Virus record (IMG/VR): IMGVR_UViG_3300001472_000039
Coordinates: 1 to 42,497 of that record
DNA length: 42,497 nt
Direction: 5' to 3' (one strand)
Source: a virus
The position numbers and the translations under genes were made by a program. Under the pieces are notes generated by a model, which saw only the letters and a list, made by a program, of their open reading frames with translations, searched no databases and was not told the origin of the DNA. Numbering within the stretch: the first letter of the stretch is position 1; each line of letters begins with the position of its first letter. Shown in pieces: positions 1 through 42,497 of the stretch.

Positions 1-494
1 TGCTCATTAAGAACATCAATTCTTGAATTTGCTAAGTCATCTGCAGCGCCTGTCAAGTTAGCATACTTGTCATCAATAGCACCTATCTTCATGTCGTATG
101 CAGTATCACCATCTTTTAGAACCTCACCAAGCACTGCACCTTCTGCCTGTGGGAGACTGACCGTATTGCCTATCTGTTGACCTACTGCTGTTGCAAGACC
201 ACTATTTACATCTTCTTGAGTGGAGAGTCTTGTAGCTCCATATATTCCAGTACTCAAGTCTGTTGCAGTGAAATCTGTACTGCCTGTATTTGCAGCATTG
301 AAATTCGTCTGAGTAGGTGTAGGTGTAGTATAATCAAACGCCCCAGCGGATGGAAGAGAAGTGACACTATCATTGTTGCCTGATTGGTTCACGCTACTTG
401 CTGCATTAGCTAAGTTATTAAACTCAGTCTTAAGTATGCCATTATTTGCAGGCACTCCTGTTATTTTGTTTTTAGGTTGTTTTCCAAATTCCAT
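1..494 (-). CDS. Virion-associated protein, N-terminal part (runs off left edge)
   Basis: An open frame starts with ATG at 494 and stays open to base 1, giving at least 164 residues. A GAGG Shine-Dalgarno lies just upstream, 15 nt after the stop of the 1057-residue gene, so it belongs to the same late operon. The visible part is rich in Asn, Thr, Ala and Gly and has no membrane segment or recognisable motif. Its style resembles the neighbouring large virion proteins. If the window were a closed circle, the frame would stop after about eight more codons, at 42478, giving about 172 residues. That is possible but unproven. Function unknown; virion role inferred from position. Confidence 0.7.
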   Translation of the reverse strand, partial: MEFGKQPKNKITGVPANNGILKTEFNNLANAASSVNQSGNNDSVTSLPSAGAFDYTTPTPTQTNFNAANTGSTDFTATDLSTGIYGATRLSTQEDVNSGLATAVGQQIGNTVSLPQAEGAVLGEVLKDGDTAYDMKIGAIDDKYANLTGAADDLANSRIDVLNE

Positions 495-509
495 GTTAAA
501 TTCCTCAAG

Positions 510-3500
510 TTATACTCTTCTCTGTCTCTCTGTCCCGAAAGTACTATCCTTAATAAAAGATGACTTACCTAAAGGCTTGAAGCTGTCGTAAAATTGGTTT
601 TCTTTTATTTCTTCAGAGTCTTTTGGCATGTTGTAAAGGCCGCCATCTATTCCTGCTACTTCAAGCTCTCCTTGATCATAGGTGTCTCCAAGACCAGTTA
701 CATTATCTAGGTTCTTGAATTTTAATTCTTCTTGTAGCTGAGGCTCGTATAATCCCCCTGGTTGAGAAATGCCACCAAGGTCACTATTTACTTCTCCTCC
801 TCCAAATCTTGCTAGCTTTATTCTTTCTGCCGATCTGTCTCTTGCTCGTTCTACTGGATCAAGGTCATCTGTTGCAGCACGTATCTTTGAGGAAATATCT
901 AAGTCTCTCTGAGCATCCATCCTATTAAGGTAGTTACGCTGATCCATGAAGTTCTTCTGCATCTCATAGTAATCGTCTGTTATTCCTTTAAGGGAGTTTT
1001 CATTATCTCCGTAGACGTAGTTAAGAGCTGCAGCGCCCTCATTTGCATAAAGACCAAGGCTTTCATCTAGAGCAGTATTTGGATCATCTTCTCCACCTGC
1101 CATTATGCCATCTTTTTTCAATGAAGAAATTTGCTTATCTAACGCAGCCTGATACTTGGACTTCCCTGTATCTCCAACAGGATCAACTAAGTCACTCAGG
1201 TGGTTCTCCATTGTTCGCTTTGATTCATCGAGAAGTCTCTCCTGAATTGCCATGAAGGATTGCTTACCTGGCATGTCAGGGCGATATGCTATAGTCTCTA
1301 GCTCACCTGTAATGGGATTCTGATACTCAGCGTAATAACTAAGCCTAGGATCATAGTCAGGATTATCAATTATCTCTCCAACTGAAGTTGCTAGCCCTGC
1401 TGCCACATCACCTTCAGTTGCAGGTCGACTTGGCTTTGCTGTTCTAATGGCAAGCTTCTGGGAATCTGACATGTTAGGGTCAAGCATCCCTGCACCACTA
1501 GAATCAAACATATCTAGTGAACCAGTTATATTAGCTCTTTGCTTATTCTCCTCTGCAACTTGCTCAACTATGTCATCAAGGAGGATTTGTGCTTCCACTT
1601 TATCATCTTCACCCGTCCAGAAATCCATGAACTTCTTGTAGGCTTCAGTCTCGGAAAGAAGACCCATGATGAGTCCCTTGTCCATCCCTTCGTACTTTAA
1701 GTCACGTGCTTTCTCTCTTAATTCACGCTGAGCATTAGCAATTTTATATGCACGATCCTCTGCACTCCCAATACTACCGGCCCGATCATAAGATATTAAA
1801 GAAGCTGGTTTGTCTTCTTGTGGCGGGGCAGCCATTGGAGGATTATATTTAAGAGTCTTCCATGCACTCAGACCCTCAGTTTTAATAAGCTGAACTTCAT
1901 CATCAGTAAGGATTGCTTCAGTCCTCTTGTCAGGCATTACGGTAGGCTGTATCATACCACCTGAGTCTGGCATATCTGGCTGATAAATTAACCTCTTCTC
2001 ACCATCGTTGTATTCCACCAATTCGTAACCTTCTTCTACTTCCGTTCTTGATACCACCTCATCGTACTCACGTTCTTCTATGATGGGACTTTCTTCACCT
2101 ACAACTCCAGGATCTGTGCCATCTAGGTTGGGAGTAGTAATAATTTGATCGGGGTCAAAGTCTGGATTTCTTTCCATAAAATCTGTCATCTCCTGAATGT
2201 AAATTGCCTCTGCTTGATCAGCAGTAATATAGTCATAACCATTGGCAATATCTGCTAGGTGCTGATCGCGTTTACCCTGAATGCTCTGATAATCAGAATT
2301 AGCATCATAACCTTTATCCGCAGGCACACTAAGACCAGTCTCTGCATCTTTAGAGAAATTCTTTATGTCATCAAAATTAACAAATTCCTTAGTTTCGTAA
2401 CTGTAGTAACTACCCTCCCCGTCCTCTTGATCAGGGCCTAACCACTGACCTTCATCAGGCTCTGCACCCTCTGGTAATGAGTAAAATGATAACCCAGCAC
2501 CTTCTGTTATAGTGGGGTACATCCATGTCTGAGTGTCTTGGCTGTAGAACCATTCATCACTCTCAGGGGATTGATATATATAGTCACCTAGAGAAGGACT
2601 ATACATCCAGTCTCCAGTTGCTTCAGATTGATAAACCGTTCCTAATTTCGGATGAGTGATATACCCAGGCACATCAGAGCCAAGCCAATAATCATCTGTA
2701 TCTACTCGCTCTCCATCCTCAATAACTGTATTGCTGTAGTAGCGACTATTGGTTTCAAAACTATATGGAACAGTTAATCTCTCGAAATCATCCATTAAAC
2801 TTGGATCAAGTGATGATGTTCCATCCTCGTTGTCAATAAAAGCAGGTGGAACAAGGTTGCTTGTCTCGGCTATTTTTTGCGCAGCTTCTTCACCTAGTTT
2901 AGAGGCAACATCCATAGCCTCATCATCTTGTTCACTCTTAGCTTTATTAAAATCACTTAATGCTTTAGACGCATCATACTTAGCCTTAGCATTTTCCATT
3001 AAAGTGATTACATCTTCTCCGTTTTGCGACATATATTGTGCAACCCCTGCATCATCTAAGTCCTTCCCAAAATAAATTTTTACACCCCTCTTTATCTGGG
3101 TCATAAAATTATTGAAATCACTAATGCCCATACCACCCCACCTTTGCAACATAAGGTTTTTCTCTTGTGTTTTTGTCAAAGGATTCTTCTCAAGTTCTTT
3201 GTACAATTCTTCCTTGGTTATGGTTGAACCAGTTGGAGTAAGAGTGCCACCCACACCACTCTTGTACCCTGGGCTATGTTTAGCTACTGAATGCCAAAAC
3301 TGCCAACAACCAAACCCAGCCTCACTCATAGCCTTACCCCCCATATTCTCCTTTTCGCATTCAGTATGATTACCTTTAGTATTAACTCCTTTAAGGTCAC
3401 CAGTTAGTTGGCCTTGTACACTTATGCCCTGATTAATTTGCTTTTTAATTTCACCAGAATCATACTTACCACCAGCTTGTAATGATTTCGTAGGCCACAC

Positions 3501-3683
3501 ACCACCGACTTGATTCCAATAATTTTGCAAATGTGGCTGTGCGTCATAGTATGCCTGATAGTCTTTTCTGCTAAAAGCCTTCTTGCCAGCTGTATCCATT
3601 CCAAGCACTTCAGCAATTTCATTAATACCCCCAGCATCCGGAGCTATAGCCCGAAGTCTGGCATCATTTAATTTATCACTCAT
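510..3683 (-). CDS. Large virion protein with W/Y-rich repeats (1057 aa)
   Basis: The start is well set: an AGGAGG Shine-Dalgarno lies inside the preceding 40-residue gene, and that gene's stop overlaps this ATG (ATGA). The protein is long and acidic. Residues 105-145 form a Cys- and Trp-containing patch (FGCWQFWHS). Residues about 340-402 carry tandem short repeats such as GDWMYSPSLGDYIYQ and DEWFYSQDTQTWMYP, which resemble repeats at the C-termini of verrucomicrobial surface proteins. The rest is helical, charged and low in Cys. Position after the fibre genes suggests an internal or ejection protein. The N-terminal patch could hide a lytic domain, but no catalytic motif was recognised. Confidence 0.85.
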   Translation of the reverse strand: MSDKLNDARLRAIAPDAGGINEIAEVLGMDTAGKKAFSRKDYQAYYDAQPHLQNYWNQVGGVWPTKSLQAGGKYDSGEIKKQINQGISVQGQLTGDLKGVNTKGNHTECEKENMGGKAMSEAGFGCWQFWHSVAKHSPGYKSGVGGTLTPTGSTITKEELYKELEKNPLTKTQEKNLMLQRWGGMGISDFNNFMTQIKRGVKIYFGKDLDDAGVAQYMSQNGEDVITLMENAKAKYDASKALSDFNKAKSEQDDEAMDVASKLGEEAAQKIAETSNLVPPAFIDNEDGTSSLDPSLMDDFERLTVPYSFETNSRYYSNTVIEDGERVDTDDYWLGSDVPGYITHPKLGTVYQSEATGDWMYSPSLGDYIYQSPESDEWFYSQDTQTWMYPTITEGAGLSFYSLPEGAEPDEGQWLGPDQEDGEGSYYSYETKEFVNFDDIKNFSKDAETGLSVPADKGYDANSDYQSIQGKRDQHLADIANGYDYITADQAEAIYIQEMTDFMERNPDFDPDQIITTPNLDGTDPGVVGEESPIIEEREYDEVVSRTEVEEGYELVEYNDGEKRLIYQPDMPDSGGMIQPTVMPDKRTEAILTDDEVQLIKTEGLSAWKTLKYNPPMAAPPQEDKPASLISYDRAGSIGSAEDRAYKIANAQRELREKARDLKYEGMDKGLIMGLLSETEAYKKFMDFWTGEDDKVEAQILLDDIVEQVAEENKQRANITGSLDMFDSSGAGMLDPNMSDSQKLAIRTAKPSRPATEGDVAAGLATSVGEIIDNPDYDPRLSYYAEYQNPITGELETIAYRPDMPGKQSFMAIQERLLDESKRTMENHLSDLVDPVGDTGKSKYQAALDKQISSLKKDGIMAGGEDDPNTALDESLGLYANEGAAALNYVYGDNENSLKGITDDYYEMQKNFMDQRNYLNRMDAQRDLDISSKIRAATDDLDPVERARDRSAERIKLARFGGGEVNSDLGGISQPGGLYEPQLQEELKFKNLDNVTGLGDTYDQGELEVAGIDGGLYNMPKDSEEIKENQFYDSFKPLGKSSFIKDSTFGTERQRRV
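2478..2668 (-). repeat. W/Y-rich short tandem repeats within the 1057-aa protein
   Basis: About residues 340-402 of the enclosing protein repeat a unit of 15-20 residues of the form x-G/E-W-M/F-Y-S/P. Examples are YQSEATGDWMYSPS, YQSPESDEWFYSQD and TQTWMYP, followed by FYSLPEG. From family memory this resembles repeats near the C-terminus of many verrucomicrobial cell-surface proteins. Their biochemical role is not settled. Confidence 0.55.
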
Positions 3684-3802
3684 TCTGATTCCTCCTTGAG
3701 TTTATTAAACTCATACTCTTGAATCTTTTGTTCAACTAATAATGCTTGCTCTCCAACTGCACTTTGTAACTCTTCAAGTAATTTTAAAAGCTCCTCATTC
3801 AT
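3680..3802 (-). CDS. Small 40-aa coiled-coil protein
   Basis: This short gene fills the gap between the thrombospondin-repeat gene and the 1057-residue gene. It opens with ATG at 3802, overlapping the upstream stop (TAATG), and closes with TGA overlapping the next ATG. The product is almost entirely charged and helical (for example LLKLLEELQSAVGEQALLVE), with heptad-like Leu/Ile spacing and no membrane segment. The perfect linkage on both sides supports a real gene, and its 3' end supplies the Shine-Dalgarno of the next one. Possible roles are a small structural clamp or chaperone. Function unknown. Confidence 0.7.
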   Translation of the reverse strand: MNEELLKLLEELQSAVGEQALLVEQKIQEYEFNKLKEESE

Positions 3803-4500
3803 TATATATTTATTGTAAATTGCACGGTTTCGAAAAGGGTGTTACTAGCAGGATCATCAGATATTCCATTGTGTGGTTGGCCATCTATGGTCACAAGACT
3901 ACTTGTAGCCTCAGCAACATAAGAGCCAGTCCACGGTGTCTTAGAAAAACCATAAAAATGCGCCTTATATACTCCGTTAAATGAAGCATCCAGCACTTCC
4001 GACTGACTTGAAGTACGCTCAAGAGAAGAGCCACCGAAAAAATTATCTACATAACCATAAAAGTATAGTCCTGCATCCAAACGCTCTATAGAAGTCTTTG
4101 ATGAACCAACACCAGTGATATCTTGTGCATCCGAAGTGTCGTACAATTTACTATAGGTCATATACCAACTCTCCCAAACGCCAGATGCAGGATTTGGAGT
4201 TACCTGAAAGGTTAACCTATTAGTGAAAGAACTGAAAACAACTTGAGGATTTAAGGTTCTCGTTGGTGCAGTAGTCTGTGTCGGATCATTCGGAAATGCA
4301 TCTGCATTATCTCCTACACCGTCTCCATCTGAATCTGTTGTCTCAGAGGCATCGTTCGGAAACGCATCTGCACTATCAGCAACTCCATCACCATCTGAGT
4401 CTAGCTCAAAAACTGTGCTTCCATTATAGATAACTTTATTTACTAGCTCTCCGTTAAAGGTGACACCGCTAACAGCAGAATTATTAAAATTAAATGCCAT
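3802..4500 (-). CDS. Fibre/decoration protein with two thrombospondin type 3 repeats
   Basis: The N-terminus (residues 1-33) has the short beta-strand pattern of phage tail-fibre heads (VTFNGELVNKVIYNGSTVFE). Residues about 34-50 and 56-72 are two near-identical calcium-binding thrombospondin type 3 repeats of the form DSDGDGVxDxxDAFPND. The remaining 150 residues look like a beta-rich, Thr/Ser-rich domain with aromatic residues, possibly a receptor-binding head. It sits directly after the 893-residue fibre gene in the late operon. Calcium binding is established for the repeat family; a role in host recognition is inferred. The total length of 232 residues suits an accessory fibre or tip protein. 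Confidence 0.75.
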   Translation of the reverse strand: MAFNFNNSAVSGVTFNGELVNKVIYNGSTVFELDSDGDGVADSADAFPNDASETTDSDGDGVGDNADAFPNDPTQTTAPTRTLNPQVVFSSFTNRLTFQVTPNPASGVWESWYMTYSKLYDTSDAQDITGVGSSKTSIERLDAGLYFYGYVDNFFGGSSLERTSSQSEVLDASFNGVYKAHFYGFSKTPWTGSYVAEATSSLVTIDGQPHNGISDDPASNTLFETVQFTINI

Positions 4501-4502
4501 AA

Positions 4503-7184
4503 TTAGGTGGTTGAAATATTTAGAGTTCCACCAGAGAAACTTACTTTAACTACGCCAAATGAGGTTGAAGTAGCTACAGGAACAGAAACAACATTATTTG
4601 CATCAATTGATAGATTAGCACCAATCTTAACTCCCCCTAAAACTGTAGAGGTTGCCGTGGGTAAAGAATAATTGTTTGCAAGAGCTTCTATATTTTCCAG
4701 CTTCCCTGTTTGTGCAGTAGTGATTCCTACCTTTGCAGAGTTTGTCGCAATCGCATTAGCTTGTGTAGTAGTGATCGTTGTCGTATTCCCAGCTAATGCA
4801 GTTGTAGCCGTAGTTCCAATTGCAACCCCACCTCCAGTAGCATAATTAGAAATATTAGCTGCTGTTATTACTTCACTCCCGCCAACCGTAACATTGCCAT
4901 TGAGCTTTATATATCGACCTGTCTGCACATGAAATTCCATATCCCCACTTGCGTAATTATTGTGAATTTCAAAATCACCATAACTTCTATAGGTCATGTT
5001 CGCAAACAGTGGATAGTTTGTATCTGTAGGATTTTGACTCAAAACACTACCTATCTTAAAAGTTGCATCGGACGCATTCGTAGCAATTGTTAAATCACTT
5101 GCGGGAACTGGTGTACCAATACCTACTCTGCCGCCTGTAAAATAAGAATCACCATTGGTGTTAAGCCAGACCTTAGCCTCATTGTTAGCGTTATAAGCCC
5201 CAATTGTACCATTGGAATTACTATCTTGATATATTACACCTAATCTTGTTCCGTCTGCACGAGAAGCCATAAAAGCATACTTATTTGCTGTAGGCTGGAC
5301 AACCTCAAGAGGTGCGCTAGGAGTCGCAGTAGTACCAATACCTAATTTAGTCGGAATTTCCACAGCATCAATTCCTATCGACATCTTGGGGCTTGCAGTA
5401 TCGTCTGGGTTGTTTTCGTTTGTTTCTAAATCAAAGACCATCACTGGATGCGTATTTCCACGATCCGCTGCTCCTGAATATAATCCACTAAGCCTAATCC
5501 GTCCTAGATGTCCCCGTGATCCTGCATCTGTATCCCATCCATTTGCTGCAAAAAGGAGTGCTGGAGAATCATTGCTTCCATTTACTGGGCTAGTAGCGGG
5601 ATTCTGTAATCGCAATCCGACACTACTTTCAGTAAAGACATCCAATTTATAACTAGGAAGCGCACCAATACCGACGTTGCCGTTGGAATCGATACGCACA
5701 CGCTCTGTGCCAGTATCAGCTATTTTTAATGAACCATCAGAGTCATCTCTGTCAAAATCCCAATAACTCGTTTTGCTATTTGAGATTGCAAAAGTGCCTT
5801 TGACATCAAGCGTCTTTTGAGGCTCAGTCATACCAATACCAACATTGCCGTTGGAATCGATAGTCATATCTGTTCGAGTGGCAGATGCAGTACCAAATCT
5901 AATATTTTTTCCGTTACTTCTAATGCATAAGTCATCCGCTAGTGAACCAAGAAGAACTTGTGAGCTACCACCACTTAAACCAATTGTAGCTTCACCTGTC
6001 TCACCCTTGCTAAAAGTCATTAGCACATCTTTGCCTAATGGATTACCATCTGAATCATTTTTGGGTTGATTGATATCAAAAGTGGTAGAAGGATTCGTAG
6101 TAGAAATACCAACTTTGCCGCCACCTACTCCGTCAGGTTTGATGCTCATAATTTGAGCATCTGCCATATAAAATCCCATTTGAGTGGCGTTTGCGGCAAT
6201 TTGACCATGATTATCCCACGTTAAATTATGTCCGCTTTTTAAATTAATACTGCCCCTGACATCTAATTTTTCACTAGGAGTCTCAGTCCCAGTCCCAATA
6301 CCGACGTTGCCGTCACTGAAGCTATAGGCAGAAGCAGAAAATTTTAATGGCTTGGGAGCAGGAGTACCGCTTCGGTTGTATGAACTAATTAAAACTCTGT
6401 CTGCGTCAGGATCAACTTCAAGTTGCACTTTCGAGACGCTATGCTGAACGGTAAGAAGAGCAAACGGGGTTGTAGCACCAGTGCCAATACCTACGTAGCT
6501 AGTATCGCCATCTATTGTGAAAACCTCTTTAGCAGTTTTATTCATTTGTCTGCTAAACGACACATAACGACTGTCGTCATTCGTCCTCTGGAACCCCCAT
6601 CTGCCGTCAGGGCCAAAACGCAAGATGTCTGTAGCGGTGCTGGTTTCTAAATGCAAATTACTCGCTGTAATAGTTCCGAAAGAAGGGCTATCTCCGCTTC
6701 CATATGCTGAGGAAGCAATTGTTACTGCATTCCCTGTGTTTGAAACACCGATATGACCTGAAGTAGCAAACGTTAAAGTCCCAGTCTTATATCCCTTTAC
6801 ATGACCAAAAGAGTCAAAGTCTAGGGCATCAACGAATTTTAAATTGGCACTTGTTAAATCAGAACTACTGTATCCAGAAATTGTCGAACCCCTTGCACCG
6901 TGGGTGAATAGCCCAGTACCACTTACGTTCAATCCTTCACCTGCTGATAAAGATAAGTTTGCAAATGCAATTTTCCCATCAGTACCTACACTTATTAAGT
7001 GTGTATTAAGGCCAAGTATTTCATTGATCTTATTAGCTAAGTTAGTGAAATTCTCATCAAGTGTTTCATGTGAAAGAGGTGCTGTCTCTCGACTCCTCAA
7101 CTTGATTACACCAACGTCTCCAGATGAAACGGCAAAGGCAGGTGAGTATACTGGTGAACCGAAAGTTATCGCATTTATGCTCAT
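4503..7184 (-). CDS. Tail fibre protein with VGIG repeats (893 aa)
   Basis: A long beta-rich fibre. After an N-terminal segment containing SRETAPLSHETLDENFTNLA, it carries about seven spaced copies of a repeat of the form GNVGIGTxxPxxxLDV (for example VGIGTGTETPSEKLDV and VGIGMTEPQKTLDV). These repeats are common in phage fibres and bacterial adhesins, often next to an intramolecular chaperone domain. No S74 endosialidase-type chaperone was recognised at the C-terminus, which ends in a short Val/Ser/Thr-rich tail. It lacks a Shine-Dalgarno; a GTAAC-N12-ATAAC element touches its ATG. Trimeric assembly and host binding are inferred from the family. Confidence 0.85.
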   Translation of the reverse strand: MSINAITFGSPVYSPAFAVSSGDVGVIKLRSRETAPLSHETLDENFTNLANKINEILGLNTHLISVGTDGKIAFANLSLSAGEGLNVSGTGLFTHGARGSTISGYSSSDLTSANLKFVDALDFDSFGHVKGYKTGTLTFATSGHIGVSNTGNAVTIASSAYGSGDSPSFGTITASNLHLETSTATDILRFGPDGRWGFQRTNDDSRYVSFSRQMNKTAKEVFTIDGDTSYVGIGTGATTPFALLTVQHSVSKVQLEVDPDADRVLISSYNRSGTPAPKPLKFSASAYSFSDGNVGIGTGTETPSEKLDVRGSINLKSGHNLTWDNHGQIAANATQMGFYMADAQIMSIKPDGVGGGKVGISTTNPSTTFDINQPKNDSDGNPLGKDVLMTFSKGETGEATIGLSGGSSQVLLGSLADDLCIRSNGKNIRFGTASATRTDMTIDSNGNVGIGMTEPQKTLDVKGTFAISNSKTSYWDFDRDDSDGSLKIADTGTERVRIDSNGNVGIGALPSYKLDVFTESSVGLRLQNPATSPVNGSNDSPALLFAANGWDTDAGSRGHLGRIRLSGLYSGAADRGNTHPVMVFDLETNENNPDDTASPKMSIGIDAVEIPTKLGIGTTATPSAPLEVVQPTANKYAFMASRADGTRLGVIYQDSNSNGTIGAYNANNEAKVWLNTNGDSYFTGGRVGIGTPVPASDLTIATNASDATFKIGSVLSQNPTDTNYPLFANMTYRSYGDFEIHNNYASGDMEFHVQTGRYIKLNGNVTVGGSEVITAANISNYATGGGVAIGTTATTALAGNTTTITTTQANAIATNSAKVGITTAQTGKLENIEALANNYSLPTATSTVLGGVKIGANLSIDANNVVSVPVATSTSFGVVKVSFSGGTLNISTT

Positions 7185-7206
7185 GTTATCAAAATAATTA
7201 GGTTAC
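7185..7206 (-). promoter_or_regulatory. GTWAC-N12-RTWAC element before the VGIG fibre gene
   Basis: On the minus strand GTAAC is followed after 12 nt by ATAAC, and the ATG comes immediately after. The 17-nt offset between arms matches four other late genes here. No Shine-Dalgarno is present. It could be a phage-specific promoter or operator; function not shown. Confidence 0.4.
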
Positions 7207-7232
7207 GTAAAAAGGCCAATCTTTTAGTTGGG

Positions 7233-7730
7233 TTAGATAAAGGTTATTACATCTGTTCCTATTGTTATGGTACCTGTGCTGAGCAGATGATCATAGGCTT
7301 CTTGTGATGCTTTAGTTATGGATATAGCCACATTGGTATATGTACCATCATTACTCACCTCTGATAGCTGATAGCTTATCTCAGTGGGTATGCTATAGGA
7401 GGTTAATATCAATGTAGAAGGAAACGGTGAAGATGTGCCTACTATTGATACCTTACCGACACTTGCCACAGCGTCATACTCCGGCTTATGAACATTGGCA
7501 GTGCCAAAAGAGTGTAGAGCATTACCTAGTAACTCCTCTAGAGTACCAAGATCGGTACTTATATTTTCTACCTCATTGTCAACATAGCCTTTTGTTGCTG
7601 CTCCTAGCCCTATAGTAGGACTCCCATTCAATATTAAAGATCCTGATAAAGTTCCTCCGTTTAGCGAGAGCCTTTCATTAACTAGCTGTTTTGTTGCTCT
7701 ACCTATGACGGTGAAAATTGAGTCATTCAT
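7233..7730 (-). CDS. Short fibre-module protein with docking-type N-terminus (165 aa)
   Basis: The first 25 residues (NDSIFTVIGRATKQLVNERL) resemble the N-termini of three nearby genes and probably form a common docking helix. Residues 22-50 (LSLNGGTLSGSLILNGSP, then ATKGYVDNEV) match the collar-like linker seen in many phage fibres, where a GG-x-LSG segment precedes a KGYVD strand. The C-terminal half looks like a small beta domain. It lies between two large fibre genes. An accessory fibre or fibre tip is the likely role. Confidence 0.7.
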   Translation of the reverse strand: MNDSIFTVIGRATKQLVNERLSLNGGTLSGSLILNGSPTIGLGAATKGYVDNEVENISTDLGTLEELLGNALHSFGTANVHKPEYDAVASVGKVSIVGTSSPFPSTLILTSYSIPTEISYQLSEVSNDGTYTNVAISITKASQEAYDHLLSTGTITIGTDVITFI

Positions 7731-7742
7731 AGTTAAAGATTC

Positions 7743-10163
7743 CTAAAGAAGTGCTGGGATTAAATTAGTATTCTTTGAAACGCCATCCAGTTTCGTGTTG
7801 GTATTCATTGCTGAATCTACTTGCGGTTGGATAAACTGAACAAACTCTCCGTTGTCCTGAGTAATTGGTGCATTACCTTGTGCGAGTATGATTGCTCCAT
7901 CGTCACGGAATATTCTAGCCACACCAAGGTTCACTCCATTCGTACCAACATTCTGAATAGTGAGGTCATTTACGGCAGTATTGACTTGGTAATTAACAGC
8001 GTTTAGTGCAGTTATCCCACCGAACCACTGACGAATACCTTCCTCTGTGGTTATGATATTTGCATAGCGAGCATAGATTTCACGAACATCACACGAACCG
8101 TCTGCATCATCTACATCAACCTGAACATTAGGAAAGTCAGCGGTGAGAGTTGTTATTGAACTACCATCAATGCCATTGGAATTGTATACCAAGTCATCCA
8201 ACTGAGATGCCTTGAAAGAGAATCCTGAACCAGTAGCAATAGCAGTCGCTGTAAATGGAAGATAAGCTGTTACTCCATTTTGCCTAGTAACTCTGAGTCT
8301 AATCTCATCTCCTGTAGTTACCTCTGTCCCTTCTGTGTATTGGGCTGAATAGGTTGTTGCATTTACAGAGCCATTGAAGATTTCGGTATCTGCGGTTACA
8401 TTGTAAATCTGTACACGGCTATGCTGTACTAATCCACTAATAGAATACTGTAAGGTGGCACGACTGCCATTCGCATCAGTTATTGTACCAAGTACAACTG
8501 CTCCATTAGCAAGTGTGACCAAACCAGTAGTTGTGAGATTACCAGAATATGAAGAGGCTTTTATGGTGATTTTTGATCCATCAAAGGCAAAAGCACTCGA
8601 TGCACTCGCATCCACCTCTATGTTATAGCTACCTGCATCAATATCGATACTTGCACGAGAAACGATAGTAGCCCCCTCCCCTGCATAGTTGTCATAAAGG
8701 TAGGCACTAGCTCTGTCATAAAACTTCTGTGCTGTCTCAATCTCGGTATATGAATCGATGGTTGTTTTGTTGGTTTCTGTTAATACCAAGTCGTTCAATA
8801 ATGTTTGAGTCGCTCCATAGAAATCTTCTGCCGTGACAATCGCAGAATTTATCTGTTTACCAAACAGAAAGCTATTTAAATCATAGGGTGCATATTTGGT
8901 GACATACGATGGCAAAGTTCCGTCACCATTCTCCAGCACCATATTACCATTTCTTGTAACTATATCGGAGTGGCGAATAAATAATTCAGACCTAGTTCCT
9001 GTGCTAACATCTTCTGTATCCACAATAGTGTCAGTCGAATCAATGACTGCGGTTTTGATTGTGTCCGTAACTACGGAATTTGATGCATCCACATAGTTAG
9101 GTTTCAATAAGTTTCCGTACCTATATGTGTGGGTTGATCCTCCAGTAACATTGCCTTGACCAACGATAAAAATAGGAATCTGGTCAACCTCTGATTTCTT
9201 AGCGATTACTTGCATTACATTTGTGCCAGAGTGTCCGCTATTTGCTGACCTAATTACTCTGCCTAATTCGTTTAAACGAGGGAAAATTAACCGTCCACTT
9301 GGCCCTCCTTGACTTGTGCTTAACCAAACATATCCCGCTTGATTTGAGTCAATGGCAGTTATAGAAACTCGACTAACCGCAGTTCGAGCATTGCAAGCAC
9401 CCGTGTTGTTATCAGCCCCCACAATGGTTGCTATAAATATAGAGCGATTTCCATCTACTCGGCTACCCAAACCATATGAACCGAAACATTGGACATTGAT
9501 GACTCGCACTTGCATTTGGTCTGCCTTGCCATCGCAATATAATCTCCAAAAGACTTCACCCTTATCTACAAGTAATGTACCTCCATAAATATCGAGCATT
9601 CCAAAATCGCCCCCTGAAGATGTGCCTCTAGCCATTTGATTCCCTACATTGTTAGTGGAATCATCGATAATATGACATGAGTCAGTGACTTGTGCGTCTT
9701 CTCCTGCGATGTACTTATACCATCCAAAAATCATTCCCGCACCTAGACCAATCTCCACCCTAGATGAACGAAGGTCTACCTGTTTGTTGGTAAAATGAAC
9801 ATAAGCACCACCAGTAAGCTCAACTCCAAAAATCCTTACTTGCTCGCCATTGTCCGTAACATTCGTTTCGTCAGTAAAGGCAGTATCGGATTGGAGGTAG
9901 GATACAACAAATGAATCGGTGGAAATTGGTTCAACATCTTGAACTGTATCGAGCCAAGGAGTTGTGTTCCATGCGTGGTCAATCTCCACTGATGTTGCGG
10001 ATGTAAAGGTTACAATTTTTCTATGCTGAAGTTCCCCATTACCATCCGTTAGAATGATAAGCCTACCTATATCAGCGGAATCAAAAGTAATACCTGTGCC
10101 AACCAATGTAGTTCCACTCACGCTAGATATTGAACCAGACTTATACGGAGTTGAAAGTGCCAT
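7743..10163 (-). CDS. Large tail fibre/spike protein (806 aa)
   Basis: The ATG overlaps the stop of the upstream 111-residue gene (TAATG). The N-terminus begins with a beta-strand pattern (GSISSVSGTTLVGTGITFDS) typical of phage fibre heads that sense a boundary strand. The central 500 residues are rich in G, T, S, N, V and I in short strands, consistent with a beta-helix or beta-solenoid. Near residues 555-680 there is an Ig-like or carbohydrate-binding-like segment. No enzymatic depolymerase motif was identified. Receptor binding is inferred from composition and location. Confidence 0.8.
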   Translation of the reverse strand: MALSTPYKSGSISSVSGTTLVGTGITFDSADIGRLIILTDGNGELQHRKIVTFTSATSVEIDHAWNTTPWLDTVQDVEPISTDSFVVSYLQSDTAFTDETNVTDNGEQVRIFGVELTGGAYVHFTNKQVDLRSSRVEIGLGAGMIFGWYKYIAGEDAQVTDSCHIIDDSTNNVGNQMARGTSSGGDFGMLDIYGGTLLVDKGEVFWRLYCDGKADQMQVRVINVQCFGSYGLGSRVDGNRSIFIATIVGADNNTGACNARTAVSRVSITAIDSNQAGYVWLSTSQGGPSGRLIFPRLNELGRVIRSANSGHSGTNVMQVIAKKSEVDQIPIFIVGQGNVTGGSTHTYRYGNLLKPNYVDASNSVVTDTIKTAVIDSTDTIVDTEDVSTGTRSELFIRHSDIVTRNGNMVLENGDGTLPSYVTKYAPYDLNSFLFGKQINSAIVTAEDFYGATQTLLNDLVLTETNKTTIDSYTEIETAQKFYDRASAYLYDNYAGEGATIVSRASIDIDAGSYNIEVDASASSAFAFDGSKITIKASSYSGNLTTTGLVTLANGAVVLGTITDANGSRATLQYSISGLVQHSRVQIYNVTADTEIFNGSVNATTYSAQYTEGTEVTTGDEIRLRVTRQNGVTAYLPFTATAIATGSGFSFKASQLDDLVYNSNGIDGSSITTLTADFPNVQVDVDDADGSCDVREIYARYANIITTEEGIRQWFGGITALNAVNYQVNTAVNDLTIQNVGTNGVNLGVARIFRDDGAIILAQGNAPITQDNGEFVQFIQPQVDSAMNTNTKLDGVSKNTNLIPALL

Positions 10164-10498
10164 TATGCGTAATCCTTATTTATAGACTCCAAGTCTCCGC
10201 CGGAATTATAAGTGATCGTAGTCGTTAGATGCGTTGCCCCATTTTCATCCGACTCAACAACCTGAGTAAGCGCACCATTTGTATAGGTGAATGCCTTACT
10301 ACTAACTAAAGTACTCTTCAAGCTACTTGTCCAAGTTGTCATTGCCGTAAGAACCCCACTACTAAATGTAGACTCCGTGTAGTCATCCGTTGGGGAAGTG
10401 GGGTTGCCCCCACCTCCTCCACCAGAATTAATTAAAGCCTCAAGTTCCTTGATCTTAGAACCCAGCTTGTCGCCAATTTGGGCTAAGATGTCAGTCAT
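10163..10498 (-). CDS. Small fibre adaptor with docking N-terminus (111 aa)
   Basis: Residues 1-25 (TDILAQIGDKLGSKIKELEA) are clearly related to the start of the next upstream gene (TDILGKIGEKVGGQIKTLET). This suggests duplication of a docking helix. A glycine linker (six consecutive Gly) follows, then a small beta domain with YTESTFSSG and repeated T/S strands. It is coupled to the neighbouring genes by TGATG and TAATG overlaps. It is probably a short fibre or adaptor swapped as a cassette on a shared anchor. Confidence 0.7.
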   Translation of the reverse strand: MTDILAQIGDKLGSKIKELEALINSGGGGGGNPTSPTDDYTESTFSSGVLTAMTTWTSSLKSTLVSSKAFTYTNGALTQVVESDENGATHLTTTITYNSGGDLESINKDYA

Positions 10499-11409
10499 CA
10501 GGCTATAGCAGTATTGAAAGCTGATTCAAAAGTTGAGTAATCACCAAGCGCGGTTGTGTTAACAATTAAGCCGTTAGCATTTGGAACGGTAACAACACCA
10601 GAAACATTACCTGTAACATTACCTGATACATCACCAGTCAGAGCGCCCTCGATACCAGAAACCTTAAGGTTACCCTCAGCACTCCCTACCTTTAGAGTGA
10701 ACTTGTCAACTGTATCATCAAAAAGGAATTGAGCCTTATCAACTCCAGCACCTCTATTGACGATTAGACCAGCAGTGTTAGCAGTTGCTGCACCAGAACT
10801 CCCAAGATTAACTTCAATCGCGTTATCCTCAACCTCAACGGTGGTGGAATTAACAGTGGTTGTTGTTCCATCAACTTGCAAGTTACCTGAGATAATTAGA
10901 TTACTTGAAATTGTACCACCAGTCTTATCTAACTTATTGGAATCAAGATCAGAGATATCACTTGCGTTCACAGCAATGGCATCGGCATTAGTTTTGATTT
11001 GGTCATCAAGCAAAGAGTCTGCTCCAGCTAAACTAGAAGCACCAGATATGTAATCTGCACTTGAGTCAGCTTGATACGCTCCAGCAGCACTTAATCCAGC
11101 GCTTGCTTCAATAGTGTTAATTGCATCTGCATTAGTTGAGATTGCATCGGCATTAGTCTTAGCCTGTGCATCAAGAGCGTTATCAGCACCCTGTAGAGTA
11201 GTGACTGAGCTTAGGTAATTTGAACTTCCATTAGCAGTGTACGTACCACTTGAATCAAGCCCTACGCTTGCACGAACATTCCCTAAGTTAGTTTGTACTG
11301 AACCAAGCGACACTTTAGTCGCATAGTCTCCCGTTAATGATGTCTCGAGAGTCTTAATTTGACCCCCGACCTTTTCTCCGATTTTTCCAAGTATATCTGT
11401 AGCTGGCAT
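10498..11409 (-). CDS. Modular tail fibre protein with internal duplication (303 aa)
   Basis: It starts with the docking peptide TDILGKIGEKVGGQIKTLET. Two homologous units of about 50 residues follow, each of the form ASxGLxxxGxYxAxxSxxYxxxxxxLxGADxxLDxQxKTNADAI; this repeat type is known from T4-like and cyanophage fibres. The C-terminal half contains VEVEDNAIEVNLGSSGAAT and GLIVNRGAGVDKAQF, a segment shared by many marine phage fibres. Assembly as a trimeric fibre is inferred. It overlaps the 111-residue gene at TGATG. Confidence 0.8.
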   Translation of the reverse strand: MPATDILGKIGEKVGGQIKTLETSLTGDYATKVSLGSVQTNLGNVRASVGLDSSGTYTANGSSNYLSSVTTLQGADNALDAQAKTNADAISTNADAINTIEASAGLSAAGAYQADSSADYISGASSLAGADSLLDDQIKTNADAIAVNASDISDLDSNKLDKTGGTISSNLIISGNLQVDGTTTTVNSTTVEVEDNAIEVNLGSSGAATANTAGLIVNRGAGVDKAQFLFDDTVDKFTLKVGSAEGNLKVSGIEGALTGDVSGNVTGNVSGVVTVPNANGLIVNTTALGDYSTFESAFNTAIA

Positions 11410-11427
11410 ATTATTAGTGTTTTGAGT

Positions 11428-11670
11428 TTATGACCTATGTAAGTCAAAGTTTAGATTAAAAGTTACATCATCTCCGTACTCTGCACGGATTATATCTAGT
11501 CCGGCATCATCTACATATGGTAAGTCGTTCCAATTATTGAAGCCGTCACCTACCTTCATTCTCCTGTTAGTTAAATCCATTCCAATTTCACCTTGGTGTA
11601 AGGCAGGATTAACCTGACTCCAGGAACTAGCAGTATCGCGGCGCACCAAAATGCGTCTAAGAGTTGTCAC
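11428..11670 (-). CDS. Short fibre head of the MTD N-terminal type (80 aa)
   Basis: The 80-residue protein carries the signature RRDTASSWSQVNPALHQGEIG followed by MKVGDGFNNWNDLPYVDD. This matches the small beta head found at the N-terminus of major tropism determinant-like and many other phage fibres (RRDT...W..NP.L..GE.G...KxGDG...WN.LPY). Here it stands alone as a complete gene instead of heading a longer fibre. It overlaps the upstream gene by 4 nt (ATGA). It may be a free adaptor or the stump of a longer fibre. Confidence 0.75.
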   Translation of the reverse strand: MTTLRRILVRRDTASSWSQVNPALHQGEIGMDLTNRRMKVGDGFNNWNDLPYVDDAGLDIIRAEYGDDVTFNLNFDLHRS

Positions 11671-11912
11671 GCACCACCTCCATCAATTTCTAGAATATCT
11701 AAATGAATAGTGCCTGCACGTCCTCCATCAAGGGCTGCTTCTATAACTTCAGGAGACTGTGCTGTCCATAATCCTGAAAACGAGTTGTACTGAAGAACTC
11801 CTAAATTCTGTGGATTACTAACTGTGTCACTTAAGTCAACTAGCCTTAGGTCAGATATTCTCTTTTTCAGTAAAGAAAATTGATTCCCTATCTCTGACAG
11901 AATATTAGACAT
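11667..11912 (-). CDS. Small fibre-assembly/docking protein (81 aa)
   Basis: The N-terminus (SNILSEIGNQFSLLKKRISD) resembles the docking helices of the nearby fibre genes. The segment LVDLSDTVSNPQNLGVLQYN with WTAQSPEV is a common pattern in phage fibres, where LxDLxDV precedes a short beta hairpin ending in W. There is no Shine-Dalgarno; a GTTAC-N12-GTTAC element ends 9 nt before the ATG. Together with the next gene it may form a small connector in the fibre complex. Function inferred. Confidence 0.7.
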   Translation of the reverse strand: MSNILSEIGNQFSLLKKRISDLRLVDLSDTVSNPQNLGVLQYNSFSGLWTAQSPEVIEAALDGGRAGTIHLDILEIDGGGA

Positions 11913-11921
11913 AAAAATATT

Positions 11922-11943
11922 GTAACCTATTTAACTTTGTAAC
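11922..11943 (-). promoter_or_regulatory. GTTAC-N12-GTTAC element before the 81-aa docking gene
   Basis: Two GTTAC words on the minus strand, 17 nt apart, lie 9 nt before ATG 11912, where a Shine-Dalgarno would be expected but is absent. The sequence closely matches the copy at 40790-40811. Candidate phage promoter or operator. Confidence 0.45.
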
Positions 11944-12428
11944 GCACTAAGAAAATCATTAATTGCTGCCTCGGCATCAAATGTAGATGTGTCACGCTGG
12001 GTTATCACAATGTCATCCCCTACATTGGGTGGAGATGTTAATGTTAAGGTGTTTGCAGAAAGGTCTATAGAATAGTCCGAAAGTGGATCCTGAACCAATC
12101 CATTTATGCTAACATCATAATTAGCTACTGAGTCACTAGTCATATCAAATCCCACCGTGTAAGTTGATGCTCCAGTAGAGGTAATCTGATCAGTGGGCAT
12201 TACTGCATTTTCACTTACAAGTTCATCTATCTGCCTTTGAATTTCACCCAATTGGATACCTGCATAAGCATTATTAGCTCCAACTATCTGCTCTAAGTCG
12301 GAGGAATCTTGCTTTCTATTAACTTTCTCTTTTAGCCTAGTCAATATTTCGGGTAAGTTATTTTGACCATTTTTAAAAGCCACATTCATATCATACCGAA
12401 CTCTTCCGCTTTGTTTCCTACGAGCCAT
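11931..12428 (-). CDS. Fibre-connector-like protein with beta C-terminus (165 aa)
   Basis: Residues 1-75 are charged and helical (NLPEILTRLKEKVNRKQDSS). Residues 80-140 contain TYTVGFDMTSDSVANYDVSI, NGLVQDPLSDYSIDLSANTL and a GDDIVI strand. This is the known small beta domain of phage fibres in which a described function value with NGxxQxPxxDY is followed by SPPxxGDxIxI. It lies just downstream of the 793-residue stabilisation-like gene. Likely a connector between neck and fibres. It overlaps its neighbour by 11 nt. Confidence 0.7.
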   Translation of the reverse strand: MARRKQSGRVRYDMNVAFKNGQNNLPEILTRLKEKVNRKQDSSDLEQIVGANNAYAGIQLGEIQRQIDELVSENAVMPTDQITSTGASTYTVGFDMTSDSVANYDVSINGLVQDPLSDYSIDLSANTLTLTSPPNVGDDIVITQRDTSTFDAEAAINDFLSALQS

Positions 12429-14799
12429 GGACTACCTCCGATGTCATCTTTGTCCTGACTCCTGAAACCTCCAATGTTCTTCCTAGAACTTTGAAAGGCT
12501 GATCTAGCCCAGTTAACTTAATTGCATCTTGAAAATAATTACCCTGGGCAAAGACTGGAATCATAACCTCATTGCTTAAGTCCTCTAAATCCTGTGTCAC
12601 CTCCTCTACTTCAGTTTGCTGAGTCGTACTAAAGGTAGAAAGTTTAAAATTTGCCACGACAGAAATATCGGTAAAATTATCATCTACATAATCTCCAGTC
12701 ATATAGGTAGAGTAATCAAAAATGTCGGACATGTGTAAAGCGTAGGAACGCATCTTTTTTTCTGAAAACTTATCCTGAAGGTCAGTCTTTCCAAACTTTA
12801 GAATGCATTCATAATCGACTCCGTCCCTTGAGAACTCTCGGTATGGCCCGCGGAAAGCTTCGCTCGAACCATAGCCATACCTCATTATCATTGCGCCAAA
12901 ATTATAAGCTTTATTCGCTTCAGGCTCAATCGATTCGGAATCAATTCTAGAACTTACAGGTGCATAAGATACTACTCCCTCACTGCTAACTGACTTACTT
13001 AAGAAGTGAACTGCCATCATGAATCTTCTACTTTGAAATTCAGATGTAGGAAAAGTACTAACCATGGCAGTAAAAGCATGGTCTATCTGTGAGAGAGTTC
13101 CTTGAATTAAATCGTAAGCAATGACTCCCCAGTTCAACTGAATAGAACCCTCATTTTCAGTGTAGCCAATCGGAGAAACTAAGAAAATCTCTTGTGTTAA
13201 TGGGTTCTCACGTGAGTAAACATACTCCACCTCATCGTTTGTTATTAACCTCCAAAACTCTGGCCCCATCATAAATGTTGGAAACGGAACAGGCTCAACC
13301 GATGCAGGGCTAATTACATAGACTCCATTGAAACCTGCAAACATTTGTCTTTGTTCATCAATGTTAATAACGGTGTGCCTAAAGTCTGCCACTCTTTCAC
13401 CCTTGTATCTCTCTTCGTAATAAAATGCAGTATACTTATCCCCACGACTAACGGCTAAGTATCCAGTCTGCCTGTGAACCATTAGCTTGTCCCCTAGCTT
13501 TACCATCTTATTGATATTCGATCCATCCTCAGGGAATGCTATTGAATCCGATGATTCACGAGTCATCTCAGGATCTGCACTAAAAGTATCAGGCTCCTTG
13601 AGTAATATAAAATCAAGAGAGTCTCCAATTGCTACACTTTGAGTGGATTCCGACTCTGGGTCACCAGTGTTTGTAACTACTCCAGTAGAAGTGTTGTTAT
13701 ATGCTCCCTGTAAAACAATGAATGTTTTGCTTTGCAGCCAGTTGGAGCTTATTGAAACAACATCAGCATCGTAGACTTTGACTACTCCAGCTTGATCGGT
13801 AACGGTCATTCTAATTGAATCACCTGCAACAAATGTAGAGTGTTCGTAATTCAACAAAGCTAACTCTGTCGGTGTCATGGTATAGTAAGGATTATGAGTA
13901 AAGCTCTCATATCCTGATCCACTAGTGTCATTCGTGCCACCAAGAACATAGGGTAAAGTTATTGTCGTGATATTACCACTCTGCATTGCATTCACCTCAC
14001 CATTATATGTCTGCCCGAAAAGATTGGGCGCTGCCCTAGCCTCTCTCTGATCGTCTGCTAGCCTCCAAGCAGAGAACTCTATTATATGAGGGACTGTGTA
14101 GGTTGTAGTGTAGTGGAAATAATCAGAAAAGGATTCTGGTAAATAATATGGAAAGGAAGATGCTCCCATAAAATAACTGAAGTTGTTCTCTATTGTTTCA
14201 TCAAAGTACTCAACATCAGCAATAAATAATCTTCCGTCAAATTCAGATATTGTTCCCACTCTTACTATACCTCTTTCTCTAAGAGAGAATAATGGAAACG
14301 CGCACGGCCATCCATTTCTATAAAATAAGGGCAAGTCCACTCCATTGTTAAATATGCAGTACCCATCGATTGTGACCACTTCCCATCGTTTTGCTTTTAG
14401 TCCATAAAGCCCAGATGCATTAGTCATGGCCTGAGTGTAATTTATCTCATCTAAATTAAATAACTCTTCTGCTATAACCGACCAAGTGTGGGTTGACTCA
14501 CTAAATGAATAAAGCTTATCGCCAGCCCCTGCTACTAATATTTTTTCTCCTTCTGACTCGAACTGATGTAATAATCTAATTGGTGCATCATCAGTATCTA
14601 ATTTTGAAACATCATACCCACCTGAATTCACTCGACTCCAACCCTCTCTTCTTACTTCCCCATCAGTCTCTCTGCGGAAGTTAATCTTTTCAACATAGTT
14701 ACTTGCGCCAGCAGTGTCCTGAGAATTAGAGCCTGATATTAGTTGCCCACCCTCCGGCACCATTAAGGAGTAGTGTTTGTATGCCTTTTTTTTTGCCAT
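12418..14799 (-). CDS. Podovirus stabilisation/nozzle-like protein (793 aa)
   Basis: The N-terminus has the pattern of head-closure stabilisation proteins: YVEKINFRRETDGEVRREGW, then IRLLHQFESEGEKILVAGAG, DKLYSF and HTWSVIAEEL, followed by YCIFNNGVDLPLFYRNG. P22 gp10-like stabilisation proteins and other beta-propeller-like nozzle proteins share this order: rich in G/W strands, a 'refer to the map' box, then a long beta region. It lies between the coiled-coil protein and the fibre genes, as expected for the tail nozzle. Assignment is from motif pattern and synteny. Confidence 0.75.
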   Translation of the reverse strand: MAKKKAYKHYSLMVPEGGQLISGSNSQDTAGASNYVEKINFRRETDGEVRREGWSRVNSGGYDVSKLDTDDAPIRLLHQFESEGEKILVAGAGDKLYSFSESTHTWSVIAEELFNLDEINYTQAMTNASGLYGLKAKRWEVVTIDGYCIFNNGVDLPLFYRNGWPCAFPLFSLRERGIVRVGTISEFDGRLFIADVEYFDETIENNFSYFMGASSFPYYLPESFSDYFHYTTTYTVPHIIEFSAWRLADDQREARAAPNLFGQTYNGEVNAMQSGNITTITLPYVLGGTNDTSGSGYESFTHNPYYTMTPTELALLNYEHSTFVAGDSIRMTVTDQAGVVKVYDADVVSISSNWLQSKTFIVLQGAYNNTSTGVVTNTGDPESESTQSVAIGDSLDFILLKEPDTFSADPEMTRESSDSIAFPEDGSNINKMVKLGDKLMVHRQTGYLAVSRGDKYTAFYYEERYKGERVADFRHTVINIDEQRQMFAGFNGVYVISPASVEPVPFPTFMMGPEFWRLITNDEVEYVYSRENPLTQEIFLVSPIGYTENEGSIQLNWGVIAYDLIQGTLSQIDHAFTAMVSTFPTSEFQSRRFMMAVHFLSKSVSSEGVVSYAPVSSRIDSESIEPEANKAYNFGAMIMRYGYGSSEAFRGPYREFSRDGVDYECILKFGKTDLQDKFSEKKMRSYALHMSDIFDYSTYMTGDYVDDNFTDISVVANFKLSTFSTTQQTEVEEVTQDLEDLSNEVMIPVFAQGNYFQDAIKLTGLDQPFKVLGRTLEVSGVRTKMTSEVVHGS

Positions 14800-16373
14800 T
14801 ATGGGAACACATAGCCTGCTTGGGCATATGCCGTGTTTTCAAGTGTCGTAACTCTTGAAAGTAAATCGTTATATGCAGTAGTCATTGCATTATTCGATGC
14901 AATGAGAGTGTCGTAAGTAGCTTGAAATGCATCCAAGTTATTCTGAAATGTTACATCTTGGGATTCTAGCGTGGTAGCTCTAAGCTCAACCGTATCTATT
15001 AAGCCGTGTATATTACCTAGACTTACCACTACTCCGCTTAAATCTCCATCGTTGGCTGTAATTTGACCTTGGAGTAATCCAACTTGAGTAGTAAGGGCTT
15101 GAGCGGCGGAGGAATCATTTGAAGTTATGTGCTCCTGTAGTTCCTTTAAGGTATTGTATGCATCCCCTGCCCCATTTAGTAAACCGCTTATTTTAGTATC
15201 AGTATAGGTATTAGCAGAACTAAGCGTGGTTGCATCGTCTGCCCCAGCGTCTGCTCTAAGACTAGATACAGCGGCTAACGCATCTGTTCTGGTTGTGCTA
15301 ATCGATAACTTTAGGTTTGAATTTAAAGCTCCAATGCTAGCCTTGACCTCATTAATTCCTCCTTGAATAGAAACTCTTTTTAATTGTGAGTACAATCTAT
15401 TAAGTTCAACGGTAGAATTAGTATTATTTATGGAAACCTCTATCTCTGCCCTTGTCTGAGAAAGTTCACCTAGGATGCTAGTCTTGTCTGCAAAAAGAGA
15501 AGTCCTAACTTGTGAAATTGATACTTCTAGTTTCTGCCTTGCAAGATCAACAAATGGCTGAGCAATACTAACGATAGACTCACTGAATAAACTAACTTGA
15601 TCTGTCCTCCATCGTGCCACAATGAACTTCTGGTCAACCTCCTCCTTATCGTAGAAATTATCATACAGAGCAGTCTCAAAATCGAACTCTACTTTGCTGG
15701 CGTCAATCAAAGCCTGTGCTTCAACTTGGCTAATGAACAGACTCCCTAATCCAGAAATGTCTGATGCTGTATGCTGGTGGGACGCTGGAGCGTATACTGG
15801 AATATCACTAGCAGTTATGAAATCAGCAATACTTGATTTAGTCGCATATTCACTATGCGTGTGCGAAGAATCAGCCTTTGAGTTAGCTAAAATCTCAAGG
15901 TTTGCTTCTCGAGTATTAAGGTCTGCAATAGTTGCATAAGTTGAAGGTACGGCACTTATTGCTTGATCTGCAATGCTCCACTTTTCATTTAAATCATACG
16001 ATAAATTAGTAAAGTTACTCAGCAGTGTACCTAGTGAGCTTTCTAATTCCCGATGCTGGCTGTCACTAAGAATAGCTAAAGTCTGTATGCTAGAATTTAT
16101 TGAATTGGAAAGAGAAGAATCTGCTGCTTGAACTTCTGCAAGAGTAGGATGCTCACCAACATAATTATCTAGTTCATCCTTAGTTGTATTTGCTAATGCT
16201 TGAAGGGAAGCAATAGATGCATTTAGTGCAGTTATGTCGCTACCACTTGCTAATGCGCCACTTGCCACATCATCAGTAAGGTGAGCAAGACTATCTATTA
16301 GTGTGGTAAAGTCTGACTCTACGACAGATTGACCAGCAGAGAATTGAGCTTTTAATGTAGTTCTATTAGCCAT
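14799..16373 (-). CDS. Coiled-coil structural protein (524 aa)
   Basis: The protein begins with TTLKAQFSAGQSVVESDFTTLIDSL, a known phage fibre-head motif (LKAxFxxGxxxTxxxFxxLIDS). Most of the rest is long heptad coiled coil with Ala/Ser/Leu spacing and a few short beta turns (HSEYATKSSIADF). Low Cys and no membrane segment. It lies between the adaptor-like and nozzle-like genes, with TAATG coupling to the next gene. The likely role is a trimeric stalk or side-tail fibre joined to the neck. Confidence 0.75.
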   Translation of the reverse strand: MANRTTLKAQFSAGQSVVESDFTTLIDSLAHLTDDVASGALASGSDITALNASIASLQALANTTKDELDNYVGEHPTLAEVQAADSSLSNSINSSIQTLAILSDSQHRELESSLGTLLSNFTNLSYDLNEKWSIADQAISAVPSTYATIADLNTREANLEILANSKADSSHTHSEYATKSSIADFITASDIPVYAPASHQHTASDISGLGSLFISQVEAQALIDASKVEFDFETALYDNFYDKEEVDQKFIVARWRTDQVSLFSESIVSIAQPFVDLARQKLEVSISQVRTSLFADKTSILGELSQTRAEIEVSINNTNSTVELNRLYSQLKRVSIQGGINEVKASIGALNSNLKLSISTTRTDALAAVSSLRADAGADDATTLSSANTYTDTKISGLLNGAGDAYNTLKELQEHITSNDSSAAQALTTQVGLLQGQITANDGDLSGVVVSLGNIHGLIDTVELRATTLESQDVTFQNNLDAFQATYDTLIASNNAMTTAYNDLLSRVTTLENTAYAQAGYVFP

Positions 16374-17100
16374 TTCCTATAGTAAAGCCTCCCTCTCCTA
16401 GAGACTCGGTTGGGTTATTAGTGGTAAGTATTTCAGGTCGATTGACTGCAATTTTTCTGCGCTCTCTCTGATAGTTCTGTAAATTAGTCTGAGCTTGATT
16501 GGTATCATCGTTAACATCCTTTTCAAAATGATACTTTACGAAGTAATGAACGGCAAGCGCAGCATCATCACTTAAGTTAGTTTTGTACGCTTTTTGGTCA
16601 GGAGTGCATTCAAACATAGGCTTAAATGCATATTCTTGGTTGAACAATATACTTAATGTTTCATTGTCCTCTAAAATAGGTGCAGTGTAAAATTGACCAC
16701 GATCAAAAGTAATCTTCCCAGGGAAGTTAATTGACCTCTTCGCATGCCCACCATCTAGAATTGAATGTCTTTTGTAGGCAGAGTAAATATTTAATCGATA
16801 ATACTTTGATACAGTTTCATCACCTGTTGGTAATTGCCTAACCACTACATCCATAATTCTAGATGCTTCGATATCAAAATCTCCAACCTGACATTGTTTT
16901 TCACCATGCTCAGTTAGATCGGATGTAGTAAAATTAGCTTCGGTTGGTGTTGTTCTTAGCTCAGGTATATAAGACTGAAGGTCACGAACACCTGCCACGA
17001 TCATGCGATCACGAAATTTCTCTACTCCACGACCCCTTCTAAGGCCGTCTATAAGCAATAAATCATTTACCGTTTCGTTGAACTCGATCCACGTCTTCAT
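16366..17100 (-). CDS. Head-tail adaptor-like protein (244 aa)
   Basis: The N-terminal part (WIEFNETVNDLLLIDGLRRG, then RDRMIVAGVRDLQSYIPELR) resembles phage adaptor proteins, in which a helical start is followed by a strand rich in aromatic residues and KITFDRGQFYTAPIL-like beta strands. Residues 175-220 (YFVKYHFEKDVNDDT, LQNYQRERRKI) form a helix suited to ring packing. Its place before the coiled-coil and nozzle genes matches a gatekeeper or tail-adaptor role in podoviruses. It overlaps the lipoprotein gene by 38 nt, so the true start could lie a little downstream. Confidence 0.65.
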   Translation of the reverse strand: MKTWIEFNETVNDLLLIDGLRRGRGVEKFRDRMIVAGVRDLQSYIPELRTTPTEANFTTSDLTEHGEKQCQVGDFDIEASRIMDVVVRQLPTGDETVSKYYRLNIYSAYKRHSILDGGHAKRSINFPGKITFDRGQFYTAPILEDNETLSILFNQEYAFKPMFECTPDQKAYKTNLSDDAALAVHYFVKYHFEKDVNDDTNQAQTNLQNYQRERRKIAVNRPEILTTNNPTESLGEGGFTIGNG

Positions 17101-17506
17101 TGATAATTCCTAGCATTTCGAGAGTCTTCTTACACTTAATCCTAGTGTAAAAAATTGTTCCTCCCACAAGTAATAAAATAATTAGACCGACAATCTTCAC
17201 GGTATTCCAAATGCCATCTTCAATCTGCTGTAAGATTCCCTTCTGTCCTTTTCGCTCAATCTCAAGTAATTTTTCTACATCACCATGCGAAAGAGCCTCA
17301 ATAGTCTCCTTGGCTTCTGTCAATTCTTCATCTCCCTTAGCTATTTCTCCTGTTGCCCATCCTGCACCTGCGCCAAGACCAGCTGTCACCGGGCCACCTA
17401 ATGATCCTGCCGAACCACCGACCATAGCTCCACCAAGCGGATAGAATTTTTTTAGCGAGCAGCTCGTAAACAAGAACAGCATAATACTATAAATCAGATA
17501 CCTCAT
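17063..17506 (-). CDS. Phage lipoprotein with glycine zipper and membrane segment (147 aa)
   Basis: The N-terminus is a clear lipoprotein signal: a positive Arg, a hydrophobic core, and a lipobox FTSC with the modified Cys at about residue 16. Residues 25-58 form a glycine zipper with GxxxG spacing (GGAMVGGSAGSLGGPVTAG). A charged helix follows, then a hydrophobic segment near residues 103-121 (VGLIILLLVGGTIF). It could be a spanin, a superinfection-exclusion lipoprotein or a membrane factor for DNA entry. Its location among virion neck genes is unusual. Lipidation is established for the motif; the exact role is unknown. Confidence 0.75.
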   Translation of the reverse strand: MRYLIYSIMLFLFTSCSLKKFYPLGGAMVGGSAGSLGGPVTAGLGAGAGWATGEIAKGDEELTEAKETIEALSHGDVEKLLEIERKGQKGILQQIEDGIWNTVKIVGLIILLLVGGTIFYTRIKCKKTLEMLGIINEDVDRVQRNGK

Positions 17507-17509
17507 TTA

Positions 17510-18481
17510 TCATGATCTATAGTATCCTGATACATCTCCAGATACGGAAAATTCATCGAGTGAACGATGGCAAAAATATTCTTTAGTAGTTCCTGCAATT
17601 AAAACTTCTGATCGATCTGATTGAGTATAAACCTCAAGGGAATCCACGGTTTGTACCCCTGCCCCCTCAGAAGCTACAGCTATTACATAGTCTGGATCAT
17701 TTAAAATTTCGCTAAGTAACCCAACGCCATGGGATGTCCAAGACTCTACAGGATTACCAGATAGAGAATAAGAGTCAAACGATGGAACTAGATCAACATA
17801 ACCTCCAGCTTCATACCGCTGTACGCTAATTGAGAAATCAACTCCATTAGTTCCGATAGTTGCACGATGCCATTTGTTTAACTGAACAAGTTCGTTCTGT
17901 ATTGGAATATGATCATTATAACCAACCCTCACCTTTAAGCTTAAGTCAGGCAAAACCCTTATAGCTGCAGCAGGATGATTAATATCTATGCTTGCCCTAT
18001 TATTATATATCCCAAGAGGTGTAAGCTCGGAATCTACGGAACTCATTTTGAAATAAATAACATAGGTTAAGTTAGATTGATTAGCCAAAACTGGAACTGT
18101 TGTAAAAACAGCAGTATCATCTGTGTGGGTAACTTGTAAAACCTGTGAATTACCTAAAGGCGTTTCATCCATTAAGGTCTTCATGTTTAGACTGGGAGAG
18201 TCTGGTATTACCCCAACACTAGTCTCATCAAAGTATCGAGAATGTATTATACTTTTTTGACTTACATCAATATTGCTAGAACCCGAATTTGTAAGTCGGA
18301 AGGACTTGGCATTAATTGATGGTAGCGGTGCAACAAGTGGGTGTGAATTAGTTGAAAAAACACCACTTCTAGCAGGTTGATTAGTTACTACCAATCGACC
18401 ATCTGATACTGCTACTAAAGGATCAAAGTCATCTGAGGAAAACTTATCTCGACCATAGGATTTTAAATCAATAGTTTTCAT
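17510..18481 (-). CDS. Lectin-like beta-sandwich protein (323 aa)
   Basis: The protein is beta-rich with few charges and many Ser/Thr/Asn residues. The central region (LTYVIYFKMSSVDSELTPLG, NKWHRATIGTNGVDFSISVQ) follows the concanavalin A/LamG-like pattern, where a 'W-H-x-a-t-i' strand is followed by a strand of small residues. No catalytic motif was seen. It lies between the holin candidate and the lipoprotein gene in the late operon. It could be a decoration protein of the head or a carbohydrate-binding tail part. The lectin fold is inferred from the strand pattern only. Confidence 0.6.
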   Translation of the reverse strand: MKTIDLKSYGRDKFSSDDFDPLVAVSDGRLVVTNQPARSGVFSTNSHPLVAPLPSINAKSFRLTNSGSSNIDVSQKSIIHSRYFDETSVGVIPDSPSLNMKTLMDETPLGNSQVLQVTHTDDTAVFTTVPVLANQSNLTYVIYFKMSSVDSELTPLGIYNNRASIDINHPAAAIRVLPDLSLKVRVGYNDHIPIQNELVQLNKWHRATIGTNGVDFSISVQRYEAGGYVDLVPSFDSYSLSGNPVESWTSHGVGLLSEILNDPDYVIAVASEGAGVQTVDSLEVYTQSDRSEVLIAGTTKEYFCHRSLDEFSVSGDVSGYYRS

Positions 18482-18624
18482 TTTTCCGTAAGTTTCTTAT
18501 AGATTGCGATAGACATGTAGACAGCAGTTAATGTTGCTGCAACGCTAGCCGAAATCAGATGATAGTCAGCTAAGCCCCACGCAGTTGCCCAGCCGATTAC
18601 TCCGACTGTGGTATGCTGATCCAT
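18478..18624 (-). CDS. Small membrane protein, holin candidate (48 aa)
   Basis: This short gene lies between the 138-residue head gene and the lectin-like gene. Its ATG at 18624 directly follows a TAA, and its TGA overlaps the next ATG. The product has a short N-terminus, one long or two short hydrophobic stretches (TTVGVIGWATAWGLADYHLI and SASVAATLTAVYMSIAIYKK), and a basic C-terminus. This size, hydrophobicity and charged tail match small phage holins. No endolysin gene was recognised nearby, so the lysis role is a guess from topology. Confidence 0.65.
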   Translation of the reverse strand: MDQHTTVGVIGWATAWGLADYHLISASVAATLTAVYMSIAIYKKLTEK

Positions 18625-19041
18625 TTACTTTTTGCCTTTCTTAGCTCTAGGCTTTGGGGCAGGTTTCTCTTCCTCTTCTGAAAGAGGATCAGTTACCTCA
18701 ACTGCATCTACTTCAATTAAGTCCTTTGGATCATCCGATGAAGATTGTTTTCCAGCTTCGCTCTTTACTTCCTCCGCATAGTTTGCATTTGGGTTTTTCT
18801 CCGGCTCTTGCTGAACTGTTGCGAACTGTCGGAAAGCTATCTTTTCCTCCCCCACTTTTTTTTTGTACCAGTCCCAATCCTTGTCGCTAAGGATTGTAAC
18901 TCCTGGGACATCTTTAAGTTTGTCTGCAACCTTGTCTTCAACTTCGGCAAGACCAATCCAAGATGATCCAACTAAAACAGGTATGAAACCCTCGTAACCA
19001 TCATAATCTTTATTCGCATTTTCAAAGTGTAATTTCTTCAT
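18625..19041 (-). CDS. Head-associated protein (138 aa)
   Basis: It follows the capsid gene by about 80 nt, separated by a hairpin. The N-terminal part (FIPVLVGSSWIGLAEVEDKV, then GVTILSDKDWDWYKKK) is a compact mixed fold. The C-terminal half is acidic, then basic and Lys/Pro-rich (PAPKPRAKKGKK). Such charged tails are common in small head-completion or decoration proteins. Function not recognised; role inferred from position directly after the major capsid gene. Confidence 0.7.
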   Translation of the reverse strand: MKKLHFENANKDYDGYEGFIPVLVGSSWIGLAEVEDKVADKLKDVPGVTILSDKDWDWYKKKVGEEKIAFRQFATVQQEPEKNPNANYAEEVKSEAGKQSSSDDPKDLIEVDAVEVTDPLSEEEEKPAPKPRAKKGKK

Positions 19042-19057
19042 AGTCTTATAAATAAGA

Positions 19058-19087
19058 CGGGAGGCCCCGCATACGCAGTGCCTCCCG
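19058..19087 (-). terminator. Hairpin after the capsid gene, intrinsic terminator or attenuator
   Basis: The arms CGGGAGGC and GCCTCCCG pair perfectly (8 bp) around a 14-nt loop. On the minus strand the hairpin follows the capsid stop at 19123 and is followed by TCTTATTT. A partial terminator here would keep capsid expression above that of downstream genes. Confidence 0.65.
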
Positions 19088-19122
19088 CCATATGAGTGAT
19101 GAGATGTGGAAGGCTTAAATGA

Positions 19123-21000
19123 TCAGAACGTGTGGGTAGTACCACCCAACGTAAACTGAACGATATCGGAGATGTTTTCCAAGATAAGGTGACGGTGAGG
19201 ACGATCCATCATCGTTGTCCATTTTGTGGAACGAAGATTGAAGGTTCTCTTCACGGAATCCATACGGCAGCTATACAAGCGATCAACTTCAGGATGAGGC
19301 TGAGTGCGAGTAATGCTGTTTGTACCAGCAATTCCGATCTTAACGTCACTCCAGTCAACGAGCCATAACATACGCTGAGTCTTAGCAAAGGTAGCTGCAT
19401 CACTGAAGACTGCATCGCCGGAGCGAGTTCCATCAACAAGATACTTCTGACCAGAACCAACATTAAGGAGGTCATCAAACATTGGGTCATGGAAGACAGC
19501 CAATTGAACTCCAACATCAGGAATGTCGTACACGTTATAGTTAAAGAGGATAATGCCGTTATGCTCAATCGTCTGATTGATGTTGGCATTGCGCTGAGTC
19601 TCCCATCCGTAACGGAGTTTGTAATATGAGTTGAATGCCTCGAAGATTTTGACTGCGGTTAAGCGGTCGGTCATTACGTCGATTACCGAAATGGTATCTC
19701 CGTCCTGCTCGCGATTACGCTTAAGGAAGTACAAGTCGCTGAACAAGGAGTCCAAGTCGAGGTTATTACCTCCGTTGTCCTTGATACGACCACCTTCACG
19801 CAATAAGGACTTAATTCCCAAAGCGTTGGCTTTGTATTCCAATGTGCAGTTAGTATCCTCGGGGTCAGTGACTCCTGGGAGCTGCATGTAAGTCTCAGGT
19901 TTCTGAGCGTCGTTAAGTGCTTGGTTGTACCAAACTGCGCGATTCCACTGATCTTGAGAAACTTTGGAAGCAATCTTGTTTTGCTCTGCCAAAGGCTGAT
20001 AGACCATGGAAGAAAGATAAGGGTTAACCTTGCCAGACATGATGCTCTCAAGAGTTTTCTTGTAGCTGTCATTAACCTCACGTGATTCACGAGTAGTTTG
20101 CAGCCAGTTGACAAGCAAGCGTACGCTCATGTCGGTTGGTTGGTTCCTGCACCATGATTCGTAGTCGTTTACGTTATTGGCAATGGTTTGAAGGATACCA
20201 GCAGTTGGTGCAAACTTATCTTGCTCAGCTTGTGGCAAGGTTGAGAATGCAGCAGAAGCAGGAACTTCTTTACCTGTAGGACGAAGAATAACATCGGCTT
20301 TAGCAATTGTGCCTGTTGCACCAGAGTTTGCTGCATCAGCATTTGTTGAACCAACGATTTGGAATTGTACTTCTACAACTGCCCCGCCACTTGTCCAGTG
20401 ATTTACGATTACGAAACCACCAGGAAGGAAATAACGCTCAAGTCCATTCAGAGGAGTAACCCAATCAGAACCACCCAAGTTTACGGTAATCTTAAAATCC
20501 CCGCTCTTATTGGTGTAAGAAGGATCGTAGGCATCGGATCCTGTTGCTGGTTGTCCGGCTTCAATTGCGAAGTAATTTGCATTGATGACTGAACGCTGGC
20601 GACGCTGGATATAAGGAAGAATGATCGATTGCTCAGCAACATTCTGCTTATTTATCAAAGGCTTAATATTCTGCACTGAAGATGTTAGGAGTGTAGTAAG
20701 ACCACGCTCTTCAACTCCAAGAGTTTTAGCTTCAGCAGCAGATGCAATAACTCTTGCAAGATCAGTTTCTTTATTACCTAGGGCTTCAAATTCGCCAGGT
20801 GTTAAACCTTTAACGTGCGCCTTAGTAAGAGTACAGCCCGTTGAGCTATCGACTTTAATAATTCTAGGAAGAGCGTCATAGCCCGATCCTTGTGACCCAG
20901 GTATTAAAGAACTCGCTGAGGACGCAGTCGGTTGCGCCATTTGAGTGTTTTGATACCCAGAAGTAGTAAATTGTCCCGAATTAGATATATTGTTTGCCAT
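19123..21000 (-). CDS. Probable major capsid protein (625 aa)
   Basis: The position after portal and scaffold-like genes is the standard place for the major capsid protein. The soluble mixed alpha/beta composition, low Cys and Asn/Thr-rich N-terminus fit. Segments such as YFLPGGFVIVNHWTSGG, LDLDSLFSDLYFLKRN and a C-terminal FTLGGTTHTF suggest a compact fold with an insertion; 625 residues is long for HK97-type coat proteins, as in several marine podoviruses. It lacks a Shine-Dalgarno; a GTAAC-N12-GTTAC element ends 8 nt before the ATG. A hairpin follows its stop. The call rests on synteny, not on a recognised motif. Confidence 0.7.
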   Translation of the reverse strand: MANNISNSGQFTTSGYQNTQMAQPTASSASSLIPGSQGSGYDALPRIIKVDSSTGCTLTKAHVKGLTPGEFEALGNKETDLARVIASAAEAKTLGVEERGLTTLLTSSVQNIKPLINKQNVAEQSIILPYIQRRQRSVINANYFAIEAGQPATGSDAYDPSYTNKSGDFKITVNLGGSDWVTPLNGLERYFLPGGFVIVNHWTSGGAVVEVQFQIVGSTNADAANSGATGTIAKADVILRPTGKEVPASAAFSTLPQAEQDKFAPTAGILQTIANNVNDYESWCRNQPTDMSVRLLVNWLQTTRESREVNDSYKKTLESIMSGKVNPYLSSMVYQPLAEQNKIASKVSQDQWNRAVWYNQALNDAQKPETYMQLPGVTDPEDTNCTLEYKANALGIKSLLREGGRIKDNGGNNLDLDSLFSDLYFLKRNREQDGDTISVIDVMTDRLTAVKIFEAFNSYYKLRYGWETQRNANINQTIEHNGIILFNYNVYDIPDVGVQLAVFHDPMFDDLLNVGSGQKYLVDGTRSGDAVFSDAATFAKTQRMLWLVDWSDVKIGIAGTNSITRTQPHPEVDRLYSCRMDSVKRTFNLRSTKWTTMMDRPHRHLILENISDIVQFTLGGTTHTF

Positions 21001-21008
21001 AATTATTT

Positions 21009-21030
21009 GTAACTAAGATTAATAAGTTAC
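21009..21030 (-). promoter_or_regulatory. GTAAC-N12-GTTAC element before the capsid gene
   Basis: On the minus strand GTAAC and GTTAC lie 17 nt apart and end 8 nt before ATG 21000. The two arms are inverted, and with flanks they form an 8-bp inverted repeat TTGTAACT/AGTTACAA. No Shine-Dalgarno is present. Candidate strong late promoter or operator. Confidence 0.45.
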
Positions 21031-21109
21031 AATTAATTTAGCGTTCCAAATTACCTTAATCTAGAACAGGCGTTTTTTTGCCTGATTTACTATCCCTTAA
21101 CCCATAATT

Positions 21110-21127
21110 GCTTTCTTAATTGAAAGC
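21110..21127. other. Hairpin downstream of the scaffold-like gene
   Basis: GCTTTC and GAAAGC form a 6-bp stem around a 6-nt loop, 13 nt past the scaffold-like stop at 21141. A second small stem, CAGGC/GCCTG, follows around 21067-21083. There is no clear T-run after the first hairpin on the minus strand, so RNA processing or weak pausing is more likely than full termination. Confidence 0.35.
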
Positions 21128-21140
21128 CAAAACATAGATT

Positions 21141-22454
21141 TTATAACCCAAGTAAGCTCAAGACTTTGTTCTCACTCTCCCCTGATGGAGGGCTATCAAC
21201 AGATGGGCCGGGACGGGGGCTAGGGGCTGGGGCTTTCGTAGGTTGCTTCACATCAGGTGTTTGTGAATTTTTTATCTGACCCTTACTTCTAGTAAACCCA
21301 GACCTCTCCAACCTAGATAAGCTACTTTTTATCTGATTGTTCATTGATTCCCCTGCCCTCTGAGCTAGAATCTTAATCATGTCTGCATCAGAAAAAGTGT
21401 AGTATTTATCCCTATCTGCTGCAGGCACACTAGGATATCTCTCTCTTCTTACGAATATTTTACCTTGTCTTTTTGTTTTTCCGCCTTGAATAAACGCACT
21501 TTGCTCTTGGTCAATCCATTTTGACAACTGAACATGAACTTTATTGCTAGGATTGTAATCCTCTAGATCGCTTGCAATGTTGTGAAAAGCCTCAGCCATC
21601 GCATTGGCGTCCCCTAATATTCTATCAACTATTTCTGCTTCTAGGGCATGGGTCTTACTGAAGTCAGGGTCAGCCCTAAAACTATCCATTATTTCCTTAG
21701 GGACTGATTGAGCAATAAGTTTCTTGGACTGTGCCTTGGCGACCTTGACTTTAGGTTCTGCTCTAAGTCTAGCTAATTCTTTCTTCTGCTTCTCTATTTC
21801 AGGAGACAGCTTTTTGATAGCATTAGCTTCTGCCAATTTCTGTATGCGAGCATTCTTAATCTGATCTACATTAAAATTCGGTCTGTTTTGTGATAAAAAC
21901 CTTCTGTACTCCTCGTCATCCTCTAGATTTATATCAGGATCTTCCATCAGCCTCTTATCTAAGTAAGATTTATGCTCTTTGAAAAACTTAAGGTACTCAG
22001 TATCTTTATCCTTAAAGCCTTCAACATTTTCAGATGCCCACTTAGCTAAGTTATATCTCTCCTTCTCATGTTCGTTTAACTGACTAGTGTCATGCTGCCT
22101 TACAGGAACAGGAGTTTTTTGAGCAACTGTTTGCCTAGGAGTAAACTCTGGGTCTACTATTTTTTTCTTTCGGGCTACCCTTTTCTTTTTTTCGGGTACT
22201 TCTTCTGTGATTCCTTCAGTTGATTCTTCTTCTTGAGACTCTTCTTGCTTCTCCGACTCAACCCCTTGCTCTATGTCATGTAAGGCACTCTGGAGGGAAC
22301 TAGGAGGAGTAAACTCTTCTTGCTCCTCTTCCTCTTCCTCCCCTTCTCCTTCAACAGCTTTAAATAAAGCGTTAAAAATCGGATTATCAGATTCCTCTTG
22401 TTCTCCGACTTCCGGCGTTTCTTCCACATTCTCTTTAACTTCTTCTTCGCTCAT
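21141..22454 (-). CDS. Scaffold-like protein (437 aa)
   Basis: It lies between portal and capsid genes, the usual scaffold position. The N-terminus (residues 1-90) is extremely acidic with long Glu runs and then basic (KKKRVARKKK). The middle is helical (KLSPEIEKQKKELARLRAEP) and the C-terminus is Pro/Ser-rich. Such charge-segregated, helical, low-complexity proteins are typical of assembly scaffolds. No protease triad was seen. Role inferred from position and composition. Confidence 0.65.
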   Translation of the reverse strand: MSEEEVKENVEETPEVGEQEESDNPIFNALFKAVEGEGEEEEEEQEEFTPPSSLQSALHDIEQGVESEKQEESQEEESTEGITEEVPEKKKRVARKKKIVDPEFTPRQTVAQKTPVPVRQHDTSQLNEHEKERYNLAKWASENVEGFKDKDTEYLKFFKEHKSYLDKRLMEDPDINLEDDEEYRRFLSQNRPNFNVDQIKNARIQKLAEANAIKKLSPEIEKQKKELARLRAEPKVKVAKAQSKKLIAQSVPKEIMDSFRADPDFSKTHALEAEIVDRILGDANAMAEAFHNIASDLEDYNPSNKVHVQLSKWIDQEQSAFIQGGKTKRQGKIFVRRERYPSVPAADRDKYYTFSDADMIKILAQRAGESMNNQIKSSLSRLERSGFTRSKGQIKNSQTPDVKQPTKAPAPSPRPGPSVDSPPSGESENKVLSLLGL

Positions 22455-22457
22455 AAA

Positions 22458-24761
22458 TTATTGTGGGATAGGCTGTCCCTGTGGTGGTGGCGCTCCTGCT
22501 TCTTGAGCTGCTTGCCCAGGGGGCAAAGCTTGCTGTGGCGGGCCTCCAGCCTGTGGTGGTTGACCAGGTTGCGGCGGGCCTCCTTGCCCTCCTCCCATTT
22601 GTTGCATCATGGTCATCAACATCTGTTCCATCTGAGGGAACTTTTGTTTAAGTTGAGCTAAGAACTGCTCATCTTCCATGCTTAAATCTTCTGACTCATC
22701 CTCTTCATCCATTTCAAGATTAAGGTCATAGCCTGCACCTGACATACGGAATATCTCATTTAAAATCCCAAACATCCTTTCCTTACCTAATGCTTCGGCA
22801 ATTGGCTTCATGCCCATTACTTGTGAGAATAACTGGGTTAAGGTCTGAGCAGCTTGAGTATCTCTTGACCTTTCTGAACCATCTCTGCCTGAGAATAAAT
22901 ATTCGTGTACTAGGTTATTAGGTGTACCTATTATATTCCTACCTCGAGGCTTCTCATCTTGGTCACCTGTGTCCTCTATCTCAAGCCCTGCATCGGTAAT
23001 TGTTTTCAGTGAGAACCTTTGCTTTACAGGTACATTAAACTCTGTGGTGCTACAGCATACTAGATGCTCGTAAATCATCTTCTTGGCTGCAGCGCGCATC
23101 TCATCAATACCTTCTGATATAAATGCGTAAATCGTGTTAGTCGTGTTAGCTATTTCACTAACCTCCGTTGCAGATATTTCTCTTTGTGCAGCTTGACCCA
23201 ACTCTTGTGGAGAAAGAATCATCAGCTTCTCAACTAAATTAAGTAATTGGAACAAAGAATTAAGAGACATACTAATGCCTTGAGCTAACTCTTGTGATAC
23301 ATCTACCACATTTATTATATTCTTTGTATCAATTCCTAAGTCTGCAGCTTTAGCTCCTGAGTAGAACATAGCCTTAGGCTTTTGATAGAAATTATCTTCT
23401 GCTAACGATGCCTGTAAGTATTCCTTTACATCTTCATCCAGTGCATCCTGATCAATAGTCAGAATCTTAAACATAGATATTTTCATATGATGAAGCATCG
23501 CATAGACGATGTTATTCATCTGGTCCTGATAAGGCATCAAGTCATGAGCGAACGAGCAGTTAGCCATTCGATCATCGTTTTGGTTAATTCCACCATAAAT
23601 AGCCGGAATTGAGGGCATCCACTCGGCATAGATAATTGTTTCATCAGATGCCACAATTACTTTTAACCAGCAGTCAAAAGGATAATCCCCTAGCCCTTCA
23701 GCCTTCGGGTTTAATTTCATGTACATAGTAGAGACGAACATAGCTTTATCTTCGTCCTCACCTGCATATATACCCTTATTAGATGTTCTGTCGTTACCAA
23801 ATGGAAACCAATCAGTTTTCTTTGGGAAAGCCATGACTGAGCCATCAAAATAATAATCAAAGAAGTCTTTGTAGCTATTAACTAAACCATGAAGTGAATT
23901 GGTATATGCTATATCATCCATGTTCCAATATCCTGGGTTATCTCTAACCGTTGAATACCTGACTATGTCCCAATACCCCAACCAAGTCGGGCCAAGATTA
24001 GTGTTAACTGCAGCTAAAGGTGCTGAGTTATCCCAAAATGTACGAGTTGGGTGTGGGCTAACAAAATGTATACCTTCTTTCTCAACATAAGATTCCATTC
24101 CATCAGGTGAATCTCTCCAGTGAACTTCACGAGTCCAAGGCTCAGATGGAAACATCAGAGAGTAACCATACATAAACATCGAACGAATGCTTTGCTCAAA
24201 CTGATGCCTGTATCCAAACTGCTCGGCCATCATTTCAACTCGTTGAGAAAGAACTTCCGCCCTAACCCTAGAGGGTATGTCAGTACCTCTTGCCTCATAC
24301 TTAAAGTATGGGAATAGGTTTGAAAATCTCGACGTCTGAGCAGCGACTCTTCGAGTCACATAAGAACGAATTAATGAAACCGAAACCTCATAAAGACGCA
24401 TAAGATTAATATCCTTAACTGCACCTTCATCGTCATACTCTACAAACTTATCTTTTAAGTCTGGGTCTATACCCTCAAGTTTCTGCCCACATTGCTCAAT
24501 ATTGATTTTACCTTGTGCATACTGTAGCAATGGAATCGTAAACTTATTAATAGGAAGGCTATCCCAAGCCAAGTCCACAGAGAGGTACAAAGAGTGATTT
24601 TTGCATGAGTGATAAATCCCCTCGTGGACTCGACTTCGGACTAAATCAGTAAGACGCTCCCTGATTTTCCAATCCTTGGAGTCTGACTTTTTGCAGGTAA
24701 ATACTTCCCTAAGCCGCGCTTGAGTCGTGTTTGTTTTGAGAAGTATGTCCGGATGAACCAT
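22458..24761 (-). CDS. Portal protein (767 aa)
   Basis: A long protein between the terminase group and the scaffold/capsid genes. Aromatic and charged segments such as RHQFEQSIRSMFMYGYSLMF and NIVYAMLHHMKISMFKILTI, then LAQGISMSLNSLFQLLNLVE and ISATEVSEIANTTNTIYAFI, match the helical stem and wing of podovirus portals of about 700-770 residues. The C-terminal 60 residues are rich in Gln, Gly and Pro (MGGGQGGPPQPGQPPQ), a low-complexity tail. There is no Shine-Dalgarno. The N-terminal 53 nt overlap the small XRE-like gene, so the start could be slightly further downstream. Confidence 0.8.
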   Translation of the reverse strand: MVHPDILLKTNTTQARLREVFTCKKSDSKDWKIRERLTDLVRSRVHEGIYHSCKNHSLYLSVDLAWDSLPINKFTIPLLQYAQGKINIEQCGQKLEGIDPDLKDKFVEYDDEGAVKDINLMRLYEVSVSLIRSYVTRRVAAQTSRFSNLFPYFKYEARGTDIPSRVRAEVLSQRVEMMAEQFGYRHQFEQSIRSMFMYGYSLMFPSEPWTREVHWRDSPDGMESYVEKEGIHFVSPHPTRTFWDNSAPLAAVNTNLGPTWLGYWDIVRYSTVRDNPGYWNMDDIAYTNSLHGLVNSYKDFFDYYFDGSVMAFPKKTDWFPFGNDRTSNKGIYAGEDEDKAMFVSTMYMKLNPKAEGLGDYPFDCWLKVIVASDETIIYAEWMPSIPAIYGGINQNDDRMANCSFAHDLMPYQDQMNNIVYAMLHHMKISMFKILTIDQDALDEDVKEYLQASLAEDNFYQKPKAMFYSGAKAADLGIDTKNIINVVDVSQELAQGISMSLNSLFQLLNLVEKLMILSPQELGQAAQREISATEVSEIANTTNTIYAFISEGIDEMRAAAKKMIYEHLVCCSTTEFNVPVKQRFSLKTITDAGLEIEDTGDQDEKPRGRNIIGTPNNLVHEYLFSGRDGSERSRDTQAAQTLTQLFSQVMGMKPIAEALGKERMFGILNEIFRMSGAGYDLNLEMDEEDESEDLSMEDEQFLAQLKQKFPQMEQMLMTMMQQMGGGQGGPPQPGQPPQAGGPPQQALPPGQAAQEAGAPPPQGQPIPQ

Positions 24762-24930
24762 AAAAATTAAATAGATTGGGTACTGAGTCTGTTACAAAGT
24801 CCCCCATGTAGTTTTGTTCTAGAACGGTCAGAAGAAGCGCACATGGCCCAGTGATGCTTCCTCGGAGATAACTTGATTTGAAACTGCTGATAGTAGTGTT
24901 TAGTAACGCCACCAATTCCTTTTCGGACAT
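24709..24930 (-). CDS. Small helix-turn-helix-like protein (about 73 aa, start uncertain)
   Basis: The frame between the acidic gene and portal has an XRE-like pattern. Upstream of the chosen ATG the open frame reads VNEIWDRNRVQRLLGYLRMS, then SEKELVALLNTTISSFKSSY, LRGSITGPCALLLTVLEQNY. This resembles phage or toxin-antitoxin XRE domains (LRxxLGLSxxELAxLL...GPAxxLLxLLE). The ATG at 24930 is the first standard start after the W/R segment. A longer form would start at TTG or ATG codons inside the acidic gene. It overlaps the portal start by 53 nt. A DNA-binding regulator in the head operon is possible. Confidence 0.45.
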   Translation of the reverse strand: MSEKELVALLNTTISSFKSSYLRGSITGPCALLLTVLEQNYMGDFVTDSVPNLFNFYGSSGHTSQNKHDSSAA

Positions 24931-25033
24931 ACGGAGATACCCAAGTAATCGTTGTACCCTGTTTCTGTCCCATATCTCGTTTACCCTACAGTGCTTATAG
25001 TGAGTCGATATTAAGAGTGAAGCTGGAGAGTAA

Positions 25034-25306
25034 TCACTCTTCTTCAGCCTCGTCTTCCTCGTATTCCTCAACCTCGTCTTCATCATCTTCTTCTTCCTCG
25101 TAATCATCCTCGTCCTCGAGGTCTTCACCATCATCTAGTACTTCAACTTCATCGTGTACTAAATCAACAGTAGAGTTGACTCTCTCATCATCGATTTCGG
25201 AAACGGTAACTTCCAGCGTTAATTTAATTTTTGATCCTGCTGAAACACCCTCGAAAAGTTCAGCAACCTCTTCGTCCCCTAGTCCTAATTGAAGTAAATC
25301 CTGCAT
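25034..25306 (-). CDS. Small acidic head protein (90 aa)
   Basis: The ATG at 25306 was chosen because a GTAAC-N12-GTTAC element sits just upstream; the frame could also open at 25324 with a non-ATG start. Residues 1-50 (LGLGDEEVAELFEGVSAGSK then IKLTLEVTVSEID) look like a small mixed domain. Residues 65-90 are almost solid Glu/Asp with Tyr. Acidic tails are common in head-assembly or packaging helper proteins. It lies between large terminase and portal. Function unknown. Confidence 0.65.
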   Translation of the reverse strand: MQDLLQLGLGDEEVAELFEGVSAGSKIKLTLEVTVSEIDDERVNSTVDLVHDEVEVLDDGEDLEDEDDYEEEEDDEDEVEEYEEDEAEEE

Positions 25307-25315
25307 ATGTCTTTT

Positions 25316-25337
25316 GTAACCCAAAAGGTTAGGTTAC
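25316..25337 (-). promoter_or_regulatory. GTAAC-N12-GTTAC element before the acidic head gene
   Basis: On the minus strand GTAAC and GTTAC lie 17 nt apart and end 9 nt before ATG 25306, in the gap after the large-terminase stop at 25338. No Shine-Dalgarno. The arms extend as inverted GTAACC/GGTTAC. Candidate late promoter. Confidence 0.45.
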
Positions 25338-26876
25338 TCAAGCATTAATTTCTATTATACTTGAGGTTTTCACATTAGCATATGGTGTTCCTGATTTAAC
25401 ATCATAATACATAATTGGATATGTCAGTGCATCGAAGGCATGAATATAGACTGAACGCCTTGGTTTTAAGCCTAGTGTAGGGTCATACTTGCCATCTTTT
25501 TGTTTTTCTGAAGAAAGGTGACGAATACTTTTTAAAGACTCAGTGCATTGGGCTGAAAATATTATTTCCTCCTGCACAAGTTTGGCAATCATTAGCCTCA
25601 CCCTACCCTCGACTGAACCTTGGAATTTTGGAGCTGCCTTCATACGAATAGGCTCAAGGTCAAAATGGTCACACTTCTCCTTTGATATTTCCTCAAAGTC
25701 TCGAACATCGTAGGATCCTGTTTTTGCTCGGTACTGGTTGAAAGCTGAGTTATCTGAAATGTGTACGAATTTTAGCTTTTGACCGACACGTTCATTCCAA
25801 TATGCCATCTTCCTGTATATAAGAGGGATTATTGTGGTGTAAGGAATCTTCTTATTTATAGTAACTAATTCATCAAATACCGTCCAAATCGATTTCTCTT
25901 TCCCAATCAGGCACTGCATAAATATCATCGCATTGTTTACTGCCCCAGGGTCATATCCAATTATTACAGGAAAACTTGGGTTGGGAACTATTCCCTTTCG
26001 AGAATCACCTACGACATGTAAAGGTTTTGAAAAGTACGGAGCTAATATAGCATCGCCCGATGGTCTATCTACCCACTCACCCTCAAGCATTCGTTTTGCT
26101 TCAATTGGGTCATTAGAAACCGCTTCCATAACTCGGTCATAGTAACCCTCGGGTAAGTTATCTACATTCTCGGCAATCCTAACATGTACTACATGGTAGG
26201 CTTTATTGTAATTACCGTATTCATCTAATGGTGACTCAAAGAATCTTTTGTACACCCAGTGAGACGGGCCACTCGGATTGCAGGCAGCGCAGTATTGTTG
26301 ACAGCCCTCAATTCCTTGACGCCTTCCCAACTGCTGAACGATGGCATTGAAATAAGCCGGAGACTCTAGGTTTGTTAGCTCATCCACGAAAACATAGCTA
26401 GGCTCAAAACCTTTTATTCGATCAGACAAAATGTTCCCAAATGGTGCAGACATAAGACTTATTCTAGACCAACCACCATATCGGTTCTGCACATCAATAT
26501 ATGGTGCTTTCTGTAAATCCATTTTCTCGTCCGTATGCTCAAGCCCAAGACCCTCTTTCCACTCAGGTAATATTTCTGTCTGCAATTTATGCCAAACTCC
26601 CCCTTGGGTTGCTTGTGACTTAACTCCAACAACTATTAAACACAGAGCATTGAAATTCTCATAGGCATGACGAACCAATTTATGACCACCTAATACAAAA
26701 GTTTTACCCGATGCTCTTTCTCCATAGGCAAGGACATACTTAGCTCTGCTCTCAAATAATTCCTGCTGGCTTCCAGATAGTGAAGGACTCCATGGTTCCT
26801 GCTCTACTTGCTCTTCTTCTTCTTCGTCAAAAGCACCAAGAAAAGCCTTAGGATCAATCTTCTTCAGCCTTGGCAT
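25338..26876 (-). CDS. terL: Large terminase subunit (512 aa)
   Basis: The ATPase/nuclease motor that packages phage DNA into the prohead through the portal. Walker A is GERASGKT at residues 52-59 and Walker B is YVFVDELT at residues 161-168. The C-terminal RNase H-like nuclease domain shows the expected acidic residues: GYDPG near residue 300, ISDNSAF in the middle, and HAFDALTYPIMYY near the end. Length matches TerL. It overlaps the small terminase gene by 23 nt, as is common for the pair. Confidence 0.95.
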   Translation of the reverse strand: MPRLKKIDPKAFLGAFDEEEEEQVEQEPWSPSLSGSQQELFESRAKYVLAYGERASGKTFVLGGHKLVRHAYENFNALCLIVVGVKSQATQGGVWHKLQTEILPEWKEGLGLEHTDEKMDLQKAPYIDVQNRYGGWSRISLMSAPFGNILSDRIKGFEPSYVFVDELTNLESPAYFNAIVQQLGRRQGIEGCQQYCAACNPSGPSHWVYKRFFESPLDEYGNYNKAYHVVHVRIAENVDNLPEGYYDRVMEAVSNDPIEAKRMLEGEWVDRPSGDAILAPYFSKPLHVVGDSRKGIVPNPSFPVIIGYDPGAVNNAMIFMQCLIGKEKSIWTVFDELVTINKKIPYTTIIPLIYRKMAYWNERVGQKLKFVHISDNSAFNQYRAKTGSYDVRDFEEISKEKCDHFDLEPIRMKAAPKFQGSVEGRVRLMIAKLVQEEIIFSAQCTESLKSIRHLSSEKQKDGKYDPTLGLKPRRSVYIHAFDALTYPIMYYDVKSGTPYANVKTSSIIEINA

Positions 26877-27525
26877 CTGCTTGCATTTCTTTGAGTGGTC
26901 TGAACCCAGGCTTACGCTTATCTTCCTTTTTGTCTTTTTCGGACATCTTAATCATTAAATCCAACCCATGTAGCAACCTGTCGTAAAACTTGCCTTGTTG
27001 CTCAGCCGTTTGAAGAAATAATTTAGTCCTTAATAATTCTTCCTCAGGATCTAATCCACCGCCAGAGATATCGTCCCTTAATTTCTCTGCTACCTCGAAC
27101 AAAGCCATATTCTGACGAATCGCAATCTTTTGTGTTACCTCTAGGGCATTGGACATCAAGCGTCCTATACCTCCCTGTAAGTTCTCAAATACTTTTAGCT
27201 TCTCAATATTGTCAGGATTTTTAAGCATCCCTTCGATATCGTTCATGAAGACTTCTTTGCCGTTTTTCTTTAAAGCTCCAATAAAATCCTTATGGCTTGG
27301 AGCTTCCGGCGGTTCCGATCTAGCCATTAACTCAACTTCGGTTGGAGCATGACCTTGCTCTCCAGCAACCTGCCATAAAGCTTTAAGCTTCGGGTCACGC
27401 CTCACCTTCTCACGAAGGTTATGCTCACCTATACCTAATTCCTTAGATGCCGATCCGTAGTTTCCATCATGCTTACGCATGAGGGTAGCCAGCTCATCGG
27501 TGCTATACTTTCTGCGTCTGGGCAT
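26854..27525 (-). CDS. terS: Small terminase subunit (223 aa)
   Basis: The DNA-recognition partner of the packaging motor. Residues 6-50 form a helix-turn-helix (YSTDELATLMRKHDGNYGSA, ASKELGIGEHNLREKVRRDP), the usual N-terminal domain of TerS. The middle and C-terminal parts are helical and charged (LEVTQKIAIRQNMALFEVAE), suited to ring oligomerisation. It is directly upstream of and overlaps the large terminase gene. Assignment rests on the HTH, size and synteny. Confidence 0.8.
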   Translation of the reverse strand: MPRRRKYSTDELATLMRKHDGNYGSASKELGIGEHNLREKVRRDPKLKALWQVAGEQGHAPTEVELMARSEPPEAPSHKDFIGALKKNGKEVFMNDIEGMLKNPDNIEKLKVFENLQGGIGRLMSNALEVTQKIAIRQNMALFEVAEKLRDDISGGGLDPEEELLRTKLFLQTAEQQGKFYDRLLHGLDLMIKMSEKDKKEDKRKPGFRPLKEMQADAKAEED

Positions 27526-27895
27526 TGAAAAAAGACATTAACATTGGCTTATACTTTTTGCCCCAATCCGAACTAGATCGAAGATAAGCAAAGCTGCCAT
27601 TAGAAGCTAAAGCGTAGGCTGAGTTTCGTACCTGCCAGTCAAATAAATCAAAATTGCACCCTAGACAGAAACTCTTAGCTTCACCTACTTCCACATCATT
27701 CCAGTTGTGCCTCGAGCTAAGACTCTTAACTCGGTCAATGTCTAGCTCTGAGTTGATTGCAATTTCTTCGTCAGATAAAACTCTAACAACACTCGTTTTT
27801 CCGTTACTATTTAAAATTCTTTCCCTAGCAAGTAGCCTTACAAAAATAGGAGGGAACTCATCGAATACTGCCCAGCCTTTACGGATTTTTCTCAT
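27503..27895 (-). CDS. Phage protein of unknown function upstream of terminase (130 aa)
   Basis: It overlaps the small terminase gene by 23 nt and the next small gene by 17 nt, so it is part of the packaging operon. The segment VVRVLSDEEIAINSELDIDR followed by VKSLSSRHNWNDVEVGEAK resembles a small helix-turn-helix: the order 'lsdeEIA..s.ld..rVk.ls....W..v' is the usual pattern of a DNA-binding helix pair. Two Cys lie in FCLGCNFD. It might assist packaging-site choice. Function not recognised. Confidence 0.65.
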   Translation of the reverse strand: MRKIRKGWAVFDEFPPIFVRLLARERILNSNGKTSVVRVLSDEEIAINSELDIDRVKSLSSRHNWNDVEVGEAKSFCLGCNFDLFDWQVRNSAYALASNGSFAYLRSSSDWGKKYKPMLMSFFNAQTQKV

Positions 27896-28112
27896 TTTCT
27901 ATATTTATCATCATTTGAATTTCTGAATGAACTCTCTTCAACCTCCTTCGACTCTGTGAGCCAACCTTTCCAATTTCACCGATGCATCCCACTTTCCCAG
28001 TGTCAGCGTGGAAACCCACTAATAAAAAATTAGAAAAGTATTCTTTTATAATCGGCTCAAGCCTGTCCAATATTTCTTCATCCTTCACATTTTTGATAAT
28101 AAACTCGTGCAT
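27879..28112 (-). CDS. Small protein at the head of the late operon (77 aa)
   Basis: The ATG at 28112 is preferred; the frame could open with TTG at 28124. The product has a helical N-terminus (HEFIIKNVKDEEILDRLEPI), a beta-like middle (LLVGFHADTGKVGCIGEIG) and a basic segment (SQSRRRLKRV). It is the first gene left of the attachment site, with the two left integrase arm repeats 19-38 nt upstream. Excision or late control is conceivable from position, but no motif supports it. Confidence 0.6.
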   Translation of the reverse strand: MHEFIIKNVKDEEILDRLEPIIKEYFSNFLLVGFHADTGKVGCIGEIGKVGSQSRRRLKRVHSEIQMMINIENEKNP

Positions 28113-28130
28113 TTGATAATGCAAGGTCTA

Positions 28131-28150
28131 TGTCACGAATTGTCACGAAT
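28131..28150 (+). repeat. Left arm-type sites: tandem 10-bp repeat with TGTCACG
   Basis: TGTCACGAAT occurs twice in perfect tandem (28131-28140 and 28141-28150). The TGTCACG word recurs four times on the other side of the tRNA-derived core. A paired, same-direction, 10-bp spacing is the usual layout of integrase arm sites. Confidence 0.6.
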
Positions 28151-28163
28151 AGGCTAAAAGCCT
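28151..28163. other. Short hairpin between left arm repeats and the att core
   Basis: AGGCT and AGCCT pair over a 3-nt loop and are followed by TTATTTAT on the plus strand. It lies between the arm sites and the tRNA-derived core. It may be a bending site or a weak terminator protecting the core from transcription. Confidence 0.3.
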
Positions 28164-28186
28164 TTATTTATAAGGCATAGCACTAC

Positions 28187-28233
<47 letters not shown>

Positions 28234-28239
28234 CTTTTT

Positions 28240-28283
28240 AACACCTCAAGCCCCTATAAACAAAGGGCTTGGGGTGTTTTTTT
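28240..28283 (+). terminator. Strong intrinsic terminator next to attP
   Basis: Arms 28240-28253 and 28265-28278 form a 14-bp stem with one G-T wobble around an 11-nt loop, followed by seven T. It starts 7 nt after the CCA. It is probably part of the host-derived segment, restoring the terminator of the host tRNA-Phe gene after integration, and it also isolates the integrase gene. Confidence 0.85.
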
Positions 28284-28318
28284 ATGTTGACTAGTGTAAT
28301 ATGGTTATGCGAAAAATC

Positions 28319-28377
28319 TGTCACGATTTTGTCACGGGAAGCTGTTTTCCGTAAAATTTGTCACGGGTTTTGTCACG
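28319..28377 (+). repeat. Right arm-type sites: four TGTCACG repeats
   Basis: TGTCACG occurs at 28319, 28330, 28359 and 28371, all in the same direction. Spacing is 11, 29 and 12 bp, so the sites form two helical-turn pairs. They end 8 bp before the integrase ATG and may also let integrase control its own promoter. Confidence 0.6.
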
Positions 28378-28385
28378 GGAAAAGC

Positions 28386-29390
28386 ATGAAAATAAGAGTC
28401 TACATTGATCAGAGGAAAAAAGATTTAGGTGAAAGTGCTTGGTGTGTTGAACTAAAAATTGGAAAAAAAAGAAAAAGAAAATATCTTTCGTCCAGGGAAA
28501 TAGCTTACGAATATAAACGTGAACTAGAAAAACCTTTCATAGAGGGTTACCATGAAGAGTCTGAGCCTAGCGCTATATTGCTATCTACGGCTTTAAAAAA
28601 CCACTTAGATAACTTATCTGACCTAGGTGCTAGACCCATTACAATAACCTCCAGAAGAACTAAATGTAATCATTTTGTCAGGTGGATGAAGGACGCTCGA
28701 TTATCTAAGGTCACACGGCAGATTTTTAAGGAATATATTCTTTTAGGAAATACAGAAACTACTCGAAAAACTACTCGGTCAGAGGTCGGTGGTTTTCTTA
28801 ACTGGTGCCATGAATCGGATTTAACTCAAACTCATTTCTACAAAGTAAAATGGGAGTCTAAGTTTGAGGACGAAGAATTAATCGGAATCCTAACTCCTGA
28901 GGAAACAGCAGAGCTTTTATCTAACACAATGGATCGCTATAAAGTAGCAACTGCACTTTCCTTTTTTGCAGGAATAAGACCTTATGAATTGGATCGATTA
29001 AAATGGGAATTATTTTACCCTGAGAAAAACTTAATTATCATTGAGGGTAAGTCTTCCAAAACACGAAAGAATCGGAAACTAACTGACCTTCCACCGAATC
29101 TATGGGATTGGATCGGGAAGTATAAAAAACATTGTTTGGGCAAAATTGGCCCGCTTAATCGGTATCGTGTCTTTGCGAAGAATAGAAAGAAAGCAATAGT
29201 TGCCTCAGGGATAATTTACCCTCATGACGGAGCTAGGCATTCATTTGGAACTTACGGATATTTTTATGGTGGTAAAAGCTGGGCTATGCGGTGTATGGGA
29301 CACAGCAATGAAAAGGTATTCAACAAACATTATTTGAATACAGGAGTTGGGCCGGAAGAAGCGAACGACTTTTTTAAAATATGCCCTTAA
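28386..29390 (+). CDS. int: Tyrosine site-specific integrase (334 aa)
   Basis: A phage tyrosine recombinase that joins attP to the host tRNA-Phe gene. Residues 1-60 form a basic arm-binding domain, and residues 65-150 a core-binding domain. Catalytic motifs: R198 in AGIRPYEL, a Lys in EGKSSKTRK near residue 222, R284 in HDGARHSFGTY, H306 in GHSN and nucleophile Y316 in KHYL. Box II departs slightly from HxxR: Asp, not His, is three residues before Arg, with His one further back. The ATG at 28386 was chosen because earlier non-ATG starts would put coding sequence over the terminator and arm sites. Confidence 0.93.
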   Translation: MKIRVYIDQRKKDLGESAWCVELKIGKKRKRKYLSSREIAYEYKRELEKPFIEGYHEESEPSAILLSTALKNHLDNLSDLGARPITITSRRTKCNHFVRWMKDARLSKVTRQIFKEYILLGNTETTRKTTRSEVGGFLNWCHESDLTQTHFYKVKWESKFEDEELIGILTPEETAELLSNTMDRYKVATALSFFAGIRPYELDRLKWELFYPEKNLIIIEGKSSKTRKNRKLTDLPPNLWDWIGKYKKHCLGKIGPLNRYRVFAKNRKKAIVASGIIYPHDGARHSFGTYGYFYGGKSWAMRCMGHSNEKVFNKHYLNTGVGPEEANDFFKICP

Positions 29391-29474
29391 GATATTTGTA
29401 TGAATCTGAGTCTGATTCTGTATCTATGACTATAACTATATGCTATACCTATATCACAAGTTATAAAAAACAAC

Positions 29475-29506
29475 ACAGAAGCACAGAAGCATAGAAGCAT
29501 AGAAGT
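29475..29506. repeat. Four tandem 8-bp repeats
   Basis: Units ACAGAAGC (twice), ATAGAAGC and a final ATAGAAGT are head to tail. They may be iterons or slipped-strand expansion. There is no coding frame over them. Confidence 0.7.
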
Positions 29507-29601
29507 CAAGCTCTCTGCCAAATGTCAATTTTGCTCAGTTTCCGTAAAGTACTTCATATCAGCTACTTGCACCCCAACTCCAGAGCTAAGTTCCTAAGTT
29601 C

Positions 29602-29633
29602 GCTAAAGGGGGCCTGCTTTAGCCGTTGTTTTT
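29602..29633 (+). terminator. Intrinsic terminator-like hairpin after integrase
   Basis: GCTAAAG (29602-29608) and CTTTAGC (29617-29623) form a 7-bp stem around GGGGCCTG, followed by a T-rich stretch. It lies 210 nt past the integrase stop and is the first plausible terminator for that transcript. Confidence 0.5.
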
Positions 29634-29667
29634 GTACATTTACCTAACTCATAATCCGGTCAGACTA

Positions 29668-29713
29668 CGGTAATGTTACGTAGTCACTACGTAGTCACTA
29701 CGTAACATTACCG
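29668..29713. repeat. 46-bp near-perfect palindrome with 11-bp iterons
   Basis: The outer 17-bp arms (starting CGGTAATG, ending CATTACCG) are perfectly inverted. The centre is a 10-bp palindrome (ACTACGTAGT), flanked on each side by a single C that breaks symmetry. The same stretch contains direct repeats of TACGTAGTCAC. It can form a long cruciform or bind a symmetric protein. There is no T-run, so it is not a terminator. Confidence 0.9.
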
Positions 29714-29881
29714 GAAATTAGGTTTTTGGAAGATTTAAGAACCCTTTATTGATCACGATTTCAGCCGATTCTGGAACCATTAAGGGGGGGACTATAGGGG
29801 GGGATTAAGGAGGTTCTCCTGCATAGCATAAAGTAAAGTATATATATTAAAGGAATAGCATATATACAAGGGAGAGGATTG

Positions 29882-30196
29882 TTAAGGAGAGGGATGTTTT
29901 TTTATCCACTTACCATTGTACCAATGCCAGCCTTCTTGTTTGAGCTTAGTGGCATAAATTTTTCTAGTTTGTTCAAGTTGATTAATCCGATTCTCGTAAA
30001 CATCTGAAGTTCCTCCTTTCTCATTTGGGAAAAACTTGAAAATCAAAATAGCTGTAATGAAAATTCCAATAAGAACTCCAAGCCAAAAATTCCTTGATCG
30101 ATAAAACCCCGTAGTCGGGATATCAAAACTAAGCACGGGCTTATCAAATTCAACATAACGAGTTTCACCTCGTAGTTTTACTTCAATTTCTTTCAT
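29882..30196 (-). CDS. Small single-pass membrane protein (104 aa)
   Basis: The N-terminal 30 residues are soluble and beta-like (IEVKLRGETRYVEFDKPVLS). Residues about 36-55 form one membrane helix (WLGVLIGIFITAILIFKFF). The C-terminus is charged and aromatic (QEGWHWYNGKWIKKHPSP). It follows the regulator-like 74-residue gene directly (TAAATG). Lysogeny-region location suggests a membrane factor expressed from the prophage, for example exclusion of other phages. No family was recognised. Confidence 0.65.
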   Translation of the reverse strand: MKEIEVKLRGETRYVEFDKPVLSFDIPTTGFYRSRNFWLGVLIGIFITAILIFKFFPNEKGGTSDVYENRINQLEQTRKIYATKLKQEGWHWYNGKWIKKHPSP

Positions 30197-30421
30197 TTAT
30201 AGTTTTTGTCCTTTTTTAAAATCCAAAGCGTAGCGTCCTACCGCAATCCACTTTGGCATCGTTGGTTCTTGTTGTGTGAGTAATTGAATTGCCACCTCCA
30301 TGGAATTTTGCGCGAAATTATTAATTGGTATGCCCTCCAACTTCTCGCAAAGTTCTGATATTCTAGAGTAGAGTTCAGGGCTAACTCTAACTCCGATTGA
30401 TTTTTCTAATTCTTTTTTCAT
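30197..30421 (-). CDS. Small ribbon-helix-helix-like protein (74 aa)
   Basis: ATG at 30421 is preferred over an upstream extension to 30475, which adds Cys/Lys-rich sequence unlike a real N-terminus. The pattern KSIGVRVSPELYSRISELCE followed by KLEGIPINNFAQNSMEVAIQ is typical of ribbon-helix-helix DNA-binding proteins: a basic beta strand, a helix, a turn, then a second helix. It is the first gene left of a divergent control region, so it is a candidate lysogeny or excision regulator. The target is unknown; direct repeats at 30539 and 30559 are possible operators. Confidence 0.6.
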   Translation of the reverse strand: MKKELEKSIGVRVSPELYSRISELCEKLEGIPINNFAQNSMEVAIQLLTQQEPTMPKWIAVGRYALDFKKGQKL

Positions 30422-30474
30422 CTTACATAGTTTGTTTGTTTTTTTGATGCAATACTTAGGCAGAAGCTCACACA

Positions 30475-30503
30475 TAAAAATGTAAAAATAAGTAACATGT
30501 CAA
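30475..30503 (-). promoter_or_regulatory. Possible leftward promoter in the divergent control region
   Basis: On the minus strand a perfect TTGACA (-35, 30498-30503) is followed after 17 nt by TTTTTA (30475-30480). The -10 match is weak. It would drive the ribbon-helix-helix gene. Confidence 0.35.
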
Positions 30504-30538
30504 TACTTTTTATCATTTTATTACACTCAATTATAGAG

Positions 30539-30569
30539 TTTGCTATTTTATTTTGCATTTTGCTATTTT
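30539..30569 (+). repeat. Direct 11-bp repeats, possible operator
   Basis: TTTGCTATTTT occurs at 30539-30549 and again at 30559-30569, a 20-bp spacing (two helical turns), between the divergent genes. This is operator-like, although the DNA is very T-rich. Confidence 0.4.
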
Positions 30570-30610
30570 TTTTCTTTTCTTGTAAATCAATATCCGCTAA
30601 AACCTTGAGC

Positions 30611-30823
30611 ATGAGTGAAAAAAGTGGTGATAAAAAAATAAGATTGGACGAAACATTAAGCCTTAGCGAAGCTGCTATGGTCTTAAAATTCGACTCCTTC
30701 CGATCAATTAATGAATTGATTCGTAAGAAAAAGTTGAAAAGTTTTCGCACTCCATACAGCCGAAATAAACGCGTCCTCAAATCTGAAGTTGAGGCATTAA
30801 CCATTATGGAGGAAATCAGCTAA
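30611..30823 (+). CDS. Small winged-helix/excisionase-like DNA-binding protein (70 aa)
   Basis: The ATG at 30611 was chosen because the longer frame from 30497 adds a T-rich, artificial hydrophobic start. The segment LSLSEAAMVLKFDSFRSINE followed by LIRKKKLKSFRTPYSRNKRV matches the MerR/excisionase type: a helix-turn-helix that begins with 'ls.seAA..L', then a wing with basic residues and a terminal V-L-K-S-EVEAL helix. It is the first gene of the early operon, upstream of the recombination genes. It may be an early regulator or Xis. Confidence 0.65.
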   Translation: MSEKSGDKKIRLDETLSLSEAAMVLKFDSFRSINELIRKKKLKSFRTPYSRNKRVLKSEVEALTIMEEIS

Positions 30824-31296
30824 TGTGTTTAGAAAAGCAATTTAAAGAACCTTTTGCGGCCAACGTCATTCATTGGCGTCCAGGATCGACCAACAAGGAT
30901 AAAACAAAATGCATAGCATTAGCTTACGTTGATGCCAGAGATGTTATGAAACGTCTCGATGAAGCAGTTGGCCCTGAGAATTGGAAAGATTCATACGAGG
31001 AATTTTCTTCAGGAAGATTAATTTGCACTTTATATATTCGCATCGATGGTGAATGGATAGGGAAAGCAGATGGTGCAGGAGATTCTGCAATTGAAGGTGC
31101 AAAGGGCGGAATAAGTGATGCATTGAAAAGAGCAGCTGTACGATGGGGAATCGGAAGATACCTTTATTATTTACCTGTGAAGTGGGTAGAAATGAATAAG
31201 TATCGCCAAATCGAGAACCCTCCTACCCTTCCCTCGTGGGCATTACCTAAGAATCTTACTTCCGAAAAGAAAGCAGAGCTTACAGGATGGCAATAA
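30823..31296 (+). CDS. Rad52/22-like single-strand annealing protein (157 aa)
   Basis: The protein has the hallmarks of the phage Rad52/Sak annealing family: CIALAYVDARDVMKRLDEAV with GPENWKDSYEEF, then LYIRIDGEWIGKADGAGD and a helical GAKGGISDALKRAAVRWGIG followed by RYLYYLP. Size is typical. It would anneal single strands in phage recombination, working with the exonuclease encoded by the next, overlapping gene. A GGAGG Shine-Dalgarno lies upstream. The pair is a phage equivalent of Red beta and exo. Confidence 0.9.
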   Translation: MCLEKQFKEPFAANVIHWRPGSTNKDKTKCIALAYVDARDVMKRLDEAVGPENWKDSYEEFSSGRLICTLYIRIDGEWIGKADGAGDSAIEGAKGGISDALKRAAVRWGIGRYLYYLPVKWVEMNKYRQIENPPTLPSWALPKNLTSEKKAELTGWQ

Positions 31297-32369
31297 CTAA
31301 GGACGAGAGAGCATGGAAGGGAACTCCCAAGATGTCGGGAAGTTCTGTTTTTGAGAACATGCTTTGCCTAGCTCGCTTTAATGCTAGTAAGAAATTTAAA
31401 GACTATGACACATCTGATGCTACGACGGGGACAATGCTTCATGAGCATATGGAAAACGGAACTGACATTGATGAAATCCCTGATCCTAGCGATCAGTTCA
31501 TCATTAGAGAGTGCCGTAGAATGGAAGAAAGTGTAACCAAGAAATTTGGGTTGTGTGGTGTAGTTAGTAGAGAGCCTCGTTTATGGTTATATGACGAGAA
31601 AGGTGAGGATGGCATTCTCTCTGGTCAGATTGATCGGTTAGAAATTGACGGAGAGAATGCCTCCATCATTGACTACAAAATGCTGTATGGTGCTTATGAA
31701 CCAGCTCACAAAAACAAACAGCTACAAGTATATGCTACTCTAATCTTCGAGAATTACCCCGAGGTGCAAGTAATTCAATTAGCATTACTACAACCTGCTT
31801 TGGGCAAGATGACCACAGGTGTTATGCACCGAGACTTAGGCTTAATGCTTAAAAAGTTAATTCAGGAGCTAGCAGAAAAAGTTGAGGATGAAGATGCCAA
31901 AGCTACTGCCGGCCCGAAACAATGTAAATACTGCAAGGCATTGGCACACTGCCAAACTGCCTACGAATACTTAAAAAATGAAACCAAAGAGATTGATATG
32001 GAAAATATTTCAAATGAAGAATTGTCTGAAAAGATGGGGCTTGTCGGGCTTATTGAGCGTTTTGGCAAGAGTGTTAAATCTGCCCTTAAGGGGCGTCTTG
32101 AGGCTGGTGTTGATGTTCCTGGGTACAGGTTGCGTAATACTGGAAAAACTACGTCGTTTGATGCAGTGGGGGCATCAAAAATTCTTTTCAGCGCAAATCT
32201 TCCTATCGAGGACTTTATTAAAGCTACGAAAATATCGGAGCCGGACTTAGTTACCATTTGGTCAGAATACACTGGTCAGAAAAAAGGTGATGCCCGAAAA
32301 GACCTTCGTCAGAAGCTAGAGCAAGTAATGTTTCAAAAGGATAAGGCTAAGTCCGTTTCAGCAGAATGA
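31287..32369 (+). CDS. PD-(D/E)XK nuclease, recombination exonuclease (360 aa)
   Basis: A RecB-like nuclease domain. After an N-terminal helical part (GSSVFENMLCLARFNASKKF) lie the active-site region ILSGQIDRLEIDGENASIID with YKM, giving the D-x(n)-D-x-K order, and LQVYATLIFENYPEVQVIQL. A CKYCKALAHCQTAYEY cluster could bind a metal or Fe-S group, as in Cas4/AddB-like exonucleases. It overlaps the Rad52-like gene by 10 nt. The pair probably resects and anneals phage DNA. The C-terminal 120 residues are helical and may serve for partner binding. Confidence 0.85.
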   Translation: MAITKDERAWKGTPKMSGSSVFENMLCLARFNASKKFKDYDTSDATTGTMLHEHMENGTDIDEIPDPSDQFIIRECRRMEESVTKKFGLCGVVSREPRLWLYDEKGEDGILSGQIDRLEIDGENASIIDYKMLYGAYEPAHKNKQLQVYATLIFENYPEVQVIQLALLQPALGKMTTGVMHRDLGLMLKKLIQELAEKVEDEDAKATAGPKQCKYCKALAHCQTAYEYLKNETKEIDMENISNEELSEKMGLVGLIERFGKSVKSALKGRLEAGVDVPGYRLRNTGKTTSFDAVGASKILFSANLPIEDFIKATKISEPDLVTIWSEYTGQKKGDARKDLRQKLEQVMFQKDKAKSVSAE

Positions 32370-32800
32370 AAGCCTTTTTCGTAAAATGTAACCCGCCGCG
32401 GAGTACTGCTCAGTCGGCAAAAAGAGTAGGAGTTAAAAAAGATGGAAAGCCATTTTCATTCACTACAGCCAAAGGAAAACAGCAAGAAGCCGACTTTTTG
32501 TCACTGCTTATGCCGTTTGTCCCTGAGAAACCTTGCGAGGGGCCTCTTAGGCTTACGATACATTACAGCTTCCCTTTTCTCTCTAATGAAAAAAAGGAAA
32601 TAAAGATAAGGGGATGGGCATACCATTCGAAGAAACCTGATGCAGATAATTTGTGCAAAATGTTTCTAGACGCTATGGGGAAGCTCCTCTTTTGGAATGA
32701 TGACGCTCAAGTTGTGGTATTAAGGTTTACTAAAAGGCGAGCAGAGTCAGCAGGTATTTATGTTCATTTGGAGGAAATTGATGAAGCGGATGGAAGTTAG
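32366..32800 (+). CDS. rusA: RusA-type Holliday junction resolvase (144 aa)
   Basis: RusA cuts four-way junctions left by recombination. The signature is clear: AYHSKKPDADNLCKMFLDAM followed by LLFWNDDAQVVVL, with the catalytic acidic residues near D92, D94, D102 and D112-D113. The N-terminal part has the family's beta sheet (LRLTIHYSFPF). The gene overlaps the nuclease gene by 4 nt (ATGA), completing a recombination cassette of annealase, exonuclease and resolvase. Confidence 0.93.
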   Translation: MKAFFVKCNPPRSTAQSAKRVGVKKDGKPFSFTTAKGKQQEADFLSLLMPFVPEKPCEGPLRLTIHYSFPFLSNEKKEIKIRGWAYHSKKPDADNLCKMFLDAMGKLLFWNDDAQVVVLRFTKRRAESAGIYVHLEEIDEADGS

Positions 32801-33320
32801 AATTACGGATACGGTTGATGTTCGGTTGGACATGATGGCTGAGATGTTTGGCATGGAAAGGACACAAGTATTATTAGCCGCCTTTGCCCAGTACATGCCA
32901 AACATTCAGCCTAAATCAAAACCTGCAACCACTCGCAAAAGACGCTCTAAGAATGTGGACAGCCTAGGTGAAGGGAATAAGCCAAAGGATAAGAAAGAGG
33001 TAGTGGAATACTTCAAACAGCGTCAGGTGGCTGAGCCTTTAGAGCCAAAAGCTGAGTTATTTTATGACCATTACATGAGTAAAGGGTGGGTGGTAGGAAA
33101 ATCCCCTGTGAAGCACTGGGGTTCATGCCTAACTATTTGGCTTAGAAATAACCCCGAGTGGCGTCCTGTTCCTTCCACGAAAAAGGAAACCGTCTCACTT
33201 AATGAATTTCTAGAATGGGCAGAGGATAAGCGTCCACCTGTTTTCGATAAATACAGAAGCGCCAAGTCAATTAGTGACATAGACCAACTTTACATAGATG
33301 AATTTGCTGACAACCAATAG
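32781..33320 (+). CDS. Phage replication protein, helicase-loader/DnaT-like (179 aa)
   Basis: ATG 32781 is favoured by a GGAGG Shine-Dalgarno 6 nt upstream. Residues 1-40 form a ribbon-helix-helix-like start (MEVRITDTVDVRLDMMAEMF). Residues 95-125 hold the pattern AELFYDHYMSKGWVVGKSPV followed by KHWGSCLTIWLRN. This is the known 'FYDYYxxxGWKVGKxPMKDWKAAVRxW' tail of phage replication initiators and helicase loaders. It sits just before the DnaB gene, consistent with loading DnaB. Confidence 0.75.
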   Translation: MKRMEVRITDTVDVRLDMMAEMFGMERTQVLLAAFAQYMPNIQPKSKPATTRKRRSKNVDSLGEGNKPKDKKEVVEYFKQRQVAEPLEPKAELFYDHYMSKGWVVGKSPVKHWGSCLTIWLRNNPEWRPVPSTKKETVSLNEFLEWAEDKRPPVFDKYRSAKSISDIDQLYIDEFADNQ

Positions 33321-34566
33321 TGATGTAACCTCAGAGCGCGGATTTTTATCCTGCGTCTGCAAAAATGTAAATAATTTTTCGGATGCCCTGGACGCTGGGG
33401 TTAACAAAGATTGGTTTACTGAACCTTTCCATCAGAAATTTTGGGAAGCTATTTTAGCTGTGGAAGAGCCGTCAGACATGATGGACATTGATATAATGCT
33501 GTCGTTTGATGATCAGGAGGACAGAGACAGATCAAAATATATTGCTGAGGCCTGCGAAACTTCTGCTCCTTATAATTCTTTCTTCGAGAAAATTAGGGAA
33601 GATTTTTACAAAAGAAAGCTCCGGCTCGTTGGATTAGGCATCGAGGACGCCTTGCGAGAAAACGAGTCAGCAAAGAGAATCATGGAGAAGGCTGATAAGG
33701 AGCTAACATCCATTGCAGTAGAAAATTCCGATGCAGTCCGTAAAGCCGATGAGGTAATAGACTCTATGTGGGCAGACATTCAAAAAAGGATGGAGTGCGG
33801 TGGAATGAATGGAATACCTTCAGGGTTACATCGAATCGACCAGATGACCAATGGATGGCAACCAGCAGACCTTATCGTTCTAGCAGCTAGAACCTCAGTA
33901 GGAAAAACAGCTTTCGGATGTGAGTTAGCATTAAATGCATTGAAGACTGGGAATAAAGTCCTCTTTTTCAGCCTAGAAATGAAAGCCGAAGCAGTGATGC
34001 AAAGACTAGTTTCAAATCTCTCCGAAGTTCCACTTGGCTATATAGTAGATAAAACAGCCGTCCAAAAGGATGTTGATGCATACAGGCAAGCAATGCACTG
34101 GATGCGCGGTAAAGATTTTTGGATTGATGATCGAGGAATGATTAATTCAGCCCAAGTCAGAGCTAAATCTAGGAAATTTGCGCGAAAAGGCTTAGATATG
34201 ATCGTTGTCGATTATGCCCAAAAGATGTCTGCTTTAGACCCACGGATTCCAAGGGAGCAACAAGTAGCAGAAATCGCAGGGTCCATGAAGAATTTGGCGA
34301 TGGAATTAAATATTCCAGTCATCCTTCTCAGTCAGCTAAACCGAGGGGCAGATGAATTAAACAGAAAGCCTCGTCTTTCCGATATGAGGGAGTCAGGTGC
34401 ATTGGAACAAGATGCCGACTTATGCGCCCTTCTATGGAGAAAGAACGATGATCCTGACGAAACAATAATTTCAATAAGTAAGCAACGAAACGGACGATGT
34501 GGTGACGTGGAAGTTTGCTTCAAACCAAAGATACAAAAATTCACACCACGCCCAGTATTATCATGA
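33298..34566 (+). CDS. dnaB: Replicative DNA helicase, DnaB family (422 aa)
   Basis: A hexameric RecA-fold helicase that unwinds phage DNA. The N-terminal domain (1-110) is followed by a linker and the RecA core at about 165-415: Walker A ARTSVGKTA (197-205), the FFSLEMKAE motif, Walker B DMIVVDYAQKM (300-310), the LLSQLNRGAD motif and KQRNGRCGD near the C-terminus with the arginine finger. Length is a little shorter than bacterial DnaB. It overlaps the loader-like gene by 23 nt and the SSB gene by ATGA. No primase domain is fused, so host primase is probably used. Confidence 0.95.
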   Translation: MNLLTTNSDVTSERGFLSCVCKNVNNFSDALDAGVNKDWFTEPFHQKFWEAILAVEEPSDMMDIDIMLSFDDQEDRDRSKYIAEACETSAPYNSFFEKIREDFYKRKLRLVGLGIEDALRENESAKRIMEKADKELTSIAVENSDAVRKADEVIDSMWADIQKRMECGGMNGIPSGLHRIDQMTNGWQPADLIVLAARTSVGKTAFGCELALNALKTGNKVLFFSLEMKAEAVMQRLVSNLSEVPLGYIVDKTAVQKDVDAYRQAMHWMRGKDFWIDDRGMINSAQVRAKSRKFARKGLDMIVVDYAQKMSALDPRIPREQQVAEIAGSMKNLAMELNIPVILLSQLNRGADELNRKPRLSDMRESGALEQDADLCALLWRKNDDPDETIISISKQRNGRCGDVEVCFKPKIQKFTPRPVLS

Positions 34567-34994
34567 AAGCAGATTCAAATTGGTTAGGACGCCTCACGGC
34601 TGATCCTGAAACAAAAACGATAGGTGAGACTACTCTCACGACATTTAGCTTAGCAGTTAATCTCCCAGGGAAAGGTGGTGAGAAAATTGCTCACTTCTTT
34701 GACTTTGAAGCTTGGCGCGGAGCAGGAGAATACATTTCCAAGTTTGCAAAAAAAGGAGATGCTGTTTTCCTCGACGCACAAGTTCGCAATAGCCATTACG
34801 AGGACAAGAACGGAAAAACCCAGAAAAAGATTAAGTTCATTGTCATTCCGATGACTTTCGGTTTTCAATCTGGCAGCACCTCTAAAGGTGAGATCAGTTC
34901 CGAAGGAACTGATCAGCGTTCTGAACCCAAAGCTCGTAAGCCTCAGACTGCCGATAAGGTAGAGGATCCTGCTGGCGACGATGTACCTTGGTAA
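34563..34994 (+). CDS. ssb: Single-stranded DNA-binding protein (143 aa)
   Basis: An OB-fold SSB: NWLGRLTADPETKTIGETTL with TTFSLAVN, then IAHFFDFEAWRGAGEYISKF, AKKGDAVFLDAQVRNSHYED and IKFIVIPMTFGF. The C-terminus ends GDDVPW, the acidic tip that in SSBs recruits partner proteins. It overlaps the helicase gene by ATGA and the next gene by TAATG. It protects phage single strands in replication and recombination. Confidence 0.95.
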   Translation: MKADSNWLGRLTADPETKTIGETTLTTFSLAVNLPGKGGEKIAHFFDFEAWRGAGEYISKFAKKGDAVFLDAQVRNSHYEDKNGKTQKKIKFIVIPMTFGFQSGSTSKGEISSEGTDQRSEPKARKPQTADKVEDPAGDDVPW

Positions 34995-35188
34995 TGGCAA
35001 CTAAGTTACTGAAGAACATTTGCAGGGAGACGTCCGTTGATGACGGAAACGGGCGTCTCCTGATTGTCACATTAAACTCTGAAACTAATGAGATTGAATT
35101 TAAGCCGAAGGGTCGAACTGCGAAAGCCAAGGTTACAATGCCGATGTCAAAAGTTTACCAACTGATAAAAAACGCACAAACTATATGA
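34994..35188 (+). CDS. Small phage protein of unknown function (64 aa)
   Basis: The ATG at 34994 overlaps the SSB stop (TAATG). The product has two short beta strands (GNGRLLIVTLNSETNEIEFK) and a basic loop (PKGRTAKAKVTM), with a helical end. The beta-beta-basic layout suggests a nucleic-acid-binding fold, but no family was recognised. It is coupled to the next gene by ATGA, so it belongs to the early operon. Confidence 0.6.
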   Translation: MATKLLKNICRETSVDDGNGRLLIVTLNSETNEIEFKPKGRTAKAKVTMPMSKVYQLIKNAQTI

Positions 35189-35421
35189 GCGAAGAAAAAA
35201 AAGAAGAAGTAGCTAATCCTGAAGAGGATGAAGCTAAAGCAAAATGGGAAGCAATGAGCGCTGAAGAAAAGATCAACGTAGTTGCCAATAACGCAATGTC
35301 TCGCCAAGAGGGCATACAACGAATGGAGCAAATACTGGAAAGGGTAGAGACTATAGCTCTCCGCCTCGAGAATCTTGAGCTTAAGCAAAAGCTTCAGGCT
35401 CAAGGTGGTGAGTCGGAATAA
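35185..35421 (+). CDS. Small acidic coiled-coil protein (78 aa)
   Basis: The N-terminus is very acidic and Lys-rich (EEKKEEVANPEEDEAKAKWE). The middle and C-terminal parts form a clear helix with heptad-spaced Leu/Ile (RMEQILERVETIALRLENLE). ATGA overlap with the previous gene supports the start. It could mediate protein-protein contacts in the early complex. Function unknown. Confidence 0.6.
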   Translation: MSEEKKEEVANPEEDEAKAKWEAMSAEEKINVVANNAMSRQEGIQRMEQILERVETIALRLENLELKQKLQAQGGESE

Positions 35422-35704
35422 TTCTAACTCCGATCCCAGCCAGCAAGCCTTCAACAGATTGTTGAAAGACGATAGGAAAGAATATTCACTTGAGCATGGG
35501 GGAGGAGACGATTTTCTCCTCTCCCAGCTTGATTACAACCCTTGGAAAGATGAGATGGCTAGCTTAAAAATTGCAGTTGAGGAAGGGTTTGAGAGATTCT
35601 GGAGAAAAGATCAAGTGTGTGGGTTCACAGAAGACGGAAAACGGATAGGCACTGGCATTCCTAGAGAAAGACCAAATGTATGGAAGCATGAATATTCCCT
35701 GTGA
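35408..35704 (+). CDS. Small phage protein (about 98 aa, start uncertain)
   Basis: No ATG is available early; a GTG at 35408 (or 35405) is the most likely start, because a TTG at 35375 would lengthen the overlap. The segment DDFLLSQLDYNPWKDEMASL with a helix and VEEGFERFWRKDQVCGFTED is compact and mixed. The next gene begins at GTG 35701, overlapping this stop. No family recognised. Confidence 0.5.
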   Translation: MSRNNSNSDPSQQAFNRLLKDDRKEYSLEHGGGDDFLLSQLDYNPWKDEMASLKIAVEEGFERFWRKDQVCGFTEDGKRIGTGIPRERPNVWKHEYSL

Positions 35705-35943
35705 AGAAATTCGAGATTCAATACCTAGAGGCAAAAAGATTTTTGCTAACTAGTTTATCGAATCCTGAGAATGTCCACCTTGTCGATTTAGACGAGTATG
35801 ACGGCTATGGGGAATGCTCATGTGAATACTTTACCTTTAAGATGGGGCCACAATTAAAAAAAGGAAAAAAACCATTAAAACAATGCAGACACTTACGTAC
35901 AGTGAAGACATTAATTCGCCAGAATTTGCCTTCCCAAGATTGA
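35701..35943 (+). CDS. SWIM-like zinc-binding protein (80 aa)
   Basis: GTG start at 35701, coupled to the previous stop. C39-S-C41 and C62-R-H64 form a CxC...CxH arrangement in YGECSCEYFTFKM and PLKQCRHLRTVK. This is the SWIM zinc finger, a DNA- or protein-binding fold seen in bacterial and phage proteins. Residues 1-38 are helical. The small size makes it a possible accessory to recombination or replication. Zinc binding is inferred from the motif. Confidence 0.7.
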   Translation: MKKFEIQYLEAKRFLLTSLSNPENVHLVDLDEYDGYGECSCEYFTFKMGPQLKKGKKPLKQCRHLRTVKTLIRQNLPSQD

Positions 35944-36416
35944 TTGGGCTTACAGCACCTAAGGGCATGGGCAAGACCACCTTTGCCCAACAAATTGGGG
36001 GAGAAATTCTAAGTTTAGCAACGCCAATCAAGCAGATGCTTGAACTCATAGTTCCTAGAATTTACATCTACGAGGAAAAGGAAAAGCAGATACCTGGGTT
36101 TCCTGATGGAATTACATCGAGAGTATTAATGCAACGACTTGGGACTGAGTTTGGAAGGGAGTGTCACCCATTAATTTGGGTTAACATTGCCAAGGTTGAA
36201 GCAAACAGAAGGCTCAAGGCTTACGAAGCTACTGGACTAGTAGACGCACGAGTAATCATTGATGATATTCGATTCAAGAATGAAGCAGAAATGATCCATG
36301 AGCTAGGTGGAGAGGTTTGGAAGTTAAAACGAAAAGGTTATTCAACCAAGGAGGACAATCATTGTTCCGAGGATGGACTGCCGGAAGAGCATATAGATAA
36401 GGAGATTATAATATGA
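35883..36416 (+). CDS. Deoxynucleotide monophosphate kinase-like P-loop protein (177 aa)
   Basis: Residues 20-34 hold a Walker A loop (LIGLTAPKGMGKTTFA, GxxxxGKT). Residues about 122-137 (ARVIIDDIRFKNEAEMI) match the DxRFxNEAE motif of phage dNMP kinases of the T4 gene 1 family. The intervening part (VLMQRLGTEFGRE) is also typical. It would phosphorylate deoxynucleotide monophosphates to feed phage DNA synthesis. It overlaps the SWIM gene by about 60 nt, and ATGA couples it to the next gene. The first 16 residues are less conserved, so the start could lie slightly downstream. Confidence 0.8.
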   Translation: MQTLTYSEDINSPEFAFPRLIGLTAPKGMGKTTFAQQIGGEILSLATPIKQMLELIVPRIYIYEEKEKQIPGFPDGITSRVLMQRLGTEFGRECHPLIWVNIAKVEANRRLKAYEATGLVDARVIIDDIRFKNEAEMIHELGGEVWKLKRKGYSTKEDNHCSEDGLPEEHIDKEIII

Positions 36417-36622
36417 TCACGATAAAGTACAGGAAAGGTTTAGGGCCGAATAGAGGAGCTTGGGAGTTGATAAGCGAGTGGGGTGTTACTAAAGCCTTCT
36501 TCCAGACTAAGGCTGAGGCGAGGGAATACTTAATGGAGTTAGGTGGCATCCCAATAGTTAAAATAGATATATCAGAACTAAATGAAGCGTGGAGTATAAA
36601 GCGATTCCCAGAAAGTATATAG
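36413..36622 (+). CDS. Small phage protein (69 aa)
   Basis: ATGA overlap with the kinase-like gene supports the start. The layout is beta (ITIKYRKGLGPNRGAWELI), helix (TKAEAREYLMELGG), beta (IPIVKIDISE), a common fold for small phage proteins. No motif or catalytic residue was recognised. Likely an early accessory gene. Confidence 0.6.
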   Translation: MITIKYRKGLGPNRGAWELISEWGVTKAFFQTKAEAREYLMELGGIPIVKIDISELNEAWSIKRFPESI

Positions 36623-36635
36623 AAAAAAATAAAAT

Positions 36636-36719
36636 ATGAATGAAGTAACAAAAGATTGGATGTTTATTTTGTTATGCCTAGGCTTGGTTATGGCAGCTAG
36701 TTATTTACTTGCAAGCTGA
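36636..36719 (+). CDS. 27-aa membrane peptide, tentative
   Basis: A short ORF with one hydrophobic helix (WMFILLCLGLVMAASYLLA). Its stop overlaps the next ATG by one base (TGATG), which supports it. No Shine-Dalgarno. It could be a membrane microprotein or chance. Confidence 0.35.
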   Translation: MNEVTKDWMFILLCLGLVMAASYLLAS

Positions 36720-36898
36720 TGGCACGGTACAAATCCACAGATTTTTGCGAGGGTCAAAAACTCCCCAGGACCAGTCAGCTAAGTATTAGCATGACGAAGG
36801 ATCAAAAGAAGGAGTTAATTAATTATGCCCACAGGAAAAGGAAAAGTGTTTCGCGGTTCATGAGGGACTTGCTTAAGAAAAATGGCGTTATTGGTTGA
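36719..36898 (+). CDS. Ribbon-helix-helix regulator-like protein (59 aa)
   Basis: The product ends with the classic ribbon-helix-helix arrangement: a strand LSISMTKDQKKELIN, then a helix and turn (YAHRKRKSVSRFMRDLLKKN). This matches CopG/Arc-type repressors. It is coupled on both sides (TGATG), directly before the nuclease-fold gene. A role as an early transcription regulator or antitoxin is possible. DNA binding is expected from the family; the target is unknown. Confidence 0.65.
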   Translation: MARYKSTDFCEGQKLPRTSQLSISMTKDQKKELINYAHRKRKSVSRFMRDLLKKNGVIG

Positions 36899-37404
36899 TG
36901 AATGGTCAAATCAAGGTAAATCTCAGTAGGGAGGAGTGCGAAGTCGTGAGATACCTTGGTGATGCTAGACGAAGGCAGAACCGCTCCAAGGGTGTTACAG
37001 ACAAGCTGGTAGCTAAAGAAGACCCTCTCCAGAGGGATATTGAAGGCATTGGTGCAGAATTTGCATTTGCAAAGATATATAATCTTTACCCACCCATGGA
37101 TGTTCATCCGAGGAGCGGCTCTGCCGACTTCGTAATTAAAGGTAAAACAATAGATGTTAAGCAATCTGACTATGACAATGCTCGTTTAATTGTACCTCCA
37201 TATAAAATGGAAGATAAGAAAGTATGTGACTCCTATGTCTTAGCTACTGGCAAACTACCATATTATATCTTTCGTGGGTTTGCTAAAAAAGAAGACATTT
37301 GTAACCCAAAAAACTTGCTAACATTAAGGTCTTTGGTTTATGCTTTAACTATCAAAGAGTTAAAACCAATGCCCAATCATGAACGTAGCAACTTATGCAG
37401 TTGA
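36898..37404 (+). CDS. PD-(D/E)XK-like nuclease-fold protein (168 aa)
   Basis: Residues 50-95 have the restriction-nuclease order: an early Glu in GIGAEFAFAKIYNLYP, then SGSADFVIKGKTIDVKQSDY (D...DVK) and a strand NARLIVPPYK. This is the pattern of small phage proteins with the restriction-endonuclease fold. It could trim DNA, cut host DNA, or be inactive. It is coupled to the ribbon-helix-helix gene, and its C-terminus overlaps the next gene by 26 nt. Catalysis is inferred from motif order only. Confidence 0.6.
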   Translation: MNGQIKVNLSREECEVVRYLGDARRRQNRSKGVTDKLVAKEDPLQRDIEGIGAEFAFAKIYNLYPPMDVHPRSGSADFVIKGKTIDVKQSDYDNARLIVPPYKMEDKKVCDSYVLATGKLPYYIFRGFAKKEDICNPKNLLTLRSLVYALTIKELKPMPNHERSNLCS

Positions 37405-37567
37405 TGCGCCAGGGGAAACTATACAGGAGCGAGTTGTTGCTCTTGCGAATTACCTTCGCTTAATCACGGACATCGAAACCGATGCTCGTAGAAAAGCAAA
37501 GGAGATTCGTGAGGAACTGGTTAAATTAAAACCAGAGTTTAATAACTGTGAAGACGATGAATTATGA
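37379..37567 (+). CDS. Small helical phage protein (62 aa)
   Basis: The N-terminal part (PGETIQERVVALANYLRLIT) and the rest (DIETDARRKAKEIREELVKL) are helical and charged. It overlaps the nuclease-like gene by 26 nt and is the last clear gene of the plus-strand early group, just before the convergent HNH gene. Function unknown; it could be a small coiled-coil regulator. Confidence 0.55.
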   Translation: MNVATYAVDAPGETIQERVVALANYLRLITDIETDARRKAKEIREELVKLKPEFNNCEDDEL

Positions 37568-37628
37568 CTTAATGGTTATCACCGTCTTAACTCTTACTAT
37601 TTGTTTCTACCTTGTCGCTAGGCTCTAG
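37557..37628 (+). CDS. 23-aa membrane peptide, tentative
   Basis: A short frame overlapping the end of the 62-residue gene encodes one hydrophobic helix (VITVLTLTICFYLVARL). It overlaps the convergent HNH gene's end by about 40 nt. No Shine-Dalgarno. Membrane peptide or chance. Confidence 0.25.
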   Translation: MNYDLMVITVLTLTICFYLVARL

Positions 37629-37901
37629 CAGAAAACCTTTTTCTCTAGCCCAAATCGGATTCCTGTGAATCCGGTCGTGGCAACTTCGGCACGTAGAAAG
37701 CCAACTCTCCACATCCAGATAATACTTACCTCTTCCCTTTCGGTGATGTATGTCTGTACTTTTTGATTTTGCACAGACCTCGCAGTACGGCAATTCCTGT
37801 AGGAAGTTCTTTCGCAGTCTCGAGTATTCTTTTGATTCCTGCTGTCTCTTCTTCGACACTCTTTTCATAGGAGTCTTTCTTTTTAGAGGAGTTCTTTTCA
37901 T
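37587..37901 (-). CDS. HNH endonuclease (104 aa)
   Basis: The zinc-bound HNH fold is clear: C40xxC43 in YCEVCAKSKSTDIHHRKG with the catalytic H52-H53, then CRSCHDRIHRNPIWAREKGF with C71xxC74-H75 and H79. Residues 1-35 are highly basic (KRTPLKRKTPMKRVSKKRQQ), suited to DNA binding. Its minus-strand location, far from the terminase, differs from phages where HNH helps packaging. It may nick or cut phage or host DNA. The ATGA overlap with the next upstream gene supports the start. Confidence 0.9.
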   Translation of the reverse strand: MKRTPLKRKTPMKRVSKKRQQESKEYSRLRKNFLQELPYCEVCAKSKSTDIHHRKGRGKYYLDVESWLSTCRSCHDRIHRNPIWAREKGFLLEPSDKVETNSKS

Positions 37902-38095
37902 TCTTCTTCAATATAGTGTAAATCTAATACGCTAATTATTTGTGGCATGACTGCTAAAGCATGCTCAACGCTGATTTCGTAAAAATACCAAAAAGTTCTC
38001 CAGTCAAAGGTTTCAGCGTTTACCTTTGCCTCGATGTACGTTTCTTCCGAGTCCCAGATGAATGTATGGACTCTTCCTTTAGCCACTTGTTCCAT
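37898..38095 (-). CDS. Small protein, possible frameshifted half of a larger gene (65 aa)
   Basis: It overlaps the HNH gene by ATGA. The product (RVHTFIWDSEETYIEAKVNA, FDWRTFWYFYEISVEHALAV) reads as the second half of a compact beta-helix fold. The first half may be encoded in the -1-shifted frame of the upstream 89-residue ORF, which overlaps it by 76 nt. The pair may be two genes or one gene split by a frameshift. Confidence 0.5.
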   Translation of the reverse strand: MEQVAKGRVHTFIWDSEETYIEAKVNAETFDWRTFWYFYEISVEHALAVMPQIISVLDLHYIEEE

Positions 38096-38289
38096 TGCCC
38101 TAATAATACTAGAGCGTCACCCTGGTTGTCGGCCTTTCTTGAAAAATCTGGTAATTTGCCAGTCTTACTTAATTTTAATCCGATATTTTGATAACCCATT
38201 ATCTCAGAGAAGTACTTTACTGCCACCCCGTCCCCCTCAGGAACTGCTCTGAACTCACGGATGTAACTAGGGGCTTTAACTCCTCGCAC
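38020..38289 (-). CDS. Small protein, possible first half of a frameshifted gene (89 aa)
   Basis: The frame gives SYIREFRAVPEGDGVAVKYF, then GLKLSKTGKLPDFSRKADNQ and GDALVLLGQWNKWLKEES, and ends with a basic, low-complexity tail (SSGTRKKRTSRQR). That tail looks unlike the rest and reads like an out-of-frame extension. A -1 shift near GALVLL would continue naturally into the downstream ORF (RAMEQVAKGRVHTFIW). It overlaps the next upstream gene by 14 nt. Function unknown. Confidence 0.45.
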   Translation of the reverse strand: MRGVKAPSYIREFRAVPEGDGVAVKYFSEIMGYQNIGLKLSKTGKLPDFSRKADNQGDALVLLGQWNKWLKEESIHSSGTRKKRTSRQR

Positions 38290-38470
38290 GAGCCATAGCC
38301 TCCCTTACTGCTTCTTCTAAGGTATTAAAACCTCCTGATGCGTTATTCCATTTATCTTCCGAGAATTGGATTTCTTCTTCCTCTACGAATACGCTTAATC
38401 CTTTTGAGCTTATCCGAAGCTCCCCATCCGAATGGTCTTCCATAATAGTTTCTTCCCCAGCATTTGTCAT
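38276..38470 (-). CDS. Small acidic protein, overlapping gene (64 aa)
   Basis: The acidic start (GEETIMEDHSDGELRISSKG) and a helical end (NTLEEAVREAMARARS) make a plausible small protein. The ATG lies inside the Cys-rich gene, with an overlap of 119 nt in a different frame, unusual here. A later start (ATG at 38443) would shorten it. No function recognised. Confidence 0.45.
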   Translation of the reverse strand: MTNAGEETIMEDHSDGELRISSKGLSVFVEEEEIQFSEDKWNNASGGFNTLEEAVREAMARARS

Positions 38471-38729
38471 AAATTATATTACTAAAAGGTACATAGCACC
38501 CACATCCCCTACCCGATCCGTTAAATGGTCGGCATCTTTTTAATTCTGCATCATATATCGGGCATTTAAGGCATATCTTGAACCTTCTCTTCCATTCATT
38601 GATGTCTTCGGCTGATTTGAATGATATATAGGGCAAAACCTTGGATATACCTAAAAATATACGATAAGTAGCCAGTAGGCTTGGGTTTTCTATACGAAAC
38701 ACCCTAATAAACTCTTTTATGCGCTTCAT
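38352..38729 (-). CDS. Cys-rich zinc-binding-like phage protein (125 aa)
   Basis: Residues 50-92 hold KICLKCPIYDAELKRCRPF, then GSGRGCGCYVPFSNIIYDKC W. Six Cys (53, 56, 66, 76, 78, 90) in the order CxxC...C...CxC...C fit a known phage/prophage family with a probable metal-binding core. The first 45 residues are hydrophobic and aromatic. The C-terminus is basic and may be an overlap tail. It starts within the stop of the 687-residue gene (4-nt overlap), so it is co-transcribed. Its role is not known. Confidence 0.65.
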   Translation of the reverse strand: MKRIKEFIRVFRIENPSLLATYRIFLGISKVLPYISFKSAEDINEWKRRFKICLKCPIYDAELKRCRPFNGSGRGCGCYVPFSNIIYDKCWGRNYYGRPFGWGASDKLKRIKRIRRGRRNPILGR

Positions 38730-40789
38730 GCAAAGGCTTTGTCGCCTTTCTTGTACTCAAATTCGGCTGTTTCTTCAGGTTCTTTAAATATATCTTCTCG
38801 CTCACCTTGAAATGCAACATTACTAGATGCCGAGTCTTGATCAACTTGCGGGCCGGCACCAGCAATAGTGTCTATATGATCATAGACCTTTGGTGAAGCA
38901 GCTCTTCTTACACCACTTGGATTTCCTTGGTTCTGAGCAATGGATGAAACCAAATTACTCTTATCAGCATCAGATGATTTAAAAGCAGGTGTATTTTGAC
39001 CCAATCCAGAACCACCTCCGACTATGTTTAAGTCTTTTAGTCTTCTAGCTAATGCATCCTCACCAAATTCCTCAGCATAACTATCCCTACCATCTGATTC
39101 AGTTAAATCATATTGTGAGCCACCCTCACTGATACTTCCTCCACTTCCCTTGCCTGTTGGTATGTTAGATTTCGATGAATTACTGCCTTTATCTATTTTA
39201 CCAGTGTTTCTGATTGGTATGCTCTTACGTGCTTTAGTACTACTAGAACCTTTTCTTTGTCCTCTGTTCCCTGATCCACCCTTGCCTCCGACACTTAACC
39301 TAAGTTCATCAATTCCGGCAACATCCACAAGACCACTAACTAATGGACTGGCTAAGTTACCTAATATATTAAGTGGTGCGCCCAATAACCCTAAAGCACT
39401 ACTCTTAGCCATATCCATATCGCCATATGCTAAGCCCTGACCCACTCTAGCTAAAGAGTCAGGCATACTCAATACGTTTCCAAGTAAACTAGTTTTGTTA
39501 CTATCTCCAAATAAATAATCCCCAGTGCCATCCACTAAATTTCCAAAATTCAGAATGCCATTACCTATTTTGTTATCTCCAACCATTTGACCAACTGAAC
39601 TAAGACCCCCACCAATCAAGTCAGTTGTCCAGTTTAACGGCTTTAGAAGCATACCTCCAATATTTCTTACACCATCTGTGAAGTCATCAACACGAGATGC
39701 CATAGTAGGTTGAGGTGTGTACCTCTGCCCAGGAATCATCTGATTAGGCTCTCCCCTACTATTTGTTCCGTATTTATCTGCTGCAATTTTACTTAGCATT
39801 GGAGAACGGGCAAGATCACCAGCAGTCAAGGGATTCTGAGAAACAAAACCTTCTGGGGTTTGGTAATTCATTGCCTGTCCCATTGTCTGTGTCTGCTGGG
39901 GAAAAACATAGCCACCATTAGTAGCAGGATCCGACACATAACCATTAGCACCAACAGAACCAAGGTAATTACTAGCCATACTACCCAAGAACGGCACTTT
40001 ACCATTAGGCCCAGCAACATATGCCCCCTGGGGAATGTATTCAGGTGAAGTAGGATCAGCATAAACTGTACCTCCCATGGTTTCATACGGATATGCGCCA
40101 ATAGGTAAATCAGGAGTGCTATAATCCTCAATATATTGAGTATCGTATACTCCATACGATTCATCAGGAGTAGTTAAGTCAAATCTGTCCAAATCTGCAT
40201 CCGCAGCGGCTGAAAGTTGACCCGCAAGGTCTAAAATTTCCTTACGTTCGTATGCAGACAGATCAGTGTTGTTTGCCGCTTCAGTTAACTTAGCTATAGC
40301 CTCATTTGTATCAAGGGCATTGACTGTACCATCATCATTGTAGCTAATTAATCCGTAATCATCTAAATAATTCTTCTCGTTCGGATTAATAGAGGTTATG
40401 TCCTCAAGCATTGCTGCTTCTTCGTTAGTATAACCTAGTGCAGGGTCAAAAAAATCAGTATTTATGAAATCTTCTTCTTTATTAAAGTTGTTTTCCCACC
40501 AACTAGAGTCATATCCCCCCTCACTGTTAAGTACACCATCTAGCCAGTTAAATGTATCCGGCTGTTCCCCAAACAAACCCTCCTGCACACTAGGATCAAG
40601 GATGTAGTTTTGTTTAGGTACATTATAGTCCCTAAATAGATTTTGATTGGCACTTAAGGTTTCAGCGAAATTATAATTACCATCACCTCCAAAGGTTCTA
40701 CCAGCCCAAGTGTCTTTAAACATATCTCGTGGCTCATATGCAGTAACTCCATCGTAATGACCTCCTCCACTGTCCGCTTTTATTTGCAT
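38726..40789 (-). CDS. Large virion/ejection-like protein (687 aa)
   Basis: Residues 1-320 are acidic, Asn/Tyr/Gly-rich and soluble. Residues 375-495 contain long hydrophobic, glycine-spaced stretches (LIGGGLSSVGQMVG, SSALGLLGAPLNILGNLASP), as in internal virion proteins that cross membranes during DNA ejection. Residues 500-550 are basic, Gly/Ser/Lys-rich. Composition matches the large late proteins at the other end of the window. It lacks a Shine-Dalgarno, and a GTTAC-N12-GTTAC element touches its ATG. Structural or ejection role is inferred. Confidence 0.7.
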   Translation of the reverse strand: MQIKADSGGGHYDGVTAYEPRDMFKDTWAGRTFGGDGNYNFAETLSANQNLFRDYNVPKQNYILDPSVQEGLFGEQPDTFNWLDGVLNSEGGYDSSWWENNFNKEEDFINTDFFDPALGYTNEEAAMLEDITSINPNEKNYLDDYGLISYNDDGTVNALDTNEAIAKLTEAANNTDLSAYERKEILDLAGQLSAAADADLDRFDLTTPDESYGVYDTQYIEDYSTPDLPIGAYPYETMGGTVYADPTSPEYIPQGAYVAGPNGKVPFLGSMASNYLGSVGANGYVSDPATNGGYVFPQQTQTMGQAMNYQTPEGFVSQNPLTAGDLARSPMLSKIAADKYGTNSRGEPNQMIPGQRYTPQPTMASRVDDFTDGVRNIGGMLLKPLNWTTDLIGGGLSSVGQMVGDNKIGNGILNFGNLVDGTGDYLFGDSNKTSLLGNVLSMPDSLARVGQGLAYGDMDMAKSSALGLLGAPLNILGNLASPLVSGLVDVAGIDELRLSVGGKGGSGNRGQRKGSSSTKARKSIPIRNTGKIDKGSNSSKSNIPTGKGSGGSISEGGSQYDLTESDGRDSYAEEFGEDALARRLKDLNIVGGGSGLGQNTPAFKSSDADKSNLVSSIAQNQGNPSGVRRAASPKVYDHIDTIAGAGPQVDQDSASSNVAFQGEREDIFKEPEETAEFEYKKGDKAFA

Positions 40790-40811
40790 GTAACTTATAT
40801 TACTTGGTAAC
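40790..40811 (-). promoter_or_regulatory. GTTAC-N12-GTTAC element before the 687-aa gene
   Basis: Two GTTAC words on the minus strand, 17 nt apart, end directly at ATG 40789. The sequence closely resembles the element at 11922-11943. No Shine-Dalgarno. A candidate promoter or operator shared with the main late operon. Confidence 0.45.
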
Positions 40812-41044
40812 TAACAAAGCTGCAAGTCGGATTGTGCTGGAATAAGGAAAGTTCAGAAACGGTGCATATATATAATATACAGGCCGGCCCGGCTCCCCCC
40901 CAAGCCCCCCTTTGTAACCTTATGGGCATAAGGTAACACATATTACATAAGTCATTGATAGGCAAAGCTTTTGCTTGTGGCAATATCCTTAGTGTACACT
41001 TATGTATATCAACAATAACCAAATCAAATCAAAATATAAAAGTT
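40812..41044. promoter_or_regulatory. Divergent non-coding region with C tracts and GTAAC repeats
   Basis: It separates the minus-strand 687-residue gene from the plus-strand gene at 41045. A TATATATAA stretch, a GGCCGGCC-containing GC block and C7/C6 tracts (40885-40910) are followed by GTAAC copies at 40914 and 40933, and a possible plus-strand promoter TTGCTT (40971-40976)-N18-TACACT (40995-41000). Regulatory use is likely; details unknown. Confidence 0.4.
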
Positions 41045-41674
41045 ATGAGCCTTACAATCCAAGAAAATAAACAAAGTCAAACCAATGGCTTTACTACTAC
41101 AATGTTACTGAGTAAAGTTACAACTAACAAGGAAACGTTAGTTCAAAGTGGAGGCAATCAAGTTGGCTATGAGATTAAATTCTCGAATCTAAATTGCCTA
41201 ACTAATGAGCAAGTTACTGAAATTGAAAACAAAGATACAAGCGCGAATTATCATTGGGATGCCTTTCGAAAGATTGAGCCAAAATTGAAAAACCTCACGC
41301 CGACTGAAATCGGCAAAGCGCTAAATGAAGAGCTAGCTAACGAGTTTGGCAAAGAACCAAAGAACGGCGGTGGAAAACGTTTAACGCTATCAGTAAAGAA
41401 TAGATATATAAATGGATTCTACAATGGCGTTAACTATCTTAAAAACTTAGCCAACGCCTACAGAGCGGAAATTGAGGAAAGAGAAGGATTAATCCTTACA
41501 GGAATGAAGGTAAAAAATAATGGCGAGTCAGTCGCAAAATATCAGCGACTGAAAAAAGTTACCCACAAAAATCATGACATGGCTAACAATAGAAGTGCGC
41601 AACAAAAGATTGACGAATTGCAACAAGCCAACGCCGATCTAATGGCACGGCTCGAAGCGCTCGAAAATAGCTAA
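41045..41674 (+). CDS. Unrecognised protein with C-terminal coiled coil (209 aa)
   Basis: The ATG at 41045 was chosen; earlier codons of the longer frame from 40955 look non-coding. The middle has LTPTEIGKALNEELANEFGK then GGGKRLTLSVKNRYINGFYN, a helical layout. Residues about 180-207 (AQQKIDELQQANADLMARLE) form a clear coiled coil. Codon choice includes more GCG/ACG/CGC than neighbours, hinting at separate ancestry. It has no Shine-Dalgarno, is alone on its strand, and precedes a structured non-coding region. No family recognised. Confidence 0.65.
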   Translation: MSLTIQENKQSQTNGFTTTMLLSKVTTNKETLVQSGGNQVGYEIKFSNLNCLTNEQVTEIENKDTSANYHWDAFRKIEPKLKNLTPTEIGKALNEELANEFGKEPKNGGGKRLTLSVKNRYINGFYNGVNYLKNLANAYRAEIEEREGLILTGMKVKNNGESVAKYQRLKKVTHKNHDMANNRSAQQKIDELQQANADLMARLEALENS

Positions 41675-41689
41675 GCGCTGCGAAGATGT

Positions 41690-41718
41690 CCTTTGCCTAG
41701 CGTTGGACTAGGCAAAGG
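41690..41718 (+). terminator. 11-bp perfect hairpin after the coiled-coil gene
   Basis: CCTTTGCCTAG and CTAGGCAAAGG form an 11-bp stem with a 7-nt loop, 15 nt past the stop. There is no T-run after it, so it may be a transcript-end stabiliser, a processing site or the first helix of the downstream structured region rather than a simple terminator. Confidence 0.45.
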
Positions 41719-42344
41719 CAAAGAGAATAGCAAACAAGCTTTAAGCGGTTGGCAAGCCCGCAAGTCTAAAATTTAGATGATTGTGAGTCATGTTCTTTTT
41801 ATATCATAGCAAATCGAAATTGCTCAAAATTTGAGATAAAACTTTTTCGATTTGTTCCCCAAAAATTGGGGCTTGTGATGCTCTTTGAAAGTTAAACATT
41901 TTTATTTCAATGGAATAAAAATTATCTATGTAGCAATTATAAATTGTGATCAATCGACGCAGAAATTTGTAGCGTTCGGTATATCTTAGGATTTAGCGTG
42001 AAAGCGTCATGTTGCAAAGGCTTTGCCATCAAAGGATCGGTTTTTTAATAAACTAGTACGATCTGCAAAGTCGGTGCAAATAGTCGGACTTAACCTAGTA
42101 CTCCGTACCATTAAAGAACAAAGCAAATAAACTTATAGCGACACGCGTAGAAGAATAAGCATGGCAGAAACAACTCGTTGTGTTATCAATCCCGAAAGGA
42201 TTGTCTCTTAGGATCAATCACAGAATTTAGCTTAATCAAAGCGTCAAGAATGGCGGTGTCCAAGTGTGGGGGAAAATTCCTCATGGGCGGACGAAAAGAC
42301 TTTGATTGAGTTCGATGCGCGAACCGCATTGCGATAAAGTCTCG

Positions 42345-42360
42345 ACTAGTTACAACTAGT
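42345..42360. repeat. Short inverted repeat with ACTAGTT arms
   Basis: ACTAGTT and AACTAGT are separated by 2 bp, inside the hairpin-rich right end. It fits a symmetric protein-binding site or a helix of a structured RNA. Confidence 0.5.
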
Positions 42361-42497
42361 TGGAAAAAGGGCAGTCGTATAGATAAGTATATTAGAATCA
42401 TGTTCGGAGCATGGCTATAATTTCTACAATTTGGTGCATTGATCGAATATTTCAATCTCCCACCCAACCTACTTCTTATGGACGTAGTCGATGAGAG

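What the first reader, a model, noticed from the sequence alone, without database searches (positions are those of the whole stretch)
7185..40811. A repeated GTWAC-N12-GTTAC element sits just before five late genes that lack Shine-Dalgarno sequences
On the minus strand, two GTTAC-like words exactly 17 nt apart occur at 7185-7206, 11922-11943, 21009-21030, 25316-25337 and 40790-40811. Each ends 0, 9, 8, 9 or 0 nt before an ATG. These five genes (VGIG fibre, docking protein, capsid, acidic head protein, 687-aa protein) all lack a clear Shine-Dalgarno, while other late genes such as those at 494 and 3683 have one. The copies at 11922 and 40790 are also alike between the arms. The layout suggests a phage-specific promoter giving leaderless or near-leaderless mRNAs, or an operator. 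A standard -35/-10 spacing does not fit, so an unusual sigma factor or a phage RNA polymerase encoded outside the window is possible.
Basis: partly seen in the sequence, partly recalled or inferred. Interest (0 to 1): 0.65.

Follow-up and report, generated by a model that had tools for sequence, protein, structure and literature searches.

The report
Phage operator sites on leaderless promoters
An undescribed family of temperate phages carries a paired 22-base DNA word directly before the start codons of many of its genes, including the capsid gene; it looks like the binding site of a regulator lying across promoters whose mRNAs begin at or near the start codon.

Summary
All five copies are at the stated places (5 places found, about 0.24 expected), 0, 9, 8, 9 and 0 nt before an ATG. 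The window is part of a 77-kb temperate phage whose circular map is held. The same GTWAC-N12-GTWAC element recurs at homologous places in relatives down to about 62% terminase identity. In 17 contigs (809 kb) the N12 spacing occurs 78 times, against 0-17 for other spacings; 57 of the 78 lie directly before an ATG. It is a palindrome (window clade: GTAACCTAA-N4-TTAGGTTAC) with clade-specific inner bases. The middle W bases do not co-vary, so it is DNA, not an RNA hairpin. Best reading: an operator lying over sigma70-type leaderless promoters before many late and middle genes. The regulator is unidentified: the control-region ribbon-helix-helix-like protein is disfavoured, a universal predicted helix-turn-helix protein beside the terminase is a weak candidate. 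Repression rather than activation is inferred.

The parts
7185..7206 (-). palindromic element, 0 nt before ATG of the 893-aa fibre-like gene (4503-7184)
   Evidence: conserved in G002 and G003 as GTAACCTAATTATCTTGATAAC directly before ATG
7191..7196 (-). -10-like TATTTT, 6 nt before ATG of the fibre gene
7214..7219 (-). -35-like TTGGCC, 17 nt upstream of TATTTT
11922..11943 (-). palindromic element, 9 nt before ATG of the 81-aa gene (11667-11912); overlaps the end of the upstream gene
   Evidence: conserved in G002-G005, G020 and in G025
11919..11924 (-). -10-like TACAAT, 6 nt before ATG of the 81-aa gene
21009..21030 (-). palindromic element, 8 nt before ATG of the 625-aa presumed capsid gene (19123-21000)
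   Evidence: conserved in G002-G007, G020
25316..25337 (-). palindromic element behind the terminase stop, 9 nt before ATG of the 90-aa gene (ATG at 25306)
   Evidence: an element is recognisable at this place in most of about 90 relatives
25313..25318 (-). -10-like TACAAA, 6 nt before ATG
25336..25341 (-). -35-like TTGAGT (contains the terminase stop TGA), 17 nt upstream
40790..40811 (-). palindromic element, 0 nt before ATG of the 687-aa gene (38726-40789)
   Evidence: related element at 0-4 nt in G005, G003, G020, G036
40797..40802 (-). -10-like TAATAT, 7 nt before ATG of the 687-aa gene
40820..40825 (-). -35-like TTGCAG, 17 nt upstream
31533..31554 (+). related palindrome GTAACCAAGAAATTTGGGTTGT inside the exonuclease gene; role unclear
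27503..27895 (-). 130-aa protein with predicted helix-turn-helix, upstream of the terminase genes, universal in the family; weak candidate for the regulator
30197..30475 (-). small ribbon-helix-helix-like control-region protein; considered as regulator and disfavoured

Best explanation
The element is a dyad-symmetric operator for a dimeric (or dimer-of-dimers) regulator, probably phage-encoded. It lies across the spacer and -10 region of sigma70-type promoters whose transcripts begin at or within a few nt of the start codon. This arrangement heads many late and middle transcription units of the phage but not the replication operon. Host RNA polymerase would read the promoters, and the regulator would block it (most likely) or license it, switching the units together. 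Shown by sequence statistics: the element, its conservation, its place before ATG, the -35/-10 signal and the missing Shine-Dalgarno. Inferred: leaderless mRNA, binding by a protein, its phage origin, and repression as the sign.
For: Only the 12-nt spacing is enriched, 78 places in 809 kb, and 57 of them are directly before an ATG. Homologous genes keep the element across the family with clade-specific inner bases. The two W positions combine freely (A/A 22, A/T 16, T/T 12, T/A 6), which fits a DNA site and not an RNA stem. TAnnnT ends 6-7 nt before ATG in 20 of 47 sites against 4.5% of 538 other genes, TTG lies 17 nt upstream of the -10 in 32% against 2%, Shine-Dalgarno 0 of 47 against 27%. 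A hold-out set of weaker sites gives 9 of 32. The -10 position follows the ATG and not the palindrome, and the site behind the terminase is inverted in one lineage, as tolerated for an operator that only has to overlap the promoter.
Against: No transcript data and no binding data. 27 of 47 sites lack TAnnnT at 6-7 nt, and the capsid site has only a poor -35/-10. Many sites are homologous to each other, so they are not fully independent. The regulator is not identified. Sites are missing at the replication operon, which an immunity repressor would be expected to control. Part of the hexamer signal comes from the fixed letters of the element. The gap to ATG never falls far below zero, which an operator placed freely would not require.
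Confidence: 0.58

Rival explanations
1. The 22-bp element is itself the promoter of an alternative sigma factor or of a phage RNA polymerase, with transcription starting at its downstream edge.
For: Tight placement 0-12 nt before ATG and no other placement; clade D is directional, the half away from the gene being better in 22 of 25 sites.
Against: No RNA polymerase or sigma gene recognised; the sigma70-type signal tracks ATG rather than the element; near-palindromic symmetry and one inverted copy; the distance to ATG varies.
Confidence: 0.15
2. The element is the binding site of a late activator that recruits host RNA polymerase, in the manner of P2 Ogr or P4 Delta.
For: Sites at late and middle genes and not at the replication operon; -10 and -35 hexamers are often poor.
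Against: The site overlaps the -10 and spacer in varying register instead of sitting at a fixed distance upstream of -35.
Confidence: 0.17
3. It is an RNA hairpin in the 5' leader used for translational control.
For: It covers the Shine-Dalgarno region, and the best copies could fold.
Against: 34 of 56 non-redundant sites have A-A or T-T at the middle pair and inner pairs are often broken.
Confidence: 0.04
4. It is a recombination or partition site that happens to lie before genes.
For: Inverted arms, two tyrosine recombinases in the genome, one inverted copy.
Against: Almost all copies abut start codons with promoter signals; no rearranged blocks bounded by sites were noticed in the comparisons.
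Confidence: 0.04

Closest known systems
Cluster A mycobacteriophage (L5, Bxb1) immunity repressor with stoperators
   Same: 20-30 copies of one word across a temperate phage genome, with motif drift between relatives (PMC6550527)
   Different: Those are 13-14 bp sites without dyad symmetry, bound by a monomer, mostly not promoter-associated and oriented with transcription; here a 22-bp palindrome lies over promoters next to ATG, and the operator type does not follow the exchanged control-region protein
Leaderless genes of bacteria with a TAnnnT box about 12 bp upstream of the start codon
   Same: TAnnnT 6-7 nt before ATG and no Shine-Dalgarno (PMC3160421)
   Different: Here a conserved palindrome overlaps the box, and the genes include phage capsid and other virion genes
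P2 Ogr / P4 Delta late promoters (from memory)
   Same: A dyad with a 12-nt gap at several late promoters
   Different: As remembered, those sit near -55 and the words differ; these overlap the -10 region
P1 C1 repressor operators (from memory)
   Same: One operator word at many operons of a temperate phage
   Different: As remembered, P1 sites are asymmetric and also control early functions
T7-type phage RNA polymerase promoters (from memory)
   Same: About 22 bp long, scattered before late genes
   Different: Not palindromic, and they need a phage polymerase, none recognised here

Membership tests
Leaderless sigma70-type promoters | TAnnnT ending 6-7 nt before ATG | tested here: met
   43% of 47 sites against 4.5% of other genes; hold-out 28%
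Leaderless sigma70-type promoters | No Shine-Dalgarno | tested here: met
   0 of 47 against 27%
Leaderless sigma70-type promoters | -35-like TTG about 17 nt upstream of the -10 | tested here: met
   32% against 2% as a set; the capsid site in the window does not show it
Leaderless sigma70-type promoters | Transcript 5' end at the start codon | not testable with these tools
   no RNA data
Phage-wide operator regulon | One dyad-symmetric word at many transcription units | tested here: met
   about 16-18 places per complete genome
Phage-wide operator regulon | Identified DNA-binding regulator | tested here: inconclusive
   ribbon-helix-helix-like protein disfavoured; 130-aa protein a weak candidate
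Immunity repressor operators | Operator type changes together with the control-region repressor | tested here: not met
   G028 and G013 share 65% identical control-region proteins but have different operator types
Immunity repressor operators | Sites at the early lytic (replication) operon start | tested here: not met
   none upstream of Erf in G001, which has a Shine-Dalgarno
Stoperators | Asymmetric 13-14 bp site | tested here: not met
   22-bp palindrome
Phage RNA polymerase promoters | Phage-encoded RNA polymerase gene | tested here: inconclusive
   no motif-B match and no family hit, but not all proteins were searched and a very diverged enzyme is not excluded

The most novel reading that the evidence does not exclude
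A large undescribed phage family expresses its capsid and most middle and late genes from leaderless mRNAs under one palindromic operator, whose sequence has drifted clade by clade together with a new kind of regulator (possibly the 130-aa helix-turn-helix protein beside the terminase) that is separate from the freely exchanged immunity module.
Probability: 0.3. Interest if true: 0.68.

Novelty: new variant of a known kind. Interest (0 to 1): 0.52.

Why it matters
It predicts, from sequence alone, the regulatory map of a phage family whose capsid and portal proteins find no relative among 50,697 annotated phage records. It suggests that virion genes, which must be made in quantity, can be made from leaderless mRNAs. 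The clade-by-clade drift of the operator gives a natural series for finding the cognate regulator and for studying how operator and protein change together.

Tried and rejected
A motif scan for RNA polymerases in complete genomes found nothing convincing. An RNA hairpin was rejected on base-pair counts. The ribbon-helix-helix-like protein was proposed as regulator, because each GTWAC word is itself symmetric, and then disfavoured: G028 (operator type GTAACACGA) carries one 65% identical to that of G013 (type TGACCTAA), members of one operator type carry ones only 35-45% identical, and G007 has window-type operators but a foreign copy. A Foldseek search of its model was uninformative, so the fold name rests on a sub-threshold Pfam hit (HicB) and the look of the sequence. 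Sequence searches of solved structures with both candidates gave nothing. The perfect window-type palindrome occurs in only one viral contig, the same phage, and the 58%-clade form in three, so it is no general phage or host element at that stringency. Clades with 70-76% terminase identity (G008-G011, G022, G023) and G026/G031 have diverged elements that I could not define well. The host could not be found.

Full report
Observation. None of the five genes has a Shine-Dalgarno, while other late genes have one.

Context. The window is a fragment of a temperate phage. IMG/VR contig 3300025137_000026 (76,944 bp, here G001) is the same phage, circularly permuted and 99.99-100% identical over the shared parts, so a map of about 77 kb is known. 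It encodes two tyrosine integrases, Erf, exonuclease, RusA, DnaB, SSB, an SNF2-type helicase, a C5 methylase, a peptide deformylase, terminase, portal and a 3682-aa protein. A stretch that looks like the 3' end of a tRNA, with CCA, lies beside integrase 1 and is probably attP. Two terminase searches gave 88 viral loci. Portal and capsid find no relative in 50,697 phage records. The host is unknown.

The element in relatives. At homologous genes (after terminase, capsid, 81-aa, fibre, 687-aa) relatives with 83-94% terminase identity carry the same element. Just behind the terminase stop it is recognisable in most loci down to about 62% identity, for example GTAACACTAAAACATAAGTTAC or GTTACTAATTAAAATCAGTAAC. 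At 58-60% it is TGACCTAA-N4-TTAGGTCA-like, which keeps the core ACCTAA-N4-TTAGGT of the window clade. Large contigs of 56-81 kb in the clades that keep the exact spacing hold 4-10 exact copies; with weaker copies, complete genomes hold about 13-18 places each, against 0-2 hits in shuffled sequence. In 809 kb only the N12 spacing is enriched, with 78 places, and 57 precede an ATG of an open frame.

Symmetry. GTWAC reads the same on both strands and the two W positions combine freely. This points to a DNA site read by a dimer at each word, or by a dimer across the dyad, and not to an RNA stem. In the window lineage the site behind the terminase is inverted relative to its neighbours, so orientation seems not to be critical. 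In clade D the half away from the gene is nearly always the better one (22 to 1), as expected if the gene-side half must also serve as a -10; in clade A the difference is small (7 to 3).

Promoters. Aligned on ATG, the sites show T at -12, A at -11 and T at -7. TAnnnT ends 6 or 7 nt before ATG in 20 of 47 sites against 4.5% of other genes; TTG lies 17 nt further up in 32% against 2%; Shine-Dalgarno 0 of 47 against 27%. A hold-out set of 32 weaker sites gives 9 of 32 at 6-7 nt. Dropping the post-terminase sites, whose TTG comes from the terminase stop codon, leaves 15 of 36, with TTG starting 35-36 nt before ATG in 10 of 36. In the window the 893-aa gene has TTGGCC-N17-TATTTT-N6-ATG, the 90-aa gene TTGAGT-N17-TACAAA-N6-ATG and the 687-aa gene TTGCAG-N17-TAATAT-N7-ATG. 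In bacteria, TAnnnT about 12 bp upstream of the start codon is taken as the mark of leaderless genes (PMC3160421). The position of the hexamer follows the ATG and not the palindrome, which is why I read the palindrome as an operator over a promoter and not as the promoter.

Which genes. In G001 sites head late genes (46169, 61642, 65949, 75036, 2819, 14602, 26091) and, on the other strand, middle units (32440, 34516, 37815, 40545, 43504, a weak one at 34100 before the methylase gene, and a variant with a 15-nt gap before integrase 2). In clades A, C and D a site or a diverged palindrome also lies before the small gene that starts the terminase operon. The replication operon start has none and has a Shine-Dalgarno.

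Regulator. The ribbon-helix-helix-like control-region protein occurs about once per genome wherever that region is covered, but its exchange between lineages does not carry the operator type with it, so it is probably not the regulator. The 130-aa protein beside the terminase is universal, is predicted with good confidence (pLDDT 87) and contains a helix-turn-helix-like region; it weakly resembles restriction-modification controller proteins (E=0.056, TM 0.37-0.54). It travels with the terminase, so its co-occurrence with operator type is not independent evidence. A host protein is also possible.

Verdict. The element is real, conserved and looks functional. The reading as an operator over sigma70-type leaderless promoters is well supported statistically but untested; the sign of control and the regulator are open. 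Interest 0.52, new variant of a known kind.

Noticed in passing
window 25316-25337; L006-L014, L029, L085, L089-L094: The element behind the terminase is inverted (about 27 bp, CTTTTGTAACCCAAAAGATTAGGTTAC) in the window lineage relative to its sister lineages, with the flanks unchanged.
   Followed up: partly
window 31533-31554; G005 25249; G025 39578; G027 52188: A related palindrome lies inside the exonuclease coding region in two clades; it may be a second kind of site or only protein coding constraint.
   Followed up: no
window 28189-28233: A tRNA 3' end with CCA (tRNA-Leu by eye) directly upstream of integrase 1, probably the attP core; it could identify the host.
   Followed up: no
G001 14633-25681: A 3682-aa open frame without any Pfam or PHROG match worth naming, with diverged relatives in all large genomes; preceded by an element 9 nt before its ATG.
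   Followed up: partly
window 30197-30804 and G025 41172-41780: The control region holds a ribbon-helix-helix-like gene divergent from a small helix-turn-helix gene at the head of the replication operon, and the pair is exchanged between lineages.
   Followed up: partly
G027, upstream of the ribbon-helix-helix-like gene (54.7 kb): Short direct repeats (TGAAGT copies) lie between the divergent control genes, possibly the true immunity operators.
   Followed up: no
G001 27820-28860 and 28895-31381: A second tyrosine recombinase and an SNF2-type helicase are neighbours in all the large genomes compared; the recombinase gene often has its own element.
   Followed up: no
L085-L087: Three related phage contigs are binned into a MAG named as an uncultured archaeon, although the phage carries bacterial-type genes such as peptide deformylase; probably a binning artefact.
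   Followed up: no
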